Of a stretch of 46,670 bases of DNA, positions 1 through 46,670 are shown in pieces. Within the stretch, counting starts at the first letter, position 1. Each line of letters opens with the position of its first letter. The notes beneath the pieces are model-generated. The model saw nothing but the letters and a program-made list of their open reading frames with translations. It searched no databases and was not told the DNA's origin. The stretch comes from a virus: the IMG/VR virus record IMGVR_UViG_3300046804_004525, positions 1 to 46,670 of that record; one strand, 5' to 3'. The position numbers and the translations under genes were made by a program.

Positions 1-2
1 GT

Positions 3-137
3 GAAGGTAGTGACTATGGTGATGATATTGAGTATGATCTTGTGAATAAGAAGGTTAAGACTAGTGAGTGGTTTATGGAACGAACGGATCATATTCTTGA
101 TAGTGAGGATCTAGTGATTGAGGATGAGGGGAATTAA
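3..137 (+). CDS. C-terminal fragment of an unknown acidic protein (5' end outside window)
   Basis: An open frame runs from the window edge to a TAA at 135-137, giving 44 residues rich in Asp and Glu and ending LVIEDEGN. No start is visible, so the gene begins upstream. The reading frame, the lack of internal stops and the promoter that follows at once all support a real gene end. No family was recognised. Confidence 0.6.
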   Translation, partial: EGSDYGDDIEYDLVNKKVKTSEWFMERTDHILDSEDLVIEDEGN

Positions 138-175
138 GTAGTTAAAAAAAGGTTGGGGGTGAACCTAGAAAACCC

Positions 176-213
176 TTGACGTTTCCGGTTTGGTCTGGTA
201 GGATATTTCCACA
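176..213 (+). promoter_or_regulatory. Early promoter for the gene at 214
   Basis: TTGACG (176-181), 17 bp, TAGGAT (199-204), then 9 nt ending CCACA directly before the ATG. Confidence 0.85.
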
Positions 214-420
214 ATGAATACTGAATCTGTCCAAGTTCTACATAAAAGGATCAATGATGTTAACGCTACGTGTAAGGGTGATATTGATGCTCACTTGGCT
301 TTGTGTCGTTTGTTGGGTGTTATCACTGGTTATGTGCCTGGTAACATTAATATCAAGGAATCTGAGCAACAGTATGTATTGACTCGGGTACTTGAGATAC
401 TGAATAGTAGCAAGAAGTAA
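214..420 (+). CDS. Hypothetical protein, 68 aa
   Basis: A 68-residue soluble protein, probably largely helical, with no recognised family. The ATG is fixed by the promoter: it lies exactly 9 nt after the -10 box and no ribosome-binding site precedes it, as for most genes in this region. The next gene follows after 21 nt without its own TTGAC box, so the two are probably co-transcribed. Confidence 0.75.
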   Translation: MNTESVQVLHKRINDVNATCKGDIDAHLALCRLLGVITGYVPGNINIKESEQQYVLTRVLEILNSSKK

Positions 421-441
421 TTAAATAACTAAATAAAACAT

Positions 442-849
442 ATGAGTACCCGAAGTCTTATTGCTATTAAGAATACTGACAATATCCGTTACATTTATTG
501 TCACTGTGATGGTTATCTCGCTCACAATGGACGTATTCTTCTTCAGAGTTACAATACTCCTGAGATTATCAACAAACTGATTGACGGTGGCAGTTTGTCT
601 ATTTTGGGTAAGAATATCTCTACGGACAAGCCTCATTCGTTTAAGAATCCCGTTGATGGTGTTTGTGTGTATTACGGACGAGACAGAAATGAGACCAATG
701 TCGCTCCCAGGACTTGTGACACTGAGGAGGAGTTGTTGGCTGAGGGTAAGGACCGATGGGCTGACTATGTGTATTTGTATGATGGTGTATGGAAGTGTAA
801 CCACCTGAGATTTGATCTGGTTGAGTTTACTCCGGATGACTGTAAGTGA
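442..849 (+). CDS. Conserved phage hypothetical protein (MSTRSLIAI family), 135 aa
   Basis: The N-terminus MSTRSLIAIKN followed by YIYCHCDGYLAHNGRILLQ resembles a family of small proteins common in tailed phages that begin MSTRSLIA and carry a CHWDGYP-like motif. Its function is unknown. The second half is acidic with several Trp and Tyr. It is the second gene of a two-gene unit, preceded by an AT-rich linker without a Shine-Dalgarno sequence. Overlapping frames on both strands are shadows. Confidence 0.85.
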   Translation: MSTRSLIAIKNTDNIRYIYCHCDGYLAHNGRILLQSYNTPEIINKLIDGGSLSILGKNISTDKPHSFKNPVDGVCVYYGRDRNETNVAPRTCDTEEELLAEGKDRWADYVYLYDGVWKCNHLRFDLVEFTPDDCK

Positions 850-887
850 TTAGTGAGTGAGGTTTGGGGTAATCCTATGAAACCCCA

Positions 888-922
888 TTGACTTTTGGTG
901 TGGGGTGTGATAATATAGTATT
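888..922 (+). promoter_or_regulatory. Early promoter giving a leaderless mRNA
   Basis: TTGACT (888-893), 17 bp, TAATAT (911-916), then only 6 nt before the ATG at 923. The expected start of transcription is the A of the ATG. Confidence 0.8.
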
Positions 923-1096
923 ATGATTGATTATACCGTATTTGATAATGAAGTAAAGTTGGCTAATGATAAGAGTGGATTGAGTGATGGTAATGCTATT
1001 GCTTCATCACAATCTATTGAACACTTGATTAGGGCTATTGAGGCTTTGGGTGATATTGTAAAACAATTAGATACCCAAACCAAATCAAGTACTTAA
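923..1096 (+). CDS. Small hypothetical protein, 57 aa
   Basis: The frame begins MIDYTVFDNEVKLANDKSG and continues through a helical segment to a TAA at 1094-1096. It is supported by the well-formed promoter 6 nt upstream and by codon use like its neighbours (GGT, AGT, ATT rich). The C-terminal half could form an amphipathic helix. No family was recognised. Confidence 0.7.
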   Translation: MIDYTVFDNEVKLANDKSGLSDGNAIASSQSIEHLIRAIEALGDIVKQLDTQTKSST

Positions 1097-1105
1097 AAAA
1101 AGTTG

Positions 1106-1139
1106 TTGACTTTTTGGCTGGTTGGTTTACAGTATCTCC
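1106..1139 (+). promoter_or_regulatory. Promoter of structured RNA copy A
   Basis: TTGACT (1106-1111), 16 bp, TACAGT (1128-1133). By analogy with the mRNA promoters, transcription should start at A1140 after CTCC. Confidence 0.75.
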
Positions 1140-1207
1140 AACAGCTGACAAAGCGAGGGTAGGGTACCTGGGGGTGCGTTAATAGAATTAACGATAACGA
1201 AAAAAAG
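1140..1207 (+). ncRNA. Small RNA, copy A of a three-copy family
   Basis: No start codon follows this promoter. The sequence begins ACAGCTGACAAAGC-GAGGGTAGGG, which matches copies at 11006 (+) and 5033 (-). A perfect 7-bp hairpin (CGTTAAT / ATTAACG) lies at about 1178-1194. The end is not defined; the next promoter begins at 1221. The role is unknown. The region could also be a DNA-level site, but its position at the predicted start of transcription favours an RNA. Confidence 0.6.
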
Positions 1208-1220
1208 TTAAAGAAAGTCG

Positions 1221-1257
1221 TTGACCTTTTCAGGATGTCTGGTAGGATATTTGAACA
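1221..1257 (+). promoter_or_regulatory. Early promoter for the gene at 1258
   Basis: TTGACC (1221-1226), 16 bp, TAGGAT (1243-1248), 9 nt, ATG. Confidence 0.85.
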
Positions 1258-1452
1258 ATGAAGATCACGATTGAGTTTGATACTGACAATGCGGCTTGGG
1301 AAGATAATTGGATCTCCGAGACTGATCGTATCATGGCTAATGTAGTTAACAATGTACATGATGCGTTTATGTGTCAGGGGGCTAAAATGGATACGTTCAG
1401 TGTGACTGATAGTAATGGTAATAAGATTGGTAGTGTTAAAATTAAAATCTAA
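1258..1452 (+). CDS. Hypothetical protein, 64 aa
   Basis: An acidic 64-residue protein starting MKITIEFDTDN with a C-terminal beta-like VTDSNGNKIGSVKIKI segment, which suggests a small alpha/beta fold. No family was recognised. The start is set by the 9-nt promoter-to-ATG spacing. The acidic gene at 1461 follows after 8 nt and should share its transcript. Confidence 0.75.
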   Translation: MKITIEFDTDNAAWEDNWISETDRIMANVVNNVHDAFMCQGAKMDTFSVTDSNGNKIGSVKIKI

Positions 1453-1460
1453 ATAATAAT

Positions 1461-1652
1461 ATGGACTACGAAGATATTGCATACGAGGATAGTGTTAGTA
1501 GCGATACTGGTTGGCCTGGTGATGGTAGTGGCGAGGATGACTTCCAGGATTACAACCAGAACGAGGCCGATGACTACCGGGACGAGGGTAGGGAGGATGA
1601 CTGGCTGGAGAGCGACTACGAAGACCGCACCGATATTGGGTACGATTACTAG
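1461..1652 (+). CDS. Very acidic small protein, 63 aa
   Basis: Almost half of the 63 residues are Asp or Glu, spaced with Gly, Tyr and Trp, and almost no basic residues are present. Such composition occurs in DNA-mimic anti-restriction or inhibitor proteins, but also in unrelated low-complexity proteins, so this is only a suggestion. The +1 frame over the same span is a shadow. A GC-richer codon choice (GAC, GAG, TAC) sets it slightly apart from its neighbours. It has no own promoter or Shine-Dalgarno sequence. Confidence 0.65.
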   Translation: MDYEDIAYEDSVSSDTGWPGDGSGEDDFQDYNQNEADDYRDEGREDDWLESDYEDRTDIGYDY

Positions 1653-1675
1653 TCAAAAATAGTTGCAGAAAACCC

Positions 1676-1712
1676 TTGAAAAAGGGCCGGGTTGGTCTAT
1701 ACTGTTTTCACG
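1676..1712 (+). promoter_or_regulatory. Early promoter for the gene at 1713
   Basis: TTGAAA (1676-1681), 16 bp, TATACT (1698-1703), 9 nt, ATG. Confidence 0.8.
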
Positions 1713-2036
1713 ATGAACAAAGCGATTGTCACTTACGTCAAGAATCAGTTGGCTACCAACCCGGCCTGGGCTACACGGGCTATCGTGAAGCTCTGGCAAC
1801 GTCAGACGGCCGATGAGCAGGCCACCCAATCCACCGGTCAGGACAACGGGATTGGTTTCAATGGTACGGACGCTTTTATCCTTAGTTCTTTTGCTGAACA
1901 AATCAACAAGGGCCGTACTCTTAGCCCTAAACAGCTTGCTATTGCTTTTAAGAAGCTTCCGAAGTATAGTAAGCAGATCATCAGTGAGATACCCGCTGAG
2001 AAGTTGGTTGAACTGGAAAAGAAGGCTACTGTTTAA
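1713..2036 (+). CDS. Conserved phage hypothetical protein, 107 aa
   Basis: Matches by eye a small family widespread in phages with the pattern NPAWATRAIVKLWQRQTADEQ, NGIGFNGTDAFILSSFAEQ, GR-LSPKQ and KYSKQI. No function is established. The ATG at 1713 is chosen over an in-frame TTG at 1692 because the latter lies inside the promoter and 1713 has the standard 9-nt spacing from TATACT. The membrane-protein gene at 2040 follows after 3 nt. Confidence 0.85.
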   Translation: MNKAIVTYVKNQLATNPAWATRAIVKLWQRQTADEQATQSTGQDNGIGFNGTDAFILSSFAEQINKGRTLSPKQLAIAFKKLPKYSKQIISEIPAEKLVELEKKATV

Positions 2037-2039
2037 TAT

Positions 2040-2240
2040 ATGTTAACTACTGATTTTGTACAATTATTCAAACTGGTGACAGATAGTGTTAGTAACTATT
2101 TGTTTGCTATGTTTACCATATTGTTGTTGTATAGTCTGTTATTTGCTCTTATTAAGCATATTACCAACTGTATTGTGACCGTTGTATTGGCGTGTAGGGC
2201 GTCTATTACAACGAAGAAAACAGACGATGAAAATATTTGA
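2040..2240 (+). CDS. Small membrane protein, 66 aa
   Basis: A hydrophobic stretch at residues 21-53 (LFAMFTILLLYSLLFALI, then IVTVVLAC) could form one or two transmembrane helices. The C-terminal tail (TTKKTDDENI) is hydrophilic. The ATG is 3 nt after the upstream stop, so translation is probably coupled. The function is unknown; small membrane proteins of early phage regions often act on host membranes, but nothing here shows that. Confidence 0.7.
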   Translation: MLTTDFVQLFKLVTDSVSNYLFAMFTILLLYSLLFALIKHITNCIVTVVLACRASITTKKTDDENI

Positions 2241-2249
2241 GCTGGGGGC

Positions 2250-2286
2250 TTGACGTTTACAGAAACTCTGATAATCTATTACCACA
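2250..2286 (+). promoter_or_regulatory. Early promoter for the helicase gene
   Basis: TTGACG (2250-2255), 16 bp, TAATCT (2272-2277), 9 nt (ATTACCACA), ATG. Confidence 0.85.
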
Positions 2287-3651
2287 ATGAATTTTGACTT
2301 TTCTAAACTGTTGGAACCGCAACGTAATCATGTTATAAATCTGGTTAACAGTCTTTATATCAATGGTGTTGCGTTTGATGCGAGTGAGACTGGTACTGGT
2401 AAGACCTATTGTTCAGCTTGGGTGGCAAAGAACTTTAATAGTCCTATTGTTGTTATTTGTCCCAAGGTTGTGATTAATGGGTGGCGGACTGTACTGAGTG
2501 AGTTTGGTATCAAGGCGGATGTTATTATTAATTATGAGAAGTTGACTCGGGGTAATACACCGTATCTGTCTTTTAAAAATAATCGTGATGATAGTCCTGA
2601 TGACTATATCTTTAGCTTCCCCAAGAATAGTTTGGTGATCATCGATGAAAGTCATAAGTGTAAGGGTTGGACTAGTAAGAACAGTGATATGCTTATTGCA
2701 CTTAAGAAGAATAACTATAAGTTGTTGTTGTTGAGTGCTACAGCGGCTACTAATCCACTTGAGATGAGGAGTTTTGGTTTTGCTACTACACTTCATAACT
2801 TGATGAACTATCGTAACTTTATTTACGATTGTGGTGCTTATACTGGACGATTTGGTGGTTATCAGATTGATATTGGTAGTCAACGTGCTATTGAGTCAAT
2901 GAGTCAGATTCATGACAAGTTGTTCAATGTGTATAAGATTGGTAGCCGTATGACCCGTAAGATGTTTAAGAATATCTTTCCGGACAATCATGTTATGGCT
3001 GAATGTTTTGATATGGGTACCAATACTGCCAAGATTCAACGTGTGTATGAACAGATGGAAGCTGAATTGGCGGCTCTAGAGGAATCTAGTGTTAATTACA
3101 GTCAACATCACTTTGCTATCATGACCAAGGCACGTCGTCTTACTGAACTTCTCAAGGTACCCACTATGGTGGAAATGATTGAGGATTGGTTTGATGAAGG
3201 TATTAGCCCTGTTGTGTTTGTCAATTTCACTGACACTGTTGAGGCAATTGAGAAACAACTCAAGAAGAACAAGAAGTTTGATGGATTGATCAGTAAGATT
3301 GTGGGTGGTCAAACTGATAAACAACGTCAGAGTGATATTGATGGATTTCAGAATGATACTAAACGTATTATGATTGCTAATTTGGCGGCTGGTAATGCGG
3401 GTATTAGTCTTCATGATTTGAATGGTAAATTTCCACGTGGTAGTGTTATTAGTCCTAGTTACAGTGCTATTAACATGTTACAGGCACTTGGCCGAATTCA
3501 TCGGGCTAATGGTAAGACTACGTGTATACAGAAGATTATGTTTGCCTCTGATACAATTGAGGAACAGGCTTGTCGTCGTGTTCAATCCAAACTTAATAAT
3601 TTGGATGCATTAAACGATGGAGATCTAACGTTTAGTGTTAGGTTGATCTAA
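2287..3651 (+). CDS. SNF2/DEAD-like superfamily 2 helicase, 454 aa
   Basis: Walker A is ETGTGKT at residues 34-40, motif II is DESH at 120-123, motif III is SAT at 150-152, and motif VI is QALGRIHRANG from about 399. The arrangement, with a motif Ia-like VVICPK at 55-60, fits SF2 enzymes of the SNF2/UvsW-like type that move on or remodel DNA using ATP. At 454 residues it is a minimal two-RecA-domain enzyme without extra domains. A role in phage DNA replication or recombination is inferred from the family. Its 3' end overlaps the convergent endonuclease gene by 14 nt. Confidence 0.92.
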   Translation: MNFDFSKLLEPQRNHVINLVNSLYINGVAFDASETGTGKTYCSAWVAKNFNSPIVVICPKVVINGWRTVLSEFGIKADVIINYEKLTRGNTPYLSFKNNRDDSPDDYIFSFPKNSLVIIDESHKCKGWTSKNSDMLIALKKNNYKLLLLSATAATNPLEMRSFGFATTLHNLMNYRNFIYDCGAYTGRFGGYQIDIGSQRAIESMSQIHDKLFNVYKIGSRMTRKMFKNIFPDNHVMAECFDMGTNTAKIQRVYEQMEAELAALEESSVNYSQHHFAIMTKARRLTELLKVPTMVEMIEDWFDEGISPVVFVNFTDTVEAIEKQLKKNKKFDGLISKIVGGQTDKQRQSDIDGFQNDTKRIMIANLAAGNAGISLHDLNGKFPRGSVISPSYSAINMLQALGRIHRANGKTTCIQKIMFASDTIEEQACRRVQSKLNNLDALNDGDLTFSVRLI

Positions 3652-4330
3652 CCTCATATAGTTCTTTAGTTCGTTCATTATATCTAAAGAACTTACAACC
3701 TAGATGTGTTATGATACGTTGTTGTCGTAACACATCTTTTTGTTTAAGATTTCCTAACTTATCATAATGAGATGATTCATCATATTCAACCACGATGTTG
3801 TTTTGTTTATCATATGAATCCACAAAATAATTGAGTATCCTAACCTCACCTCCATTTAAAGCGTGTTGTAGTTTCCAATTGTTATTTTGATTCAAAGTGT
3901 CAAAGTACATACATGCTGTTGGGTTATAATTTGCCCACGTATGTTTGTTTCTCATGTTTTCAAGAATTTTTTGTTTGTGTAGTTCGTATTTACATTTACG
4001 ACAAACTTGATTCTTTTTACTAGCTTTAGTACAATGTGTTACTGAAGAATATGTCAATGTAACATTACATTGAGGACAATTTCTAGATCTAGATTTACTC
4101 CATCCTTTTTTACTAACTGCAACATCAGCTGAACAAGTATAACATTTAGAGTTTCGTTTAATCCCAACTTTGTATGTTGATTTACAACTATATACTATAT
4201 CTTTGTTACACGTCGGGCAGTGTCTTGTCCACGTTGTTGTGATAACGTTCAAGTTTTTCTTTTCTGATTCTATTACGATTTTTTCTGTAGAATCGTTCGT
4301 ATCGTTTTCTGTTTTGCTCTCGGATTTCAT
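3638..4330 (-). CDS. Zinc-ribbon homing-endonuclease-like protein, 230 aa
   Basis: Paired cysteines (38/41, 63/66, 85/88, 110/113) suggest zinc ribbons. The C-terminal half carries QHALNGGE (155-162), the block VDSYDKQNNIVVEYDE ending at 185, H188, KD at 199-200, then RQQRIITHLGCKFFRY, a pattern of Vsr-like (EDxHD-type) homing nucleases. It is antisense to all neighbours, typical of an inserted selfish gene. The N-terminus given (MKSESKTEND) may be a frameshifted product: see the 4206-4361 entry. Activity is unproven. Confidence 0.75.
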   Translation of the reverse strand: MKSESKTENDTNDSTEKIVIESEKKNLNVITTTWTRHCPTCNKDIVYSCKSTYKVGIKRNSKCYTCSADVAVSKKGWSKSRSRNCPQCNVTLTYSSVTHCTKASKKNQVCRKCKYELHKQKILENMRNKHTWANYNPTACMYFDTLNQNNNWKLQHALNGGEVRILNYFVDSYDKQNNIVVEYDESSHYDKLGNLKQKDVLRQQRIITHLGCKFFRYNERTKELYEVRST

Positions 4331-4361
4331 CGGGTGTTCTATTTAGTTTCTTTCTTCCCAT
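4206..4361 (-). pseudogene. Out-of-frame N-terminal segment of the endonuclease, 51 codons
   Basis: In another frame, overlapping the start of the 230-aa endonuclease, an ORF starts MGRKKLNRTPDEIREQNRKR and continues with Arg/Lys/Tyr-rich helix, then stops at 4206-4208. N-termini of this kind (MGRKxLxRT followed by a basic helix) are usual for phage homing endonucleases. The natural protein may have begun at 4361 and lost frame near 4220-4250, or a programmed shift may join the two parts. This is an inference from composition only. Confidence 0.45.
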
Positions 4362-4408
4362 AACATTAATAAATAGTAAATAGTTGGAAAAAACGTTGGA
4401 AAAAGTTG

Positions 4409-4446
4409 TTGACTTTTTAAAATAATTTGGTAGTATATAAAAAGAT
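4409..4446 (+). promoter_or_regulatory. Early promoter for the gene at 4447
   Basis: TTGACT (4409-4414), 16 bp, TAGTAT (4431-4436), 10 nt, ATG. Confidence 0.8.
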
Positions 4447-4719
4447 ATGACTAAAATTCTAGCTGTAAAGTATCCTAGTAGTACTGATCGTGTACGACCT
4501 AACAGTGATCATCTACATACAGTAATTGATGTACCTGATGTGAGTAAGATCAAGGAGTTATTTGGATCACTATTGTTTCGGGATAGTGAATTATATCGAT
4601 ACAACTATTGTTTGGTTAAGCATGAGGGTAAGATGTATGTGATTGAGGCGACTGATATTGAGAAACGTTTGTATAGTAGGAAAAGTGTTGACTATCATCC
4701 ATTGTGTGATATGATTTAA
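4447..4719 (+). CDS. Hypothetical protein, 90 aa
   Basis: A soluble 90-residue protein with a beta-rich middle (YNYCLVKHEGKMYVIEATD). No family was recognised. It is a single-gene transcription unit: its own promoter lies 10 nt upstream and two hairpins (4720-4765, 4768-4792) follow its stop codon and could end the transcript. Confidence 0.7.
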   Translation: MTKILAVKYPSSTDRVRPNSDHLHTVIDVPDVSKIKELFGSLLFRDSELYRYNYCLVKHEGKMYVIEATDIEKRLYSRKSVDYHPLCDMI

Positions 4720-4792
4720 TTATAAGGTTAAGGTTACTTTCAATCTCCGGTTACCTTATAATTCTTCCTGGGTGTTTTATTGTTTCACCCAG
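4720..4792 (+). terminator. Two stem-loops after the gene at 4447
   Basis: A 10-bp AT-rich stem (ATTATAAGGT / ACCTTATAAT) is followed by a 7-bp stem (CTGGGTG / CACCCAG). Neither has a strong T tail, so termination is only inferred. Confidence 0.45.
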
Positions 4793-4804
4793 CTCTACAA
4801 TAAC

Positions 4805-5033
4805 AAAAAACCACAGGAAACATTCTCATCGACTATGTGGGATCGTAGGGGTAACCTTACGGTCCCATTCTCTTTGCATAAAGGTCTATAGGCACGCTTT
4901 TGACGGTCAAGGAGGGTGACTACACCAGCCTAGGCAACAGAATGCGCCAGGCGCAAAGCCACGCAATGGATCTTTAACGATAACGGTATTGGTGCAGGGT
5001 CCGGTCCCCTACCCTGGCTTTGTCAGCCGATCT
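4805..5033 (-). ncRNA. Small RNA, copy B of the three-copy family (leftward)
   Basis: Read leftward, the RNA would start at A5033 with AGATCGGCTGACAAAGCC, then AGGGTAGGGGACC and ATACCGTTATCGTTAA, closely matching copy C at 11006. The 390-nt gap between the flanking genes has no convincing ORF. Further leftward are a near-palindrome GCGCCTGGCGC, an AGTCACCCTC segment and a stem near 4841-4871, ending at a run of six U (about 4805-4810) after CCACA...TGTGG. Only the first 60 nt are supported by comparison; the 3' end is a guess. Confidence 0.5.
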
Positions 5034-5067
5034 GGATACACTGTACCAGGTCTGGTGCAGACCACAA
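5034..5067 (-). promoter_or_regulatory. Leftward promoter of structured RNA copy B
   Basis: On the minus strand TTGTGG (5067-5062), 16 bp, TACAGT (5045-5040), then GTATCC before the expected start at A5033. The -35 box is weaker than in the other copies. Confidence 0.5.
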
Positions 5068-5094
5068 GCGAAAAGTGCAGAAAAGTGAGGGGGC

Positions 5095-5130
5095 TTGCCT
5101 GGATTCTGATTGGATGGTAGGATGGGGATG
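5095..5130 (+). promoter_or_regulatory. Early promoter for the gene at 5131
   Basis: TTGCCT (5095-5100), 17 bp, TAGGAT (5118-5123), 7 nt to ATG 5131. Confidence 0.6.
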
Positions 5131-5316
5131 ATGAATAAACTTAAATATTATATCTTGGTTGTTGCAGCGTTGATTAAGGTATTTACGCCTGCTATTATGT
5201 TATTGGGATCTGCATTTATATTGCGTGGTTCTATTATAGCTGATTTGTTTTTCATTTTGGGTGTTTGTACACTAGGGTGGATTACGGACGTTAAGCTTCC
5301 TGAAAAGCCTGAGTAA
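5131..5316 (+). CDS. Small membrane protein, 61 aa
   Basis: Two hydrophobic segments (residues about 6-27 and 30-52, for example YYILVVAALIKVFTPAIMLL) predict two transmembrane helices, with a short hydrophilic tail (VKLPEKPE). Three in-frame ATGs occur at 5122, 5128 and 5131. The first overlaps the -10 box, so 5131 or 5128 is more likely. The function is unknown. Confidence 0.65.
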   Translation: MNKLKYYILVVAALIKVFTPAIMLLGSAFILRGSIIADLFFILGVCTLGWITDVKLPEKPE

Positions 5317-5329
5317 TCAAAAATAGCCG

Positions 5330-5366
5330 TTGACTTTCTGGCTGGCTGGTGTAGGATATTCCCACG
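5330..5366 (+). promoter_or_regulatory. Early promoter for the gene at 5367
   Basis: TTGACT (5330-5335), 16 bp, TAGGAT (5352-5357), 9 nt (ATTCCCACG), ATG. Confidence 0.85.
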
Positions 5367-5528
5367 ATGATTCCTACGTGTAAGACTTGGATGGTGACTG
5401 TGGAACGCAACGGCAAGCTGCTTAGTGTTCCCGTTGAGGCTCCTACCCGCAAGCTGGCTGTGCTGAACTACCGTTGTGAGGTGAGCCTACGTGACGTGAT
5501 TCTCACGGTTGGATTGAAGCGAAAATAA
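5367..5528 (+). CDS. Small hypothetical protein, 53 aa
   Basis: The ORF starts MIPTCKTWMVTVERNGKLLS, is probably a small beta-rich basic protein, and ends VGLKRK. It is too short for many gene finders but has the standard promoter and 9-nt spacing, and is followed after 3 nt by the next TTGACT box. No family was recognised. Confidence 0.75.
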   Translation: MIPTCKTWMVTVERNGKLLSVPVEAPTRKLAVLNYRCEVSLRDVILTVGLKRK

Positions 5529-5531
5529 CTG

Positions 5532-5568
5532 TTGACTTCCACCTGAAACCTGATAATCTATTCCCACA
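5532..5568 (+). promoter_or_regulatory. Early promoter for the gene at 5569
   Basis: TTGACT (5532-5537), 16 bp, TAATCT (5554-5559), 9 nt (ATTCCCACA), ATG. Confidence 0.85.
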
Positions 5569-5823
5569 ATGAATACGATCACTTGGACCAAGATCAAGAG
5601 CACCGTCCCTAACCTCCACGTCGCCTTCAACGAGGCTGATGAGCCTATGGGTATGATTGACAAGCCTGTGGATACCCGCAGCAGCAAGAACTTCTGGCGC
5701 ATGTATGTTGGTGTGGGTGCTGAAGCCAAGTTCCTTGGCCACGCTGTGAGCAAGAAGGAAGCGATGAACCATGTTCATTGGGCGGTTGAGATGAGCAACG
5801 CCACGGTGGCTGTGGTTGGTTAA
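5569..5823 (+). CDS. Hypothetical protein, 84 aa
   Basis: An 84-residue protein with a plausible alpha/beta layout: FRMYVG-like strand region at 68-75 and a helix (SKKEAMNHVHWAVEMS) at 60-76. The codon use is GC-richer than in nearby genes (GTC, CTC, AAG). No family was recognised. The ATG is set by the promoter. A new promoter starts 9 nt after its stop. Confidence 0.72.
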   Translation: MNTITWTKIKSTVPNLHVAFNEADEPMGMIDKPVDTRSSKNFWRMYVGVGAEAKFLGHAVSKKEAMNHVHWAVEMSNATVAVVG

Positions 5824-5832
5824 AAAAAGCTG

Positions 5833-5884
5833 TTGACTTCTTAAAAAAAGCTGGTAAACTAAAAGAGTAAATTAAATAAGACTT
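5833..5884 (+). promoter_or_regulatory. Early promoter with a short leader
   Basis: TTGACT (5833-5838), 16 bp, TAAACT (5855-5860), then an AT-rich leader of about 18 nt before the ATG at 5885, unlike the near-leaderless majority. Confidence 0.75.
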
Positions 5885-6535
5885 ATGCCTAATCATATTA
5901 GTACTAACTTTCGTGTTACTGGTCCTACCGCTGAAGTTAAGCGGTTTATCAAGGATGCTGCTGGCCAGGGTAGTGTGTTGAGTTTGAATAACTTGCTTCC
6001 GATGCCTAGTGAGCTTCAGTTTGTGTCAAGTCCTGTGAAGATCATGACCCAGGCTGAGATTGATAAGCAGTGGGCTGATTGGAAGATTAATAAGGAGGCT
6101 GGCAAGAATAGTTCGTTTGAGAAAGACAAGCCATTTGGTTTGGGTATTACCAAAGAGAATAGTGATAGTTACAAGGCCAAGTATGGTGTTGATAACTGGT
6201 ATGACTGGACTATTAGAAATTGGGGATCCAAGTGGGGTGTGTATGATGAAACTGAATGGGATATTACTGAGATTGAGGATGATGGTCTTAGTAGTGCCAA
6301 GATTTGGTATCAGACTGCTTGGAGTCCTGTGACTATTGCTTGGGAACGTATTAGTAAGAACTATCCTACCCTTGAGTTTTTCCATGAGTTTGCTGATGAA
6401 GGTGGTGCTTTTGTTGGTAATCAGTTGATTCAGGATGGTAATATCATAGATGACAATGACTATGAGTGGAATAGTGATGAAGGTATTGTTATTAGAGAGG
6501 GTGTGGGTATGTGGGTTGAGGAGGAGGAGGTTTAA
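5885..6535 (+). CDS. DUF1281 / Api92-like ferredoxin-fold protein, 216 aa
   Basis: The N-terminus MPNHISTNFRVTG, the segment LNNLLPMPSEL at about 35-45, and the block YGVDNWYDWTIRNWGSKW at about 99-116 are hallmarks of the DUF1281/Api92-like family found on phages and plasmids, with a ferredoxin-like C-terminal domain containing TAWSPVTIAWERIS. Its molecular role is unknown. At 216 residues it is a full-length member. The C-terminus is acidic (VEEEEV). It is a single-gene unit between two promoters. Confidence 0.88.
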   Translation: MPNHISTNFRVTGPTAEVKRFIKDAAGQGSVLSLNNLLPMPSELQFVSSPVKIMTQAEIDKQWADWKINKEAGKNSSFEKDKPFGLGITKENSDSYKAKYGVDNWYDWTIRNWGSKWGVYDETEWDITEIEDDGLSSAKIWYQTAWSPVTIAWERISKNYPTLEFFHEFADEGGAFVGNQLIQDGNIIDDNDYEWNSDEGIVIREGVGMWVEEEEV

Positions 6536-6573
6536 GTAATCAAAAAAAGGTTTGGGGTAATCCTGAAAAACCC

Positions 6574-6610
6574 TTGACTTTCTGGCTGGTTGAGGTATTC
6601 TATTTGAACG
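6574..6610 (+). promoter_or_regulatory. Early promoter for the gene at 6611
   Basis: TTGACT (6574-6579), 16 bp, TATTCT (6596-6601), 9 nt, ATG. Confidence 0.85.
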
Positions 6611-6916
6611 ATGAAGCTACTGACTAACGAACTGAAGCGGAAGTTGACCAAGGCTGGTTACAATAACACCACCCCGATTTGTAAGCTGTTTACTCCATGG
6701 GGGCGTGCTACTTGGTTGATTACTGGTATGGAGGATGGCATTCTGTATGGGTTTGCTGACCTTGGTATGGATTGTGTGGAATGGGGTGGTATTGCTTCAC
6801 TTGAGGAGATGGAGGCGATCCGTGGACCGTTTGGTTTGAAGGTTGAACGGGATCTGTATTGGACCCCGGAGGTTGGGGTGGATTATGTTGGAAAAGAAAG
6901 TTTGATGGGGGCTTGA
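6611..6916 (+). CDS. DUF2958-like protein, 101 aa
   Basis: MKLLTNELKRKL, followed by CKLFTPWGRATWLITGMEDGILYGFADLGMDCVEWG, SLEEMEAIRGP and VERDLYW, matches DUF2958, a small family on plasmids and phages with no defined function. The length (about 100 aa) is normal. Its stop TGA (6914-6916) lies within the TTGACA box of the next promoter, so the two genes share these bases. Confidence 0.85.
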   Translation: MKLLTNELKRKLTKAGYNNTTPICKLFTPWGRATWLITGMEDGILYGFADLGMDCVEWGGIASLEEMEAIRGPFGLKVERDLYWTPEVGVDYVGKESLMGA

Positions 6917-6949
6917 CATTTTCTGAAACTCTGGTAATCTATTTCCACG
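6913..6949 (+). promoter_or_regulatory. Early promoter overlapping the upstream stop codon
   Basis: TTGACA (6913-6918) contains the TGA of the gene at 6611. It is followed by 16 bp, TAATCT (6935-6940), 9 nt and ATG. Confidence 0.85.
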
Positions 6950-7117
6950 ATGAAGATTGACCGATTGGAAAAAGCTATCCGAACCATCCGCCGCCGCATC
7001 TGGAATATGACTCCCGAACGGCAGGACCGTGCTATTCAGGCTATTCATACGCTCAAGAACCGAATCAATTATCAGCCTGTTACCCGCAACTATCATTGGA
7101 TGTATGCTTGTGAATAA
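6950..7117 (+). CDS. Small basic hypothetical protein, 55 aa
   Basis: The ORF starts MKIDRLEKAIRTIRRRIWNM and appears to be a basic helical protein that could bind nucleic acid, though nothing specific shows this. It ends WMYACE at the TAA 7115-7117. Support comes from the promoter with 9-nt spacing and from compact packing with neighbours. No family was recognised. Confidence 0.75.
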   Translation: MKIDRLEKAIRTIRRRIWNMTPERQDRAIQAIHTLKNRINYQPVTRNYHWMYACE

Positions 7118-7120
7118 TTC

Positions 7121-7157
7121 TTGACTTCCCGATAAAACCTGATATTCTATTTTCACA
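7121..7157 (+). promoter_or_regulatory. Early promoter for the gene at 7158
   Basis: TTGACT (7121-7126), 16 bp, TATTCT (7143-7148), 9 nt, ATG. Confidence 0.85.
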
Positions 7158-7376
7158 ATGAAAAACACGAAAAACACTAAAAAGAACGTTAATCCTGAGT
7201 TTGTGGTGGTTGGTAACAGTGGACTGGGTGATGGTCCTTATGATAATACGATATTAGTTACCCGAGATAAGTTGGATATGATGATATCTAAGCGAGGTAC
7301 TTCTTGGATTAAGAGGATGTATAAGTTGGGTAATGAGGTAAAGTTTCTTGCTCCTGAGTATGTTGATGAGAATTAA
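7158..7376 (+). CDS. Hypothetical protein, 72 aa
   Basis: A 72-residue protein with a Lys/Asn-rich start (MKNTKNTKKNVNPEF) and a later segment DKLDMMISKRGTSWIKRMY. No family was recognised. It is the first gene of a pair with 7384, whose ATG follows after 7 nt. Confidence 0.7.
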   Translation: MKNTKNTKKNVNPEFVVVGNSGLGDGPYDNTILVTRDKLDMMISKRGTSWIKRMYKLGNEVKFLAPEYVDEN

Positions 7377-7383
7377 TAAAGAT

Positions 7384-7560
7384 ATGACTGAAACAAATAA
7401 AGAGCGGTTGATGGAGTTATTGGGTGAGATTAGGCAGTGGAACAATACTGATATTGAGTGTTATGATGATACTACACCGAACTTGGTGATGCTTGAAGCA
7501 AGAAAAGCGGTGATTGATGAAGTGTTTAAGCTGGTGAAGAAAATTAAAAAAAGCTGTTGA
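7384..7560 (+). CDS. Small helical hypothetical protein, 58 aa
   Basis: Starts MTETNKERLMELLGEIRQW and is predicted almost wholly helical, ending with a basic tail (KLVKKIKKSC). An upstream in-frame TTG start is rejected because it would overlap the previous gene. The stop TGA (7558-7560) lies in the TTGACT of the next promoter. Confidence 0.7.
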   Translation: MTETNKERLMELLGEIRQWNNTDIECYDDTTPNLVMLEARKAVIDEVFKLVKKIKKSC

Positions 7561-7594
7561 CTTTTCCACGGGAATCCTGTAAGGTATAACCACG
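7557..7594 (+). promoter_or_regulatory. Early promoter overlapping the upstream stop codon
   Basis: TTGACT (7557-7562) contains the TGA of the gene at 7384. It is followed by 17 bp, TAAGGT (7580-7585), 9 nt and ATG. Confidence 0.8.
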
Positions 7595-7837
7595 ATGACT
7601 GATGAATCTGAAATCTCAATGAGACTTAAAACCTACACGGTGAGTATAAGTGTAGTTACTCTTGAGGATGAAAATGCTGAGGGTGATTCTATTATTAAAG
7701 ACTTCATTCAGAGTGAGATACAGAAGAAAATTAGTGAAGAACATATGTTTGATGACAAAAATGGTGGTGTTGTGTTCTTTTTTGGGTATAATGTGAATAG
7801 TGTTGAAATGATTCGGTCAATCAGTGCATTTAAATAA
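7595..7837 (+). CDS. Hypothetical protein, 80 aa
   Basis: An acidic protein with alternating strand-like and helix-like segments (LKTYTVSISVVTLEDE, then DFIQSEIQKKISEE). No family was recognised. Start chosen by the promoter spacing; MRL at residue 9 would be an alternative start. Confidence 0.7.
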   Translation: MTDESEISMRLKTYTVSISVVTLEDENAEGDSIIKDFIQSEIQKKISEEHMFDDKNGGVVFFFGYNVNSVEMIRSISAFK

Positions 7838-7849
7838 ATAAAAAAGCTG

Positions 7850-7887
7850 TTGACTTCCCCACGGGAAACCTGTAGATTATTAACACG
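7850..7887 (+). promoter_or_regulatory. Early promoter for the gene at 7888
   Basis: TTGACT (7850-7855), 17 bp, TAGATT (7873-7878), 9 nt, ATG. Confidence 0.82.
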
Positions 7888-8076
7888 ATGAAGGATTTAC
7901 CTCTACCTGACAAGAATGCTCGTTATCGTTTTCATTTTAAAGATGGTTCTATTTGGAAGATTTCAGAGAGTGAAGACTTTGTTGATGGGACGGTGATGCT
8001 CTATGAGTGTGAAACTGGTCAAGAGGGATATTGGACACTGACAAAGTTTTACGAATATTTTGAAGAAATTGATTGA
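7888..8076 (+). CDS. Hypothetical protein, 62 aa
   Basis: An acidic, aromatic-rich small protein (RYRFHFKDGSIWKI, then YWTLTKFYEYFEEID), possibly a small beta-barrel-like fold. No family was recognised. Its TGA (8074-8076) is embedded in the next TTGACT box. Confidence 0.72.
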   Translation: MKDLPLPDKNARYRFHFKDGSIWKISESEDFVDGTVMLYECETGQEGYWTLTKFYEYFEEID

Positions 8077-8110
8077 CTTCCCAACGAGAAGCCTGTACAC
8101 TATTCCCACG
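8073..8110 (+). promoter_or_regulatory. Early promoter overlapping the upstream stop codon
   Basis: TTGACT (8073-8078) contains the TGA of the gene at 7888. It is followed by 17 bp, TACACT (8096-8101), 9 nt and ATG. Confidence 0.82.
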
Positions 8111-8341
8111 ATGAAAACTTGGTTAACTTGTGATGAAAACGGGTGTGTCCATCGTAATAATCATTATGACGGACAAGAATTTGAACGTGAATATATTGGC
8201 ACTATTGAACATACAAAGGATGGTAAACTGCGTTGGTTTCAAACTTATGGAGATGATCGGACATTTACCGTGGCGGAATTGAAACAAATCATTGAGTTTA
8301 TTGAGGGGAAAAATTTTTTGAAAAAGCTGTTGACTTTTTGA
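8111..8341 (+). CDS. Hypothetical protein, 76 aa
   Basis: Starts MKTWLTCDENGCVHRNNHYD. The central part reads like a small beta sheet (YIGTIEHTKDGKLRWFQ) and the end is a basic helix. A longer frame beginning at 8060 would run through the promoter and is rejected. Its last codons overlap the next promoter: CTGTTGACTTTTTGA encodes LLTF-stop. Confidence 0.72.
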   Translation: MKTWLTCDENGCVHRNNHYDGQEFEREYIGTIEHTKDGKLRWFQTYGDDRTFTVAELKQIIEFIEGKNFLKKLLTF

Positions 8342-8367
8342 ATGGGGTGGGGTAATCTATTTCCACG
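8330..8367 (+). promoter_or_regulatory. Early promoter inside the 3' end of the upstream gene
   Basis: TTGACT (8330-8335) lies in the last codons of the gene at 8111. It is followed by 17 bp, TAATCT (8353-8358), 9 nt and ATG. Confidence 0.82.
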
Positions 8368-8583
8368 ATGAACGCTGAAGCCAAGAAAGACTTCAACAAG
8401 ATATCTGTTCAAAGCAGATTGGTCAAGAAACAACAAGCTAATGCTTTTCGTGAAGGTAGGGTTGAAGATGCCAAACGTTTTCAACTGGAAGAAGAGGCGT
8501 TACGTTTAATTTCCAACAATATCCAAGCGGGATATTCGTATCCAACATTTGAAGACCTAATCAATCTTCTACAAAAATTTTAA
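8368..8583 (+). CDS. Helical hypothetical protein, 71 aa
   Basis: A charged, mostly helical protein (AKKDFNKISVQSRLVKKQQA, EEEALRLISNN). No family was recognised. ATG set by the 9-nt rule. A basic and an acidic segment alternate, as in small adaptor or inhibitor proteins, but no function can be assigned. Confidence 0.7.
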   Translation: MNAEAKKDFNKISVQSRLVKKQQANAFREGRVEDAKRFQLEEEALRLISNNIQAGYSYPTFEDLINLLQKF

Positions 8584-8592
8584 AAAAAGCGG

Positions 8593-8630
8593 TTGACTTT
8601 TTGGATGGGGTGGTGTAGGATATTTCCACG
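8593..8630 (+). promoter_or_regulatory. Early promoter for the gene at 8631
   Basis: TTGACT (8593-8598), 17 bp, TAGGAT (8616-8621), 9 nt, ATG. Confidence 0.85.
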
Positions 8631-8825
8631 ATGAAAGTTTATCTTGTTTACTTTGAAAGCATAAGCGAAGGTCGTAACGAACCAATAGGCGTGTTTGATA
8701 GTGAACGAAAAGCTCTTGATTGTGTAATCAAGGAATTTTATTCAGGCCCATTTTACTCTGGGATGAATCCCGATTGGTTAGATAAAAATGCTAGTTCTTA
8801 CATACAAGAAATGGAGGTTAAATGA
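8631..8825 (+). CDS. Hypothetical protein, 64 aa
   Basis: Begins MKVYLVYFESISEGRNEPIG with GVFDSERKALDCVIKEF, a strand-helix pattern seen in many small phage proteins that start VYLV and carry VFDSEEKA. The function is unknown. It is the last protein gene before an RNA-rich stretch. Confidence 0.75.
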   Translation: MKVYLVYFESISEGRNEPIGVFDSERKALDCVIKEFYSGPFYSGMNPDWLDKNASSYIQEMEVK

Positions 8826-8887
8826 TATGACGAATCTATTGCTTTGTTTGATTTTGTGGTGGGAAGAGAAAAAATTAAAAAAAGAGA

Positions 8888-8922
8888 TTGACTTTTCGGT
8901 GTGGGTAGGATAAAGTATTTTC
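8888..8922 (+). promoter_or_regulatory. Promoter of structured RNA D
   Basis: TTGACT (8888-8893), 17 bp, TAAAGT (8911-8916), expected start at A8923. No ORF follows. Confidence 0.78.
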
Positions 8923-9040
8923 AAGGTTGAGGTGGTGACTTGGTGTAGGGGAACAGTCCGCACGGTTTACTTAACTGTAAAAGAGAGCGCTCCGACTGGC
9001 GCAGTCACCCTCAACCCAAAACTTTTTCTAAAAAGTTCTT
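8923..9040 (+). ncRNA. Structured small RNA D
   Basis: The first bases GGTTGAGG...GTGACT (8925-8940) pair with AGTCACCCTCAACC (9003-9016), a 14-bp stem with a 2-nt bulge that closes the whole RNA. Inside are a hairpin GCGC...GGCGC and a possible ACAGT/ACTGT pairing. An inverted repeat (AACTTTTT / AAAAAGTT, about 9020-9037) follows and may mark the end. The internal GTAGGGGA, the GCGC hairpin and AGTCACCCTC recall copy B. Function unknown. Confidence 0.65.
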
Positions 9041-9072
9041 TACAAGTCAGAGAAATCTGATAAGATATTTAA
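9039..9072 (+). promoter_or_regulatory. Promoter of structured RNA E
   Basis: TTTACA (9039-9044), 16 bp, TAAGAT (9061-9066), expected start near A9073. Confidence 0.6.
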
Positions 9073-9218
9073 AGAGTTGATTCAGTAGAACCCATAGCCT
9101 AGTGGGTGGAAGACGGAAAACCTGTCCCAAAGCATTGCTGAATACATTAGGTGTGATGCAACTGAGTTAACTCAAAACTTCTTGTTAAAAGGACAAGGGG
9201 CTTCATGCCCCGTCCTTT
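9073..9218 (+). ncRNA. Structured small RNA E
   Basis: No ORF. Predicted helices: AGTTG (9075-9079) with CAACT (9158-9162), ATTCAG (9080-9085) with CTGAAT (9138-9143), a CCCA...TGGG hairpin (9091-9106), a GACGG...CCTGTC hairpin and GAGTTAACTC. It ends in a strong hairpin (AAAGGAC-AA-GGGGC / GCCCC-GTCCTTT, 9188-9218). The multi-helix layout resembles a riboswitch or regulatory RNA, but I could not match it to a known class. Confidence 0.6.
9188..9218 (+). terminator. Hairpin ending RNA E
   Basis: A 12-bp interrupted stem with a TTCAT loop. The T tract after it is short, so it may be a stability hairpin or a terminator. Confidence 0.6.
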
Positions 9219-9263
9219 AATTAGGCTTACTTTTAGCAAGATTAAATTTTTCAAAAAAAGCTG

Positions 9264-9300
9264 TTGACTTCCCGCCACCTTCTGGTAACCTATTCCCACG
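9264..9300 (+). promoter_or_regulatory. Early promoter for the gene at 9301
   Basis: TTGACT (9264-9269), 16 bp, TAACCT (9286-9291), 9 nt (ATTCCCACG), ATG. Confidence 0.85.
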
Positions 9301-9477
9301 ATGAATAAACAAGACGACATTGAGATTCTGGACGCTATGAACAAGTATGGTGGTAGCTTTGCTAGATCCATCAGCCTGGCCGCTTGGGCTGCTGATAGCA
9401 CCAACTACGCCAAGCTCAAGGCTGCTTTTCCCGAACTGTGGGCACAATATGCTGTTTTCGTGAAGAAAGTCGCTTGA
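9301..9477 (+). CDS. Small conserved phage protein, 58 aa
   Basis: MNKQDDIEILDAMNKYGGSF followed by ARSISLAAWAADSTNYAKLK and AFPELWAQY matches a recurrent small phage protein type (GGSFxxxLAxAxxxADxxNxxKLxxAFPxxW). Function unknown. Its TGA (9475-9477) is inside the next TTGACT box. It lies too close to shadows on the other strand to have been obvious, but promoter and family pattern support it. Confidence 0.8.
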   Translation: MNKQDDIEILDAMNKYGGSFARSISLAAWAADSTNYAKLKAAFPELWAQYAVFVKKVA

Positions 9478-9519
9478 CTCCTCCAAAAAACCTGATAGAG
9501 TATTAACCACAATAAAAAT
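9474..9519 (+). promoter_or_regulatory. Early promoter overlapping the upstream stop codon
   Basis: TTGACT (9474-9479) contains the TGA of the gene at 9301. It is followed by 16 bp and TAGAGT (9496-9501). The ATG is 18 nt further on, so this transcript has a short leader. Confidence 0.75.
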
Positions 9520-9732
9520 ATGGATAATCCGTTTATTAAATTGGTGATTACGTTGTTGGCCTATACCATTGGTGTTGCTATAGCTAATGGTATTGTGATG
9601 TGGGTGTGGAATAGTATTATGCCTGAATTGTTTGGGTTTAAGACTATTGGATATTGGCAAATGTTTGGGTTGTATATAATTGGTAGTTATTTGTTTAAGA
9701 GTCACAAATACAATAAGAAGGAGTCTGAATAA
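9520..9732 (+). CDS. Small membrane protein, 70 aa
   Basis: Two hydrophobic helices, residues about 6-32 (FIKLVITLLAYTIGVAIANG) and 44-60 (IGYWQMFGLYIIGSYLF), flank a loop with PELFGFK. The layout resembles small membrane proteins of many phages whose function is unknown. The C-terminus is charged (KSHKYNKKESE). Confidence 0.75.
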   Translation: MDNPFIKLVITLLAYTIGVAIANGIVMWVWNSIMPELFGFKTIGYWQMFGLYIIGSYLFKSHKYNKKESE

Positions 9733-9793
9733 TTTTTAAATTAAAATTATTGCGTGCTTTTATAATAATACTAATTATTAACGCCGAAAGCGC

Positions 9794-9827
9794 TTGACAT
9801 CCTGAAAATCTTTGGTAAAGTATTCAC
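9794..9827 (+). promoter_or_regulatory. Early promoter giving a leaderless mRNA
   Basis: TTGACA (9794-9799), 16 bp, TAAAGT (9816-9821), 6 nt, ATG 9828. Transcription is expected to start at the ATG itself. Confidence 0.82.
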
Positions 9828-9953
9828 ATGAAAAATAAAATTAAAATTAGAAAATCCTGGGGAGATCTTAAACCCATCACCAAGCGCATTGATAGTGCTA
9901 AGATCTACAAGCGCAAGAGTAAGTTTGTAAATGGTTGGGGTGATCTCTCATAA
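9828..9953 (+). CDS. Small basic protein, 41 aa
   Basis: Reads MKNKIKIRKSWGDLKPITKR then IDSAKIYKRKSKF. It fits a class of tiny phage proteins with a RKxWGxxPxTKxxxSKKxYxRK pattern, function unknown. It is supported by a good promoter and family-like pattern, despite its size. The gene at 9966 follows after 12 nt. Confidence 0.75.
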   Translation: MKNKIKIRKSWGDLKPITKRIDSAKIYKRKSKFVNGWGDLS

Positions 9954-9965
9954 TATTAATACAGT

Positions 9966-10253
9966 ATGAATAATATTGATCCTGAAATCCAAACAGAACA
10001 ACTAGAAGATGCTAAATACCTAGAAGAACTTAATCACTACGTATCAGCTCTACCAACGCCATCAGCAGAAGCAGTAGCTCTATACAGAGCTAAACTCAGT
10101 ATGCTTGAAGATATTCATAATGAAATCAGAAATAAATACCCTGACTTCATGCCTGAATATGATCCTTCCATGGATGCTGAACTTAATCAAGACCTTGGCA
10201 AATACCAAGAACATATGTTCAGCGTTTCAGTCAAGGATATGCACGCTGAATAA
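9966..10253 (+). CDS. Acidic helical hypothetical protein, 95 aa
   Basis: Almost entirely helical by composition (LEDAKYLEELNHYVSAL, EAVALYRAKLSMLEDIHNEI), acidic, 95 residues. No family was recognised. It is the second gene of the unit that starts at 9828 and has no own promoter or Shine-Dalgarno sequence. Confidence 0.7.
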   Translation: MNNIDPEIQTEQLEDAKYLEELNHYVSALPTPSAEAVALYRAKLSMLEDIHNEIRNKYPDFMPEYDPSMDAELNQDLGKYQEHMFSVSVKDMHAE

Positions 10254-10270
10254 AAAGTTTAAAAAAGTTG

Positions 10271-10307
10271 TTGACTACCACAAGTTTTAGTCTATACTGT
10301 ATACCTC
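10271..10307 (+). promoter_or_regulatory. Early promoter for the gene at 10308
   Basis: TTGACT (10271-10276), 16 bp, TATACT (10293-10298), 9 nt, ATG. Confidence 0.85.
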
Positions 10308-10880
10308 ATGAAGAAACTCCAAAAGGAATTCAGCGGTAATTACGATAAGGTTGGTCTTAATAAGTTCATTCAGATCCGCAAGGAAAATGGTGTGGCTGTG
10401 TATGAACGTTACAACACTGATGGTACACTACGTGGTTACGAAGTGTTTATTGTTAAGGTTGTTCCCAAGGGCGCTCCATTGCCTAATGGCAAGACTGTAG
10501 AGGAATCATATGAACAGTATCCTGGGGCTAATGCCTTTGGTAAGACTGCTTATGATTGTCGTACACTAGATCAAGTGGAACGTCGTTTTGATGAACTGGT
10601 TGAGAAAGTGAAGCTTAGTGCCGAAGCAAAGGAAGAAGCTGAAAAGACTGGTAAACCTAATAAGGGACGTAGGTCTAATAGTACCAAAAAGGATGTTCCT
10701 ATTCCATCTAAAGGTACTAAGTTCAATATGAAGTTCCTTGTTACTAATACTGGTATTGATCAACCCACACTGTTTCCTATTGTTAAACGTTGGGAAGCTA
10801 CTGGACTGATTCGGGCTGTGGGTACGGTCAAGGCCGAAGGTGGTAAGGGTCGCCCAAGCATCCAATACGAGGTCATTTAA
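10308..10880 (+). CDS. Probable DNA-binding protein with C-terminal winged-helix-like domain, 190 aa
   Basis: Residues 1-95 form a conserved-looking phage domain (VYERYNTDGTLRGYEVFIVK, PKGAPLPNGKTVEESYEQYP). A basic linker (GKPNKGRRSNSTKK) follows. The last 60 residues (FNMKFLVTNTGIDQPTLFPI, then LIRAVGTVKAEGGKGRPSIQ) read like a winged helix-turn-helix with a Gly-rich wing. A transcriptional or replication role is inferred. A strong terminator follows, closing the unit. Confidence 0.7.
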   Translation: MKKLQKEFSGNYDKVGLNKFIQIRKENGVAVYERYNTDGTLRGYEVFIVKVVPKGAPLPNGKTVEESYEQYPGANAFGKTAYDCRTLDQVERRFDELVEKVKLSAEAKEEAEKTGKPNKGRRSNSTKKDVPIPSKGTKFNMKFLVTNTGIDQPTLFPIVKRWEATGLIRAVGTVKAEGGKGRPSIQYEVI

Positions 10881-10928
10881 GGGGTGCCAGAACGCGCCAG
10901 AATAGGTTATAGGGCGCTTTTGGGGGCT

Positions 10929-10960
10929 GAGGAGGGTATTCGTACCCTCCTCTTTTTTTT
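10929..10960 (+). terminator. Strong rho-independent terminator
   Basis: A perfect 10-bp stem (GAGGAGGGTA / TACCCTCCTC) with a TTCG loop is followed by eight T. Confidence 0.95.
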
Positions 10961-10971
10961 GCACTTTACTG

Positions 10972-11005
10972 TTGACTTCTAGGCCATTTGGTGTAAAGTT
11001 TCACC
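10972..11005 (+). promoter_or_regulatory. Promoter of structured RNA copy C
   Basis: TTGACT (10972-10977), 16 bp, TAAAGT (10994-10999), TTCACC, expected start A11006. Confidence 0.78.
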
Positions 11006-11080
11006 ATAGATCGGCTGAACAAGCTAGGGTAGGGGACCAAACCCTACCGTGATACCGTTAACATTAACGTAGAAAGTGCA
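11006..11080 (+). ncRNA. Small RNA, copy C of the three-copy family
   Basis: Starts ATAGATCGGCTGAACAAGC, then AGGGTAGGGGACC, matching copies A (1140) and B (5033, minus). A perfect 7-bp hairpin GGTAGGG / CCCTACC and a CGTTA / TAACG hairpin are visible. No ORF. The 3' end is undefined; the next promoter begins at 11090. Confidence 0.62.
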
Positions 11081-11089
11081 AAAAACCGC

Positions 11090-11126
11090 TTGAAATTTCC
11101 TGTGGGTGGTGTAAATTATTTCCACA
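11090..11126 (+). promoter_or_regulatory. Early promoter for the gene at 11127
   Basis: TTGAAA (11090-11095), 16 bp, TAAATT (11112-11117), 9 nt (ATTTCCACA), ATG. Confidence 0.8.
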
Positions 11127-11372
11127 ATGACTCTGAACCAATTCCAACAAGCCTTCGCCATCGCTAAAGACTTCAACCGGGATCTGTCCAACGTGGACGA
11201 TAGTATCCTGTATGGTTACGGTCTGTACAGCTTCAAGCCTGTTCACACCACCCTGGAAGCTGTGGCCAAGACCATTCGTTGGCAAGCTCTTCAATTCAAT
11301 GGTGAATGGAATGCCGAAGCCCTCAACGAGGTGGCTGAGAACGGACGAAAGAATTTCCTGATTCTTGGTTGA
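11127..11372 (+). CDS. Hypothetical protein, 81 aa
   Basis: Helix-rich 81-residue protein (MTLNQFQQAFAIAKDFNRDL, LEAVAKTIRWQALQFNGEWN). The codons are GC-richer than those of nearby genes. The family was not recognised, though similar small phage proteins with WQALQFNG-like motifs exist. Its TGA (11370-11372) lies in the next TTGACA box. Confidence 0.75.
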   Translation: MTLNQFQQAFAIAKDFNRDLSNVDDSILYGYGLYSFKPVHTTLEAVAKTIRWQALQFNGEWNAEALNEVAENGRKNFLILG

Positions 11373-11405
11373 CATTCTCCTAAAACCCTGTAGACTATCT
11401 CCACA
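11369..11405 (+). promoter_or_regulatory. Early promoter overlapping the upstream stop codon
   Basis: TTGACA (11369-11374) contains the TGA of the gene at 11127. It is followed by 16 bp, TAGACT (11391-11396), 9 nt and ATG. Confidence 0.85.
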
Positions 11406-11771
11406 ATGAAGAACCTAGTTCACGTTATCTATCCTGACGAATACCTCGCCTCCTTTATTGTTGAGGGTGAATACACTGCCGAAGATATTCTGGAACGTGT
11501 ATTCGCTCAATGGAATCACGGTAGTGGTTGTGAGTGTGAACAGTTTATCAATTCCAAGAAACGTTCTCTGAGCGTCAATGATATTGTGTGTGTCAATGGT
11601 ACATACTATCAGTGTGCTAGTTTTGGTTGGAATGAAGTGACGCCTCAGTATGTTACTAAATTGGAATACGAAGTGTCAATTCATCCTCGACGTAATGATG
11701 GCGCTTGGTTTGTGTTACACGATATCATGTGGGATTGGAATAAGAAAAAGAATCTGGTGGTTACTCGTTAA
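11406..11771 (+). CDS. Conserved phage hypothetical protein, 121 aa
   Basis: Pattern MKNLVHVIYPDEYLASFIVE, ILERVFAQWNHGSGCECEQF, RSLSVNDIVCVNGTYYQCAS and GW-EVT resembles a phage protein type with an RSLSVGDxV core, related in appearance to YodL-like domains. No activity is known. It heads a run with 11794 and 12086, whose starts follow short AT-rich linkers, so three genes probably share this promoter. Confidence 0.8.
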   Translation: MKNLVHVIYPDEYLASFIVEGEYTAEDILERVFAQWNHGSGCECEQFINSKKRSLSVNDIVCVNGTYYQCASFGWNEVTPQYVTKLEYEVSIHPRRNDGAWFVLHDIMWDWNKKKNLVVTR

Positions 11772-11793
11772 AATATTAAATAATTAAATAATT

Positions 11794-12078
11794 ATGACTC
11801 TTACACAACGTTACAGTAATGATACTATGATCCGCAATTACATTCGTATTCACGATCCTGGTCATAGTTGGTTAGAAGTGCCTATCAAGGATGTTCGTGA
11901 TATTGCCGGTGTATGGGATAATATTACAAATTATTCTCCTCTTAAGCGACACAAGTTCTATCTGGAGGAAGATTGTGATATGTACACCTTCTACAAAGCC
12001 ATGAAGGATAAGGGCTACACTATCAATATCAATGATATTCATGTGGATGACTTTGACGAATATCTAGATAATCTTTAA
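11794..12078 (+). CDS. Conserved phage hypothetical protein, 94 aa
   Basis: Contains HDPGHSWLEVPIKDV (about 19-33) and FYLEEDCDMYTFYKAMKDKG (about 54-73), the two signatures of a small protein frequent in phage and plasmid genomes (HDxGHxWLxVP ... YLEEDCD). Function unknown. It lies between genes at 11406 and 12086 in one unit, with no Shine-Dalgarno sequence. Confidence 0.85.
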   Translation: MTLTQRYSNDTMIRNYIRIHDPGHSWLEVPIKDVRDIAGVWDNITNYSPLKRHKFYLEEDCDMYTFYKAMKDKGYTININDIHVDDFDEYLDNL

Positions 12079-12085
12079 TAATACT

Positions 12086-12313
12086 ATGAGAGAATTGGAA
12101 CGATTAAAAGAAGAATTATCACTATCAATATTTGGCCGTAGTGTATCATTAGCTAAAGCTGGTAATCAGTGTATTAGTTGTGGTAAACGTGCTGATACAT
12201 TTAGAGATGAAATCAGCGAAAGTGAATATCAGATTAGTTGTCTGTGTCAAGCCTGTCAAGACCAGGTTTTTGAGGAGGTAGATTCCCTAATAAAAAATGC
12301 TGGTTCCCGTTGA
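12086..12313 (+). CDS. Small zinc-binding-like protein, 75 aa
   Basis: Two cysteine pairs, CISCGKRAD at 29-32 and CLCQACQD at 53-58, could bind one zinc. The stretch SKAGNQCISCGK...DEISESEYQISCLC matches a phage protein pattern in which both pairs flank an YxISxxC segment. The role is unknown. Its TGA (12311-12313) is part of the next TTGACT box. Confidence 0.78.
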   Translation: MRELERLKEELSLSIFGRSVSLAKAGNQCISCGKRADTFRDEISESEYQISCLCQACQDQVFEEVDSLIKNAGSR

Positions 12314-12346
12314 CTTATCTGCCTGGTAGAGTATAGTATTTCCACG
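12310..12346 (+). promoter_or_regulatory. Early promoter overlapping the upstream stop codon
   Basis: TTGACT (12310-12315) contains the TGA of the gene at 12086. It is followed by 16 bp, TATAGT (12332-12337), 9 nt and ATG. Confidence 0.85.
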
Positions 12347-12532
12347 ATGAAGAAACCCTCTATCAAGTCTGAACCAGTCACCACCTCCACTGTCATGGTC
12401 AATGGCGTTCCTACCGTGATCAAGTCCAACGAGAAGGTGGTCCGTAACCTCATGTCCCAGAAGGAGATCGTCATCAGCAAGAACACGCCAATGTGCTGTG
12501 ACCCGTCTACTGAGACCTACTGGTCCATGTAA
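12347..12532 (+). CDS. Hypothetical protein, 61 aa
   Basis: Beta-like central part (TSTVMVNGVPTVIKSNEKVV) and a CC pair near the end (PMCCDPSTE). No family was recognised. Codons are GC-rich (GTC, ATC, TCC). The start follows the 9-nt rule. Confidence 0.72.
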   Translation: MKKPSIKSEPVTTSTVMVNGVPTVIKSNEKVVRNLMSQKEIVISKNTPMCCDPSTETYWSM

Positions 12533-12579
12533 CAGCTACGAAAGGTTGTGGGTGATCCGAAAAAACCCTCAAAAAACTG

Positions 12580-12616
12580 TTGACTCTGTCCTGAACTCTG
12601 ATATTCTATTTCCACA
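12580..12616 (+). promoter_or_regulatory. Early promoter for the gene at 12617
   Basis: TTGACT (12580-12585), 16 bp, TATTCT (12602-12607), 9 nt, ATG. Confidence 0.85.
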
Positions 12617-12889
12617 ATGAACGATCTGGTTACCCACATTCAGAACCTCAACGCCAAGACCCAAGCCTGGATCAACGAGGATCCCAAGAACCGATTCGCT
12701 ACCATGATTGTGGAGGATCTGTCTCATTGGGCCGGCTACGGCGTTGAGACGGTTGACCAGTTTGAGCACTTCATGGCGGCTACGGACGTGTACGAGGTCA
12801 CCAAGGAACGGTACGGCTACAGGCCAGACTGGAACCGGCTCATGGCCATGAGCACCGAGGAGCTGACGATAGCTCTAACAATGCTGTAA
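12617..12889 (+). CDS. Conserved phage hypothetical protein, 90 aa
   Basis: The segment LNAKTQAWINEDPKNRFATM with LSHWAGYGVETVDQFEHFMA and YRPDWNRLMAMS resembles a small phage protein type with an HW-x-Y-G-V/I-x-T motif. It is probably all-helical. The function is unknown. Codon use is GC-rich. Confidence 0.75.
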   Translation: MNDLVTHIQNLNAKTQAWINEDPKNRFATMIVEDLSHWAGYGVETVDQFEHFMAATDVYEVTKERYGYRPDWNRLMAMSTEELTIALTML

Positions 12890-12906
12890 AAAGTTGCAGA
12901 AATCCG

Positions 12907-12943
12907 TTGACTTCCACCTGAACTCTGGTATTCTTTTTTCACG
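12907..12943 (+). promoter_or_regulatory. Early promoter for the gene at 12944
   Basis: TTGACT (12907-12912), 16 bp, TATTCT (12929-12934), 9 nt, ATG. Confidence 0.82.
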
Positions 12944-13057
12944 ATGAACGACGAACTTCACAACTACGAGATGACGGCTGAGGAACTTCCCGAATACGAG
13001 ATCTTCCTCGCTGAGATCAGTGATACTCCCACTATGTCTGATTATCTGGTGGGCTAA
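12944..13057 (+). CDS. Tiny acidic protein, 37 aa
   Basis: Reads MNDELHNYEMTAEELPEYEI then FLAEISDTPTMSDYLVG. Over a quarter of residues are acidic. It is supported by a standard promoter with 9-nt spacing; the longer gene at 13104 follows after 46 nt of repetitive ACTAATACTA-type linker, which has no TTGAC box. Confidence 0.65.
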   Translation: MNDELHNYEMTAEELPEYEIFLAEISDTPTMSDYLVG

Positions 13058-13103
13058 TAAATAATAAACTCTAACACTACTAACTAACACTAATACTAAT
13101 ACT

Positions 13104-13622
13104 ATGGCTATTAAAAAGAACGACATCGTTACCAATAACAAAGAGATCCGCATTGGTTCACCCTCACCCAAGAACCCCAACGTCATTCCCGTTGGTACTC
13201 AACTCCGCGTCTGGAAGGCTAGTCGCCGTGGCGTTCTCAATTGTACTACAGTTGATCGTAACATTACCTATGCTACTATCAATGTTTACCGTGAGGATGT
13301 CACTAAAGTGGAACAACCCAAGCCTGTTGTTAATGTAGGCGACATCTTTGTTTGTAGCTGGGGCTACGATCAAACCAATATTGATTACTACAAGGTGCTT
13401 GAGGTAAAGAATAAATCAGTAGTCATTAGTGCTATTGGCAAAGATAGTAACTACACTGGTCATATGCAAGGTGAGTGTAATCCTCTGCCTGATGTTGTAA
13501 TTGGTGAACCCAAGACCAAACGTATCCTTCCCAATGGTGATAGTGTAAGCCTCAAGATGACCAATTACAGCTGGGCTTATCCTTGGAATGGTAAAACCAA
13601 CCACTTTACTGAGTGGGCTTAA
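13104..13622 (+). CDS. Conserved phage hypothetical protein, 172 aa
   Basis: The middle motif VGDIFVCSWGYDQTNIDYYK, followed by KSVVIS and, near the end, YSWAYPWNGKTNHFTEWA, is typical of a phage protein family of unknown function with an SH3/KOW-like beta fold. The length is normal. It is the last gene of the rightward early block; a stem-loop lies about 55 nt after its stop. Confidence 0.85.
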   Translation: MAIKKNDIVTNNKEIRIGSPSPKNPNVIPVGTQLRVWKASRRGVLNCTTVDRNITYATINVYREDVTKVEQPKPVVNVGDIFVCSWGYDQTNIDYYKVLEVKNKSVVISAIGKDSNYTGHMQGECNPLPDVVIGEPKTKRILPNGDSVSLKMTNYSWAYPWNGKTNHFTEWA

Positions 13623-13944
13623 TAGGGTAGCTCCATAGGGGGCTGTGTCACTTTGACACCATTTATAAACAGTACGGGGTAGGGGGTATAGCTCCCTACC
13701 TCTTTGTATTATTATACCGGGGGGAGGGGCGGGGGCACCCTACCGAAGTTGGTTCTGAACATGACAAACCCGCGCCACCACCCCGCGTGGGGGTACACCT
13801 GACACACAAGGAGGTTTTTTACTTGGGGTTTTTGCATATGTGAAATTGCGGTTTTTGTGGTGTATTTTTTGCGCTTTTTTTGGGTATTTTGGGTTTTGGC
13901 TGGGGGATAAATTTTTTATGGGGGTAATTGTATATGTTGATATA
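13623..13944. other. Non-coding gap between early block and leftward cluster
   Basis: No credible gene. It holds two stem-loops after the last early gene (GTGTCA / TGACAC at 13645-13659; GGTAGGG / CCCTACC at 13678-13700), a third at 13780-13794 (ACCCC / GGGGT), and a strongly G/T-biased plus strand from about 13800. The stems probably end transcription from the left; no promoter for either direction was clear. Confidence 0.5.
13678..13706 (+). terminator. Probable terminator of the early block
   Basis: A 7-bp stem GGTAGGG / CCCTACC is followed by TCTTTGT. The tail is weak. Confidence 0.5.
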
Positions 13945-14412
13945 TTAGATGGGTCTGACATGTCTGGCTGGGTTACCGTATGCGATATAATTGGGTTTGA
14001 TATTTTTTGAGACTAGGGATCCTGCTCCTATCATTGCGTTTTCGCCGATGGTTGTGCCGCATATTATTGTGGTATTTGCGCAAATGCTTGCTCCTTTTTT
14101 GATGAGGGTTTTTCGGAATTTATCTGACCAATCGCCGATGGCTCTTGGGAAGATGTCATTGGTAGTGATGACGTTTGGTCCTATGAATACATTATCTTCT
14201 ATTGATAGGCCTTCGTATATGAGGCTATGGTTTTGGATTTTGCAATTATTACCTATGGTGACATTTGGGCCTATGTATACGCCTTCACCTATTATGCAAT
14301 TATCGCCTATGACTGTATTTTTGCATATGTGTGTGAATGCCCATATTTTTGTATTTGGGCCTATATTTTCTGGGTTAGTGTCAATGATAGCGGATGGGTG
14401 TATATATGGCAT
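13945..14412 (-). CDS. Hexapeptide-repeat (left-handed beta-helix) acyltransferase, 155 aa
   Basis: Repeated hexapeptides (IGPNTKIW, IGDNCIIGEGVYIGPNVTIG, IGENAMIGAGSLV) cover most of the protein, ending with the typical YGNPARHVRPI cap. This fits sugar N- or O-acetyltransferases of the WbbJ/WlbB/FdtC type, which use acetyl-CoA to modify nucleotide-sugar amino or hydroxyl groups. With the next two leftward genes it suggests a small glycan-modifying cluster, for phage decoration or host surface change. Substrate is unknown. Confidence 0.88.
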   Translation of the reverse strand: MPYIHPSAIIDTNPENIGPNTKIWAFTHICKNTVIGDNCIIGEGVYIGPNVTIGNNCKIQNHSLIYEGLSIEDNVFIGPNVITTNDIFPRAIGDWSDKFRKTLIKKGASICANTTIICGTTIGENAMIGAGSLVSKNIKPNYIAYGNPARHVRPI

Positions 14413-14422
14413 GGTGATGATA

Positions 14423-15088
14423 TTAGAATGTTTTGATTATTTCTTTATTATTGAAGCAGGTGGCAGGGTCGAAGTAGCTTTTGTGGTATAGGTTACTTAG
14501 GTGGATGGCGTGTGCTTGTTTTAGCACATATTGTTTATGTATTTTGTCATTGAATACGCGTCTACTGAATAGCAGGTCTGAGCTACTATATGGCCATTGT
14601 AGAGTTTGGAATGGGTATTTTTGCCAAATGTGTTTGTGCATACCTGTGTAGCACCAACCTGTGAATGCTGATTCTATGATATCTGGCAGGCTATTAATTT
14701 CGTGAGTTTTGTAGCTATGTTGTAGTATATTATTTGCGAATTGAATGGTTGTGAAATTTGGTTTAAATATTAGGTTATGGAAGTTATTTGGTTTTACGAT
14801 AGTGGTGTGGTGTGAATTTTGTCTATGTAGACACCAGCCTGAAATGATTGGGTGGTATTGTATATTATGTTGTAATTGTATGAAGTATTCTTTTTTTATA
14901 AGAGCGTCATCGCTTGTGATGAAGTAGTATTTGAAATTGGAAGTATTGATGAAGTTATTGAGGATGGGTGCTAATTCGTATTCTTTGAATCCTTTGAACC
15001 AAATTTTTTCACAGGGCAGGTTTATATTGCAGTCTATGACTGACTGAATATCTCTGACTGTCAATATCATTAATACTGTATCGTTCAT
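14423..15088 (-). CDS. Probable glycosyltransferase, 221 aa
   Basis: Near residue 55 KYYFITSDDAL gives a DD pair in a context like the DXD site of GT-A fold glycosyltransferases, after an N-terminal VLMILTVRD start. The rest is rich in aromatic and His residues. It overlaps the upstream gene by 4 nt (15085-15088) and the acyltransferase follows 10 nt later, so all three leftward genes form an operon. No named family was recognised, so the assignment rests on motif and context. Confidence 0.55.
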   Translation of the reverse strand: MNDTVLMILTVRDIQSVIDCNINLPCEKIWFKGFKEYELAPILNNFINTSNFKYYFITSDDALIKKEYFIQLQHNIQYHPIISGWCLHRQNSHHTTIVKPNNFHNLIFKPNFTTIQFANNILQHSYKTHEINSLPDIIESAFTGWCYTGMHKHIWQKYPFQTLQWPYSSSDLLFSRRVFNDKIHKQYVLKQAHAIHLSNLYHKSYFDPATCFNNKEIIKTF

Positions 15089-15753
15089 ATGATGTATGTA
15101 TAATAGTATAGAATATCGTTTATGATGTCGAGTGAATTTTTATTATGCAGTTGATTGGGGTGATAGTTTGTATCTGGATTTTCGCTATTTGGCTGATAGA
15201 ATCTGCCTACGTGAAGGCCGAGGTAGTATTGTTTATTTGGGTCATTGGTTTTATATTTTACGTCTGCGATGTGATTGAATTCGGATGAATTTGCGACGAT
15301 ATCATTTTTTATTGAGATATCACATAGTGTTTCTTTTTTAAAATTTTCTATTACGTTCATCCAAACGTATAATTCTTTTTCATCTTTTGGGTGTAGTGTA
15401 AAGTTTACTAATTTGTATTTGCAATCTAGAGTATCGGTGAGGTACAATTCACGATTATAATAAATTTCTATATGGTAGGGTATAAAATGTTTTGTAAAAC
15501 TGGGCATGAGCCAGCATCCCAATTTGCAATCGTTTGTTGTTAATAGTGTTTTGTTGGATATGGTTTCGAGTTCTTCGATTGTTGAGACTATACCTAATTG
15601 ATCTGGGTGTGATTGCAGTCTACGTTTTATTTTTTTGTGTAAAAAATATGTTTTTACCATGTAGTGTGATTCTTTATTTTTTGCATATTCTACATCGTAG
15701 TAATTATTATTGATAACCAGACCGTCTGTATAATCTATAGTGAAGTTGTGCAT
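15085..15753 (-). CDS. Unknown protein of the leftward glycan cluster, 222 aa
   Basis: First gene of the leftward operon. No clear motif. The C-terminal half has YYLGLHVGRFYQPNSENPDT. It could be a second sugar-transfer or sugar-binding enzyme, given its coupling by overlap to the next gene, but the sequence does not show it. The coding strand is A/C-rich, unlike the G/T-rich coding strand of the rightward early genes. Confidence 0.7.
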   Translation of the reverse strand: MHNFTIDYTDGLVINNNYYDVEYAKNKESHYMVKTYFLHKKIKRRLQSHPDQLGIVSTIEELETISNKTLLTTNDCKLGCWLMPSFTKHFIPYHIEIYYNRELYLTDTLDCKYKLVNFTLHPKDEKELYVWMNVIENFKKETLCDISIKNDIVANSSEFNHIADVKYKTNDPNKQYYLGLHVGRFYQPNSENPDTNYHPNQLHNKNSLDIINDILYYYTYII

Positions 15754-15842
15754 AATGTTTATATATACGTGTAATTGTTGGGTAATAATTTATTTTAATA
15801 TAATAAATTTGTGGTTAATTTTGACAGTATATATGGAATAAT

Positions 15843-15980
15843 ATGGTTGCGTTGAGTGAATTACAATTATTGATAATAGGATGGGTAATAACTGGAGGAG
15901 TTAGTATTGTTTTGAGTTTTGTTACTATGTTGGTGGTATATAGTTTATATTGTTTATATAAAGTTATAAAGAATTTTAGT
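15843..15980 (+). CDS. Tiny single-span membrane protein, 45 aa
   Basis: Starts MVALSELQLLIIGWVITGGV and continues as one long hydrophobic helix (residues 8-38), ending with a charged LYKSYKEF tail. A TTGACA lies 21 nt upstream of the ATG, close for a promoter. Small membrane proteins of this kind occur in phages as holin-like or regulatory peptides, but no role is shown. Confidence 0.5.
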
Positions 15981-16030
15981 AACAAGTATTAATATCTATA
16001 TTTATAAGTAATAGAACTGTATGTGTATAT

Positions 16031-17629
16031 ATGAATAATACTAAATTGCGTAAAATTATTAAGGATTTGATTCGTGAAAGATTGTCTGAAGATTATAAGG
16101 GTGAACCTAATAATGCTGCGGAAGTGGAGAGTGATAAGTTAACTGCTACATTGAGTGAATATGATAATAGTGAGGGTAATTATCCAGCTGTTACGTTGCA
16201 AGTATTTACTAATGGTGGTAAGAGCACGCATTTATTATTATATAAGGGTGATGCTAGAGCTAGTGAAAGGTCGTCTGATGTAGATTTTAAAACGTCTACA
16301 CCATTCAGTAGTATAGTTCGTAGTCTTAAATCTACGAGTGGAACTAGGCAGGATGAGGATGTCAAGGCTATATTGAGAAATTTGACATCTGGTGAATTGG
16401 CTGAGTTGATACGAGAGAAGGTTATATTAACAACAAATATTCCGAATGAGATCTTGGATTTGACTGGCAAGCATGTAGAGCGAGGTGAAAACAATCCTTA
16501 TGGATTTGGAATGTATGAAGGTGTAATTATACCTAAATCATCTGTACAGACACTTCGTCAATTTGTGGATAGTAGTGGATTGGATGAGGTTAATATGTTG
16601 GGTGCTACGACTACGCCGTTGTCTTCTGATGAAATGCAAGCATATTTAGCTAAGACAGTAGCTGGTAAGAAAACGAATTTAGATAAATATAAAATGCCTT
16701 ATATTCATAGAGGCAATGTTGTGATTAAGGATGAAAACAATCGTACATTTGATTTGGACAAGTTAAAGGCGGCTATAATTACACGTCCTGAAAAATTGTT
16801 GAAACAGAATGAGAAGATTACACATAGTGGTGGTGAGAGTGCACAATATTTTAATATTGGTTTACCGGCGTTAAAAGGTTTGGCTGTGGATGAAAAGACA
16901 GGAGAGTTTGTTGTGGTTGATACGTGTCCTGGTGCGGGTGCTTGTCAAGTATATTGTTATGCTAAAAAAGGTGGATATGTACAATGGAAGTCGAGTAGTA
17001 TGTCACAGACTCGTATATTAAATTTTTTATTAAATGATCCTGATGGATTTAAAGCAAAGTTAGAATCTGAAATTAAGTTAGCTGTAGATAAATTTAATAA
17101 AAAGGGAGCTAGAGTGGTTATTAGATGGCATGATGCGGGTGATTTTTTTAGTCCTGATTATGTGAATTTAGCTTATAGTGTTGCTAAAAAGTTTCCGTTG
17201 GTTGATTTTTATGCTTATACTAAGATGGCGGGTGTAGCTACTGGAGATAAACCTATTAATTTCAAGATGAATTTTAGTATGGGTGCTAAACCCGGAGAAG
17301 AAAAGCAAATTAATTTTAGTAAAACCAAACATAGTACTGTTGTACCAAAGCAAATGTTTACTGATTTAATATTGAAAGATGCTGATGGTAAATTGATAAA
17401 AGATGAGGATGGTAAGATGCAATTTAAGTCACCTCAAGCTATAGATATATTAAAGGATAAGTTGGCCGCTAAGTATAATGTTTTTAAAGATAGTATTATT
17501 ACATATGATGAGATGAAGCGAATACCAGTTAGTACGGCTCCTCAATGGAATGTGATTGTAAAGCCGGGTGATGGTGATGAAAGTGCAAATAGATTAGATG
17601 TAATTGGCACTTGGCTATTGATTCATTGA
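16031..17629 (+). CDS. GP88-family protein, 532 aa
   Basis: The C-terminal 270 residues match the Gene product 88 family: FNIGLPALKG, then CPGAGACQVYCYA with Cys299, 305 and 309, then VIRWHDAGDFFS and DFYAYTKM. The three clustered cysteines suggest a metal or iron-sulphur centre; no reaction is established. The N-terminal MNNTKLRKIIKDLIRERLSE helix and an extra 250-residue region make this protein longer than usual GP88 members. TATTTATA lies 24 nt before the ATG. Confidence 0.8.
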   Translation: MNNTKLRKIIKDLIRERLSEDYKGEPNNAAEVESDKLTATLSEYDNSEGNYPAVTLQVFTNGGKSTHLLLYKGDARASERSSDVDFKTSTPFSSIVRSLKSTSGTRQDEDVKAILRNLTSGELAELIREKVILTTNIPNEILDLTGKHVERGENNPYGFGMYEGVIIPKSSVQTLRQFVDSSGLDEVNMLGATTTPLSSDEMQAYLAKTVAGKKTNLDKYKMPYIHRGNVVIKDENNRTFDLDKLKAAIITRPEKLLKQNEKITHSGGESAQYFNIGLPALKGLAVDEKTGEFVVVDTCPGAGACQVYCYAKKGGYVQWKSSSMSQTRILNFLLNDPDGFKAKLESEIKLAVDKFNKKGARVVIRWHDAGDFFSPDYVNLAYSVAKKFPLVDFYAYTKMAGVATGDKPINFKMNFSMGAKPGEEKQINFSKTKHSTVVPKQMFTDLILKDADGKLIKDEDGKMQFKSPQAIDILKDKLAAKYNVFKDSIITYDEMKRIPVSTAPQWNVIVKPGDGDESANRLDVIGTWLLIH

Positions 17630-17638
17630 AAAAAATAT

Positions 17639-17675
17639 TTGCCATTTTGATGAAGTGATGATATATATTAGAGTA
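17639..17675 (+). promoter_or_regulatory. Promoter of attenuator module 1
   Basis: TTGCCA (17639-17644), 17 bp, TATATA (17662-17667), 8 nt, ATG 17676. Same spacing as in module 2. Confidence 0.6.
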
Positions 17676-17753
17676 ATGAAAGTACATTATACAAATATTA
17701 ATTGTTGGAATACCTTTACAAATTATAGAGGTGTGACGGCTGATATTGTGTAA
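17676..17753 (+). CDS. Short leader ORF of module 1, 25 codons
   Basis: Encodes MKVHYTNINCWNTFTNYRGV then TADIV. Its last 20 nt form the 5' arm of the long stem at 17734-17786, so a ribosome finishing this ORF would cover that arm. The peptide itself is not similar to the 17-codon ORF of module 2. Translation is inferred from the promoter and position. Confidence 0.5.
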   Translation: MKVHYTNINCWNTFTNYRGVTADIV

Positions 17754-17810
17754 TGTAGTTTAGAACCCGAACAATATCAACCGTCACCGAAAAAAAGTGA
17801 CGGTTTTTTT
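17734..17810 (+). promoter_or_regulatory. Antiterminator / terminator pair, module 1
   Basis: TGACGG-c-TGATATTG (17734-17748) pairs with CAATATCA-a-CCGTCA (17772-17786). The last bases of that arm also form the terminator CCGTCAC (17781-17787) with GTGACGG (17797-17803), followed by seven T. The two folds exclude each other, as in transcription attenuators. Confidence 0.75.
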
Positions 17811-17820
17811 ATTTTTGGGT

Positions 17821-17854
17821 TTGACAGTGTAAGAAACTATGATAGACTGAAAGA
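17821..17854 (+). promoter_or_regulatory. Strong promoter of tRNA array 1
   Basis: TTGACA (17821-17826), 16 bp, TAGACT (17843-17848). Confidence 0.88.
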
Positions 17855-18029
17855 AGATTAAGAAACGGCTTGAAACTCCATCTGTTGAGCCACCGCCAGT
17901 AACCAAAGGTAAAGACTGGGAAAATCAATTGATTGGTCCGTGGGTGATATGCTATGTGCAGAACCTATAGGGCGATGACAGTATTACTGAGGTGATTACT
18001 GTGTATTTGGTAAATAAATACAATTTTAT
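17855..18029 (+). ncRNA. Conserved leader RNA ahead of tRNA array 1
   Basis: Shares two blocks with the leader of array 2: TTGAAACTCCATCTGTTG closed by GGCT/AGCC (17867-17891), and AGAACC-TATA-GGCGATGACAGTA (17960-17983). Between them the sequences differ, as expected for RNA stems. It lies between promoter and tRNA-Thr and has no ORF. Confidence 0.65.
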
Positions 18030-18104
18030 GCCTGTGTAGCTCAGTGGTAGAGCAGTAGTTTTGTAAACTACCGGTCGTCGGTTCAAATCCGACCGCAGGC
18101 TCCA
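18030..18104 (+). tRNA. tRNA-Thr (TGT)
   Basis: Full cloverleaf with a GCCTGTG acceptor, loop TTTGTAA with anticodon TGT, T loop TTCAAAT and encoded CCA. First tRNA of array 1. Confidence 0.95.
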
Positions 18105-18113
18105 GATTTAAAT

Positions 18114-18188
18114 GGTGTACGTAGCATAAAAGTAATGTCGTGGTTTGTGAAGCCACCTAAGCGGGGGCAGTACCCGTCGTATACCCCA
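18114..18188 (+). tRNA. tRNA-His (GTG)
   Basis: The extra G at -1 pairs with C73, as required for tRNA-His. Anticodon loop TTGTGAA, CCA encoded. The T loop is GGCAGTA instead of TTCNANN, and the D loop lacks the usual GG. Confidence 0.92.
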
Positions 18189-18197
18189 ATTTTAATT

Positions 18198-18275
18198 GCT
18201 GGCGTAGCTCAATTGGATTAGAGCATCTGACTACGGATCAGAAGGTTGTAGGTTCGACTCCTACCGGCAGCACCA
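18198..18275 (+). tRNA. tRNA-Arg (ACG)
   Basis: Anticodon loop CTACGGA, canonical D and T loops, CCA encoded. One G-G mismatch at acceptor pair 5-68. Confidence 0.93.
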
Positions 18276-18280
18276 ATTTT

Positions 18281-18378
18281 ATTTGATGATACTATAGGTA
18301 TAGTTGTAAGCAAGATTTCCCTACCTAGCATAATCTGAAACAAAGAAGCGTTGAGGTCTTGGTCATCAAATATTTTTT
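18281..18378 (+). ncRNA. Array-embedded structured RNA R1
   Basis: A perfect 9-bp stem (ATTTGATGA 18281-18289 / TCATCAAAT 18363-18371) closes a 91-nt element with internal TAGGTA/TACCTA and AAGA/TCTT hairpins, followed by six T. It is tRNA-sized but has no cloverleaf, no T arm and no CCA. No ORF. Confidence 0.6.
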
Positions 18379-18381
18379 AAT

Positions 18382-18459
18382 ATCCGCCCATGTTCCAAGG
18401 ATTAGGCGAGACGGTCTCCAAAACCGATTGGGTAGGTTCGATTCCTACGGCGGATGCCA
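18382..18459 (+). tRNA. tRNA-Trp (CCA)
   Basis: Acceptor ATCCGCC/GGCGGAT, anticodon loop CTCCAAA, T loop TTCGATT, CCA encoded. The D arm is irregular. Confidence 0.9.
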
Positions 18460-18468
18460 ATTTATAAT

Positions 18469-18543
18469 TCCAGAGTAGCTCAATGGTAGAGCGTTCGGCT
18501 GTTAACCGAAATGTTGAAGGTTCGAGCCCTTCCTCTGGAGCCA
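18469..18543 (+). tRNA. tRNA-Asn (GTT)
   Basis: Acceptor TCCAGAG/CTCTGGA, anticodon loop CTGTTAA, canonical D and T loops, CCA encoded. Confidence 0.95.
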
Positions 18544-18548
18544 ATTTT

Positions 18549-18660
18549 GAATGTATATTATGTTTTGGTTGAAGGTTCGGCAGTCAATCAAATTGCAATA
18601 AAACGAACATAAAGTGCCGCAGGATACCAAATATCCATTGTTCAATATACATTCGTTTTT
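18549..18660 (+). ncRNA. Array-embedded structured RNA R2
   Basis: A perfect 11-bp stem (GAATGTATATT 18549-18559 / AATATACATTC 18644-18654) closes a 106-nt RNA with nested TTATGTT/AACATAA, CGGCA/TGCCG and GGATA/TATCC pairings, followed by five T. It starts 5 nt after tRNA-Asn and ends just before tRNA-Tyr. No ORF and no cloverleaf. Confidence 0.65.
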
Positions 18661-18662
18661 AT

Positions 18663-18749
18663 GGGAGTATCGCATAGCAGCAATTGCAAGAGACTGTAAA
18701 TCTCTCGACCGAAAGGTCTACGTAGGTGCAAGTCCTACTGCTCCCACCA
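18663..18749 (+). tRNA. tRNA-Tyr (GTA)
   Basis: Class II tRNA with a long variable arm (GACC...GGTC). Anticodon loop CTGTAAA, acceptor GGGAGTA/TGCTCCC, CCA encoded. Confidence 0.93.
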
Positions 18750-18754
18750 TTTTT

Positions 18755-18861
18755 GATTACATATAGTTCAGTGGTAGATCGATGCTCACTATGATGGTAA
18801 ATGACACCGTAAAAGGGTGATAAAGCATTGGCCGTTGGTTCGAATCCAACTATGTAATCAA
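18755..18861 (+). tRNA. Aberrant tRNA-like gene with a 41-nt anticodon-arm loop
   Basis: Acceptor TTACATA/TATGTAA (extended by GA/TC), D arm GTTCAGTGGTAGATC, and a canonical T arm GTTGG-TTCGAAT-CCAAC are present. The anticodon stem CGATG (18780-18784) / CATTG (18826-18830) encloses 41 nt instead of 7. The 3' end is TCAA, not CCA. It may be an intron-bearing tRNA, a decoy or a degenerating gene. The identity cannot be assigned. Confidence 0.6.
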
Positions 18862-18867
18862 GTTTTT

Positions 18868-18942
18868 GGCTCAGTAGCTCCAATGTAGAGCAGAAGCCTG
18901 AAGAGCTTTGTGTTGTCAGTTCAAGTCTGACCTGAGCCACCA
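18868..18942 (+). tRNA. tRNA-Phe (GAA)
   Basis: Acceptor GGCTCAG/CTGAGCC, anticodon loop CTGAAGA, T loop TTCAAGT, CCA encoded. Confidence 0.94.
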
Positions 18943-18946
18943 TTTT

Positions 18947-19111
18947 ATGAAACAAAAAATTAAATTAGGTACATTAAGTGATAGATTGAGTAATGCTTTG
19001 ACGGATGAAAAGAAAGCGTTACAACAATTAAAGCGAAGTGGTTTACCATTGAGTGAGTATGGTGAGAAACTTTTAAAGAAGTTAGAAAAAGGTGTTGATG
19101 GAAACAAATAA
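18947..19111 (+). CDS. Small basic hypothetical protein, 54 aa
   Basis: MKQKIKLGTLSDRLSNALTD continues as a helical basic protein (LLKKLEKGVDGNK). It starts 5 nt after tRNA-Phe, so its message would be made by cleavage of the array transcript. A longer version starting inside the tRNA is rejected. No family recognised. Confidence 0.6.
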   Translation: MKQKIKLGTLSDRLSNALTDEKKALQQLKRSGLPLSEYGEKLLKKLEKGVDGNK

Positions 19112-19157
19112 TGTGGTAAGATGATTATAGTTCGTTGACACAACAAACAAGATTTAC

Positions 19158-19236
19158 GGAAGTGAAGCTACAATAGACGGGCATCTGACTCTTAATCAGA
19201 ATATTCGTGTGGGGGCAGTACCCACCACTTCCACCA
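19158..19236 (+). tRNA. tRNA-Lys (CTT)
   Basis: Acceptor GGAAGTG/CACTTCC, anticodon loop CTCTTAA, CCA encoded. The T loop is GGCAGTA and the D loop has no GG pair. Confidence 0.9.
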
Positions 19237-19244
19237 ATTTAAAT

Positions 19245-19320
19245 GGGGTAGAAGAGGAACAGCAGACTCATTTCCCTGTCACGGAAAAGATAGTGGGGGC
19301 AGCACCCATCTACCTCGCCA
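19245..19320 (+). tRNA. tRNA-Asp (GTC)
   Basis: Acceptor GGGGTAG/CTACCTC, anticodon loop CTGTCAC, CCA encoded. The T loop is GGCAGCA; position 8 is A, not the usual U. Confidence 0.88.
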
Positions 19321-19334
19321 TTTTAAATATTATT

Positions 19335-19577
19335 ATGACATACGGTGAAGTAAAACAGGCATATAAACAAGATATATTTTGCATTAAACAAAATCCCAAA
19401 GAATTTTTTTTGATGTTTATTAGACAATCAGAACAATTTAGAGATTGGGAATATCAATGGCTAAAAATAACATTATCACTTTGTAAATTGTGTATAAAGC
19501 GTTTTTATTTTATATTAAGATTTTGGGTAGTATGTATTTTGAACGGATATTTTCCGTGGGAAATACCTAAAGAATAA
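19335..19577 (+). CDS. Hypothetical protein with a hydrophobic helix, 80 aa
   Basis: MTYGEVKQAYKQDIFCIKQN is followed by an aromatic, hydrophobic C-terminal region (FYFILRFWVVCILNGYFPW) that may associate with the membrane. No family recognised. A frame extension upstream through two tRNAs is an artefact; the ATG at 19335 lies 14 nt after tRNA-Asp. Confidence 0.6.
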   Translation: MTYGEVKQAYKQDIFCIKQNPKEFFLMFIRQSEQFRDWEYQWLKITLSLCKLCIKRFYFILRFWVVCILNGYFPWEIPKE

Positions 19578-19585
19578 TTTTTAAT

Positions 19586-19663
19586 TGTCCCGTAGCTCAG
19601 TTGGTTTAGAGCAATGTGTTGATAACGCATGGGTCGTCGGTTCAAATCCGACCGGGATAACCA
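19586..19663 (+). tRNA. tRNA-Ile (GAT)
   Basis: Acceptor TGTCCCG/CGGGATA, anticodon loop TTGATAA, T loop TTCAAAT, CCA encoded. Confidence 0.94.
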
Positions 19664-19670
19664 TTTTAAT

Positions 19671-19747
19671 GCACTCGTAGCTCAATTGTATAGAGCCAAC
19701 GGCTTCTATCCGTAAGGTTGGGGGTTAGAGTCCCTCCGGGTGTACCA
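19671..19747 (+). tRNA. tRNA-Arg (TCT)
   Basis: Acceptor GCACTCG/CGGGTGT, anticodon loop CTTCTAT, T loop TTAGAGT, CCA encoded. Confidence 0.92.
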
Positions 19748-19778
19748 ATTTAAAATTGATATATATTTATAGTAGTAT

Positions 19779-20450
19779 ATGAATATTATAAATAAAAACA
19801 AGTTGGTAGCATTTACACTAATAGAATTATTGGTAGTGATTGCTGTAATTGCGATATTGGCAGGTTTATTATTACCCGCTTTAAGTGTTGCTAAAAGTAA
19901 AGCGCAACAAATAAAGTGTTTAAATAATAGTAGACAATTGGGTATTGCTTTAGAACAATATAAAATTGATTATAATGATAGTATACCGCCAAGAAGTTTG
20001 ACCAATCAATGGCCAGTTGCATTAAAACCATATTATGAAAGTCAAAATGTATTGGTTTGTCCAGTAGATAAGTTTACAAATAATTTGGTTGAGACAAATG
20101 CAAACAAAGCGAATAGAAGTTTTATAATCAACGGATTTGATGATTATTATTTCGAATTATTTAATGGTGATTGGGATGTTTTGGAAGAGCCAGTAAAGGC
20201 AAGTTCAATACCATTGGTTAGTGAGACAATTGTATTTGGTGAAAAGTTGGGTAAATCAAAACATTTTTATATGGATATTTTTGAGGGACAAGGTAATGAT
20301 GCAACTGAATTGGACTTTAAGAAACACAATGGTGGATCTACTTATATTTTTGCTGATAGTCATGCATCATATTTAAAATTTCCCAAAGCATTTCAACCAG
20401 AAAACAAGTGGGCGATTATATCCACTTATAGAACAAATTACAATTTATAA
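19779..20450 (+). CDS. Type IV prepilin-like protein with H-x9-D motif, 223 aa
   Basis: The N-terminus carries a class III leader and pilin helix ([20 protein letters not shown], then [15 protein letters not shown]), to be cut before FTLIEL by a prepilin peptidase. Residues near 185-200 read [19 protein letters not shown], the H-x9-D signature of pseudopilins abundant in Verrucomicrobiota, Lentisphaerota and Planctomycetota. It is framed by tRNA genes and may be a captured host gene. Roles in receptor change or superinfection exclusion are speculation. TATTTATA lies 7 nt before the ATG. Confidence 0.85.
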
Positions 20451-20455
20451 TTTAT

Positions 20456-20529
20456 GCCTGTTTAGTTTAGTGGTAAAACGGCTGTTTCGTAAACAGCGAT
20501 CATAGGCTCGATTCCTATAGCAGGCTCCA
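20456..20529 (+). tRNA. tRNA-Thr (CGT)
   Basis: Acceptor GCCTGTT/AGCAGGC, anticodon loop TTCGTAA, CCA encoded. Similar to tRNA-Thr (TGT) at 18030; the two together would read ACA and ACG. Confidence 0.93.
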
Positions 20530-20536
20530 TATTTAT

Positions 20537-20611
20537 GTCTCGTTGGTCGAGTAGTTAGGCGGCAATCTGCAAAATTGCATTAGGTTGGTGCAAATCCAAC
20601 ACGGGACTCCA
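20537..20611 (+). tRNA. tRNA-Cys (GCA)
   Basis: Acceptor GTCTCGT/ACGGGAC, anticodon loop CTGCAAA, T loop TGCAAAT, CCA encoded. Last tRNA of array 1. Confidence 0.94.
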
Positions 20612-20652
20612 ATTTAACGTATTTATGTCTTAATTTTTTACTATGTATGTGT

Positions 20653-20835
20653 ATGACCAAGAACATTTATAAATTATTTTTGGATATGAAAATTGAAATA
20701 GATAAACATAAATGGATTGAAAGTGAAAAGGAAGGTAAAGATATAGGATTTGAAAGTGCTTTGGTTGATTGGATGTCAAAATATAGAAATGATTGGGCTA
20801 AACATAAATTTAATAATGTTATAAACGAAACATAA
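20653..20835 (+). CDS. Small conserved protein (HKWIESEK type), 60 aa
   Basis: MTKNIYKLFLDMKIEIDKHK, then WIESEKEGKDIGFESALVDW. The pattern IxxHKWIESEKAGxDIGxExAxxDWxxK is familiar from small bacterial proteins of unknown function, so this may be host-derived. An ATG 6 nt upstream (20647) is also possible. A terminator hairpin follows the stop codon by 30 nt. Confidence 0.75.
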   Translation: MTKNIYKLFLDMKIEIDKHKWIESEKEGKDIGFESALVDWMSKYRNDWAKHKFNNVINET

Positions 20836-20865
20836 AATATTTATAAAAATTTTTAATATGAACGA

Positions 20866-20898
20866 ACGATTAATCTAAAATTAATCGTTTTGTTTTTT
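20866..20898 (+). terminator. Rho-independent terminator of array 1
   Basis: 9-bp stem ACGATTAAT / ATTAATCGT with a CTAAA loop, followed by TTTGTTTTTT. Confidence 0.88.
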
Positions 20899-20899
20899 A

Positions 20900-20935
20900 T
20901 TGACAAAGAAGAACAAATTGATATAATAATAATAT
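20900..20935 (+). promoter_or_regulatory. Consensus promoter for the gene at 20936
   Basis: TTGACA (20900-20905), 16 bp, TATAAT (20922-20927), 8 nt, ATG. Both boxes are perfect matches to the sigma70 consensus. Confidence 0.92.
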
Positions 20936-21256
20936 ATGAATACATTAAGTAAAATTGATATGGCAAACATGGTTTTAAGTGCAGACAAAAAAATGCAACT
21001 CAAACAAATGTTGTGTGAAAAATATGGAGCGAGTGATGTTTTATATAAAGATTTATCGTATGGAATTGGTATTGATGTGATTGGCACTGATAGTTTTAGA
21101 TTTGTTAAAAGTGCTATAGTTAAAACATTGAATGTGAGTGAAGATACGTTATCTGTATTGGGTGAAAGTACACGATCATTAAAAGCATCGTATGTATATT
21201 TGCCAGAAAAAGATAAGGTATTGACAAAACGTTTAAAATATGTTAAAAATAAATAA
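20936..21256 (+). CDS. Hypothetical protein, 106 aa
   Basis: A soluble alpha/beta-looking protein (MNTLSKIDMANMVLSADKKM, YGIGIDVIGTDSFRFVKSAI). No family recognised. The near-consensus promoter 8 nt before the ATG suggests strong early expression from a near-leaderless message, the same layout as the genes in the first 13 kb. Confidence 0.75.
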   Translation: MNTLSKIDMANMVLSADKKMQLKQMLCEKYGASDVLYKDLSYGIGIDVIGTDSFRFVKSAIVKTLNVSEDTLSVLGESTRSLKASYVYLPEKDKVLTKRLKYVKNK

Positions 21257-21370
21257 ATGGTTATGTTTGTAAACAAACTACTTATATTTGAAAACTTTAG
21301 GAAGTGTATTCCTAATCGTTAATAGTTTTTTATTAACGGAAACAAAAAAAGAAAAAAGGATAAATATATT

Positions 21371-22081
21371 ATGAAGAAAGTATTAGTACTATTGTCATTC
21401 TTGACAGCACTAGCAGTTACCGCTGGTGATAATTCAAACCTATCAGTGGAAGCTGGTTATAATAACCAATATATCGTAAATGGTGTTGCTCGTTCAGAGG
21501 GATCAGCATTTGTCGGTGTTGGTGCAGTGAAGAGTCTAAAGTATGCTGATGTGTATCTAGGTGGTACTCTATTGGCAAATGGTGATTTAGATCAATCACA
21601 TTGGACTTTGGGTGCTGGTAAAGAAGTTAATGTATGGAAGGATGTATTTTCTGCCCGTGCTGATGCTACTGTAACTCGTCACCAAGCTGGTAGTTTTGGT
21701 ATTCCAAATAGTACCGAATTTGGTGCTAAGTTGGCTCTACCAAATAAGTGGGTAACTCCATATATACGTGGTGCATTTGATATTGATTTGGATCAAAAGG
21801 GTGCATTCGTTGGTTTACAACGTGAACAAAAGCTACCATTTGGATTTGCAATCACACCTGCTGTAGAATATGGTAAGGTATATGGTGATAGTAGTGATTA
21901 TACCGCAGTAAACGCTAAGGCAACTCTAACTCGTCCATTTGAATTTTCATTTGGTGTATTGACTCCATTTGCTAGCGTTGGATGGTATGATAATAACTTC
22001 GATGCTGCTAAATACAATTGGGCAACCCGTGAATTTAGTGGTGATATTGTATATTCAGGCGGTTTACGTTTGACATTCTAA
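21371..22081 (+). CDS. Secreted outer-membrane beta-barrel-like protein, 236 aa
   Basis: A signal peptide (MKKVLVLLSFLTALAVTAG) is followed by alternating polar/hydrophobic strands with Gly and aromatic residues and a C-terminal SGGLRLTF ending in Phe, the usual mark of an outer-membrane barrel. It is expected to insert in the host outer membrane. A role in blocking or altering a receptor is plausible but not shown. AAAAAGGATAAATAT before the ATG contains a purine-rich site. A terminator follows. Confidence 0.8.
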   Translation: MKKVLVLLSFLTALAVTAGDNSNLSVEAGYNNQYIVNGVARSEGSAFVGVGAVKSLKYADVYLGGTLLANGDLDQSHWTLGAGKEVNVWKDVFSARADATVTRHQAGSFGIPNSTEFGAKLALPNKWVTPYIRGAFDIDLDQKGAFVGLQREQKLPFGFAITPAVEYGKVYGDSSDYTAVNAKATLTRPFEFSFGVLTPFASVGWYDNNFDAAKYNWATREFSGDIVYSGGLRLTF

Positions 22082-22103
22082 TATTAATTGTAGTTTTAAC
22101 AAT

Positions 22104-22132
22104 AAACCCGCTTAAAAATAAGCGGGTTTTTT
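22104..22132 (+). terminator. Rho-independent terminator
   Basis: AAACCCGCTTA / TAAGCGGGTTT stem with an AAAA loop followed by T run. Confidence 0.93.
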
Positions 22133-22170
22133 ATTTTATCCTAATATAGTTATTTAAAAAGGATTATATT

Positions 22171-22392
22171 ATGACAAGTGGAAATGTAGGTATCGGAAAC
22201 GTAGGCACTGGAAATGTAGGACAAGGATCAACTCCTTCAACATCAAGTATATCAACTACAAGTTACATTGATTCAGGTTCATCTGGAGTAAATGGATCTT
22301 CTGGTATTGGTGGTACATGTGCTACAACTAAGTTTGTTTCAAAAATTAAAAATATTACAAATAAAATATTATTCCCAAAAATTTTACGTTAA
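22171..22392 (+). CDS. Gly/Ser-rich low-complexity protein, 73 aa
   Basis: Begins with three GNVG repeats (SGNVGIGNVGTGNVGQGS), continues as a Ser/Thr/Gly linker and ends in a basic helix (KFVSKIKNITNKILFPKILR). AAAGGA precedes the ATG by 6 nt, a Shine-Dalgarno-like site rare in this window. Next to the protease at 22413, it may be its substrate or partner, or a virion peptide. No family recognised. Confidence 0.6.
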   Translation: MTSGNVGIGNVGTGNVGQGSTPSTSSISTTSYIDSGSSGVNGSSGIGGTCATTKFVSKIKNITNKILFPKILR

Positions 22393-22412
22393 AATTAAAA
22401 AAAGGTTTATTT

Positions 22413-23351
22413 ATGCCAACTATGATGGAAACTCTATTGACAGAACATGCTAATTTATTACAAAAGATAATTAATCAAGCTAAATTAGACGCATTATCTA
22501 CTACACAACCAACACCTGTTGGTATTGGCACTTCAGTTTCTCAAACTCCTATTGTTAAACAAGATTTATTTACAAATATTAACAATTATTTTTCTACAGC
22601 TGCAAAGAGTGGTAAGGATAAAACAATTGTGTCTTCATTTACAATGACTCCTTCTTTAAAATGGACACGAAATAATAATTGTTGGGCATTTAATTTGGAT
22701 CTTACTGGTATGTCTTTAGGTATATGGGGTCTTGGTGGTGTTGGTGGTGGTACATTAATTACAAAAAAACATGTTTTACTAGCTAATCATGTTCCTTATC
22801 CTGCATTACCAGCTACAATTTATTTTGCTGATAAAAACAGTAATACTTATCAATATAACATAGTTAAAACCAAACGAGTTGGTAGTAGTGATATATTAAT
22901 TGGTGAACTAGATAAAGAAGTAGATGCTTCTTTGAAAATATATAAAGTATTGCCAGCTAACTTTACTAAATATTTTGTTAAACAACCAATGAGTGGCGAG
23001 CCAAGATTTCCTGTAGCTTATTCTGATCAAGAAAAGAAAATGTTAATGGGCGATTATATATCAACATTTGTTAATGGTGCTGAAACTGTAATGATGATTG
23101 CTCCACCAGTAGATAGTAATGCCACTAAATATTTTGAAGAATTAATTGTTGGTGATTCTGGTAATCCTGTAATTACAGTTATTAACAATGAACCAATTTT
23201 AATCGGCGGTTGGTATCAAACTAGAGGAGCAAATGGTGGTTGGGCAACTCCAATTCATGCTTATCTATCTGATATTAATAATGTAATATCTTCATTTAGT
23301 GTTGGATATAAATTAAATGAAGTAGATTTAAGTGGATTTAAAGAAGTGTAA
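22413..23351 (+). CDS. Trypsin-like serine protease, 312 aa
   Basis: The triad is visible in order: His126 in LITKKHVLLANHV, Asp160 in SSDILIGEL and Ser249 in VGDSGNPV, with the GGWYQTRGANGGWATPIHAY strand region after it. This is the chymotrypsin-fold S1/S6-like arrangement. The first 80 residues are an extra helical and linker region. No signal peptide is visible, so it may act in the cell or be packaged in the virion. An AAAGG site lies upstream of the ATG. Confidence 0.82.
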   Translation: MPTMMETLLTEHANLLQKIINQAKLDALSTTQPTPVGIGTSVSQTPIVKQDLFTNINNYFSTAAKSGKDKTIVSSFTMTPSLKWTRNNNCWAFNLDLTGMSLGIWGLGGVGGGTLITKKHVLLANHVPYPALPATIYFADKNSNTYQYNIVKTKRVGSSDILIGELDKEVDASLKIYKVLPANFTKYFVKQPMSGEPRFPVAYSDQEKKMLMGDYISTFVNGAETVMMIAPPVDSNATKYFEELIVGDSGNPVITVINNEPILIGGWYQTRGANGGWATPIHAYLSDINNVISSFSVGYKLNEVDLSGFKEV

Positions 23352-23359
23352 AAATTTTA

Positions 23360-23396
23360 TTGATTTATATTTTTGTATACTATATATTAGAAACAT
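23360..23396 (+). promoter_or_regulatory. Promoter of attenuator module 2
   Basis: TTGATT (23360-23365), 17 bp, TATATT (23383-23388), 8 nt, ATG 23397. Confidence 0.6.
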
Positions 23397-23450
23397 ATGA
23401 ATTCAAAACCACAACCTAGTCTAGCAAGTCAATTCCCATCCGGGTATTGA
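23397..23450 (+). CDS. Short leader ORF of module 2, 17 codons
   Basis: Encodes MNSKPQPSLASQFPSGY. The stop TGA (23448-23450) overlaps the first bases of the long stem at 23449, so a terminating ribosome would mask its 5' arm. Confidence 0.5.
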   Translation: MNSKPQPSLASQFPSGY

Positions 23451-23509
23451 TGACGAGGTTGTTTGCTACTAAAATCCAACCCGTCATCCTAAAAAAATGA
23501 CGGGTTTTT
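23449..23509 (+). promoter_or_regulatory. Antiterminator / terminator pair, module 2
   Basis: GATGACG-a-GGTTG (23449-23461) pairs with CAACC-CGTCATC (23477-23488). CCCGTCA (23480-23486) alternatively pairs with TGACGGG (23498-23504), followed by five T. Same design as module 1, with different sequence. Confidence 0.75.
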
Positions 23510-23521
23510 GATTTTAAATAG

Positions 23522-23555
23522 TTGACAACTTCAGATGGTGTGATATAGTGATTAT
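23522..23555 (+). promoter_or_regulatory. Strong promoter of tRNA array 2
   Basis: TTGACA (23522-23527), 16 bp, TATAGT (23544-23549). Confidence 0.88.
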
Positions 23556-23674
23556 ATGTTTGGGGTTGAAACTCTATCTGGTGTCCCCAACGAAAGTTAA
23601 AACACTTGATCGGTCAATCGGTGTTATCCTCGTAGAGAACCGATATGGCGATGACAGTAATAGTAATTTTTAAT
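23556..23674 (+). ncRNA. Conserved leader RNA ahead of tRNA array 2
   Basis: Contains the hairpin GGGG-TTGAAACTCTATCTGGTG-t-CCCC (23562-23588) and AGAACC-GATAT-GGCGATGACAGTA (23636-23659), both shared with the array 1 leader. ATCGGT / ACCGAT pairs around the second block. Confidence 0.65.
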
Positions 23675-23750
23675 AGGTGGTTAGCTCAGTTGATAGAGCA
23701 TTTGCTTTACACGCAAAATGTCATAGGTTTGAATCCTATACCACCTACCA
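23675..23750 (+). tRNA. tRNA-Val (TAC)
   Basis: Acceptor AGGTGGT/ACCACCT, anticodon loop TTTACAC, T loop TTTGAAT, CCA encoded. Confidence 0.94.
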
Positions 23751-23759
23751 TTTTAATAT

Positions 23760-23836
23760 CGGAATGTAGCTCAACTTGGTAGAGCACTTGCTTTGGGAGC
23801 AAGTTGTTGTAGGTTCAAATCCTATCATTCCGACCA
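23760..23836 (+). tRNA. tRNA-Pro (TGG)
   Basis: Acceptor CGGAATG/CATTCCG, anticodon loop TTTGGGA, T loop TTCAAAT, CCA encoded. Confidence 0.94.
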
Positions 23837-23842
23837 TTTTAT

Positions 23843-23926
23843 GGGCATATGGTGGAATGGCAGACACGCGAGTCTTAGAAGCTCGTGGAGAGATCCGTGG
23901 GGGTTCAAGTCCCTCTATGCCCACCA
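23843..23926 (+). tRNA. tRNA-Leu (TAG)
   Basis: Class II tRNA. Acceptor GGGCATA/TATGCCC, anticodon loop CTTAGAA, T loop TTCAAGT, CCA encoded. Confidence 0.94.
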
Positions 23927-23933
23927 ATTTAAA

Positions 23934-24015
23934 AGTGACTTTAAAATCATATTTGGTCGTATGATCTTTGAGTGTAATTGACCTTTCGGGTGTAGTCACA
24001 CATACCCAGATTTTA
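23934..24015 (+). ncRNA. Array-embedded structured RNA R3
   Basis: GTGACT (23935-23940) pairs with AGTCAC (23994-23999). Inside lie ATCATA / TATGAT and a small ACC-TTTC-GGGT hairpin. An alternative GGGTGT / ACACATACCC stem is followed by TTTT. No cloverleaf and no ORF. Weaker than R1 and R2. Confidence 0.45.
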
Positions 24016-24022
24016 ATTTTAT

Positions 24023-24114
24023 GGTTGATAGGCAGATATAAGCTGGCTGCACTAGTCTTGAAAACTAGGTTCGTGTAAAAACGAAGGTCCGGGCAGTACG
24101 GACATCAACCGCCA
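24023..24114 (+). tRNA. tRNA-Ser (TGA)
   Basis: Class II tRNA. Acceptor GGTTGAT/ATCAACC, anticodon loop CTTGAAA, long variable arm, CCA encoded. T loop is GGCAGTA. Confidence 0.92.
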
Positions 24115-24121
24115 ATTTTAT

Positions 24122-24214
24122 GGAAGTGACGTAGATAGTTAGGTTTCTACAGCAGTTTGCTAAACTGCCGTGGTCTAAAAGCCACTGAGGGGGCAGCACC
24201 CTTCGCTTCCGCCA
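24122..24214 (+). tRNA. tRNA-Ser (GCT)
   Basis: Class II tRNA. Acceptor GGAAGTG/CGCTTCC, anticodon loop TTGCTAA, variable arm GTGGT...GCCAC, CCA encoded. T loop is GGCAGCA. Confidence 0.92.
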
Positions 24215-24265
24215 TTTTTACTAAAATAGTTGAGTGGTTTAATGATCGTAAGCATATTTATTTAT

Positions 24266-24754
24266 ATGAGTTCAAATAGAAGTCCTAATCATAAATGTGA
24301 CAATATAAATTGTGATAATGTTTTATATAAAAGACCAATTGAAAAAAAGAAATATTGTTGTCGGAAATGTTATTTTAATACAATTACTAAACGAACTATT
24401 ATAAATTGTAAATTTTGTAATAAGTCATTTTTACCTGATAGATTTGAACAGAAATTTTGTAGTAGTGTTTGTGCCTCATCAAATGTAAGAGGACCATATT
24501 CAAAAAATAAATTCAGATCAAAAACACAGTACAGATTACAATTACTCAAAGACAAATTTAATTTTCACAATTGTATGGTAAGTGGATGTACTTATAATAG
24601 AGTTTATAATGTTCATCGTTTCATTGAAGGTAAAAATGGTGGAAAGTATGAAATTGGAAATATGTTTGCAATATGTCCAAATCATCACGGTGAATATCAC
24701 GCTAGATTAATAAATTTTGAAAAAATAAGTGATTGTGAATTAAAAATAATTTAA
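24266..24754 (+). CDS. HNH endonuclease with zinc-ribbon, 162 aa
   Basis: Several CxxC pairs in the first 80 residues (CDNINCDN, CCRKC, CKFC, CSSVC) suggest zinc ribbons. The C-terminus has CMVSGC, VHRFIEGKNGGKYEIGN and FAICPNHHGEYH, an HNH nuclease core. It sits alone among tRNA genes, a usual place for homing endonucleases. The ATG at 24266 is chosen because earlier in-frame starts fall in a tRNA-proximal, unconserved stretch; TATTTAT precedes it directly. Confidence 0.82.
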   Translation: MSSNRSPNHKCDNINCDNVLYKRPIEKKKYCCRKCYFNTITKRTIINCKFCNKSFLPDRFEQKFCSSVCASSNVRGPYSKNKFRSKTQYRLQLLKDKFNFHNCMVSGCTYNRVYNVHRFIEGKNGGKYEIGNMFAICPNHHGEYHARLINFEKISDCELKII

Positions 24755-24760
24755 ATTTTT

Positions 24761-24834
24761 GCGGGTATGATGTAATGGTAGCCTGAGGCTCTTCCAAAGC
24801 CTACGTGTGAGTTCGATTCTCACTACCCGCTCCA
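24761..24834 (+). tRNA. tRNA-Gly (TCC)
   Basis: Acceptor GCGGGTA/TACCCGC, anticodon loop CTTCCAA, T loop TTCGATT, CCA encoded. Confidence 0.95.
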
Positions 24835-24855
24835 AAATCAATAGAAAGGATACAT

Positions 24856-24978
24856 ATGCCATACAGAAGTTCACATCAAAGAAAAGGTTATAAAAGAAAA
24901 ACAAAAAGTGGAAAAACAGTAAATGTAACATCGTGTTACGTTAAAAGAAGTTATTCTAAACCACGTAAGAAAAAGTAA
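24856..24978 (+). CDS. Tiny very basic protein, 40 aa
   Basis: MPYRSSHQRKGYKRKTKSGK then TVNVTSCYVKRSYSKPRKKK; 16 of 40 residues are Lys or Arg. GAAAGGAT lies 6-12 nt before the ATG, a Shine-Dalgarno-like site. The KSGKTVNVxxYYVKR pattern is seen in small proteins of several phages and archaea. Likely nucleic-acid binding by charge only. Confidence 0.7.
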   Translation: MPYRSSHQRKGYKRKTKSGKTVNVTSCYVKRSYSKPRKKK

Positions 24979-25044
24979 GTTTTTAACTGGGATATTGCAT
25001 AATGGAATGGTGTAAGACTTACGGAATAATAATTTAATTTTAAC

Positions 25045-25119
25045 GGGGGATTAGTATAACGGCTATTATGTCTCGCTTTGAACGAGAAGAAGTTGGTTCG
25101 ATTCCTTCATCCCCTGCCA
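25045..25119 (+). tRNA. tRNA-Gln (TTG)
   Basis: Acceptor GGGGGAT/ATCCCCT, anticodon loop CTTTGAA, CCA encoded. The T stem contains mismatches. The 66 nt before it hold a possible remnant of another tRNA 5' half. Confidence 0.88.
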
Positions 25120-25180
25120 CTTTATTTACCGATTGTAGTGTTTGACACTACGATGTGTATGCAGAATAATATGATTTAAT

Positions 25181-25257
25181 CGGGGTGTATTGTCAATTAG
25201 GAGACGGCCTGATCTGGAGTCAGGAGGCTGCAGGTGCAAGTCCTGTCACCCCGACCA
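25181..25257 (+). tRNA. tRNA-Pro-like (nominal TGG) with C33
   Basis: Acceptor CGGGGTG/CACCCCG, anticodon stem CCTGA/TCAGG, T loop TGCAAGT, CCA encoded. The loop is TCTGGAG, so position 33 is C where U is almost universal, and the nominal anticodon TGG repeats the tRNA at 23760. The true identity is uncertain. Confidence 0.75.
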
Positions 25258-25262
25258 ATTTA

Positions 25263-25376
25263 ATGATGTGCGTGTTGGGGATTGACTCCAACAGCGTGAG
25301 GGTGACGATACAACCCTGTATGTCTGACCCGGACGAATCCGGCCCGGATAGGGTAGGGTTGATTTTTAATGATTAC
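25263..25376 (+). ncRNA. Array-embedded structured RNA R4 (GC-rich)
   Basis: GTTGG...CCAAC and a CCGGA-CGAA-TCCGG hairpin are clear, and AACCCT pairs with AGGGTT around the latter, followed by GATTTTT. It is markedly GC-richer than its surroundings, typical of a folded RNA in an AT-rich genome. An ORF crossing it is not supported. No known class recognised. Confidence 0.55.
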
Positions 25377-25398
25377 ATAAATAAAATATATATTATAA

Positions 25399-25605
25399 AT
25401 GATACATAAGTTGACTCAACTAAAAGCTGGAGAAAAAGGAAGAATAGTTGATATCACAATCTCAAATCAGAGACTTCAAGAATTAGGAATTATCAATGGT
25501 GCAATAATAACTGTTGTGACGAATAATTTGATTTGTATGATTTGTAATACGAAAGTATGTTTGGGTAAGCCAGTCACAGACAATATAATTGTAGAAAAGA
25601 TTTGA
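25399..25605 (+). CDS. FeoA-like SH3-fold protein, 68 aa
   Basis: LTQLKAGEKGRIVDITISNQ, RLQELGIINGAIITVV and KVCLGKPV-DNIIVEKI follow the FeoA/DtxR-C-terminal SH3-like pattern (GExGxIxxI, LxELGIxxGxxIxV, LGxxxxxxI). In bacteria FeoA supports FeoB ferrous-iron uptake. No feoB is here, and a lone FeoA-like domain in a tRNA array is unusual. The middle has C-x2-C (MICNTKVC nearby), which typical FeoA lacks. Confidence 0.72.
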   Translation: MIHKLTQLKAGEKGRIVDITISNQRLQELGIINGAIITVVTNNLICMICNTKVCLGKPVTDNIIVEKI

Positions 25606-25630
25606 TCGTAGGTGAGTAACATTTTTATAT

Positions 25631-25705
25631 GGGCTGTTAGTGATAGTGGTAGCACGGGAGCTTTGCAAGCTTTAGGGAAGAGTTCGATTCTCTTACGGTC
25701 CACCA
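25631..25705 (+). tRNA. tRNA-Ala (TGC)
   Basis: Acceptor GGGCTGT/ACGGTCC, anticodon loop TTTGCAA, T loop TTCGATT, CCA encoded. Confidence 0.92.
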
Positions 25706-25757
25706 ATTTAAATTAATGATTATAGTTAGTTGTTAACTATATATTATTATAGAGAGC

Positions 25758-25831
25758 GCGGGTATGATGTAGTGGTAGCCTGCAACCTTGCCAAGGTCGA
25801 TGTGCCGGTTCGATTCCGGCTACCCGCTCCA
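25758..25831 (+). tRNA. tRNA-Gly (GCC)
   Basis: Acceptor GCGGGTA/TACCCGC, anticodon loop TTGCCAA, CCA encoded. Nearly the same body as tRNA-Gly (TCC) at 24761, suggesting duplication and anticodon change. Confidence 0.94.
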
Positions 25832-25839
25832 GTTACAAT

Positions 25840-27171
25840 ATGATTAGTTATAATTTTCCCAAAATATGGGAGTCTTGTTTACAATTTAACATTGAACAAA
25901 AACCCGAAGAATTCAAAGCTTTATTGGATTTTTTGCATACAAATTCCAAAAAAAGAATTGCGCTTGAGATAGGATCAAATTATGGCGGATTTGCAGCCGG
26001 ATTATGTGAAATCTTTGACAAAGTAATAACAATTGATATTAAACACAATGTTAATTTTGATTTACTTAAACAGAAGTATTCAAATTATGAATACATTATT
26101 GCTAATTCTACTAGTAATGACACTATCAACTATTTAAAATCACTCAATGTTAAATTTGATTTTATTTTTATAGATGGTGATCATTCATATCAAGGCGTTA
26201 AATCTGATTATTTAAAATTTAAACAATTATTAGATTCTGACGGTTATTTAGCGTTTCACGATATTGTATCTAGTACTGAAAATGAAGGAAATAATATCTT
26301 TGTAAGCAAATTTTGGAATGAAATTAAAAGTCAATATATAGAATCACACGAATTTGTATCAAATATTCCTATCAATGAGTATTCCACTGATAATTTATTT
26401 CATTCTATAATGAAAAATCAGAGGTATGAATCTTGGGGTGGTATAGGGTTGATTAAAAATTATGTTGTTTCAGTATTTTCTCATAACTATCTTAAAAATG
26501 ATTGGTTTTCTATAATACAGAATCAATTTGAAAGAGTAGTTAAGTCTGGATTATACAATAGATGTGATAATTATTTTTGTGGCGTATATTCAGAAACTGA
26601 TGAAGATTACTACAAGTTTCTCAATTTGGTTGATTCTTATGATAAAGATATCAAAATTAAAGTTGTAAGATATACTGCAAATAAATTTGAGTATAATACA
26701 TTAATTAATTTACAAAATTACTGTAAGTTGAATAAAAATGGATGTGTATTATATTATCATTCTAAAGGCACATCCAAGATCGATCAAACAGAATCAATTA
26801 AATCGTGGCGTGATTGTTTAGAGTATCTAAACATAGATCATTGGTCGAAATCATTTGATTCATTGAAACTTAAGATTTATGATGTTGTAGGTGGTTTATA
26901 TGTTGAAAAATATGTTAGTCCCCAGAAAGAATACAACAATTATTATTCTGGAAATTTTTGGTGGGCCGATTGTGAATATATAAATAGACTTCCAAATTTA
27001 TCTTTGACATATTTAACTACATTGATGAGTGGAGATATGTCTGATCATCGTATGGCATGTGAGTTGTGGATTGGAAGTGGATATCATCGATGGTTAAATT
27101 ATTATACAGAATATGTGGTAGGTTGGGAAACACATGTATTTGATTCAAAGAAGTATAAAGTATTTGGATAA
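25840..27171 (+). CDS. Methyltransferase-glycosyltransferase fusion-like protein, 443 aa
   Basis: The N-terminal half has a class I SAM-binding motif ALEIGSNYGGF (41-51), VITIDIK (62-68) and FIDGDHSYQGV (110-120), as in Methyltransf_24-type small-molecule or sugar methyltransferases. The C-terminal half has YYHSKGTSK, SWRDCLEYLNIDHW and YYSGNFWWADCEYI, a pattern of viral and capsular glycosyltransferase-like proteins. It may modify glycans of virion or host. It starts 8 nt after tRNA-Gly. Confidence 0.75.
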   Translation: MISYNFPKIWESCLQFNIEQKPEEFKALLDFLHTNSKKRIALEIGSNYGGFAAGLCEIFDKVITIDIKHNVNFDLLKQKYSNYEYIIANSTSNDTINYLKSLNVKFDFIFIDGDHSYQGVKSDYLKFKQLLDSDGYLAFHDIVSSTENEGNNIFVSKFWNEIKSQYIESHEFVSNIPINEYSTDNLFHSIMKNQRYESWGGIGLIKNYVVSVFSHNYLKNDWFSIIQNQFERVVKSGLYNRCDNYFCGVYSETDEDYYKFLNLVDSYDKDIKIKVVRYTANKFEYNTLINLQNYCKLNKNGCVLYYHSKGTSKIDQTESIKSWRDCLEYLNIDHWSKSFDSLKLKIYDVVGGLYVEKYVSPQKEYNNYYSGNFWWADCEYINRLPNLSLTYLTTLMSGDMSDHRMACELWIGSGYHRWLNYYTEYVVGWETHVFDSKKYKVFG

Positions 27172-27198
27172 TGTTTATTAGTTCTTTTTAAAATTTAT

Positions 27199-27582
27199 GG
27201 GCGTGTACTGGTTTCGATTTAATAGTACACTTATGTTAGGCATGTAGAGGATGATAGTTGGCCTCTTTAAGTATCTATCAAAACATTAACTGCTGAAGAA
27301 AACGTAGTTAGCTATGACTTCTCTTATGATGAAGTAGTAGCAATCGCAGCCTAAGTTGCTGCACATTCAATATAATGATGTCTGATAATTGTATTGGGTG
27401 TAAACCATCAGGCTGGACCAAATATTTGATTTGTGTAAATGGTCGAGATAATAGCAAATCTTAAGGGTAATATTTTTAGGTATTTTTTATTATTAACCCC
27501 TAACAATTCAAAATACATAAGCATGTAGTCTGATGTAGGATATCTGTTAAAGACGCGCGTTCAACTCGCGCCACGTCCACCA
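27199..27582 (+). ncRNA. ssrA: tmRNA (transfer-messenger RNA)
   Basis: The 5' end GGGCGTGTACTGGTTTCGAT pairs with the 3' CACGTCC to form the acceptor, followed by A and an encoded CCA; the T arm is GCGCG-TTCAACT-CGCGC. The reading frame for the tag is AEENVVSYDFSYDEVVAIAA followed by TAA (27352-27354). The tag ends AIAA instead of the usual ALAA. About 384 nt, normal for one-piece tmRNA. It would rescue stalled ribosomes and mark their products for proteolysis. Confidence 0.95.
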
Positions 27583-27803
27583 TTTTCATCAAAGTCAATG
27601 TAACTGTCAATAACAAGGCAGTTACATTTTTTTGTATCTATATAACCTTCTGTTTCTAGATATGTTAACATTCTTTCTCTACATTGATCATCTTCATATA
27701 GATCACATTTTTCAGGATGTCGTAATACTATAAATCTATCAGCCCAAATTGTTATTTGATGATTGTTTATAGACACTTGGTGAAAATTAACTTCTTCCAT
27801 CAT
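27561..27803 (-). CDS. Hypothetical protein, 80 aa
   Basis: Starts MMEEVNFHQVSINNHQITIW; contains CDLYEDDQCRERMLTYLE and a CNC pair. The last residues (ENGGRGAS) are encoded antisense to the 3' end of the tmRNA, so the true stop of the ancestral gene may have been replaced. The start is 22 bp from the divergent gene at 27826, and TATTTATG precedes its ATG. No family recognised. Confidence 0.6.
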   Translation of the reverse strand: MMEEVNFHQVSINNHQITIWADRFIVLRHPEKCDLYEDDQCRERMLTYLETEGYIDTKKCNCLVIDSYIDFDENGGRGAS

Positions 27804-27825
27804 ACATAAATATATTTATACTTAA
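27804..27825. promoter_or_regulatory. Candidate divergent late promoter
   Basis: Overlapping TATTTATG (minus) and TATTTATA (27813-27820, plus) elements lie 3-5 nt before both divergent start codons. Confidence 0.5.
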
Positions 27826-28236
27826 ATGAAACGATATAGTTTATTATACGAATCTAGCATATATGATTATTTGGTGTGGGAACCAACTGGGAAGTTACAA
27901 TATATTGCTGATCAATTAGACAAAATACCCACGGACAAAACAAAGTTATACAGAGGGATGTCTGAAAAAGAATATAATATTTTAAAGTCTACTGGTAAAG
28001 TTACTTCTAGAGGTGGAGGAAATACCAGAAACATTGTGGGTAGTTATCTAGCTAGTGATTTTAAATTGGCAGCAAGATTTGCCTTGGTCAACTATAGAGA
28101 CAAAGGTGAAGGTATTATTGTAATGATTAATAAAAATAAATTACCCAATTTAAAAAATGTAGATCCTGGTAACTTTGTCACTAGTTATATACCGATAGAA
28201 GCAGTAACAAACATTATAGACTTAAAAAAGTTATGA
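27826..28236 (+). CDS. Possible ADP-ribosyltransferase-fold protein, 136 aa
   Basis: KLYRGMSEKEYNILKSTGKV (41-60), GSYLASDFKLAARFAL (76-91) and a beta strand GIIVMIN fit the general pattern of ADP-ribosyltransferase-like folds (R/H in YRG, a YxS-type strand, then A-x2-FA helix). PIEAV near the end could supply the catalytic Glu. Such enzymes modify host proteins in T4 (Alt, Mod). The evidence is motif-level only. Confidence 0.5.
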   Translation: MKRYSLLYESSIYDYLVWEPTGKLQYIADQLDKIPTDKTKLYRGMSEKEYNILKSTGKVTSRGGGNTRNIVGSYLASDFKLAARFALVNYRDKGEGIIVMINKNKLPNLKNVDPGNFVTSYIPIEAVTNIIDLKKL

Positions 28237-28412
28237 GTAATATTAAATTAACAAAGGCTGAAGCCGAAAAGAAAGTATATCAACTAACCGAAGATCTTTT
28301 ACATGTTAAAAAAGACTTTAAAGATGTAGCCGCTGGTTATAAAGAACGTATGAAAGAAATTGAGAATGAAATTAAGGCGATTGTGGAAGAAGCCAACTCA
28401 ACGCCAAATTGA
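28233..28412 (+). CDS. Small coiled-coil protein, 59 aa
   Basis: MSNIKLTKAEAEKKVYQLTE and the following DLLHVKKDFKDVAAGYKERM are heptad-like and highly charged. It overlaps the upstream gene by 4 nt (ATGA), so translation is coupled, and a terminator follows at once. No family recognised. Confidence 0.75.
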   Translation: MSNIKLTKAEAEKKVYQLTEDLLHVKKDFKDVAAGYKERMKEIENEIKAIVEEANSTPN

Positions 28413-28420
28413 TAAAAAAT

Positions 28421-28444
28421 AAAACCCCCGTTAGGGGGTTTTTT
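28421..28444. terminator. Bidirectional terminator
   Basis: AAAACCCCC / GGGGGTTTT with a GTTA loop and T runs on both strands. It serves the convergent genes at 28233 and 28446. Confidence 0.93.
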
Positions 28445-28445
28445 A

Positions 28446-28739
28446 TTACGGTGTAGTTGATTCAGGTGGGTTTGGCTTAAACGTACCATCCTTTAAATTT
28501 AAACTACCATTACCATATTTAGTTGCTAGACTGTTTAATAGATTTTCTTCTAATTTTTGAATATCCTTCCATTCTGTCAATATCGCCGTTTTACGTTCTG
28601 ATAAAGTAGTTTTGGTTTGTTCAAGTTCAATTTCTTCAAGTTGAACTTGTCCAAGTTCAAATATTTTTTGTTGGTATTTGGATTGTAAAATTGCAATTTC
28701 TTGCATTTCTTGTTCGGTAAATTTAGTTATTTCACTCAT
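28446..28739 (-). CDS. Coiled-coil protein, 97 aa
   Basis: From MSEITKFTEQEMQEIAILQS to about residue 70 the protein is a long charged helix with heptad spacing, ending in a Pro-rich tail (FKPNPPESTTP). Similar short coiled-coil proteins occur in marine T4-like phages without a defined role. It is leftward and ends 1 nt from the bidirectional terminator. Confidence 0.75.
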   Translation of the reverse strand: MSEITKFTEQEMQEIAILQSKYQQKIFELGQVQLEEIELEQTKTTLSERKTAILTEWKDIQKLEENLLNSLATKYGNGSLNLKDGTFKPNPPESTTP

Positions 28740-28810
28740 AATATTTTTAGATACATATTGCGTACATTTTATTTTTTGTTAATTATAATTTTAGTAAAAA
28801 TAAAATTATG

Positions 28811-28918
28811 TTGACATTTTGCTAGGTTGTATATATTATAGAATATAGTCTGAGACTGGTAATCTTAGATTTTATATATTATACCAAAACAGAAAATCAC
28901 TTAATCATGAGTTAGAGT
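28811..28918 (+). promoter_or_regulatory. Promoter and leader of the gene at 28919
   Basis: TTGACA (28811-28816), 17 bp, TATTAT (28834-28839). About 73 nt of leader follow, with a CTGAGA / TCTTAG hairpin. This is a long leader for this genome. Confidence 0.65.
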
Positions 28919-29110
28919 ATGACAGATAAAAATAATGTAGTCGATAAAAAAAACATTAGATATGTAATTCTCCGAGATGGAAGACGCGTATCTGATTTGG
29001 AATATCAAAATAAAGAAGAAGCCAAAACTGAATATGATCATTGGGCTTCTATTATAAAGCGTTGGCCAGATGGTTCTAAAATTGAAATTGTTGAAGTAAA
29101 GGAAAAATAA
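28919..29110 (+). CDS. Hypothetical protein, 63 aa
   Basis: MTDKNNVVDKKNIRYVILRD, GRRVSDLEYQNKEEAKTEYD and a C-terminal KIEIVEVKEK strand suggest a small alpha/beta protein. The next gene starts 1 nt after its stop. No family recognised. Confidence 0.75.
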   Translation: MTDKNNVVDKKNIRYVILRDGRRVSDLEYQNKEEAKTEYDHWASIIKRWPDGSKIEIVEVKEK

Positions 29111-29111
29111 T

Positions 29112-29339
29112 ATGGGATTACGAGAAGACATTAAGAATGCACAGTCAGATAAAGAAATTAATGATTTACTTTTGAAGGGTAATTCATATGAATGGGCATC
29201 ACTTAAAACCAAGTTGTCTTGGAAATCTACTGCAAAACAACGATTAAGTGTATTAAATACAGCTTCAACTGAAGTTTCAAGTGAGATTAAAGAAGTTAAA
29301 AAGAGTAAAACAAAAACTTTAAAAAAGAGTAAAAGTTAA
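29112..29339 (+). CDS. Small protein with basic tail, 75 aa
   Basis: MGLREDIKNAQSDKEINDLL is followed by KGNSYEWASLKTKLSWKSTA and a Lys/Ser-rich tail (KKSKTKTLKKSKS). A related-looking basic protein type is seen in marine T4-like phages. Co-transcribed with 28919 and followed by a terminator. Confidence 0.75.
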   Translation: MGLREDIKNAQSDKEINDLLLKGNSYEWASLKTKLSWKSTAKQRLSVLNTASTEVSSEIKEVKKSKTKTLKKSKS

Positions 29340-29360
29340 TTAAATTTAAAGTTTAGACAA

Positions 29361-29396
29361 AAATGTCGCTAATTAAATTTGGCGACATTTTTTTTT
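29361..29396 (+). terminator. Rho-independent terminator
   Basis: AAATGTCGC / GCGACATTT stem followed by a run of T to 29396. Confidence 0.92.
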
Positions 29397-29410
29397 GTAA
29401 ATATTTATAT

Positions 29411-29764
29411 ATGATGGCAGAAAAATATTCTTCATTAGTTTTACCCTCCGACTTTTTTGAGATGGAGAAGCTGATAAAATCAAATAAAATTAAATTGATG
29501 GATCAAATAGTATCATCAATTGGTTACGCGATAAATAATAATTTACAAGCAGTTGAAGTTTTTAATTTTGAGGAATCTGATTATATTGTTGTATTGGATC
29601 ACACTTCATTTGAAGAAAATTTAGAAAACATTTACGATTTTTATATATCACAAGAATTATACGAAAATTGTAGTAAAATTTTAAGTCTTAAACAAAAACT
29701 TAACAAAAAACATGAGCAAAAAAAAAGACACGAGTCCAAAGGTACATCAAAACGAAAAAATTAA
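29411..29764 (+). CDS. Hypothetical protein, 117 aa
   Basis: Starts MMAEKYSSLVLPSDFFEMEK; acidic middle and Lys-rich end (KKHEQKKRHESKGTSKRKN). The ATG at 29411 (or 29414) lies 1-4 nt after TATTTATA (29402-29409). An upstream start at 29363 is inside the terminator and is rejected. The 3' end overlaps phoH by 53 nt in another frame, which is long but both frames appear coding. Confidence 0.72.
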   Translation: MMAEKYSSLVLPSDFFEMEKLIKSNKIKLMDQIVSSIGYAINNNLQAVEVFNFEESDYIVVLDHTSFEENLENIYDFYISQELYENCSKILSLKQKLNKKHEQKKRHESKGTSKRKN

Positions 29765-30422
29765 AGACTCTATTACAATAGGCGAGCGTGAACTTACTCA
29801 AAAACAAATTGATTTATTACAAATATTACAAAATAAAAATACAAAATTAGTATTTATTGCCGGTCCAGCCGGTACTTCAAAAACATATACTTCAATATTA
29901 GCTGGTTTGAATTTATTAAATCAAAAACGTGTAAGTGAAATCATATATGTAAGAAGTGTGGTAGAAAGTAGTGATAGTAAACTTGGATTTTTGCCTGGTG
30001 AAATGGACGAAAAAATGAGTCCGTACATTCAACCACTGATAGACAAATTAGAAGAATTACTAACAAAACATGATATCGAAAAATTAAAAAAAGAAGAACG
30101 TATACACGGATTTCCTATTAATTTTTTGAGAGGATTAAGTTGGAACGCAAAATGTATTGTAGCAGACGAAGCACAAAACATGAGTAAAAAAGAATTAATC
30201 ACATTAATTACAAGAATCGGTGAGTTTAGTAAATTATTTATATGTGGAGATCCAGATCAAAGTGATATTAATGGTAAAAGTGGATTCGTTCAAACTATGA
30301 AAATTTTCGATGATCAAGAAAGCCGAGATAATGGTATTTATGTATTTAACTTTGATGAAGATGATATAGTTAGAAGCGGACTTGTAAAATTTATATTAAA
30401 AAAATTAAAAAATGTACCTTAA
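29712..30422 (+). CDS. phoH: PhoH-like ATPase, 236 aa
   Basis: Walker A is GPAGTSKT at 51-58. RSVVESSDSKLGFLPGEMDE, IHGFPINFLRG, VADEAQN (Walker B) and FICGDPDQSD are all in PhoH order. PhoH-like proteins are frequent in marine phages, with no agreed function (RNA-related ATPase or helicase suggested). Normal length for the phage form. It precedes the tail-fibre block. Confidence 0.92.
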   Translation: MSKKKDTSPKVHQNEKIKDSITIGERELTQKQIDLLQILQNKNTKLVFIAGPAGTSKTYTSILAGLNLLNQKRVSEIIYVRSVVESSDSKLGFLPGEMDEKMSPYIQPLIDKLEELLTKHDIEKLKKEERIHGFPINFLRGLSWNAKCIVADEAQNMSKKELITLITRIGEFSKLFICGDPDQSDINGKSGFVQTMKIFDDQESRDNGIYVFNFDEDDIVRSGLVKFILKKLKNVP

Positions 30423-30442
30423 TTGATAATTATTAGTATATT

Positions 30443-32821
30443 ATGGCGATAGTATCCAATCAAGGTAGAACCGTACCTGAATTACCAAAACTAACAGTTG
30501 GTGATATAGGTAATAACGATTTTTTAATCATACAAAACATCAGTAGCAATTCAACCAAAATAGCTACAGTTAGTAATTTTGTACAGAAAAGTGTAAACTT
30601 ATTTACCAACTACAATAATCTTAATTTTGTAGGGCCTAATAATACCTATTCTGGTTCTTTTAGAAGTTTTGAAAGTGATAATTACTCTCTTATAAGTGAT
30701 AAAATACCTAATTTATTTAAAAGAGCAAGAATTACCGATTATTTACAAATTGGATATAATCCATCAGTAGCTTCTTTTTTGGGAGTATACGCTAAAACTA
30801 TAGAGTTTAATCAAGGTTTAGGTGGAGGTGGAAATATTACGTTCACAGGTAACAGTGGTACCAGTACTTTTGCTATAAGTGACTATACCTCGGGTGTAAT
30901 TTTAGATAATTCACCTTTAGTATCACAAGAAATTACAGCAAGTAATGGTATTACTGGTAGTTTACGGGGTAAATTTTTAGGAAATGTAAATGTAAATTTT
31001 GGTACAAGTAATTTTAACAATTTAAACGTAAATAATAATTTATATGCAGCATATGGTGAAATTGATTCGGTTGTAATTAATAGTGGTAATGCCGATAGTA
31101 TTACAATTGATAACTCACCAATTGGTACAACTGGACCTGATATTATTTCCGGGTCTAAAATTTATTCATTAAACGGATTTTCAGGAGTATTTTCTGGTAG
31201 TAAAGGAGCAAATGCTTCCTTAACAGGTAGTTTAAAAGGTAAATTAAATGGTAATGTTACCGTTACAATTGGTACCAGTACTTTTAATAATATTTCAGCA
31301 AACACCATATATTCAGATGTTTACATAGAATCACCATCGTTTCTTGGTACAGCCAGTTATTCATTTAATGGCAATGGTGAATTATCTTCATTATCTAGTA
31401 GTTACGCACAAACATCTAGTTTGTGTATGTCTACTACAGCAGACAGTGCTTCATATTTAATTTGGACAAATTTGAAAGCGAATGGTACATCCAGTTATTC
31501 ATATAATGGTTCTAACAAATTTTCGTCCTATTCAAGTAGTTATGCATTAACCGCAAGTAAAGCTATAAGTAGTAGTTATTCGATTAGATCTACGTCAGCT
31601 TCATATGCATTACGTGCATTATCTGTAGATGGTACAATATCGAATGCGATTCATTCTTTAACATCTGATTCTTCTACAACATCATTAACAGCTTCATATT
31701 TGTTAAAAGGATCTATAAATAGTTCAAGTGCATTGCCGTATTTTGATAATAACAGATTGACAACCGCTCCATTATTTTATAAAAATGAAAGTGGACAGAT
31801 TAATTTTTACCTTTCAGCATCTGCTAAATACGGACAATCAAATTTTATAGTTCTAAATCGTGGTTCAGGTACATCAAATTTAGCAGGATTAGTACTACAC
31901 AACAAAAACAGAGTTAATGGATATCCTAATCAAGATCAATGGTACTTACAATCGGTAACTAGTGGTAGTTTAACTTTTAGTATTACAACTGGCTCATATC
32001 ATCTTAAAAACGCTACTATTACATCAAGAACTAATAATCTTGCTGGTACAATGGCAGCAATGAAACACATCCGAAATGGATTTTATTTCTGGCCATATAT
32101 TAATACAGATTCAGCTGCTAGAGATGGGTCAGTAGGAATTGGGGTAACACCACCAGCAGAACCTACCGGATCGATTGACAAATATCTTCGTGCAAAATTA
32201 CATATCAGAATGTTCAGTGGTAGTAATCAAGCCGCAAATGTAGCAGGATCCGTTTTAGCTGGAAACTTTATAAATGGTGCTCCTGTTGGAGTGGAGAATA
32301 AACAAACAGCGATATTGGTTCAATATGGATCAAGTAGTTTTTCCAATACATTTTATGTATCTAGTAGTGGTAACATACGTGCTTATGGTTCAATAAGCGG
32401 AAGTAAAATTTACTCATACGGTACTATTAAAGCGGATGCCGGATCTTTTATTTCAAAAACCGATAGTGCAATCATAACAGGATCATTTAAAGGTAATTAT
32501 CAAAGTGATTATACAACAGTTAGTGCAACTTCAGCAGGTGCAACTACTACTCTTGATTTTAATTCCTATGATTTAATTTACTTAACGGCTACTGCTAATC
32601 AAACTTTAAGTATTAATTTAACTCAAAATAAAGTTTGTCATCTTTATTTCTATAATAATAGCGGAGGTACTTCATTTACATGGAGTACAATTTCACCAAA
32701 TACAGTAAAATGGCCAGGAGCATCTGCTTCTAATCCCGCAAATGGTGCCAGAGACTTGTATTCAATAATATTAATGGGTAGTGAAGTACTGATTACTAAA
32801 ATTGGTACTGCTTATGCCTAA
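30443..32821 (+). CDS. Large tail-fibre-like structural protein, 792 aa
   Basis: The N-terminal 50 residues (LPKLTVGDIGNNDFLIIQN) resemble the starts of the next two fibre genes and probably attach to the virion. Residues about 300-395 carry repeated SSSYALTAS / TSASYALRA units, and Gly/Ser/Asn-rich beta repeats fill the rest, typical of trimeric phage fibres. The C-terminus (LYSIILMGSEVLITKIGTAYA) has no visible chaperone domain. Ser and Thr content is very high. Host binding is inferred. Confidence 0.85.
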   Translation: MAIVSNQGRTVPELPKLTVGDIGNNDFLIIQNISSNSTKIATVSNFVQKSVNLFTNYNNLNFVGPNNTYSGSFRSFESDNYSLISDKIPNLFKRARITDYLQIGYNPSVASFLGVYAKTIEFNQGLGGGGNITFTGNSGTSTFAISDYTSGVILDNSPLVSQEITASNGITGSLRGKFLGNVNVNFGTSNFNNLNVNNNLYAAYGEIDSVVINSGNADSITIDNSPIGTTGPDIISGSKIYSLNGFSGVFSGSKGANASLTGSLKGKLNGNVTVTIGTSTFNNISANTIYSDVYIESPSFLGTASYSFNGNGELSSLSSSYAQTSSLCMSTTADSASYLIWTNLKANGTSSYSYNGSNKFSSYSSSYALTASKAISSSYSIRSTSASYALRALSVDGTISNAIHSLTSDSSTTSLTASYLLKGSINSSSALPYFDNNRLTTAPLFYKNESGQINFYLSASAKYGQSNFIVLNRGSGTSNLAGLVLHNKNRVNGYPNQDQWYLQSVTSGSLTFSITTGSYHLKNATITSRTNNLAGTMAAMKHIRNGFYFWPYINTDSAARDGSVGIGVTPPAEPTGSIDKYLRAKLHIRMFSGSNQAANVAGSVLAGNFINGAPVGVENKQTAILVQYGSSSFSNTFYVSSSGNIRAYGSISGSKIYSYGTIKADAGSFISKTDSAIITGSFKGNYQSDYTTVSATSAGATTTLDFNSYDLIYLTATANQTLSINLTQNKVCHLYFYNNSGGTSFTWSTISPNTVKWPGASASNPANGARDLYSIILMGSEVLITKIGTAYA

Positions 32822-32840
32822 TATGGTATATTTATAAAAT

Positions 32841-33383
32841 ATGTCAACACCGTGTAATAGTTTAAACGTTCAATTAATTAAAGTAAGTGACCTTGCATCT
32901 TATTCAAGTATAAAAGACGCGGATCAATTAATGATAGTTGAAAATGTAAGTGGTACAAAATATTCAAGAAAGTCTGTTTTATCAGATTTAAAGAGTTATA
33001 TTAATAACGGAGGTGTTTCAGGATATACAACTTCGCTTTTTAATACTAACACGGATGCGCAAAACGTATACTACTATAGATTCGGTAATGTATTGTCATT
33101 TTCACACGGATTTGGTACAGTGCCGTCATTAGTAAGAGTTGTATTATTATGTGGTTCAAATGATGGTCGATTTGTTCTTAACCAAGAAGTCGATTTAGCT
33201 TCATTTTATAACGATCAATCTAAACCAATTTGCACAGTTGTTTCTAGTACTAGTAGTGTATTGTTAATTGTACCAACATTTAGTAGTATTACTACAAACG
33301 ATTATAATACTACTACAAGTGTAATAACCCAGTATGCAATAGATACAACCAAATGGTATTTTAAAATTTACGCCTGGAAATAA
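32841..33383 (+). CDS. Short tail-fibre-like protein, 180 aa
   Basis: The N-terminus VQLIKVSDLASYSSIKDADQ...SRKSVLSDLKSYI matches that of the next gene, and its C-terminal 120 residues look like a compact beta domain ending FKIYAWK. It could be a fibre tip or an accessory fibre sharing the same attachment site. TATTTATA ends 4 nt before the ATG. The next ORF starts 2 nt after its stop. Confidence 0.8.
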   Translation: MSTPCNSLNVQLIKVSDLASYSSIKDADQLMIVENVSGTKYSRKSVLSDLKSYINNGGVSGYTTSLFNTNTDAQNVYYYRFGNVLSFSHGFGTVPSLVRVVLLCGSNDGRFVLNQEVDLASFYNDQSKPICTVVSSTSSVLLIVPTFSSITTNDYNTTTSVITQYAIDTTKWYFKIYAWK

Positions 33384-33385
33384 TT

Positions 33386-34867
33386 ATGTCTACCTGTACT
33401 TTAATACAACAAGTAAAAGTTAGTGATTTAGTAAGATATAGTACGCTAACGACTAAAGATTTAATATTGACAATTGAATCTGGTTCGTCAAATGATTTAT
33501 ACTCTAGAAAAAGTACATTTGGAGATATTGCTAAATATTTGTCGAGAATAACAGGATCTTACACAGGTAGTTTTTCAGGATCAGCTAAAACTCTGAAAGG
33601 TATTTTTACCGGTAGTTTTACAGGTAGTTTTAAAGGCATTCATTCTGGAAGTTTAAGTGGTGTATTTAAAGGCAATAGTACTGGCAGTTTTACAGGTAGT
33701 TTTAATGGATCCACTACCGGCAAATCAAAAACATCCGGTTCATTAAGCGGAAGTTTTTTTGGGTATATTTTTACAAAAACAGCCAAATCCTCAGGCAGTT
33801 TTAGTGGTAGTTTCGATGGAAAATTAATTAGTAAAAATTCGACGTTAACAGGTAGTTTTAGTGGAACGGGTAGAGGAAAATTTAGTGGAAGTGTTTCTGG
33901 TAGTATAAAAGGTAATATAAGCGCTTCTAACCATTATAATGCAAATAAAAAAGTAGCTTTTTATGGTACAGCTAGTTGTTCAAAAACCGCCTCATATGCT
34001 TTAAATTATAATGGTGGTATTATCGGCAGTGGCACAACAAATCAATTTACATATTGGTCAGCAGGTAATACATTAGATTCAACAAACTACATTGTAAGAA
34101 ATTCTAGTATTAATAATTTGGGTAGTATGCCTTCTGGTAGAACTACCGTTAATAATCCACTTCAAGTTTCTGCTGTAGGTGAACATTTAATTCAGAATTC
34201 CTCATCTAATCAGGCAATATATGGTATTGGATTACAAACTTCCAATAACTACTTAAGAACCAATGCAAATTTTGCGATTTATTATTCAGGTTCACACGTT
34301 AATACATCAGCATTACCTGCAAAAGATGTTATTTGGCAGTCCGGTAAATCTGGATGGGGAGTTTTGGGGGTTAGACAACGTTTATTAAGTGTAGGTAATA
34401 TCGTAAGTTCTGATAATGTAAATGCACAGTTACATTTACACTTAAGTGGATCTACTGGTTGGCCAACTGGTTACAATCCAAATACAAATGTATTTTTAGT
34501 TACTTCTGGTAGTAGTCAAACAAAATTATTACGTGTAAGTGGAAGTGGACAATTGGATGTAAGAGGAGATATTGTTGCACTATCTACATTCGCAACTTCT
34601 GATGGTAGATTAAAAGAAAATATTACTCCAATAAAAGACGGTTTACAAAAAATAAATCAACTTAATCCAGTTGAATTTATATGGAAATCGAACGGTAAAA
34701 CTGATTATGGTGTAATTGCTCAAGAAATTGAAGAATTATATCCTGATTTTGTTTCTCATAATATTGAGGGTTATAAAGTTGTTAAATACAATCCGTTAGT
34801 TGCATTATTAATCAAATCTATTCAAGAATTACATAAAGAAGTTCAAGAACTAAAAAATAAAATTTAA
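33386..34867 (+). CDS. Tail fibre with C-terminal S74 chaperone domain, 493 aa
   Basis: The N-terminal attachment-like domain (VKVSDLVRYSTLTTKDLILT) is followed by residues about 56-180 of GSFTGSFKG-type repeats, an apparent beta-helix. The last 89 residues are a Peptidase_S74 intramolecular chaperone: SDGRLKENI with catalytic Ser405 and Lys410, LNPVEFIWK, YGVIAQEIEELYP and a coiled-coil end. The chaperone trimerises the fibre and cuts itself off before Ser405. Tail adhesion is expected. Confidence 0.92.
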   Translation: MSTCTLIQQVKVSDLVRYSTLTTKDLILTIESGSSNDLYSRKSTFGDIAKYLSRITGSYTGSFSGSAKTLKGIFTGSFTGSFKGIHSGSLSGVFKGNSTGSFTGSFNGSTTGKSKTSGSLSGSFFGYIFTKTAKSSGSFSGSFDGKLISKNSTLTGSFSGTGRGKFSGSVSGSIKGNISASNHYNANKKVAFYGTASCSKTASYALNYNGGIIGSGTTNQFTYWSAGNTLDSTNYIVRNSSINNLGSMPSGRTTVNNPLQVSAVGEHLIQNSSSNQAIYGIGLQTSNNYLRTNANFAIYYSGSHVNTSALPAKDVIWQSGKSGWGVLGVRQRLLSVGNIVSSDNVNAQLHLHLSGSTGWPTGYNPNTNVFLVTSGSSQTKLLRVSGSGQLDVRGDIVALSTFATSDGRLKENITPIKDGLQKINQLNPVEFIWKSNGKTDYGVIAQEIEELYPDFVSHNIEGYKVVKYNPLVALLIKSIQELHKEVQELKNKI

Positions 34868-34881
34868 TATTTATTGGACAT

Positions 34882-37242
34882 ATGGCTATAAATGTAATAA
34901 ATAGATCCGGTCCTTTAAGTTTTAAAAGTGAAACAAATAATACTGAAAATCTTTCTATAAACGGATTATTAAGTAATTTTTATAATCCAGGTTCCAGTAA
35001 TTTTTCATTATCACAAAGTTATTATCAAATCGAAAATAGACTAGGTAATTCAAACACCGATACTAAAACAATCAGTATAACCAAACCAATTGGTACTGGT
35101 TTTATAAATAAAGACAATCGTCGGCCTATAAAATTCAGTGAATTTTATGGAGCTTCATATTTTAGTAGTTCTTTTAACGTCGCAGCCTCTACAGGAGTAG
35201 CTACAATAAAAATTTATTCACCAAGCGTAATTCAAAATAATAACTTTTTAACTAATACAATTCAAGATAAAGTTTATCAGTATACATTATATTCAAAATC
35301 AGATGTTACCACGCCTATTGTTGATTCTGGTTGGAATAAAGTTTTTTCATATGCCAAGGCAGGTGATAATGTTGAATCATTCTACAATTTAATTGATACA
35401 AAAGCATATAAGTTAGTAGCAAAAGATTGTCTTTCCAATGCATTTACTTCAAGTTTATTTATAGGAACATGTGCAAGTAGTGTAACAGATAATACAACAT
35501 ATAGTTATACAATGAATGCTCCTGATTTATCACTTGCATCATCTTTATTATTACAAAAAATAAATTCGGACAAATCGACAAATGGTTATTCTAATACAAA
35601 ATTAACAGATATATCAAATATTCTAAATAATTTAAATAACTTATTACAGAATCCAAATATATCCACTTTTAAATCAGAAAATCAATTATTACCTACAATT
35701 ACATATAGAGATAATTTAGGTTATAATAGAACATTAAGTTTTGATGGTTTAATCTGTCAAAAATCAAATGTGCCTGACGGTCCTCTTGGATATTTTTATA
35801 CAGGTTTAGTTACAGCTACAAGTGTTGGTGGAAGTAATCCTACATTTCAATATTCATTTGAAAATACATCTACATTTGGACAAATAACGATGTATATACT
35901 AGGTACACAAGATTCTGCCGGAAGTTCATGTACAAGTCCACCATCTCAAATTGGAAATTTTCCAATTAATATTTCTTTTTCAGGGCCACGATGTGGTCAA
36001 CAAGATTGTGGAGACGGTTTTACTCAACCGGTTTGTAATCCAACTTCTACAACGCAGATTAGACACAGTGCTAGTTTCTTCATCACAAACAACAATAATG
36101 ATGCAATGCAAGCTACTATAAGTCCGACATGGACAAAATTAAACGGTAGTGCATTGGATTCTTTACTTACACCTGTTGTTTTTAGTCCAAATGGAATATT
36201 TGAAATATCTTCAAATAGTAGTAAAAAAATAAGTATAGGTTTTGGATTATCCAGTTATTCCAATGTGTCTCAACCAACCTCTTTTACTGCAAAGGGGTCA
36301 GTAAGTTTAAATTTACCAATTGGTTATAACCCACAATCACAAACGTGTGAAATTATTGCTAATTTTGATAAAAATTCATGTGTAGTCAGTGTTGTACAAC
36401 CACCGGTTGTTACTCCCGTAACAAGCAATATCGGATGTGTAAATTATAATAGTTTATCTCTTGAAAATTGGACAACTATTAAAAATAAAGTGTTACAACT
36501 TATTACAAATGGCACAGGTACTACGGCGGATAAAACATTTGGCAAAGCTGTTATTAATTCTTTGCCAGGCTCCGGTTGTAATTTACCTACATCGTATACA
36601 CAAGATGGTTATGTTATTAATTTAACATGGACACTTGATAGTGCAGGTGAACAAACGTATGTATGTACTGTGGGTACGTCAGGACAGTTTTCAGGAACTT
36701 ACACCGTTAATGCATCAAACAGTACATTAGGTACTGCAAACTTTTATATATTATTTTTAAGAAAAAATAACAATAATAATGATGCGGAAAGTTATATTAA
36801 TATATGTCAAAGAGGTGGAGTATCATCCGTTGGAGGCGGATGTCCAGCTGCTTGGCAACTTATGGAAACCTTAGAACACGGCTTTATAACTGCTAGAGAA
36901 ATTAAGGTTGGTATGCATTTACGAGATGTTGAAAACGACAAATGGAATTTAGTTACGGTTGCATTTATAAACAGAGCTCCAATTTATAGAACAATAATTG
37001 ATAACAATATTTATGATGTAGATTCTTCACATAAATGGTATGTTGGAAATGGTGTTTGGAAAACTGTAACGGATATTAAATCTGGAAACGAATTAATAAG
37101 TACTGACGGTAAAAAATTAATTGTAAATGATTGTTATTTATTATTTGAAGAAGAAGAATATATGCATTTAAATTGTGAAAATCAAAGATTCGTTATGGGA
37201 AAAAATGTAATTGGTCATAATTTTCCTGTTCGAAAATTTTAA
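34882..37242 (+). CDS. Large structural protein with C-terminal Hint (intein/hedgehog-like) domain, 786 aa
   Basis: Residues 1-650 are Ser/Asn/Thr-rich beta-type sequence, as in virion or adhesin proteins, and include several Cys-rich loops (QQDCGDGFTQPVCNP). From Cys654 (CPAAWQLMETLEHGFITARE) a Hint-type module starts: GMHLRDVE, SSHKWYVG with His717, and VIGHN with H779-N780 at the end, followed by only FPVRKF. Self-processing or cross-linking at Cys654 is inferred. TATTTATT lies 6 nt before the ATG. Confidence 0.75.
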   Translation: MAINVINRSGPLSFKSETNNTENLSINGLLSNFYNPGSSNFSLSQSYYQIENRLGNSNTDTKTISITKPIGTGFINKDNRRPIKFSEFYGASYFSSSFNVAASTGVATIKIYSPSVIQNNNFLTNTIQDKVYQYTLYSKSDVTTPIVDSGWNKVFSYAKAGDNVESFYNLIDTKAYKLVAKDCLSNAFTSSLFIGTCASSVTDNTTYSYTMNAPDLSLASSLLLQKINSDKSTNGYSNTKLTDISNILNNLNNLLQNPNISTFKSENQLLPTITYRDNLGYNRTLSFDGLICQKSNVPDGPLGYFYTGLVTATSVGGSNPTFQYSFENTSTFGQITMYILGTQDSAGSSCTSPPSQIGNFPINISFSGPRCGQQDCGDGFTQPVCNPTSTTQIRHSASFFITNNNNDAMQATISPTWTKLNGSALDSLLTPVVFSPNGIFEISSNSSKKISIGFGLSSYSNVSQPTSFTAKGSVSLNLPIGYNPQSQTCEIIANFDKNSCVVSVVQPPVVTPVTSNIGCVNYNSLSLENWTTIKNKVLQLITNGTGTTADKTFGKAVINSLPGSGCNLPTSYTQDGYVINLTWTLDSAGEQTYVCTVGTSGQFSGTYTVNASNSTLGTANFYILFLRKNNNNNDAESYINICQRGGVSSVGGGCPAAWQLMETLEHGFITAREIKVGMHLRDVENDKWNLVTVAFINRAPIYRTIIDNNIYDVDSSHKWYVGNGVWKTVTDIKSGNELISTDGKKLIVNDCYLLFEEEEYMHLNCENQRFVMGKNVIGHNFPVRKF

Positions 37243-37253
37243 TTTTTATTTAA

Positions 37254-37358
37254 TTGACAAATATATATTAACGATGGTATTAATACCATTACGACAACGC
37301 TCGAGTGAGGTTGTTATGATAATAAGTTCAAATTGAATTATTAAAGAAAGGTAAATAT
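37254..37358 (+). promoter_or_regulatory. Promoter, operator palindrome and leader hairpin of hsp20
   Basis: TTGACA (37254-37259) and TATTAA (37278-37283) are 18 bp apart. A perfect 16-bp palindrome ATGGTATTAATACCAT (37274-37289) overlaps the -10 box and may bind a repressor. A leader hairpin ACAAC-g-CTC / GAG-GTTGT (37294-37313) follows, then AAAGAAAGG before the ATG. Confidence 0.6.
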
Positions 37359-37841
37359 ATGTCAGTTATTAAATATAGTCCGTTTACATTGCGTCAGGTT
37401 GATCGTGATGAGTTTCTAGCTCCGTTTGATCGTGTATTTGATGAAGTATTTGCAAATCACTTTCCAGAATTAACTAAAGAATTAGGGGTTGGATTTTTTG
37501 AAAAACAGAGTTATCCACGGGTGGATGTAGTAGATTATAATGATCGTGTAGAGATTCTAGCGGAAATTCCAGGTTTATCCAAAGAAGAAGTGTCTGTAGA
37601 AGTACAAGAAAATGTGCTTACAATTAGTGGACAAAAGATTAAAAAAGTCGATGATAAAGAATTGACAGGTAAATACATTCGTAGAGAATTAAAACATAGT
37701 AGTTTCAAACGTAGTTTTACTTTGGGCGAACAAATTGATAAGTCCGATTTACAAGCTAAGTTTGAAAATGGTTTGTTAAAGGTAACATTAACAAAGGTAA
37801 AACCAACTGTACCAGTTACAAAGAGAGTAAAGATTGATTAA
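37359..37841 (+). CDS. Small heat-shock protein Hsp20 (alpha-crystallin domain), 160 aa
   Basis: PRVDVVDYNDRVEILAEIPG (about 54-73) opens the alpha-crystallin domain, VLTISGQK and FENGLLKVTLTK close it, and a short tail follows. ATP-independent holdase for unfolding proteins, frequent in marine T4-like phages where it may aid virion assembly. A good Shine-Dalgarno-like AAAGG and its own promoter set it apart from the surrounding late genes. Confidence 0.95.
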   Translation: MSVIKYSPFTLRQVDRDEFLAPFDRVFDEVFANHFPELTKELGVGFFEKQSYPRVDVVDYNDRVEILAEIPGLSKEEVSVEVQENVLTISGQKIKKVDDKELTGKYIRRELKHSSFKRSFTLGEQIDKSDLQAKFENGLLKVTLTKVKPTVPVTKRVKID

Positions 37842-37862
37842 GATTCAATCTAGGTTATATCG

Positions 37863-37895
37863 AACCCCGTTATTAAATTAACGGGGTTTTATTTT
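37863..37895 (+). terminator. Terminator of hsp20
   Basis: AACCCCGTTA / TAACGGGGTT stem followed by a T-rich tail. Confidence 0.92.
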
Positions 37896-37913
37896 ATTTA
37901 AATATTTATATAT

Positions 37914-38963
37914 ATGATTAAATTTGAAAATGTAGTAATATTCACTTCGTTACTAATTGCAGGATGTGCTGCTTATTTTAGTGTATACGGTATTGGAATG
38001 TTATTTTCTGGTGCAACGTTTGCTGCTATGGTTATGGCAGGTTCATTGGAATTAGGTAAGTTGGTAACCACATCTTGGTTATTTAGATATTGGTATAGAT
38101 CCAATATACTAATGAAAGGTTATATGATATTTGCAATAATATCATTAATGTTTATAACATCACTGGGTGTATTTGGATTTTTAACGTCTGCGTTTCAAAA
38201 ATCATCATTAGAAGCTGAAATTTCAAATTCTAAAGTTGTTGCATTTGAGTCTCAAAAAGTTGAGGAATTGAAAAAAATTGAATCTACAAAAACTTCTATA
38301 AATAATTTGTTTAGATTAAGATCTTCACAAGAGTCAAGATTGACTGAAACTTTAACTAATGTTGTTATTGCAAGAAATCCAATACAGTTTCAGAACTTAC
38401 AAAATCAGATCAACGATCAAATTGAATCTATCAACAAACAATTAGAATCTGAAAATACAAAATTGAAGTCTTCGGATGAAAAAATTACTAGTTTAGATAA
38501 TGAGATATTTAAATTAAAGGTTGAAAACAGTCAGAAAAAAGATATAACTACTTTCAAATTTGTGGCTGATGAATTCAATACCACTATTCAAAAAGTAGTA
38601 AAGTGGTTTATAGTTGTTCTTATTACTGTATTCGATCCATTAGCTGTTATTTTATTGTTAGCATATAATATTACTACAAATAAAGTTAAGTTCGATCCTG
38701 AGAAGGATTACAATTTATACAATAAGAGTGAGAAGGAAGTAAATAACGATGTGGTTAATAGTACTGAAGTAAATTCGAATAATACAGTAAAAGTAGAAGA
38801 AAAGATAATTGAAAAGCCAGTGGAAGTTGAGAAAATTGTTGAGAAAATAGTTGAAAAACCAGTTGAAGTCGAAAAAATAGTTGAAAAGCCAGTTGAAAAA
38901 ATTGTAGAGAAAATAGTTGAAAGAAAAACAAAATCTGGTGTTAGGGGAATGTTTAGTTTTTAA
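37914..38963 (+). CDS. Membrane protein with long coiled coil and VEK repeats, 349 aa
   Basis: Three hydrophobic helices lie at about 8-30, 35-50 and 70-92, then a charged coiled coil (about 95-210), a fourth helix at about 228-250 (WFIVVLITVFDPLAVILLLA), and a C-terminal repeat of EKIVEKPVEVEKIVEK units. Similar multi-span proteins occur in marine T4-like phages; no function is known. TATTTATA (37903-37910) ends 3 nt before the ATG. Confidence 0.82.
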   Translation: MIKFENVVIFTSLLIAGCAAYFSVYGIGMLFSGATFAAMVMAGSLELGKLVTTSWLFRYWYRSNILMKGYMIFAIISLMFITSLGVFGFLTSAFQKSSLEAEISNSKVVAFESQKVEELKKIESTKTSINNLFRLRSSQESRLTETLTNVVIARNPIQFQNLQNQINDQIESINKQLESENTKLKSSDEKITSLDNEIFKLKVENSQKKDITTFKFVADEFNTTIQKVVKWFIVVLITVFDPLAVILLLAYNITTNKVKFDPEKDYNLYNKSEKEVNNDVVNSTEVNSNNTVKVEEKIIEKPVEVEKIVEKIVEKPVEVEKIVEKPVEKIVEKIVERKTKSGVRGMFSF

Positions 38964-39029
38964 AAATTTAAAAAATAAAAAAAATTTTTAATCACTTTAA
39001 TTAAATAAGATATATATGTAGTTATAAGT

Positions 39030-39173
39030 ATGGACGAAACTGAGCTTAAAGAATTGTATAAATTGTTAAAAAGGTCTTACGACGAATCGTGTTGGAAAAC
39101 ATTAAATGATGCTCTAGAGTATATTTCTGAGTTTATTGAAGTTGACGACGAATCCTACGAAGAAAATGATTGA
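39030..39173 (+). CDS. Small acidic protein, 47 aa
   Basis: MDETELKELYKLLKRSYDES then CWKTLNDALEYISEFIEVDD, a helical acidic protein ending SYEEND. It overlaps the next gene by 8 nt in another frame, a coupling typical of this block. No family recognised. Confidence 0.65.
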   Translation: MDETELKELYKLLKRSYDESCWKTLNDALEYISEFIEVDDESYEEND

Positions 39174-39447
39174 AATATTCTATTTAATACTATTATTGTT
39201 ATCTGTAATTTTAAATGTTTTTTTTGTAGTATCGTTAAAAAAATCATTTAATCAAATAGATAAATTGGAAGATTGGATTATAAATTATAAAAATCTAGTA
39301 GAAGATGCATATAATAAATTGAAAGAAGTGGATAATCGTGGTATCTTTGAAAAAGATGACGACGTTGGTTTTGTTTTTTTAGATCTTAAGCAAATCATCT
39401 TTTCTTTAAATAAAAAGATAATAACAGATGAAAAAGATCAGTCTTAA
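39166..39447 (+). CDS. Small membrane-anchored protein, 93 aa
   Basis: An N-terminal hydrophobic helix (IEIFYLILLLLSVILNVFFV) is followed by a charged, mostly helical cytoplasmic part. The ATG at 39166 places the helix at the N-terminus; an earlier start at 39136 is also open but overlaps more of the upstream gene. The stop overlaps the sigma-factor gene start by 20 nt. Confidence 0.7.
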   Translation: MIEIFYLILLLLSVILNVFFVVSLKKSFNQIDKLEDWIINYKNLVEDAYNKLKEVDNRGIFEKDDDVGFVFLDLKQIIFSLNKKIITDEKDQS

Positions 39448-40462
39448 AAAGAATAAATTAATGAAACTAAAGAAAAAAAGTAATGTTCTTTTTAAGAACA
39501 AAACCAAATCGTTTTCGAAAAAAATACGTAAACCGAAGAAGATTTCATCCATGATTAAATCGATAAAGAAACCAGTTAAAAAAGTTGTTAAAAAAGTTAA
39601 ACCAACTATAAAAAGAGTAAAATTAAAGTTGGATATTACATACGATAAATCAAATTTAAATGATACCGAAATTAATGTACCGAGAAATATCACAGATAAA
39701 GATATTATTGTAATAAACGATTTAAATCCAATTAATGATGAAGTTAAAGAGTTAACAGAACCAAGAAAAAAACGTAGAGGACGTAATAAAAAGGAAAAAA
39801 TATATTTTTCTAAGAAAACAGAAGAAGCTATTATAGAATATAATCTAGAAGAAGATCCAATTAAACGTAATGAGATTTATGAAAATCGTATAAAATATAG
39901 CTTTGACAAATTAGTAGAGAACATATTCAATACGTTTAAATTTACATATTTTGATACAGGTCCATTAGAAATACAAAAAGAAACTGTGGCACATTTGGTT
40001 TCTAATATACATAAATTTGAATCCGGTAAGGGAAAAGCATTCAGTTATTTTAGTATCGTAGCTAAAAATTATTTAATATTTCACAATAATAATAATTACA
40101 AACGTTTCAATCAACATGTAGATATCAGTGAGACTCCAGGCGAAGATAGTGTATGTCTTCAAACTGAAGATGCTCATCATAAAAATATACAAACTGCCGA
40201 ATTTATGAAATTATTGATTCGGTATTGGGAAAAAAATATAACTAAAATATTTACAAAACAAAAAGATCTAAACATAGCATATGCTGTTATCGAATTATTT
40301 CGTAATAGTGATCGTATTGAAAATTTTAATAAAAAAACGTTATATTTGTATATAAGAGAACTTAGTAATTGTAAAACTCAACAAATTACAAAAATAATAA
40401 ATAAGATGAAATCATATCAAAATATAGTTATGAAAAATTATTTAGATTCAGGTAACGTATAA
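39428..40462 (+). CDS. gp55-like late-transcription sigma factor, 344 aa
   Basis: Residues about 125-235 show a sigma region 2-like pattern (EAIIEYNLEEDPIKRNEIYE, ENIFNTFKFTYFDTG, AHLVSNIHKFESGKGKAFSY, FSIVAKNYLIFHN) as in the late sigma factors of T4-like marine phages. The first 120 residues are a Lys-rich extension (KKPVKKVVKKVKPTIKRVK), unusual in T4 gp55, which has 185 residues. It is expected to direct host RNA polymerase to TATAAATA-like late promoters. Confidence 0.8.
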   Translation: MKKISLKKNKLMKLKKKSNVLFKNKTKSFSKKIRKPKKISSMIKSIKKPVKKVVKKVKPTIKRVKLKLDITYDKSNLNDTEINVPRNITDKDIIVINDLNPINDEVKELTEPRKKRRGRNKKEKIYFSKKTEEAIIEYNLEEDPIKRNEIYENRIKYSFDKLVENIFNTFKFTYFDTGPLEIQKETVAHLVSNIHKFESGKGKAFSYFSIVAKNYLIFHNNNNYKRFNQHVDISETPGEDSVCLQTEDAHHKNIQTAEFMKLLIRYWEKNITKIFTKQKDLNIAYAVIELFRNSDRIENFNKKTLYLYIRELSNCKTQQITKIINKMKSYQNIVMKNYLDSGNV

Positions 40463-40477
40463 TATCATCAACCAAAT

Positions 40478-40502
40478 AAACCACTCAAATTGAGTGGTTT
40501 TT
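40478..40502 (+). terminator. Terminator after the sigma-factor gene
   Basis: AAACCACTC / GAGTGGTTT stem with an AAATT loop and T tail. Confidence 0.88.
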
Positions 40503-40516
40503 ATATTTATATACAT

Positions 40517-40855
40517 ATGGAATTAAATTTTGAAATATATAAAGGAAAGAATTTTTCTAGTTTATGCAAAGATATTGTTAAAAATTCTGAAAACAAGAAA
40601 GATCAAATTGATATATTGATTTCTGAATTAAGAAGTTTAATAAAAACCGTTAATGACGCTACAATAATAGTGCCTATGATCAAAGATTACTATGATGTAG
40701 GAGTTAAAAACGACGAACAATTAGTTAAATTAGCAGCGGTCATACAAAGACTAGTTGCTAAAGGTGAATCTAGTGGCGAAGGCAGTGCTATGGTGTTAAG
40801 TGAAGAAGAACGCAAACAATTGATGGATGAAGTTATAAAAATTGGAAACGAATAA
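40517..40855 (+). CDS. Hypothetical protein of the baseplate block, 112 aa
   Basis: Helical protein (KKDQIDILISELRSLIKTVN, AAVIQRLVAKGESSGEGSAM, LSEEERKQLMDEVIKIGNE). A similar protein precedes the hub gene in marine T4-like phages and may be an assembly factor, but this is memory-based. TATTTATA (40504-40511) ends 5 nt before the ATG. The upstream start at 40490 lies in the terminator and is rejected. Confidence 0.75.
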   Translation: MELNFEIYKGKNFSSLCKDIVKNSENKKDQIDILISELRSLIKTVNDATIIVPMIKDYYDVGVKNDEQLVKLAAVIQRLVAKGESSGEGSAMVLSEEERKQLMDEVIKIGNE

Positions 40856-40857
40856 TT

Positions 40858-42534
40858 ATGGTAAACACGGATGTAACAAAAATTAATAAATCTCCACAGT
40901 TAAATGATCAACAAATAAAAGATCTTGTTGATGTAAGATCTCCATTGCAACTTGCAGTTGTAGTGGATGTCATTTTTAATGAAAATCATGTTAAATTACA
41001 AGATGCTTACAAACAAAAAGTTAATCCACAAATTTTACCACTCAATTATAAAAATATACCAGCAAATCAAGACGATGTTGATTTTTCTTACATAGGCCGT
41101 GCAAAAATAAGAATATTATCACAAGAAAAGAAAACTCCAAATGAGAAATTACCATGGGCTATACCACTTGATCAAACTATTACACAATATCCACTTGTAA
41201 ATGAACTCGTTCTTGTACAAAAAGTAGGTAATAATTTTTATTATAGCAAACCACTAAATAAATTCAATTTCCCAAATAATATAGATTACAGTGTAGAAAC
41301 TGTATATAGTGAAAATGGAACTTCTGCCGTCCCTTTTTATTTCGACAGTAAAAGAGCAACATATACATCTGCTCCAATTTATTCTAAATACAATAATCTT
41401 GGATTTGTAGGTGAATATTTTATATTAAATCCATTTATAAGATTAATTAAAAAAAATGAGGGTGACACAACTATTGAAAGTAGATTTGGTCAATCAATTC
41501 GTTTTAGTGCTTATGATAATAATAGACTAAATGATAAAGGATCCTATCCATCCTATACATTAAACGGCAATTTATTAAAAGAATCTAGTGATGGTGGATA
41601 TGGAAATCCAAAGATTACTATTAGAAATAGACAAAGAAATATCTCTTTAGACGAACCACAACAATTACATCCCAAGTTACCACCTATTCCAAAAATAACT
41701 CCATCTGAGAAGAATTTTGGTGGACAAATAGAGGAAGATATTAACAATGATGGTAGCACAATACAAATAACAAGTGGAAAAACATTCAGTGAGTGGAAAA
41801 CTACAGTTTACAAAAGTATATTTGGCAAAACTTCAGATGGAGAACCAACTGAAGAACAAGTGAGATTCAATCCGAAAAATTCCACTCCATTTGTGTTTCC
41901 AACTTTAAATGGCGATCAAATCGTAATAAATACTGATCGATTGGTCTTAAGTAGTAGATTTGCAGAAACATTACATTTTAGTAAAAAACGTTACGCCGTA
42001 ACCACTGACAGCGAATATACAGTAGATGCTAATGATAATGTAGTTATAACTACAAATAATACTGCTTGTATAAATGCACCACAAATATTTTTGGGTCAAT
42101 ATGGTGAAACAAATGAACCAGTATTACTAGGTCAAACAACCGTAGATTGGATGTACGATTTATGTAATTGGTTATTAGACCACGTACACTGGCATCATCA
42201 CGTACACCCACATCCACATACACATCCTAGATCAGGAGATGCAACTCCAGAAAATACAAAGGATGCTAATCCAGATCAAACACAAATACCAGTACAACAA
42301 ATTAAACTTAAACTATTGAGAGATAATCTACACAAAACGCTAAGTAGAAGAGTATTCGTTACAGGCGGTGGATATGCTCCTGGTAGCAATGGAGTTAAAC
42401 CAACTGGTAGTGGCGGTGACTGTAAAGACCCAGTAGAAATTAATACTGTTACAGGTGCTGGAGTTGTGGGTGATTTCAAAGGTAGAAATCGTCGTGAAGG
42501 TCCAGTACAAGTTGAATTTGAATTTCAGGATTAA
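40858..42534 (+). CDS. gp5-like baseplate hub / spike protein with His-rich tip, 558 aa
   Basis: An OB-fold-like N-terminal half (FSYIGRAKIRILSQEK, YPLVNELVLVQKVGN) is followed by a loop-rich region and then repeat-like beta segments (SRFGQSIRFSAYD, LVLSSRFAETLHFS, NVVITTNNTACINAPQIFLG) as in VgrG/gp5 spikes. Near residues 440-460 is HVHWHHHVHPHPHTHP, a histidine cluster that could hold metal like HxH iron sites of spike tips. It lacks the lysozyme domain of T4 gp5. The start overlaps the previous stop region by spacing of 2 nt. Confidence 0.75.
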   Translation: MVNTDVTKINKSPQLNDQQIKDLVDVRSPLQLAVVVDVIFNENHVKLQDAYKQKVNPQILPLNYKNIPANQDDVDFSYIGRAKIRILSQEKKTPNEKLPWAIPLDQTITQYPLVNELVLVQKVGNNFYYSKPLNKFNFPNNIDYSVETVYSENGTSAVPFYFDSKRATYTSAPIYSKYNNLGFVGEYFILNPFIRLIKKNEGDTTIESRFGQSIRFSAYDNNRLNDKGSYPSYTLNGNLLKESSDGGYGNPKITIRNRQRNISLDEPQQLHPKLPPIPKITPSEKNFGGQIEEDINNDGSTIQITSGKTFSEWKTTVYKSIFGKTSDGEPTEEQVRFNPKNSTPFVFPTLNGDQIVINTDRLVLSSRFAETLHFSKKRYAVTTDSEYTVDANDNVVITTNNTACINAPQIFLGQYGETNEPVLLGQTTVDWMYDLCNWLLDHVHWHHHVHPHPHTHPRSGDATPENTKDANPDQTQIPVQQIKLKLLRDNLHKTLSRRVFVTGGGYAPGSNGVKPTGSGGDCKDPVEINTVTGAGVVGDFKGRNRREGPVQVEFEFQD

Positions 42535-42536
42535 TT

Positions 42537-44186
42537 ATGAGTGATTATTATATATCCTATGAAGAAACTGTAGCTTGGAATGGCACAGTTTTTAATGCGA
42601 ATGAATATAGAAGAGCTATAAACGCATTCTATTCAAAAGTTGATCTCATAAAACCAAATGCAATAGCAGAGGATGATGCACCAACCCCAAATATTTCTGT
42701 AAAAAATTTGTCTCCAGACGCAAATTTTCCTAATGAATTGGGTTTTAATTTAAGTGGAAAATTTTCAACATCGAAACGTGATGAATTAACCGGAAAATAC
42801 TTAGCAAATGTTACTTTAAGTGGAGACATTAAAGTTCCGAGACAAACACCTAGTGGAAAAACACTAAAAGTTATAATAGCATCCGATTTTAAGACTACAC
42901 GTGCTATTGGAAATACTCCAGGTGAAGCGTTTAATAATGCTTTTAAACAACTAAGAGAATCTTTGTTACAAACTTTAGCCGATCAAGTTGGTGTTTCTGG
43001 TAAGGGAATTAAAGTGGAACGGCAAGATGCATTTACCGATCCAGATCCTGCTTTAGCAGGACCACCTACACAAACAATTAGTGGTGTAACAAATAAACCC
43101 CCAGTAGTAGATAATCCAAATATAAAACTTCCTACCCAAGAAGTAAAGGGGTTAGATGCAAATGCAGCGCAACAAGCAGCTTCAAAAGCCCAAGACGCAA
43201 CAAGTAATGCAGCATCTAAAGTACAAAGTGCGGCCGGAGGGTTAACATCACAAGTTCAAGGTGCGGCCGGTCAGGCACAAGGCGCATTAGAAGGTGCAGC
43301 TGGTCAAGTACAGGGAGCGGCCGGTCAAGCTCAAGGTGCATTAGAAGGTGCAGCTGGTCAAGTACAAGGAACGGTTGGTCAAGCACAAGGTGCATTAGAA
43401 GGCGCAGCTGGTCAGGCACAAGGTGCATTAGAAGGCGCAACTGGTCAGGCACAAGGTGCAATTGGCGGTGTTCAAGAATCTGCCGGGGGGGTACTTAGTA
43501 ATTTATCATCCGGTGTTAAAGGTGCAATCGGAGGAGGTGCTTTAGGAGCCGGTATAGGTGCATTAGCAGGCGGAGGAAAAGGTGCATTGATTGGAGCTGG
43601 GGCTGGATTGGTTGCTGGTGGTGTAGCCGGCAAAGTCTTTGATAAATTAAATCCTAAAGGACTAAAACCAGATGGACTAGGAAAAGATTGGTCTCCAGAC
43701 AAATTCAGTCCAGAATCAATCGCAGGAAATGATAAATTTGTTGATGCAAAGACTGGTTTAGTTGGTTCTACTTCAAAATTAGCCGATGGTTTGAAAGGCG
43801 GAGTGTTGGGAGGATCTTTAGGCGCCGGAATTGGTGCATTAGCAGGAGGTGGTAAAGGTGCTTTAATAGGAGGTTTAAGTGGAACTGCGGTTGGGGCTGG
43901 ATTATCTGTTGGCGGAGTGACAGGTGGAGCTTTAGTTGGCGGCGGATTAGGAGCTGGTGTGGGTGGATTATTAGGCGGAGGTAAAGGAGCTGCAATCGGT
44001 GTTGTTTCAGGCGGTGTTTTGGGTGCTGCTACTGCTAAGTTAGCAAATATTCAAAAAAGTTTACCAAAACCAAAAATACCAAAACCAGCTAACATTCCAC
44101 GTATAAAGACTATAAAAATACCAAGACCTAACAATGTTAAAGGCGCAGAAGCGTTATTAAATTTACCTAAATCTCCTTTAGGATAA
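42537..44186 (+). CDS. Structural protein with AGQAQGALEGA repeats and glycine zippers, 549 aa
   Basis: The N-terminal 180 residues look globular (YYISYEETVAWNGTVFNANE). Residues about 210-310 contain repeats of AGQ-(A/V)-QGA-LEGA units, alternately 11 residues long. Two glycine-zipper blocks (GALGAGIGALAGGGKGALIG) follow at about 335-370 and 425-500, then a Pro/Lys-rich tail (KPKIPKPANIPRIKTIKIPR). The zippers suggest membrane insertion or oligomerisation, perhaps a tail-tube or injection protein. No family assigned. Confidence 0.7.
   Translation: MSDYYISYEETVAWNGTVFNANEYRRAINAFYSKVDLIKPNAIAEDDAPTPNISVKNLSPDANFPNELGFNLSGKFSTSKRDELTGKYLANVTLSGDIKVPRQTPSGKTLKVIIASDFKTTRAIGNTPGEAFNNAFKQLRESLLQTLADQVGVSGKGIKVERQDAFTDPDPALAGPPTQTISGVTNKPPVVDNPNIKLPTQEVKGLDANAAQQAASKAQDATSNAASKVQSAAGGLTSQVQGAAGQAQGALEGAAGQVQGAAGQAQGALEGAAGQVQGTVGQAQGALEGAAGQAQGALEGATGQAQGAIGGVQESAGGVLSNLSSGVKGAIGGGALGAGIGALAGGGKGALIGAGAGLVAGGVAGKVFDKLNPKGLKPDGLGKDWSPDKFSPESIAGNDKFVDAKTGLVGSTSKLADGLKGGVLGGSLGAGIGALAGGGKGALIGGLSGTAVGAGLSVGGVTGGALVGGGLGAGVGGLLGGGKGAAIGVVSGGVLGAATAKLANIQKSLPKPKIPKPANIPRIKTIKIPRPNNVKGAEALLNLPKSPLG
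43254..43464 (+). repeat. Tandem repeats encoding AGQAQGALEGA units
   Basis: Imperfect in-frame units of about 33 nt, with related half-units, repeat about six times. The nucleotide identity is high enough for slipped-strand length change. Confidence 0.8.
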
Positions 44187-44206
44187 TAATTATATATATA
44201 AATAAT

Positions 44207-44668
44207 ATGAAAATTGAATTATTGAAAGAGTTTATCAAAAAAACGGTTCAACAAGAAGTGCGTAGTGTTATTCAAGAAGAATTAAAAGTTCAATTGAACG
44301 AACTTTTGTCAAAACAAACGACTCATTCAAAACAAAAAACATCTGAATCGGATCTAGAACAACAAATTATTAAAGAACTAGAAACGATGAATGAGTCTGT
44401 CTCAGTGGAAGAACCAAAGCCAACTAAAAAATACGTAAAGTATAGTAACAATCCGTTATTAAATGATATTTTAAATCAAACTTCGGGTGGAATTCCACAA
44501 GAGGGTGGGTTAGTAAGTATGATGGGTGGTTATGAAAGCGGTGGTAAACAAATTATAGCAGAAACTAAAGCTCCAGAGAATGCGCCTGAGCCGGTTAAAA
44601 CCGTTTACAATGCTATGAATAGAGATTACAGAGCATTATTAAAGGCAGTTGATAAAAAGAAGAAATAA
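44207..44668 (+). CDS. Baseplate-block structural protein, 153 aa
   Basis: A helical N-terminus (MKIELLKEFIKKTVQQEVRS) is followed by a charged linker and KYSNNPLLNDILNQTSGGIP, ending ALLKAVDKKKK. A similar protein precedes gp25 in marine T4-like phages; role not defined. TATAAATA (44197-44204) ends 2 nt before the ATG, an exact match to the T4 late promoter core. Confidence 0.75.
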   Translation: MKIELLKEFIKKTVQQEVRSVIQEELKVQLNELLSKQTTHSKQKTSESDLEQQIIKELETMNESVSVEEPKPTKKYVKYSNNPLLNDILNQTSGGIPQEGGLVSMMGGYESGGKQIIAETKAPENAPEPVKTVYNAMNRDYRALLKAVDKKKK

Positions 44669-44671
44669 TAT

Positions 44672-45073
44672 ATGGCTAACAAACCCATAGGATTAAAAAT
44701 ACCTTTTAGATTGGGTCAAAATGGATATTTTGAAACAAATACTGATACTATATCACAAGTTTCAAGTAATATCAAAAATCTTTTATTGACTAGACCAGGT
44801 GAACGTAGATTTAACAATGCATTTGGGTCTTCATTGTATAAAGTTTTATTTGAACAAAATGAACTGGGAGATATGCTTCCGGTTTTAGTAAATCTTGTTC
44901 AAAATGATTTAGATAAATTTATGAACGGGGTAATTGTTGAAGATGTAAAAGTACAATTATTAGAAAATGATATTGAAAATAATGATTACAATAAAATATT
45001 TATAAAAGTGGCATTTTCTTATAAAGAATTGAAATCTACAACCGAAGTAATTATTACAAACAATAACTTATAA
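44672..45073 (+). CDS. gp25-like baseplate wedge protein, 133 aa
   Basis: The block ISQVSSNIKNLLLTRPGERR then FNNAFGSSLYKVLFE is the GPW_gp25 signature (LLLTxPGERxxxxxFG), and length is typical. It is the inner wedge component that in contractile tails links the hub to the sheath start. Its TAA overlaps the next gene's ATG (TAATG). Confidence 0.93.
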   Translation: MANKPIGLKIPFRLGQNGYFETNTDTISQVSSNIKNLLLTRPGERRFNNAFGSSLYKVLFEQNELGDMLPVLVNLVQNDLDKFMNGVIVEDVKVQLLENDIENNDYNKIFIKVAFSYKELKSTTEVIITNNNL

Positions 45074-46670
45074 TGCAACAGATAATTAATAAAACATTTA
45101 AAGCAAATACAAAAGACGTTTTGTATTTAAATCGTGATTTTACTTCTTTAAAACAACAGTTGATAGATTTTACTAAACAATATTATCCTCAAAATTATAA
45201 AGATTTTAGTGAAAGTTCACCCGGTCAAATTTTTATCGAACAAGCTGCATTTGTTGGGGATGTACTTTCATACTATACTGATTATCAATTTAAAGAAAGC
45301 TTTATACAGTTTGCTGGAGAACGTAAAAATATTATAAATCAGGCTCAATTTTTGGGTTATAAACCAAAGGTATCTTCAGTATCATCTACAACTGTCGAAT
45401 TATTTCAACTGTTACCAGCAACACGTACATCTGGTGTAAATGGAGAATATGTGCCTGATGAAAGATATTGTCTTATATTAAAACCATATACCCAACTATC
45501 AAGCGTCTCTGGAATTAGTTTTATAATAGAGGATAGTGTTGATTTTAGTCAAGATACATTATTTTCCCCAAGAGAAATTAGTGTATATAGTCGTGATAAT
45601 ACAGGAGCACCGTTGTTTTATTTAATAAAAAAGACAACTCAATGTTATTCAGGTCGAATCGTTTCAAAGACATTTAGTGTGGGAGATCCACAACCATTTT
45701 TGAAAATTAAATTAGATGAAACTAATGTAGTAAAAATTATTAGTGTGGTGGATAGTAATAATATTAATTATTATGAAACACAGTATTTAGCACAAGATAC
45801 AATACCAATTGTAATTGATAATTTACCACTAAATAATCAAACACTTTCTCCATATCGCAGTGAAACTCCAAAAATACTTAAATATTTAAGAACTGAACGT
45901 AGATTTATAACTACAGTTGATCAAAATAATTTTACATATCTCCAGTTTGGAGCAAATACAGAAAATTATGAAAATACAGTTATAATCCCAAATCCAACAA
46001 ATGTTGGAGTTGCATTATCAAATTTAAAAAATCTAAATATTTCATTGGATAATACAAATGTATTGAAAGCCAATTCTTATGGCGTGTCACCATCAAATAC
46101 TACACTAACAGTAAATTATGTAATTGGAGGTGGATTAGATTCTAATGTAAATTCGGATGAAATAAATAAAATTGCAAGTACAGATTATTTAAATGACGTA
46201 ACTAGTTTAACTGATAGTGAAGTTATTCTATTAAATAATATTAAAAATTCGTTACGAGTAAATAATCCAACTTCCTCTACCGGTGGTGATAATGCTGAAA
46301 CAAATGAACAAATTCGCCAAAATGCTATTTTAAATTTTTCTTCTCAAAATAGAATGGTAACATCAGATGATATTTTGTTAAGAGTTTATTCATTACCAAC
46401 TTATTTGGGTAACGTTGCAAAAGCATATGTTGAAAGTAATTCTTCAAGAAACATTCAATATAACAGATTAATACGTGGTTTAATTGATCAAAATGAAAAC
46501 GAAGTATTAGATTTAAATCCACTTAATCCTTTAGATAGAAGAAAGTTTTTAGAATCAAATAATCCATTTACAAATAATCTTTATCTTTTGGGATTTGATG
46601 TCAATAAAAACCTTACTAAATTAAATCCAGCAACTTTACAAAATTTAATTAATTATTTAAACAATTTTAA
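45073..46670 (+). CDS. gp6/J-like baseplate wedge protein, 5' part (continues past the window)
   Basis: An open frame of 532 codons has no stop before the window end. LNRDFTSLKQQLIDFTKQYY, SPGQIFIEQAAFVGDVLSYY and AGERKNIINQAQFLGYKPK match the gp6/BaseplateJ N-terminus, and NAETNEQIRQNAILNFSSQN with VTSDDILLRVYSLPTYLGN matches its downstream core. In contractile tails gp6 forms the ring that joins wedges. Translation is coupled to gp25. Confidence 0.92.
   Translation, partial: MQQIINKTFKANTKDVLYLNRDFTSLKQQLIDFTKQYYPQNYKDFSESSPGQIFIEQAAFVGDVLSYYTDYQFKESFIQFAGERKNIINQAQFLGYKPKVSSVSSTTVELFQLLPATRTSGVNGEYVPDERYCLILKPYTQLSSVSGISFIIEDSVDFSQDTLFSPREISVYSRDNTGAPLFYLIKKTTQCYSGRIVSKTFSVGDPQPFLKIKLDETNVVKIISVVDSNNINYYETQYLAQDTIPIVIDNLPLNNQTLSPYRSETPKILKYLRTERRFITTVDQNNFTYLQFGANTENYENTVIIPNPTNVGVALSNLKNLNISLDNTNVLKANSYGVSPSNTTLTVNYVIGGGLDSNVNSDEINKIASTDYLNDVTSLTDSEVILLNNIKNSLRVNNPTSSTGGDNAETNEQIRQNAILNFSSQNRMVTSDDILLRVYSLPTYLGNVAKAYVESNSSRNIQYNRLIRGLIDQNENEVLDLNPLNPLDRRKFLESNNPFTNNLYLLGFDVNKNLTKLNPATLQNLINYLNNF

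Follow-up and report, generated by a model that had tools for sequence, protein, structure and literature searches.

Introduction

Initiation on leaderless mRNAs is usually seen as a relic or a minority mode; to our knowledge the phage examples are single genes. The late promoters of phage T4 have the sequence TATAAATA and depend on gp55. In Deinococcus-Thermus and Actinobacteria, leaderless genes carry TANNNT just upstream of the start codon, with no leader or a very short one; in D. radiodurans about 6-7 bp separate the box from the ORF, and no -35 element is required (PMC12340547, PMC3160421). Single phage mRNAs with a 5'-terminal AUG, for example that of lambda cI, are also known (PMC3160421, PMC9031893).

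Here we analyse a stretch of viral DNA of 46,670 nucleotides (IMG/VR record IMGVR_UViG_3300046804_004525, hereafter the window) together with related phage contigs. We consider it quite probable that in this clade of T4-superfamily phages, transcription units of both the early and the late type open with a promoter fused to the start codon and give rise to leaderless or near-leaderless mRNAs.

Phage identity and host leads

The window derives from a large phage of the T4 superfamily (myoviruses). A gp23-like major capsid protein, a T4-type terminase, a portal and a sheath are encoded by relatives that share its helicase or early genes, and its own genes include PhoH, Hsp20, GP88 and a tail-fibre-like protein. 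The nearest cultured phages by capsid (about 49-50%) are Microcystis phage Mel-JY01 and Flavobacterium phage immuto, which resemble the clade in major capsid protein and terminase. Mel-JY01 differs from it in having neither of the two positional peaks described below, at 9 nt and for TATTTAT, and it contains some TTTG/TANNTTTG sites at 30-71 nt from the ATG. A Bacteroidetes-type promoter was ruled out here because TTTG-TANNTTTG is rare and not gene-oriented.

Several leads to the host were followed. Ribosomal protein S21 was found in Mel-JY01 only. A tmRNA tag pattern occurred at only 35 places in the genome collection; ARAGORN, applied to 19 loci, predicted no tmRNA, part of the Psychrobacter copies lying outside this set, and blastn with the tmRNA gave no relative among phages. 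In 150 genomes from a single proteobacterial phylum and in four further genomes, the composite promoter-start element did not occur.

Promoter-start fusions in the early region

A preliminary description of the window had listed 21 early genes with a fixed spacing between -10 box and start codon, and at 21/21 of them the ATG indeed lies exactly 9 nt past a TANNNT box (d = 9). This box is preceded at 16-17 nt by TTGA(C/A), which is exact TTGAC at 19 of the 21 genes and TTGAA at 1713 and 11127. The first element, at 176..216 (gene 214-420), reads TTGACG-17-TAGGAT-ATTTCCACA-ATG. The others, likewise on the plus strand, are found at 1221..1260 (gene 1258-1452, orthologues 7/7 at d = 9), 1676..1715 (gene 1713-2036, -35 TTGAAA), 2250..2289 (helicase gene 2287-3651), 5330..5369 (gene 5367-5528), 5532..5571 (gene 5569-5823), 6574..6613 (gene 6611-6916, also d = 9 in orthologues of 67-80% identity), 6913..6952 (gene 6950-7117), 7121..7160 (gene 7158-7376), 7557..7597 (gene 7595-7837), 7850..7890 (gene 7888-8076), 8073..8113 (gene 8111-8341), 8330..8370 (gene 8368-8583), 8593..8633 (gene 8631-8825), 9264..9303 (gene 9301-9477), 10271..10310 (gene 10308-10880, most orthologues at 8-11 nt), 11090..11129 (gene 11127-11372, -35 TTGAAA), 11369..11408 (gene 11406-11771), 12310..12349 (gene 12347-12532), 12580..12619 (gene 12617-12889) and 12907..12946 (gene starting at 12944).

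In dinucleotide shuffles (n=100), exact-TTGAC matches numbered 0.12 on average and two at most, and 0/100 shuffles reached the observed 19. From the promoter side, 19 of the 32 plus-strand TTGAC-16/17-TANNNT sites in the window are followed by an ORF start after exactly 9 nt (binomial P about 2e-35, for one given distance). From the gene side, TANNNT stands at 9 nt in 22 of the 52 first-in-frame plus-strand starts before 13.7 kb, and every other distance has at most four.

Other distances occur as well. The 6-nt spacing previously noted for two plus-strand genes was borne out at 888..925 (gene 923-1096) and 9794..9830 (gene 9828-9953), both of which are predicted to be leaderless. Gene 4447 has 10 nt between box and ATG, and longer distances are seen at 9520 (18 nt) and 5885 (24 nt). 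Genes 442, 1461, 2040, 9966, 11794, 12086 and others lack their own promoter and lie behind a promoter-headed gene. The earlier view that the entire early region is built alike is overstated, because the internal genes of small early operons lack the fusion and a few genes carry leaders of the ordinary kind.

Conservation across the clade

A distance scan of the window and related phage contigs, proposed as a check in the preliminary description, gave the expected peak at 9 nt. The box-to-ATG histogram holds 46 sites at 6 nt, 24 at 7, 34 at 8, 227 at 9, 30 at 10 and 14 at 11, with 0-5 in the other bins, and is to be read with the recruitment of most motif-bearing relatives by the motif itself in mind, the exceptions being the window, four helicase relatives and a capsid sample. 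The four relatives picked by their helicase, without reference to the motif, show the same early architecture. The lower edge of the histogram is sharp at 6, and an ATG closer than 6 nt is hardly ever seen. Sites at d = 9, with a predicted 3-nt leader, form the main class (233 sites in one count, 227 in the histogram); distances of 6-7 nt from the -10 box, corresponding to a strictly zero leader, are a smaller class of 99 sites.

The fusion is kept in orthologues at 30-85% identity, even where N-termini are shifted, as in gene 1713-2036, whose orthologues still begin at the promoter. Among 384 orthologue pairs, the aligned N-termini differ in 131, and each protein nevertheless begins at its own promoter. 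Codon-position divergence in the same pairs takes on the third-position pattern from codon 2, which shows, at the level of sequence comparison, that coding begins at the promoter-adjacent ATGs. Start codons at d = 9 are ATG in 223 cases and GTG/TTG in four, and almost no Shine-Dalgarno (SD) motifs are present upstream of the phage's other genes. Three features of leaderless genes with an ORF-adjacent -10 element are found here, namely a short, fixed TANNNT distance beyond chance, no SD and a strong preference for AUG over GUG/UUG.

These data bear on the idea that the mRNAs have ordinary leaders and that translation in fact begins at ATG codons further downstream, which have SD sites. The few early genes with longer leaders (5885, 9520) would agree with it, but coding-type divergence from codon 2 of the proposed ORFs, the near absence of SD motifs in the phage and the joint shift of start codons with the promoter argue against it, and we regard it as extremely improbable.

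Predicted transcription start and initiator bases

No ORF follows the plus-strand promoters at 1106, 8888 and 10972 or the minus-strand promoter near 5040. Three of these belong to copies of an apparently undescribed RNA family of about 80 nt: 1106..1200 (plus strand, GCTGACAAAGCGAGGGTAGGG, predicted start A 1140), 10972..11073 (plus strand, predicted start A 11006) and 4955..5068 (minus strand, TACAGT at 5045-5040, predicted start A 5033). The fourth, at 8888..9020 on the plus strand (predicted start A 8923), may give a structured RNA. C6-A7, that is, C and A at positions 6 and 7 after the -10 box, is present at the three plus-strand sites and is kept at most promoters of the RNA family. At promoters without a nearby ORF in general, position 7 is a purine (A49 G27) and position 6 mostly C or T. 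This C-A at gene-less promoters places the probable transcription start at position 7, from which a usual leader of 3 nt (ACA/ACG), and of zero at distances 6-7, would follow.

Coding promoters share these bases and add others. At d = 9 the frequencies are C6 84%, A7 92%, C8 85% and R9 89%, and codon 2 is AAN (first A 97%, second A 88%); C8, R9 and the AAN codon are specific to coding promoters. Since these three are restricted to ORF-proximal promoters, a translation signal is likely also present. One could go further and take CCACRATGAA as purely a ribosome-recognition element, with the mRNA 5' end set upstream or by read-through and not by the nearby -10 box. That C8, R9 and AAN are strong only with an ORF start close by would suit this proposal, but C6-A7 is kept at ORF-less promoters including those of ncRNAs, and the histogram cut-off at 6 is expected if the ATG cannot precede +1. 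We consider the proposal very unlikely, and CCAC as a ribosome site only was ruled out by the C6-A7 retained at the ncRNA promoters.

Near-leaderless early transcription, as first proposed for this window, is strongly supported by the placement of the predicted start at position 7, by the rarity of ATGs below 6 nt and by conservation in the clade. Initiation by 70S ribosomes or another non-canonical route, part of the same proposal, is a possible reading with which the lack of SD, the near-exclusive use of ATG and the conserved AAN codon 2 agree.

A second promoter class in the late-type region

The restriction to early genes in the preliminary description proved too narrow, as start codons are joined in a like manner to a promoter class of late type. 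It consists of [A/C]TATTTAT, and in many genes of the late region the ATG follows this box after 4-6 nt. On the plus strand of the window, TATTTAT boxes are found at 27813..27828 (ATG 6 nt after, gene 27826-28236), 32829..32843 (5 nt, gene 32841-33383), 34868..34884 (7 nt, gene 34882-37242), 37903..37916 (4 nt, gene 37914-38963) and 40504..40519 (6 nt, gene 40517-40855). TATTTAT with an ATG 4-6 nt later was observed 175 times against about 11 expected, and the other 20 arrangements of its letters show no comparable peak, shifted overlaps excepted. The class is present in 21/21 contigs sampled by capsid gene and not by motif, where reversed-pattern controls were much lower.

The T4-type TATAAATA and ATAAATA gave no comparable positional peak, TATTTATA being enriched instead. 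Searches for a gp55 late sigma with phrog_234 and phrog_12791 were without match in largely fragmentary contigs, and no late sigma was among the 25 families listed in PHROGs scans of mid-size proteins from two relatives. With no gp55 recognised, the motif and the genes behind it are the basis of the late class. The two classes would be used early and late, respectively.

The second class also bears on whether the fixed 9 nt might be a by-product of recently duplicated promoter-plus-start cassettes, reflecting descent and no functional constraint. Upstream A-tracts, the -35 box and CCACRATGAA do recur, and identical 9-nt strings exist (ATTTCCACA 16 times). The -10 core, however, is very variable (TATTCT, TAGGAT, TAATCT, TATACT and others), spacers are of 16 or 17 nt, promoter-spacer bases are mostly 45-55% diverged between orthologues, box positions less so, and the unrelated box of the second class obeys the same rule. 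Duplication alone is very unlikely; selection on spacing is needed, and cassette shuffling may act in addition.

Proposed mechanism and comparison with known systems

We posit that an unmodified, sigma70-type host RNA polymerase would read (A-rich upstream)-TTGAC-16/17-TANNNT in early units and start 7 nt past the -10 box, at the A of a C-A initiator. A spacing of 9 nt would give an mRNA 5'-AC(A/G)-AUG-AAN with a 3-nt leader, and at 6-7 nt the AUG itself would be the 5' end. Host ribosomes would use the 5'-proximal AUG independently of SD pairing, and internal genes of short operons would be reached from the preceding gene or via A-rich, SD-less junctions. Later, [A/C]TATTTAT, with no obvious -35, would initiate at or beside the A of the ATG in many late units, so that late mRNAs may be leaderless as well. 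The mRNA 5' ends, early and late timing, ribosome mechanism and host in this scheme are what we infer from such patterns. More tentatively, the clade might run most of its expression from leaderless or near-leaderless mRNAs via two unrelated promoter classes, with ribosomes recognising the ACR-AUG-AAN start of the main early class as an initiation signal distinct from SD-led and strictly leaderless starts.

If true, such a programme, shared by a whole clade and with 5' ends that can be predicted at both promoter types, would lend itself as a natural test bed for translation that depends on the 5' end. It would inform the role of a 3-nt leader and the reason for the AAN constraint on codon 2, and show how a phage can shape each gene as a compact module of promoter plus start, about 45 bp in size. 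It would also provide a strong start-site rule for annotating uncultured phages of the clade and a handle on their hosts, in which leaderless or SD-less mRNAs should be translated well.

We found no published account of such a phage programme in the open-access literature searched. As in Deinococcus-Thermus and Actinobacteria, a -10-like TANNNT adjoins the start codon, and ORF-adjacent -10 elements are in this respect already known elsewhere. The clade departs from D. radiodurans in its modal distance of 9, explicit TTGAC -35, fixed ACR leader and AAN codon 2, and from both bacterial groups in that the programme is that of a phage, has a second promoter class of late type and shows almost no SD. 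Unlike lambda cI, whole early and late programmes are so arranged, usually with a predicted 3-nt leader. The late class resembles T4 late promoters as a short A/T box without obvious -35 before late-region genes, but differs in the coding-strand [A/C]TATTTAT, the ATG at 4-6 nt and a gp55 homologue that was not recognised. What is new here is this [A/C]TATTTAT promoter class fused to late start codons.

Early promoters and start codons

Many early genes of the window certainly share one promoter-start architecture, in which a TTGAC-16/17-TANNNT promoter directly precedes the start codon. The preliminary description had named 21 genes with ATG 9 nt past TANNNT, and this spacing was exact in all of them, with TTGA(C/A) 16 or 17 nt upstream; the two genes placed at 6 nt (923 and 9828) were likewise measured at 6 nt. 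The strict TTGAC version of the pattern occurs 19 times in the window versus 0.12 times expected from shuffles. Scanning from the promoters, without conditioning on a gene, gave exactly 9 nt at 19 of 32 plus-strand sites, and scanning from the genes gave TANNNT at 9 nt in 22 of 52 early starts, with no peak at other distances and no 9-nt peak in the window's later genes. Exceptions are the early genes at 4447 (10 nt), 9520 (18 nt) and 5885 (24 nt), as well as operon-internal early genes.

Four uncultured relatives were retrieved by the window's helicase (76-77% identity) without use of the motif, and many more contigs by the motif itself. The distance scan that had been proposed as a check, run on the window and 17 contigs, peaked at 9 nt (227 cases), followed by 6 (46), 8 (34), 10 (30), 7 (24) and 11 nt (14); other distances had 0-5 cases each, and those below 6 nt were essentially absent. 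Spacing was 9 nt in both members of 194 of 384 orthologue pairs. N-terminus length was unequal in 131 of the 384 aligned pairs, yet both members begin at their own promoter; the start codon thus tracks the promoter. Past the ATG, substitutions concentrate at third positions already from the second codon, and the upstream spacer has diverged by 45-55% at most bases. Together with the promoter-tied N-termini, this pattern shows that the early ATGs are genuine translation starts.

Promoters of the same type without a nearby ORF carry a purine at position 7 after the -10 box (A49, G27) and mostly C or T at position 6, and the predicted start of a short non-coding RNA family falls at position 7 too, with C6-A7 in almost all cases. 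Position 7 is here taken as +1, so that a 9-nt spacing would give a 3-nt leader, predicted as ACA in 131 and ACG in 63 of 233 cases, and a 6-nt spacing a leaderless mRNA. Sites at 7 nt, where the A of ATG is at position 8, have a pyrimidine at position 7 in 77%; their mRNAs are predicted to be leaderless too, with the start shifted by one base. Judging from sequence, near-leaderless mRNAs are thus very likely produced from the early promoters.

The RNA family (~80 nt; (A)AGATCGGCUGA-CAAGCU-AGGGUAGGGGACC-hairpin-GUUAACG) lies downstream of early promoters in up to several copies per genome, at 1140-1200 and 11006-11073 (plus strand) and 5033-4960 (minus strand) in the window and in the related contigs G001 and G003-G006. 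An Rfam scan at the gathering threshold did not report it. A strongly foldable stretch behind an ORF-less promoter (8923-9020; -36 kcal/mol, z about -1.7) is possibly another early structured RNA.

C8, R9 and codon 2 = AAN (A 97%, A 88%) are confined to coding promoters and therefore probably serve translation, as a signal that supplements the initiator of transcription; among other genes, 55% have A as the first base of codon 2. At 9 nt, ATG outnumbers GTG/TTG by 223 to 4. The clade has hardly any Shine-Dalgarno motifs (AGGAG 1.3%; AGGA 10% versus 3.5% in shuffles), and non-promoter genes have A-rich upstream regions with T at -1 in 70%, so the host probably initiates translation largely without Shine-Dalgarno pairing. 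Initiation may use 70S ribosomes, 30S subunits with IF2 or some other route.

A second promoter class

When the regions upstream of 1,238 genes were screened for enriched 7-mers in an unbiased way, TATTTAT emerged, ending 4-6 nt before ATG (175 observed, about 11 expected) and preceded by A or C in nearly all cases. Among the 20 other arrangements of its letters none gave a comparable peak, shifted overlaps of the motif excepted. All 21 contigs sampled by capsid protein rather than by motif carry TATTTAT, mostly on one strand and well above a reversed-pattern control; the peak is absent from the nearest cultured relative, Mel-JY01. Genes headed by TATTTAT (window 32841, 34882, 37914 and 40517) sit in the late/structural part, and we infer the "late" timing from this gene content. 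T4 late promoters serve as the model for placing +1, which by analogy would coincide with the A of ATG or lie next to it, probably making these mRNAs leaderless as well. Searches with phrog_234 and phrog_12791 in the largely fragmentary contigs gave no match for a sigma factor of this class.

Phage identity and comparison with known systems

The relatives belong to the T4-superfamily myoviruses and have a capsid like gp23, a T4-type terminase and a sheath. Among cultured phages, Mel-JY01 and Flavobacterium phage immuto come closest to them (about 49-50% capsid identity). Mel-JY01 (PP395634), deposited as a Microcystis phage, has some Bacteroidetes-type TTTG/TANNTTTG sites, encodes ribosomal protein S21 and is near Flavobacterium phages; its stated host may be wrong.

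Many longer relative contigs carry some 16-37 tRNAs and often a tmRNA. The window has 17 tRNA genes in 8 kb with small ORFs between them (18030-25831) and, shortly downstream, a phage-encoded tmRNA (27199-27582) with the 20-residue tag AEENVVSYDFSYDEVVAIAA. Similar tags occur in six relatives (core V/I-V/I-S/A-Y-D-F); no matching bacterial tmRNA emerged from a degenerate-pattern search of the genome collection, which hit 35 places, and ARAGORN detected no tmRNA at the 19 loci scanned. Three minus-strand genes (13945-15753), one a hexapeptide-repeat transferase and two without family assignment, separate the early block from the tRNA/late block. A 532-residue protein (16031-17629) matches Pfam GP88 in its C-terminal half and has a long N-terminal extension.

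As a kind, leaderless genes whose -10 box adjoins the ORF are already known. The main departure from the known leaderless rule is the predicted 3-nt leader mode, because leaderless translation reportedly falls with distance from the 5' end (PMC9031893) and the Deinococcus -10-like box lies ~6-7 bp from the ORF (PMC12340547), whereas 9 nt is commonest in this clade. New against this background, and matched by no paper in the open-access literature searched, is a phage programme that extends across a clade, combines two promoter classes and has a predicted fixed ACR leader.
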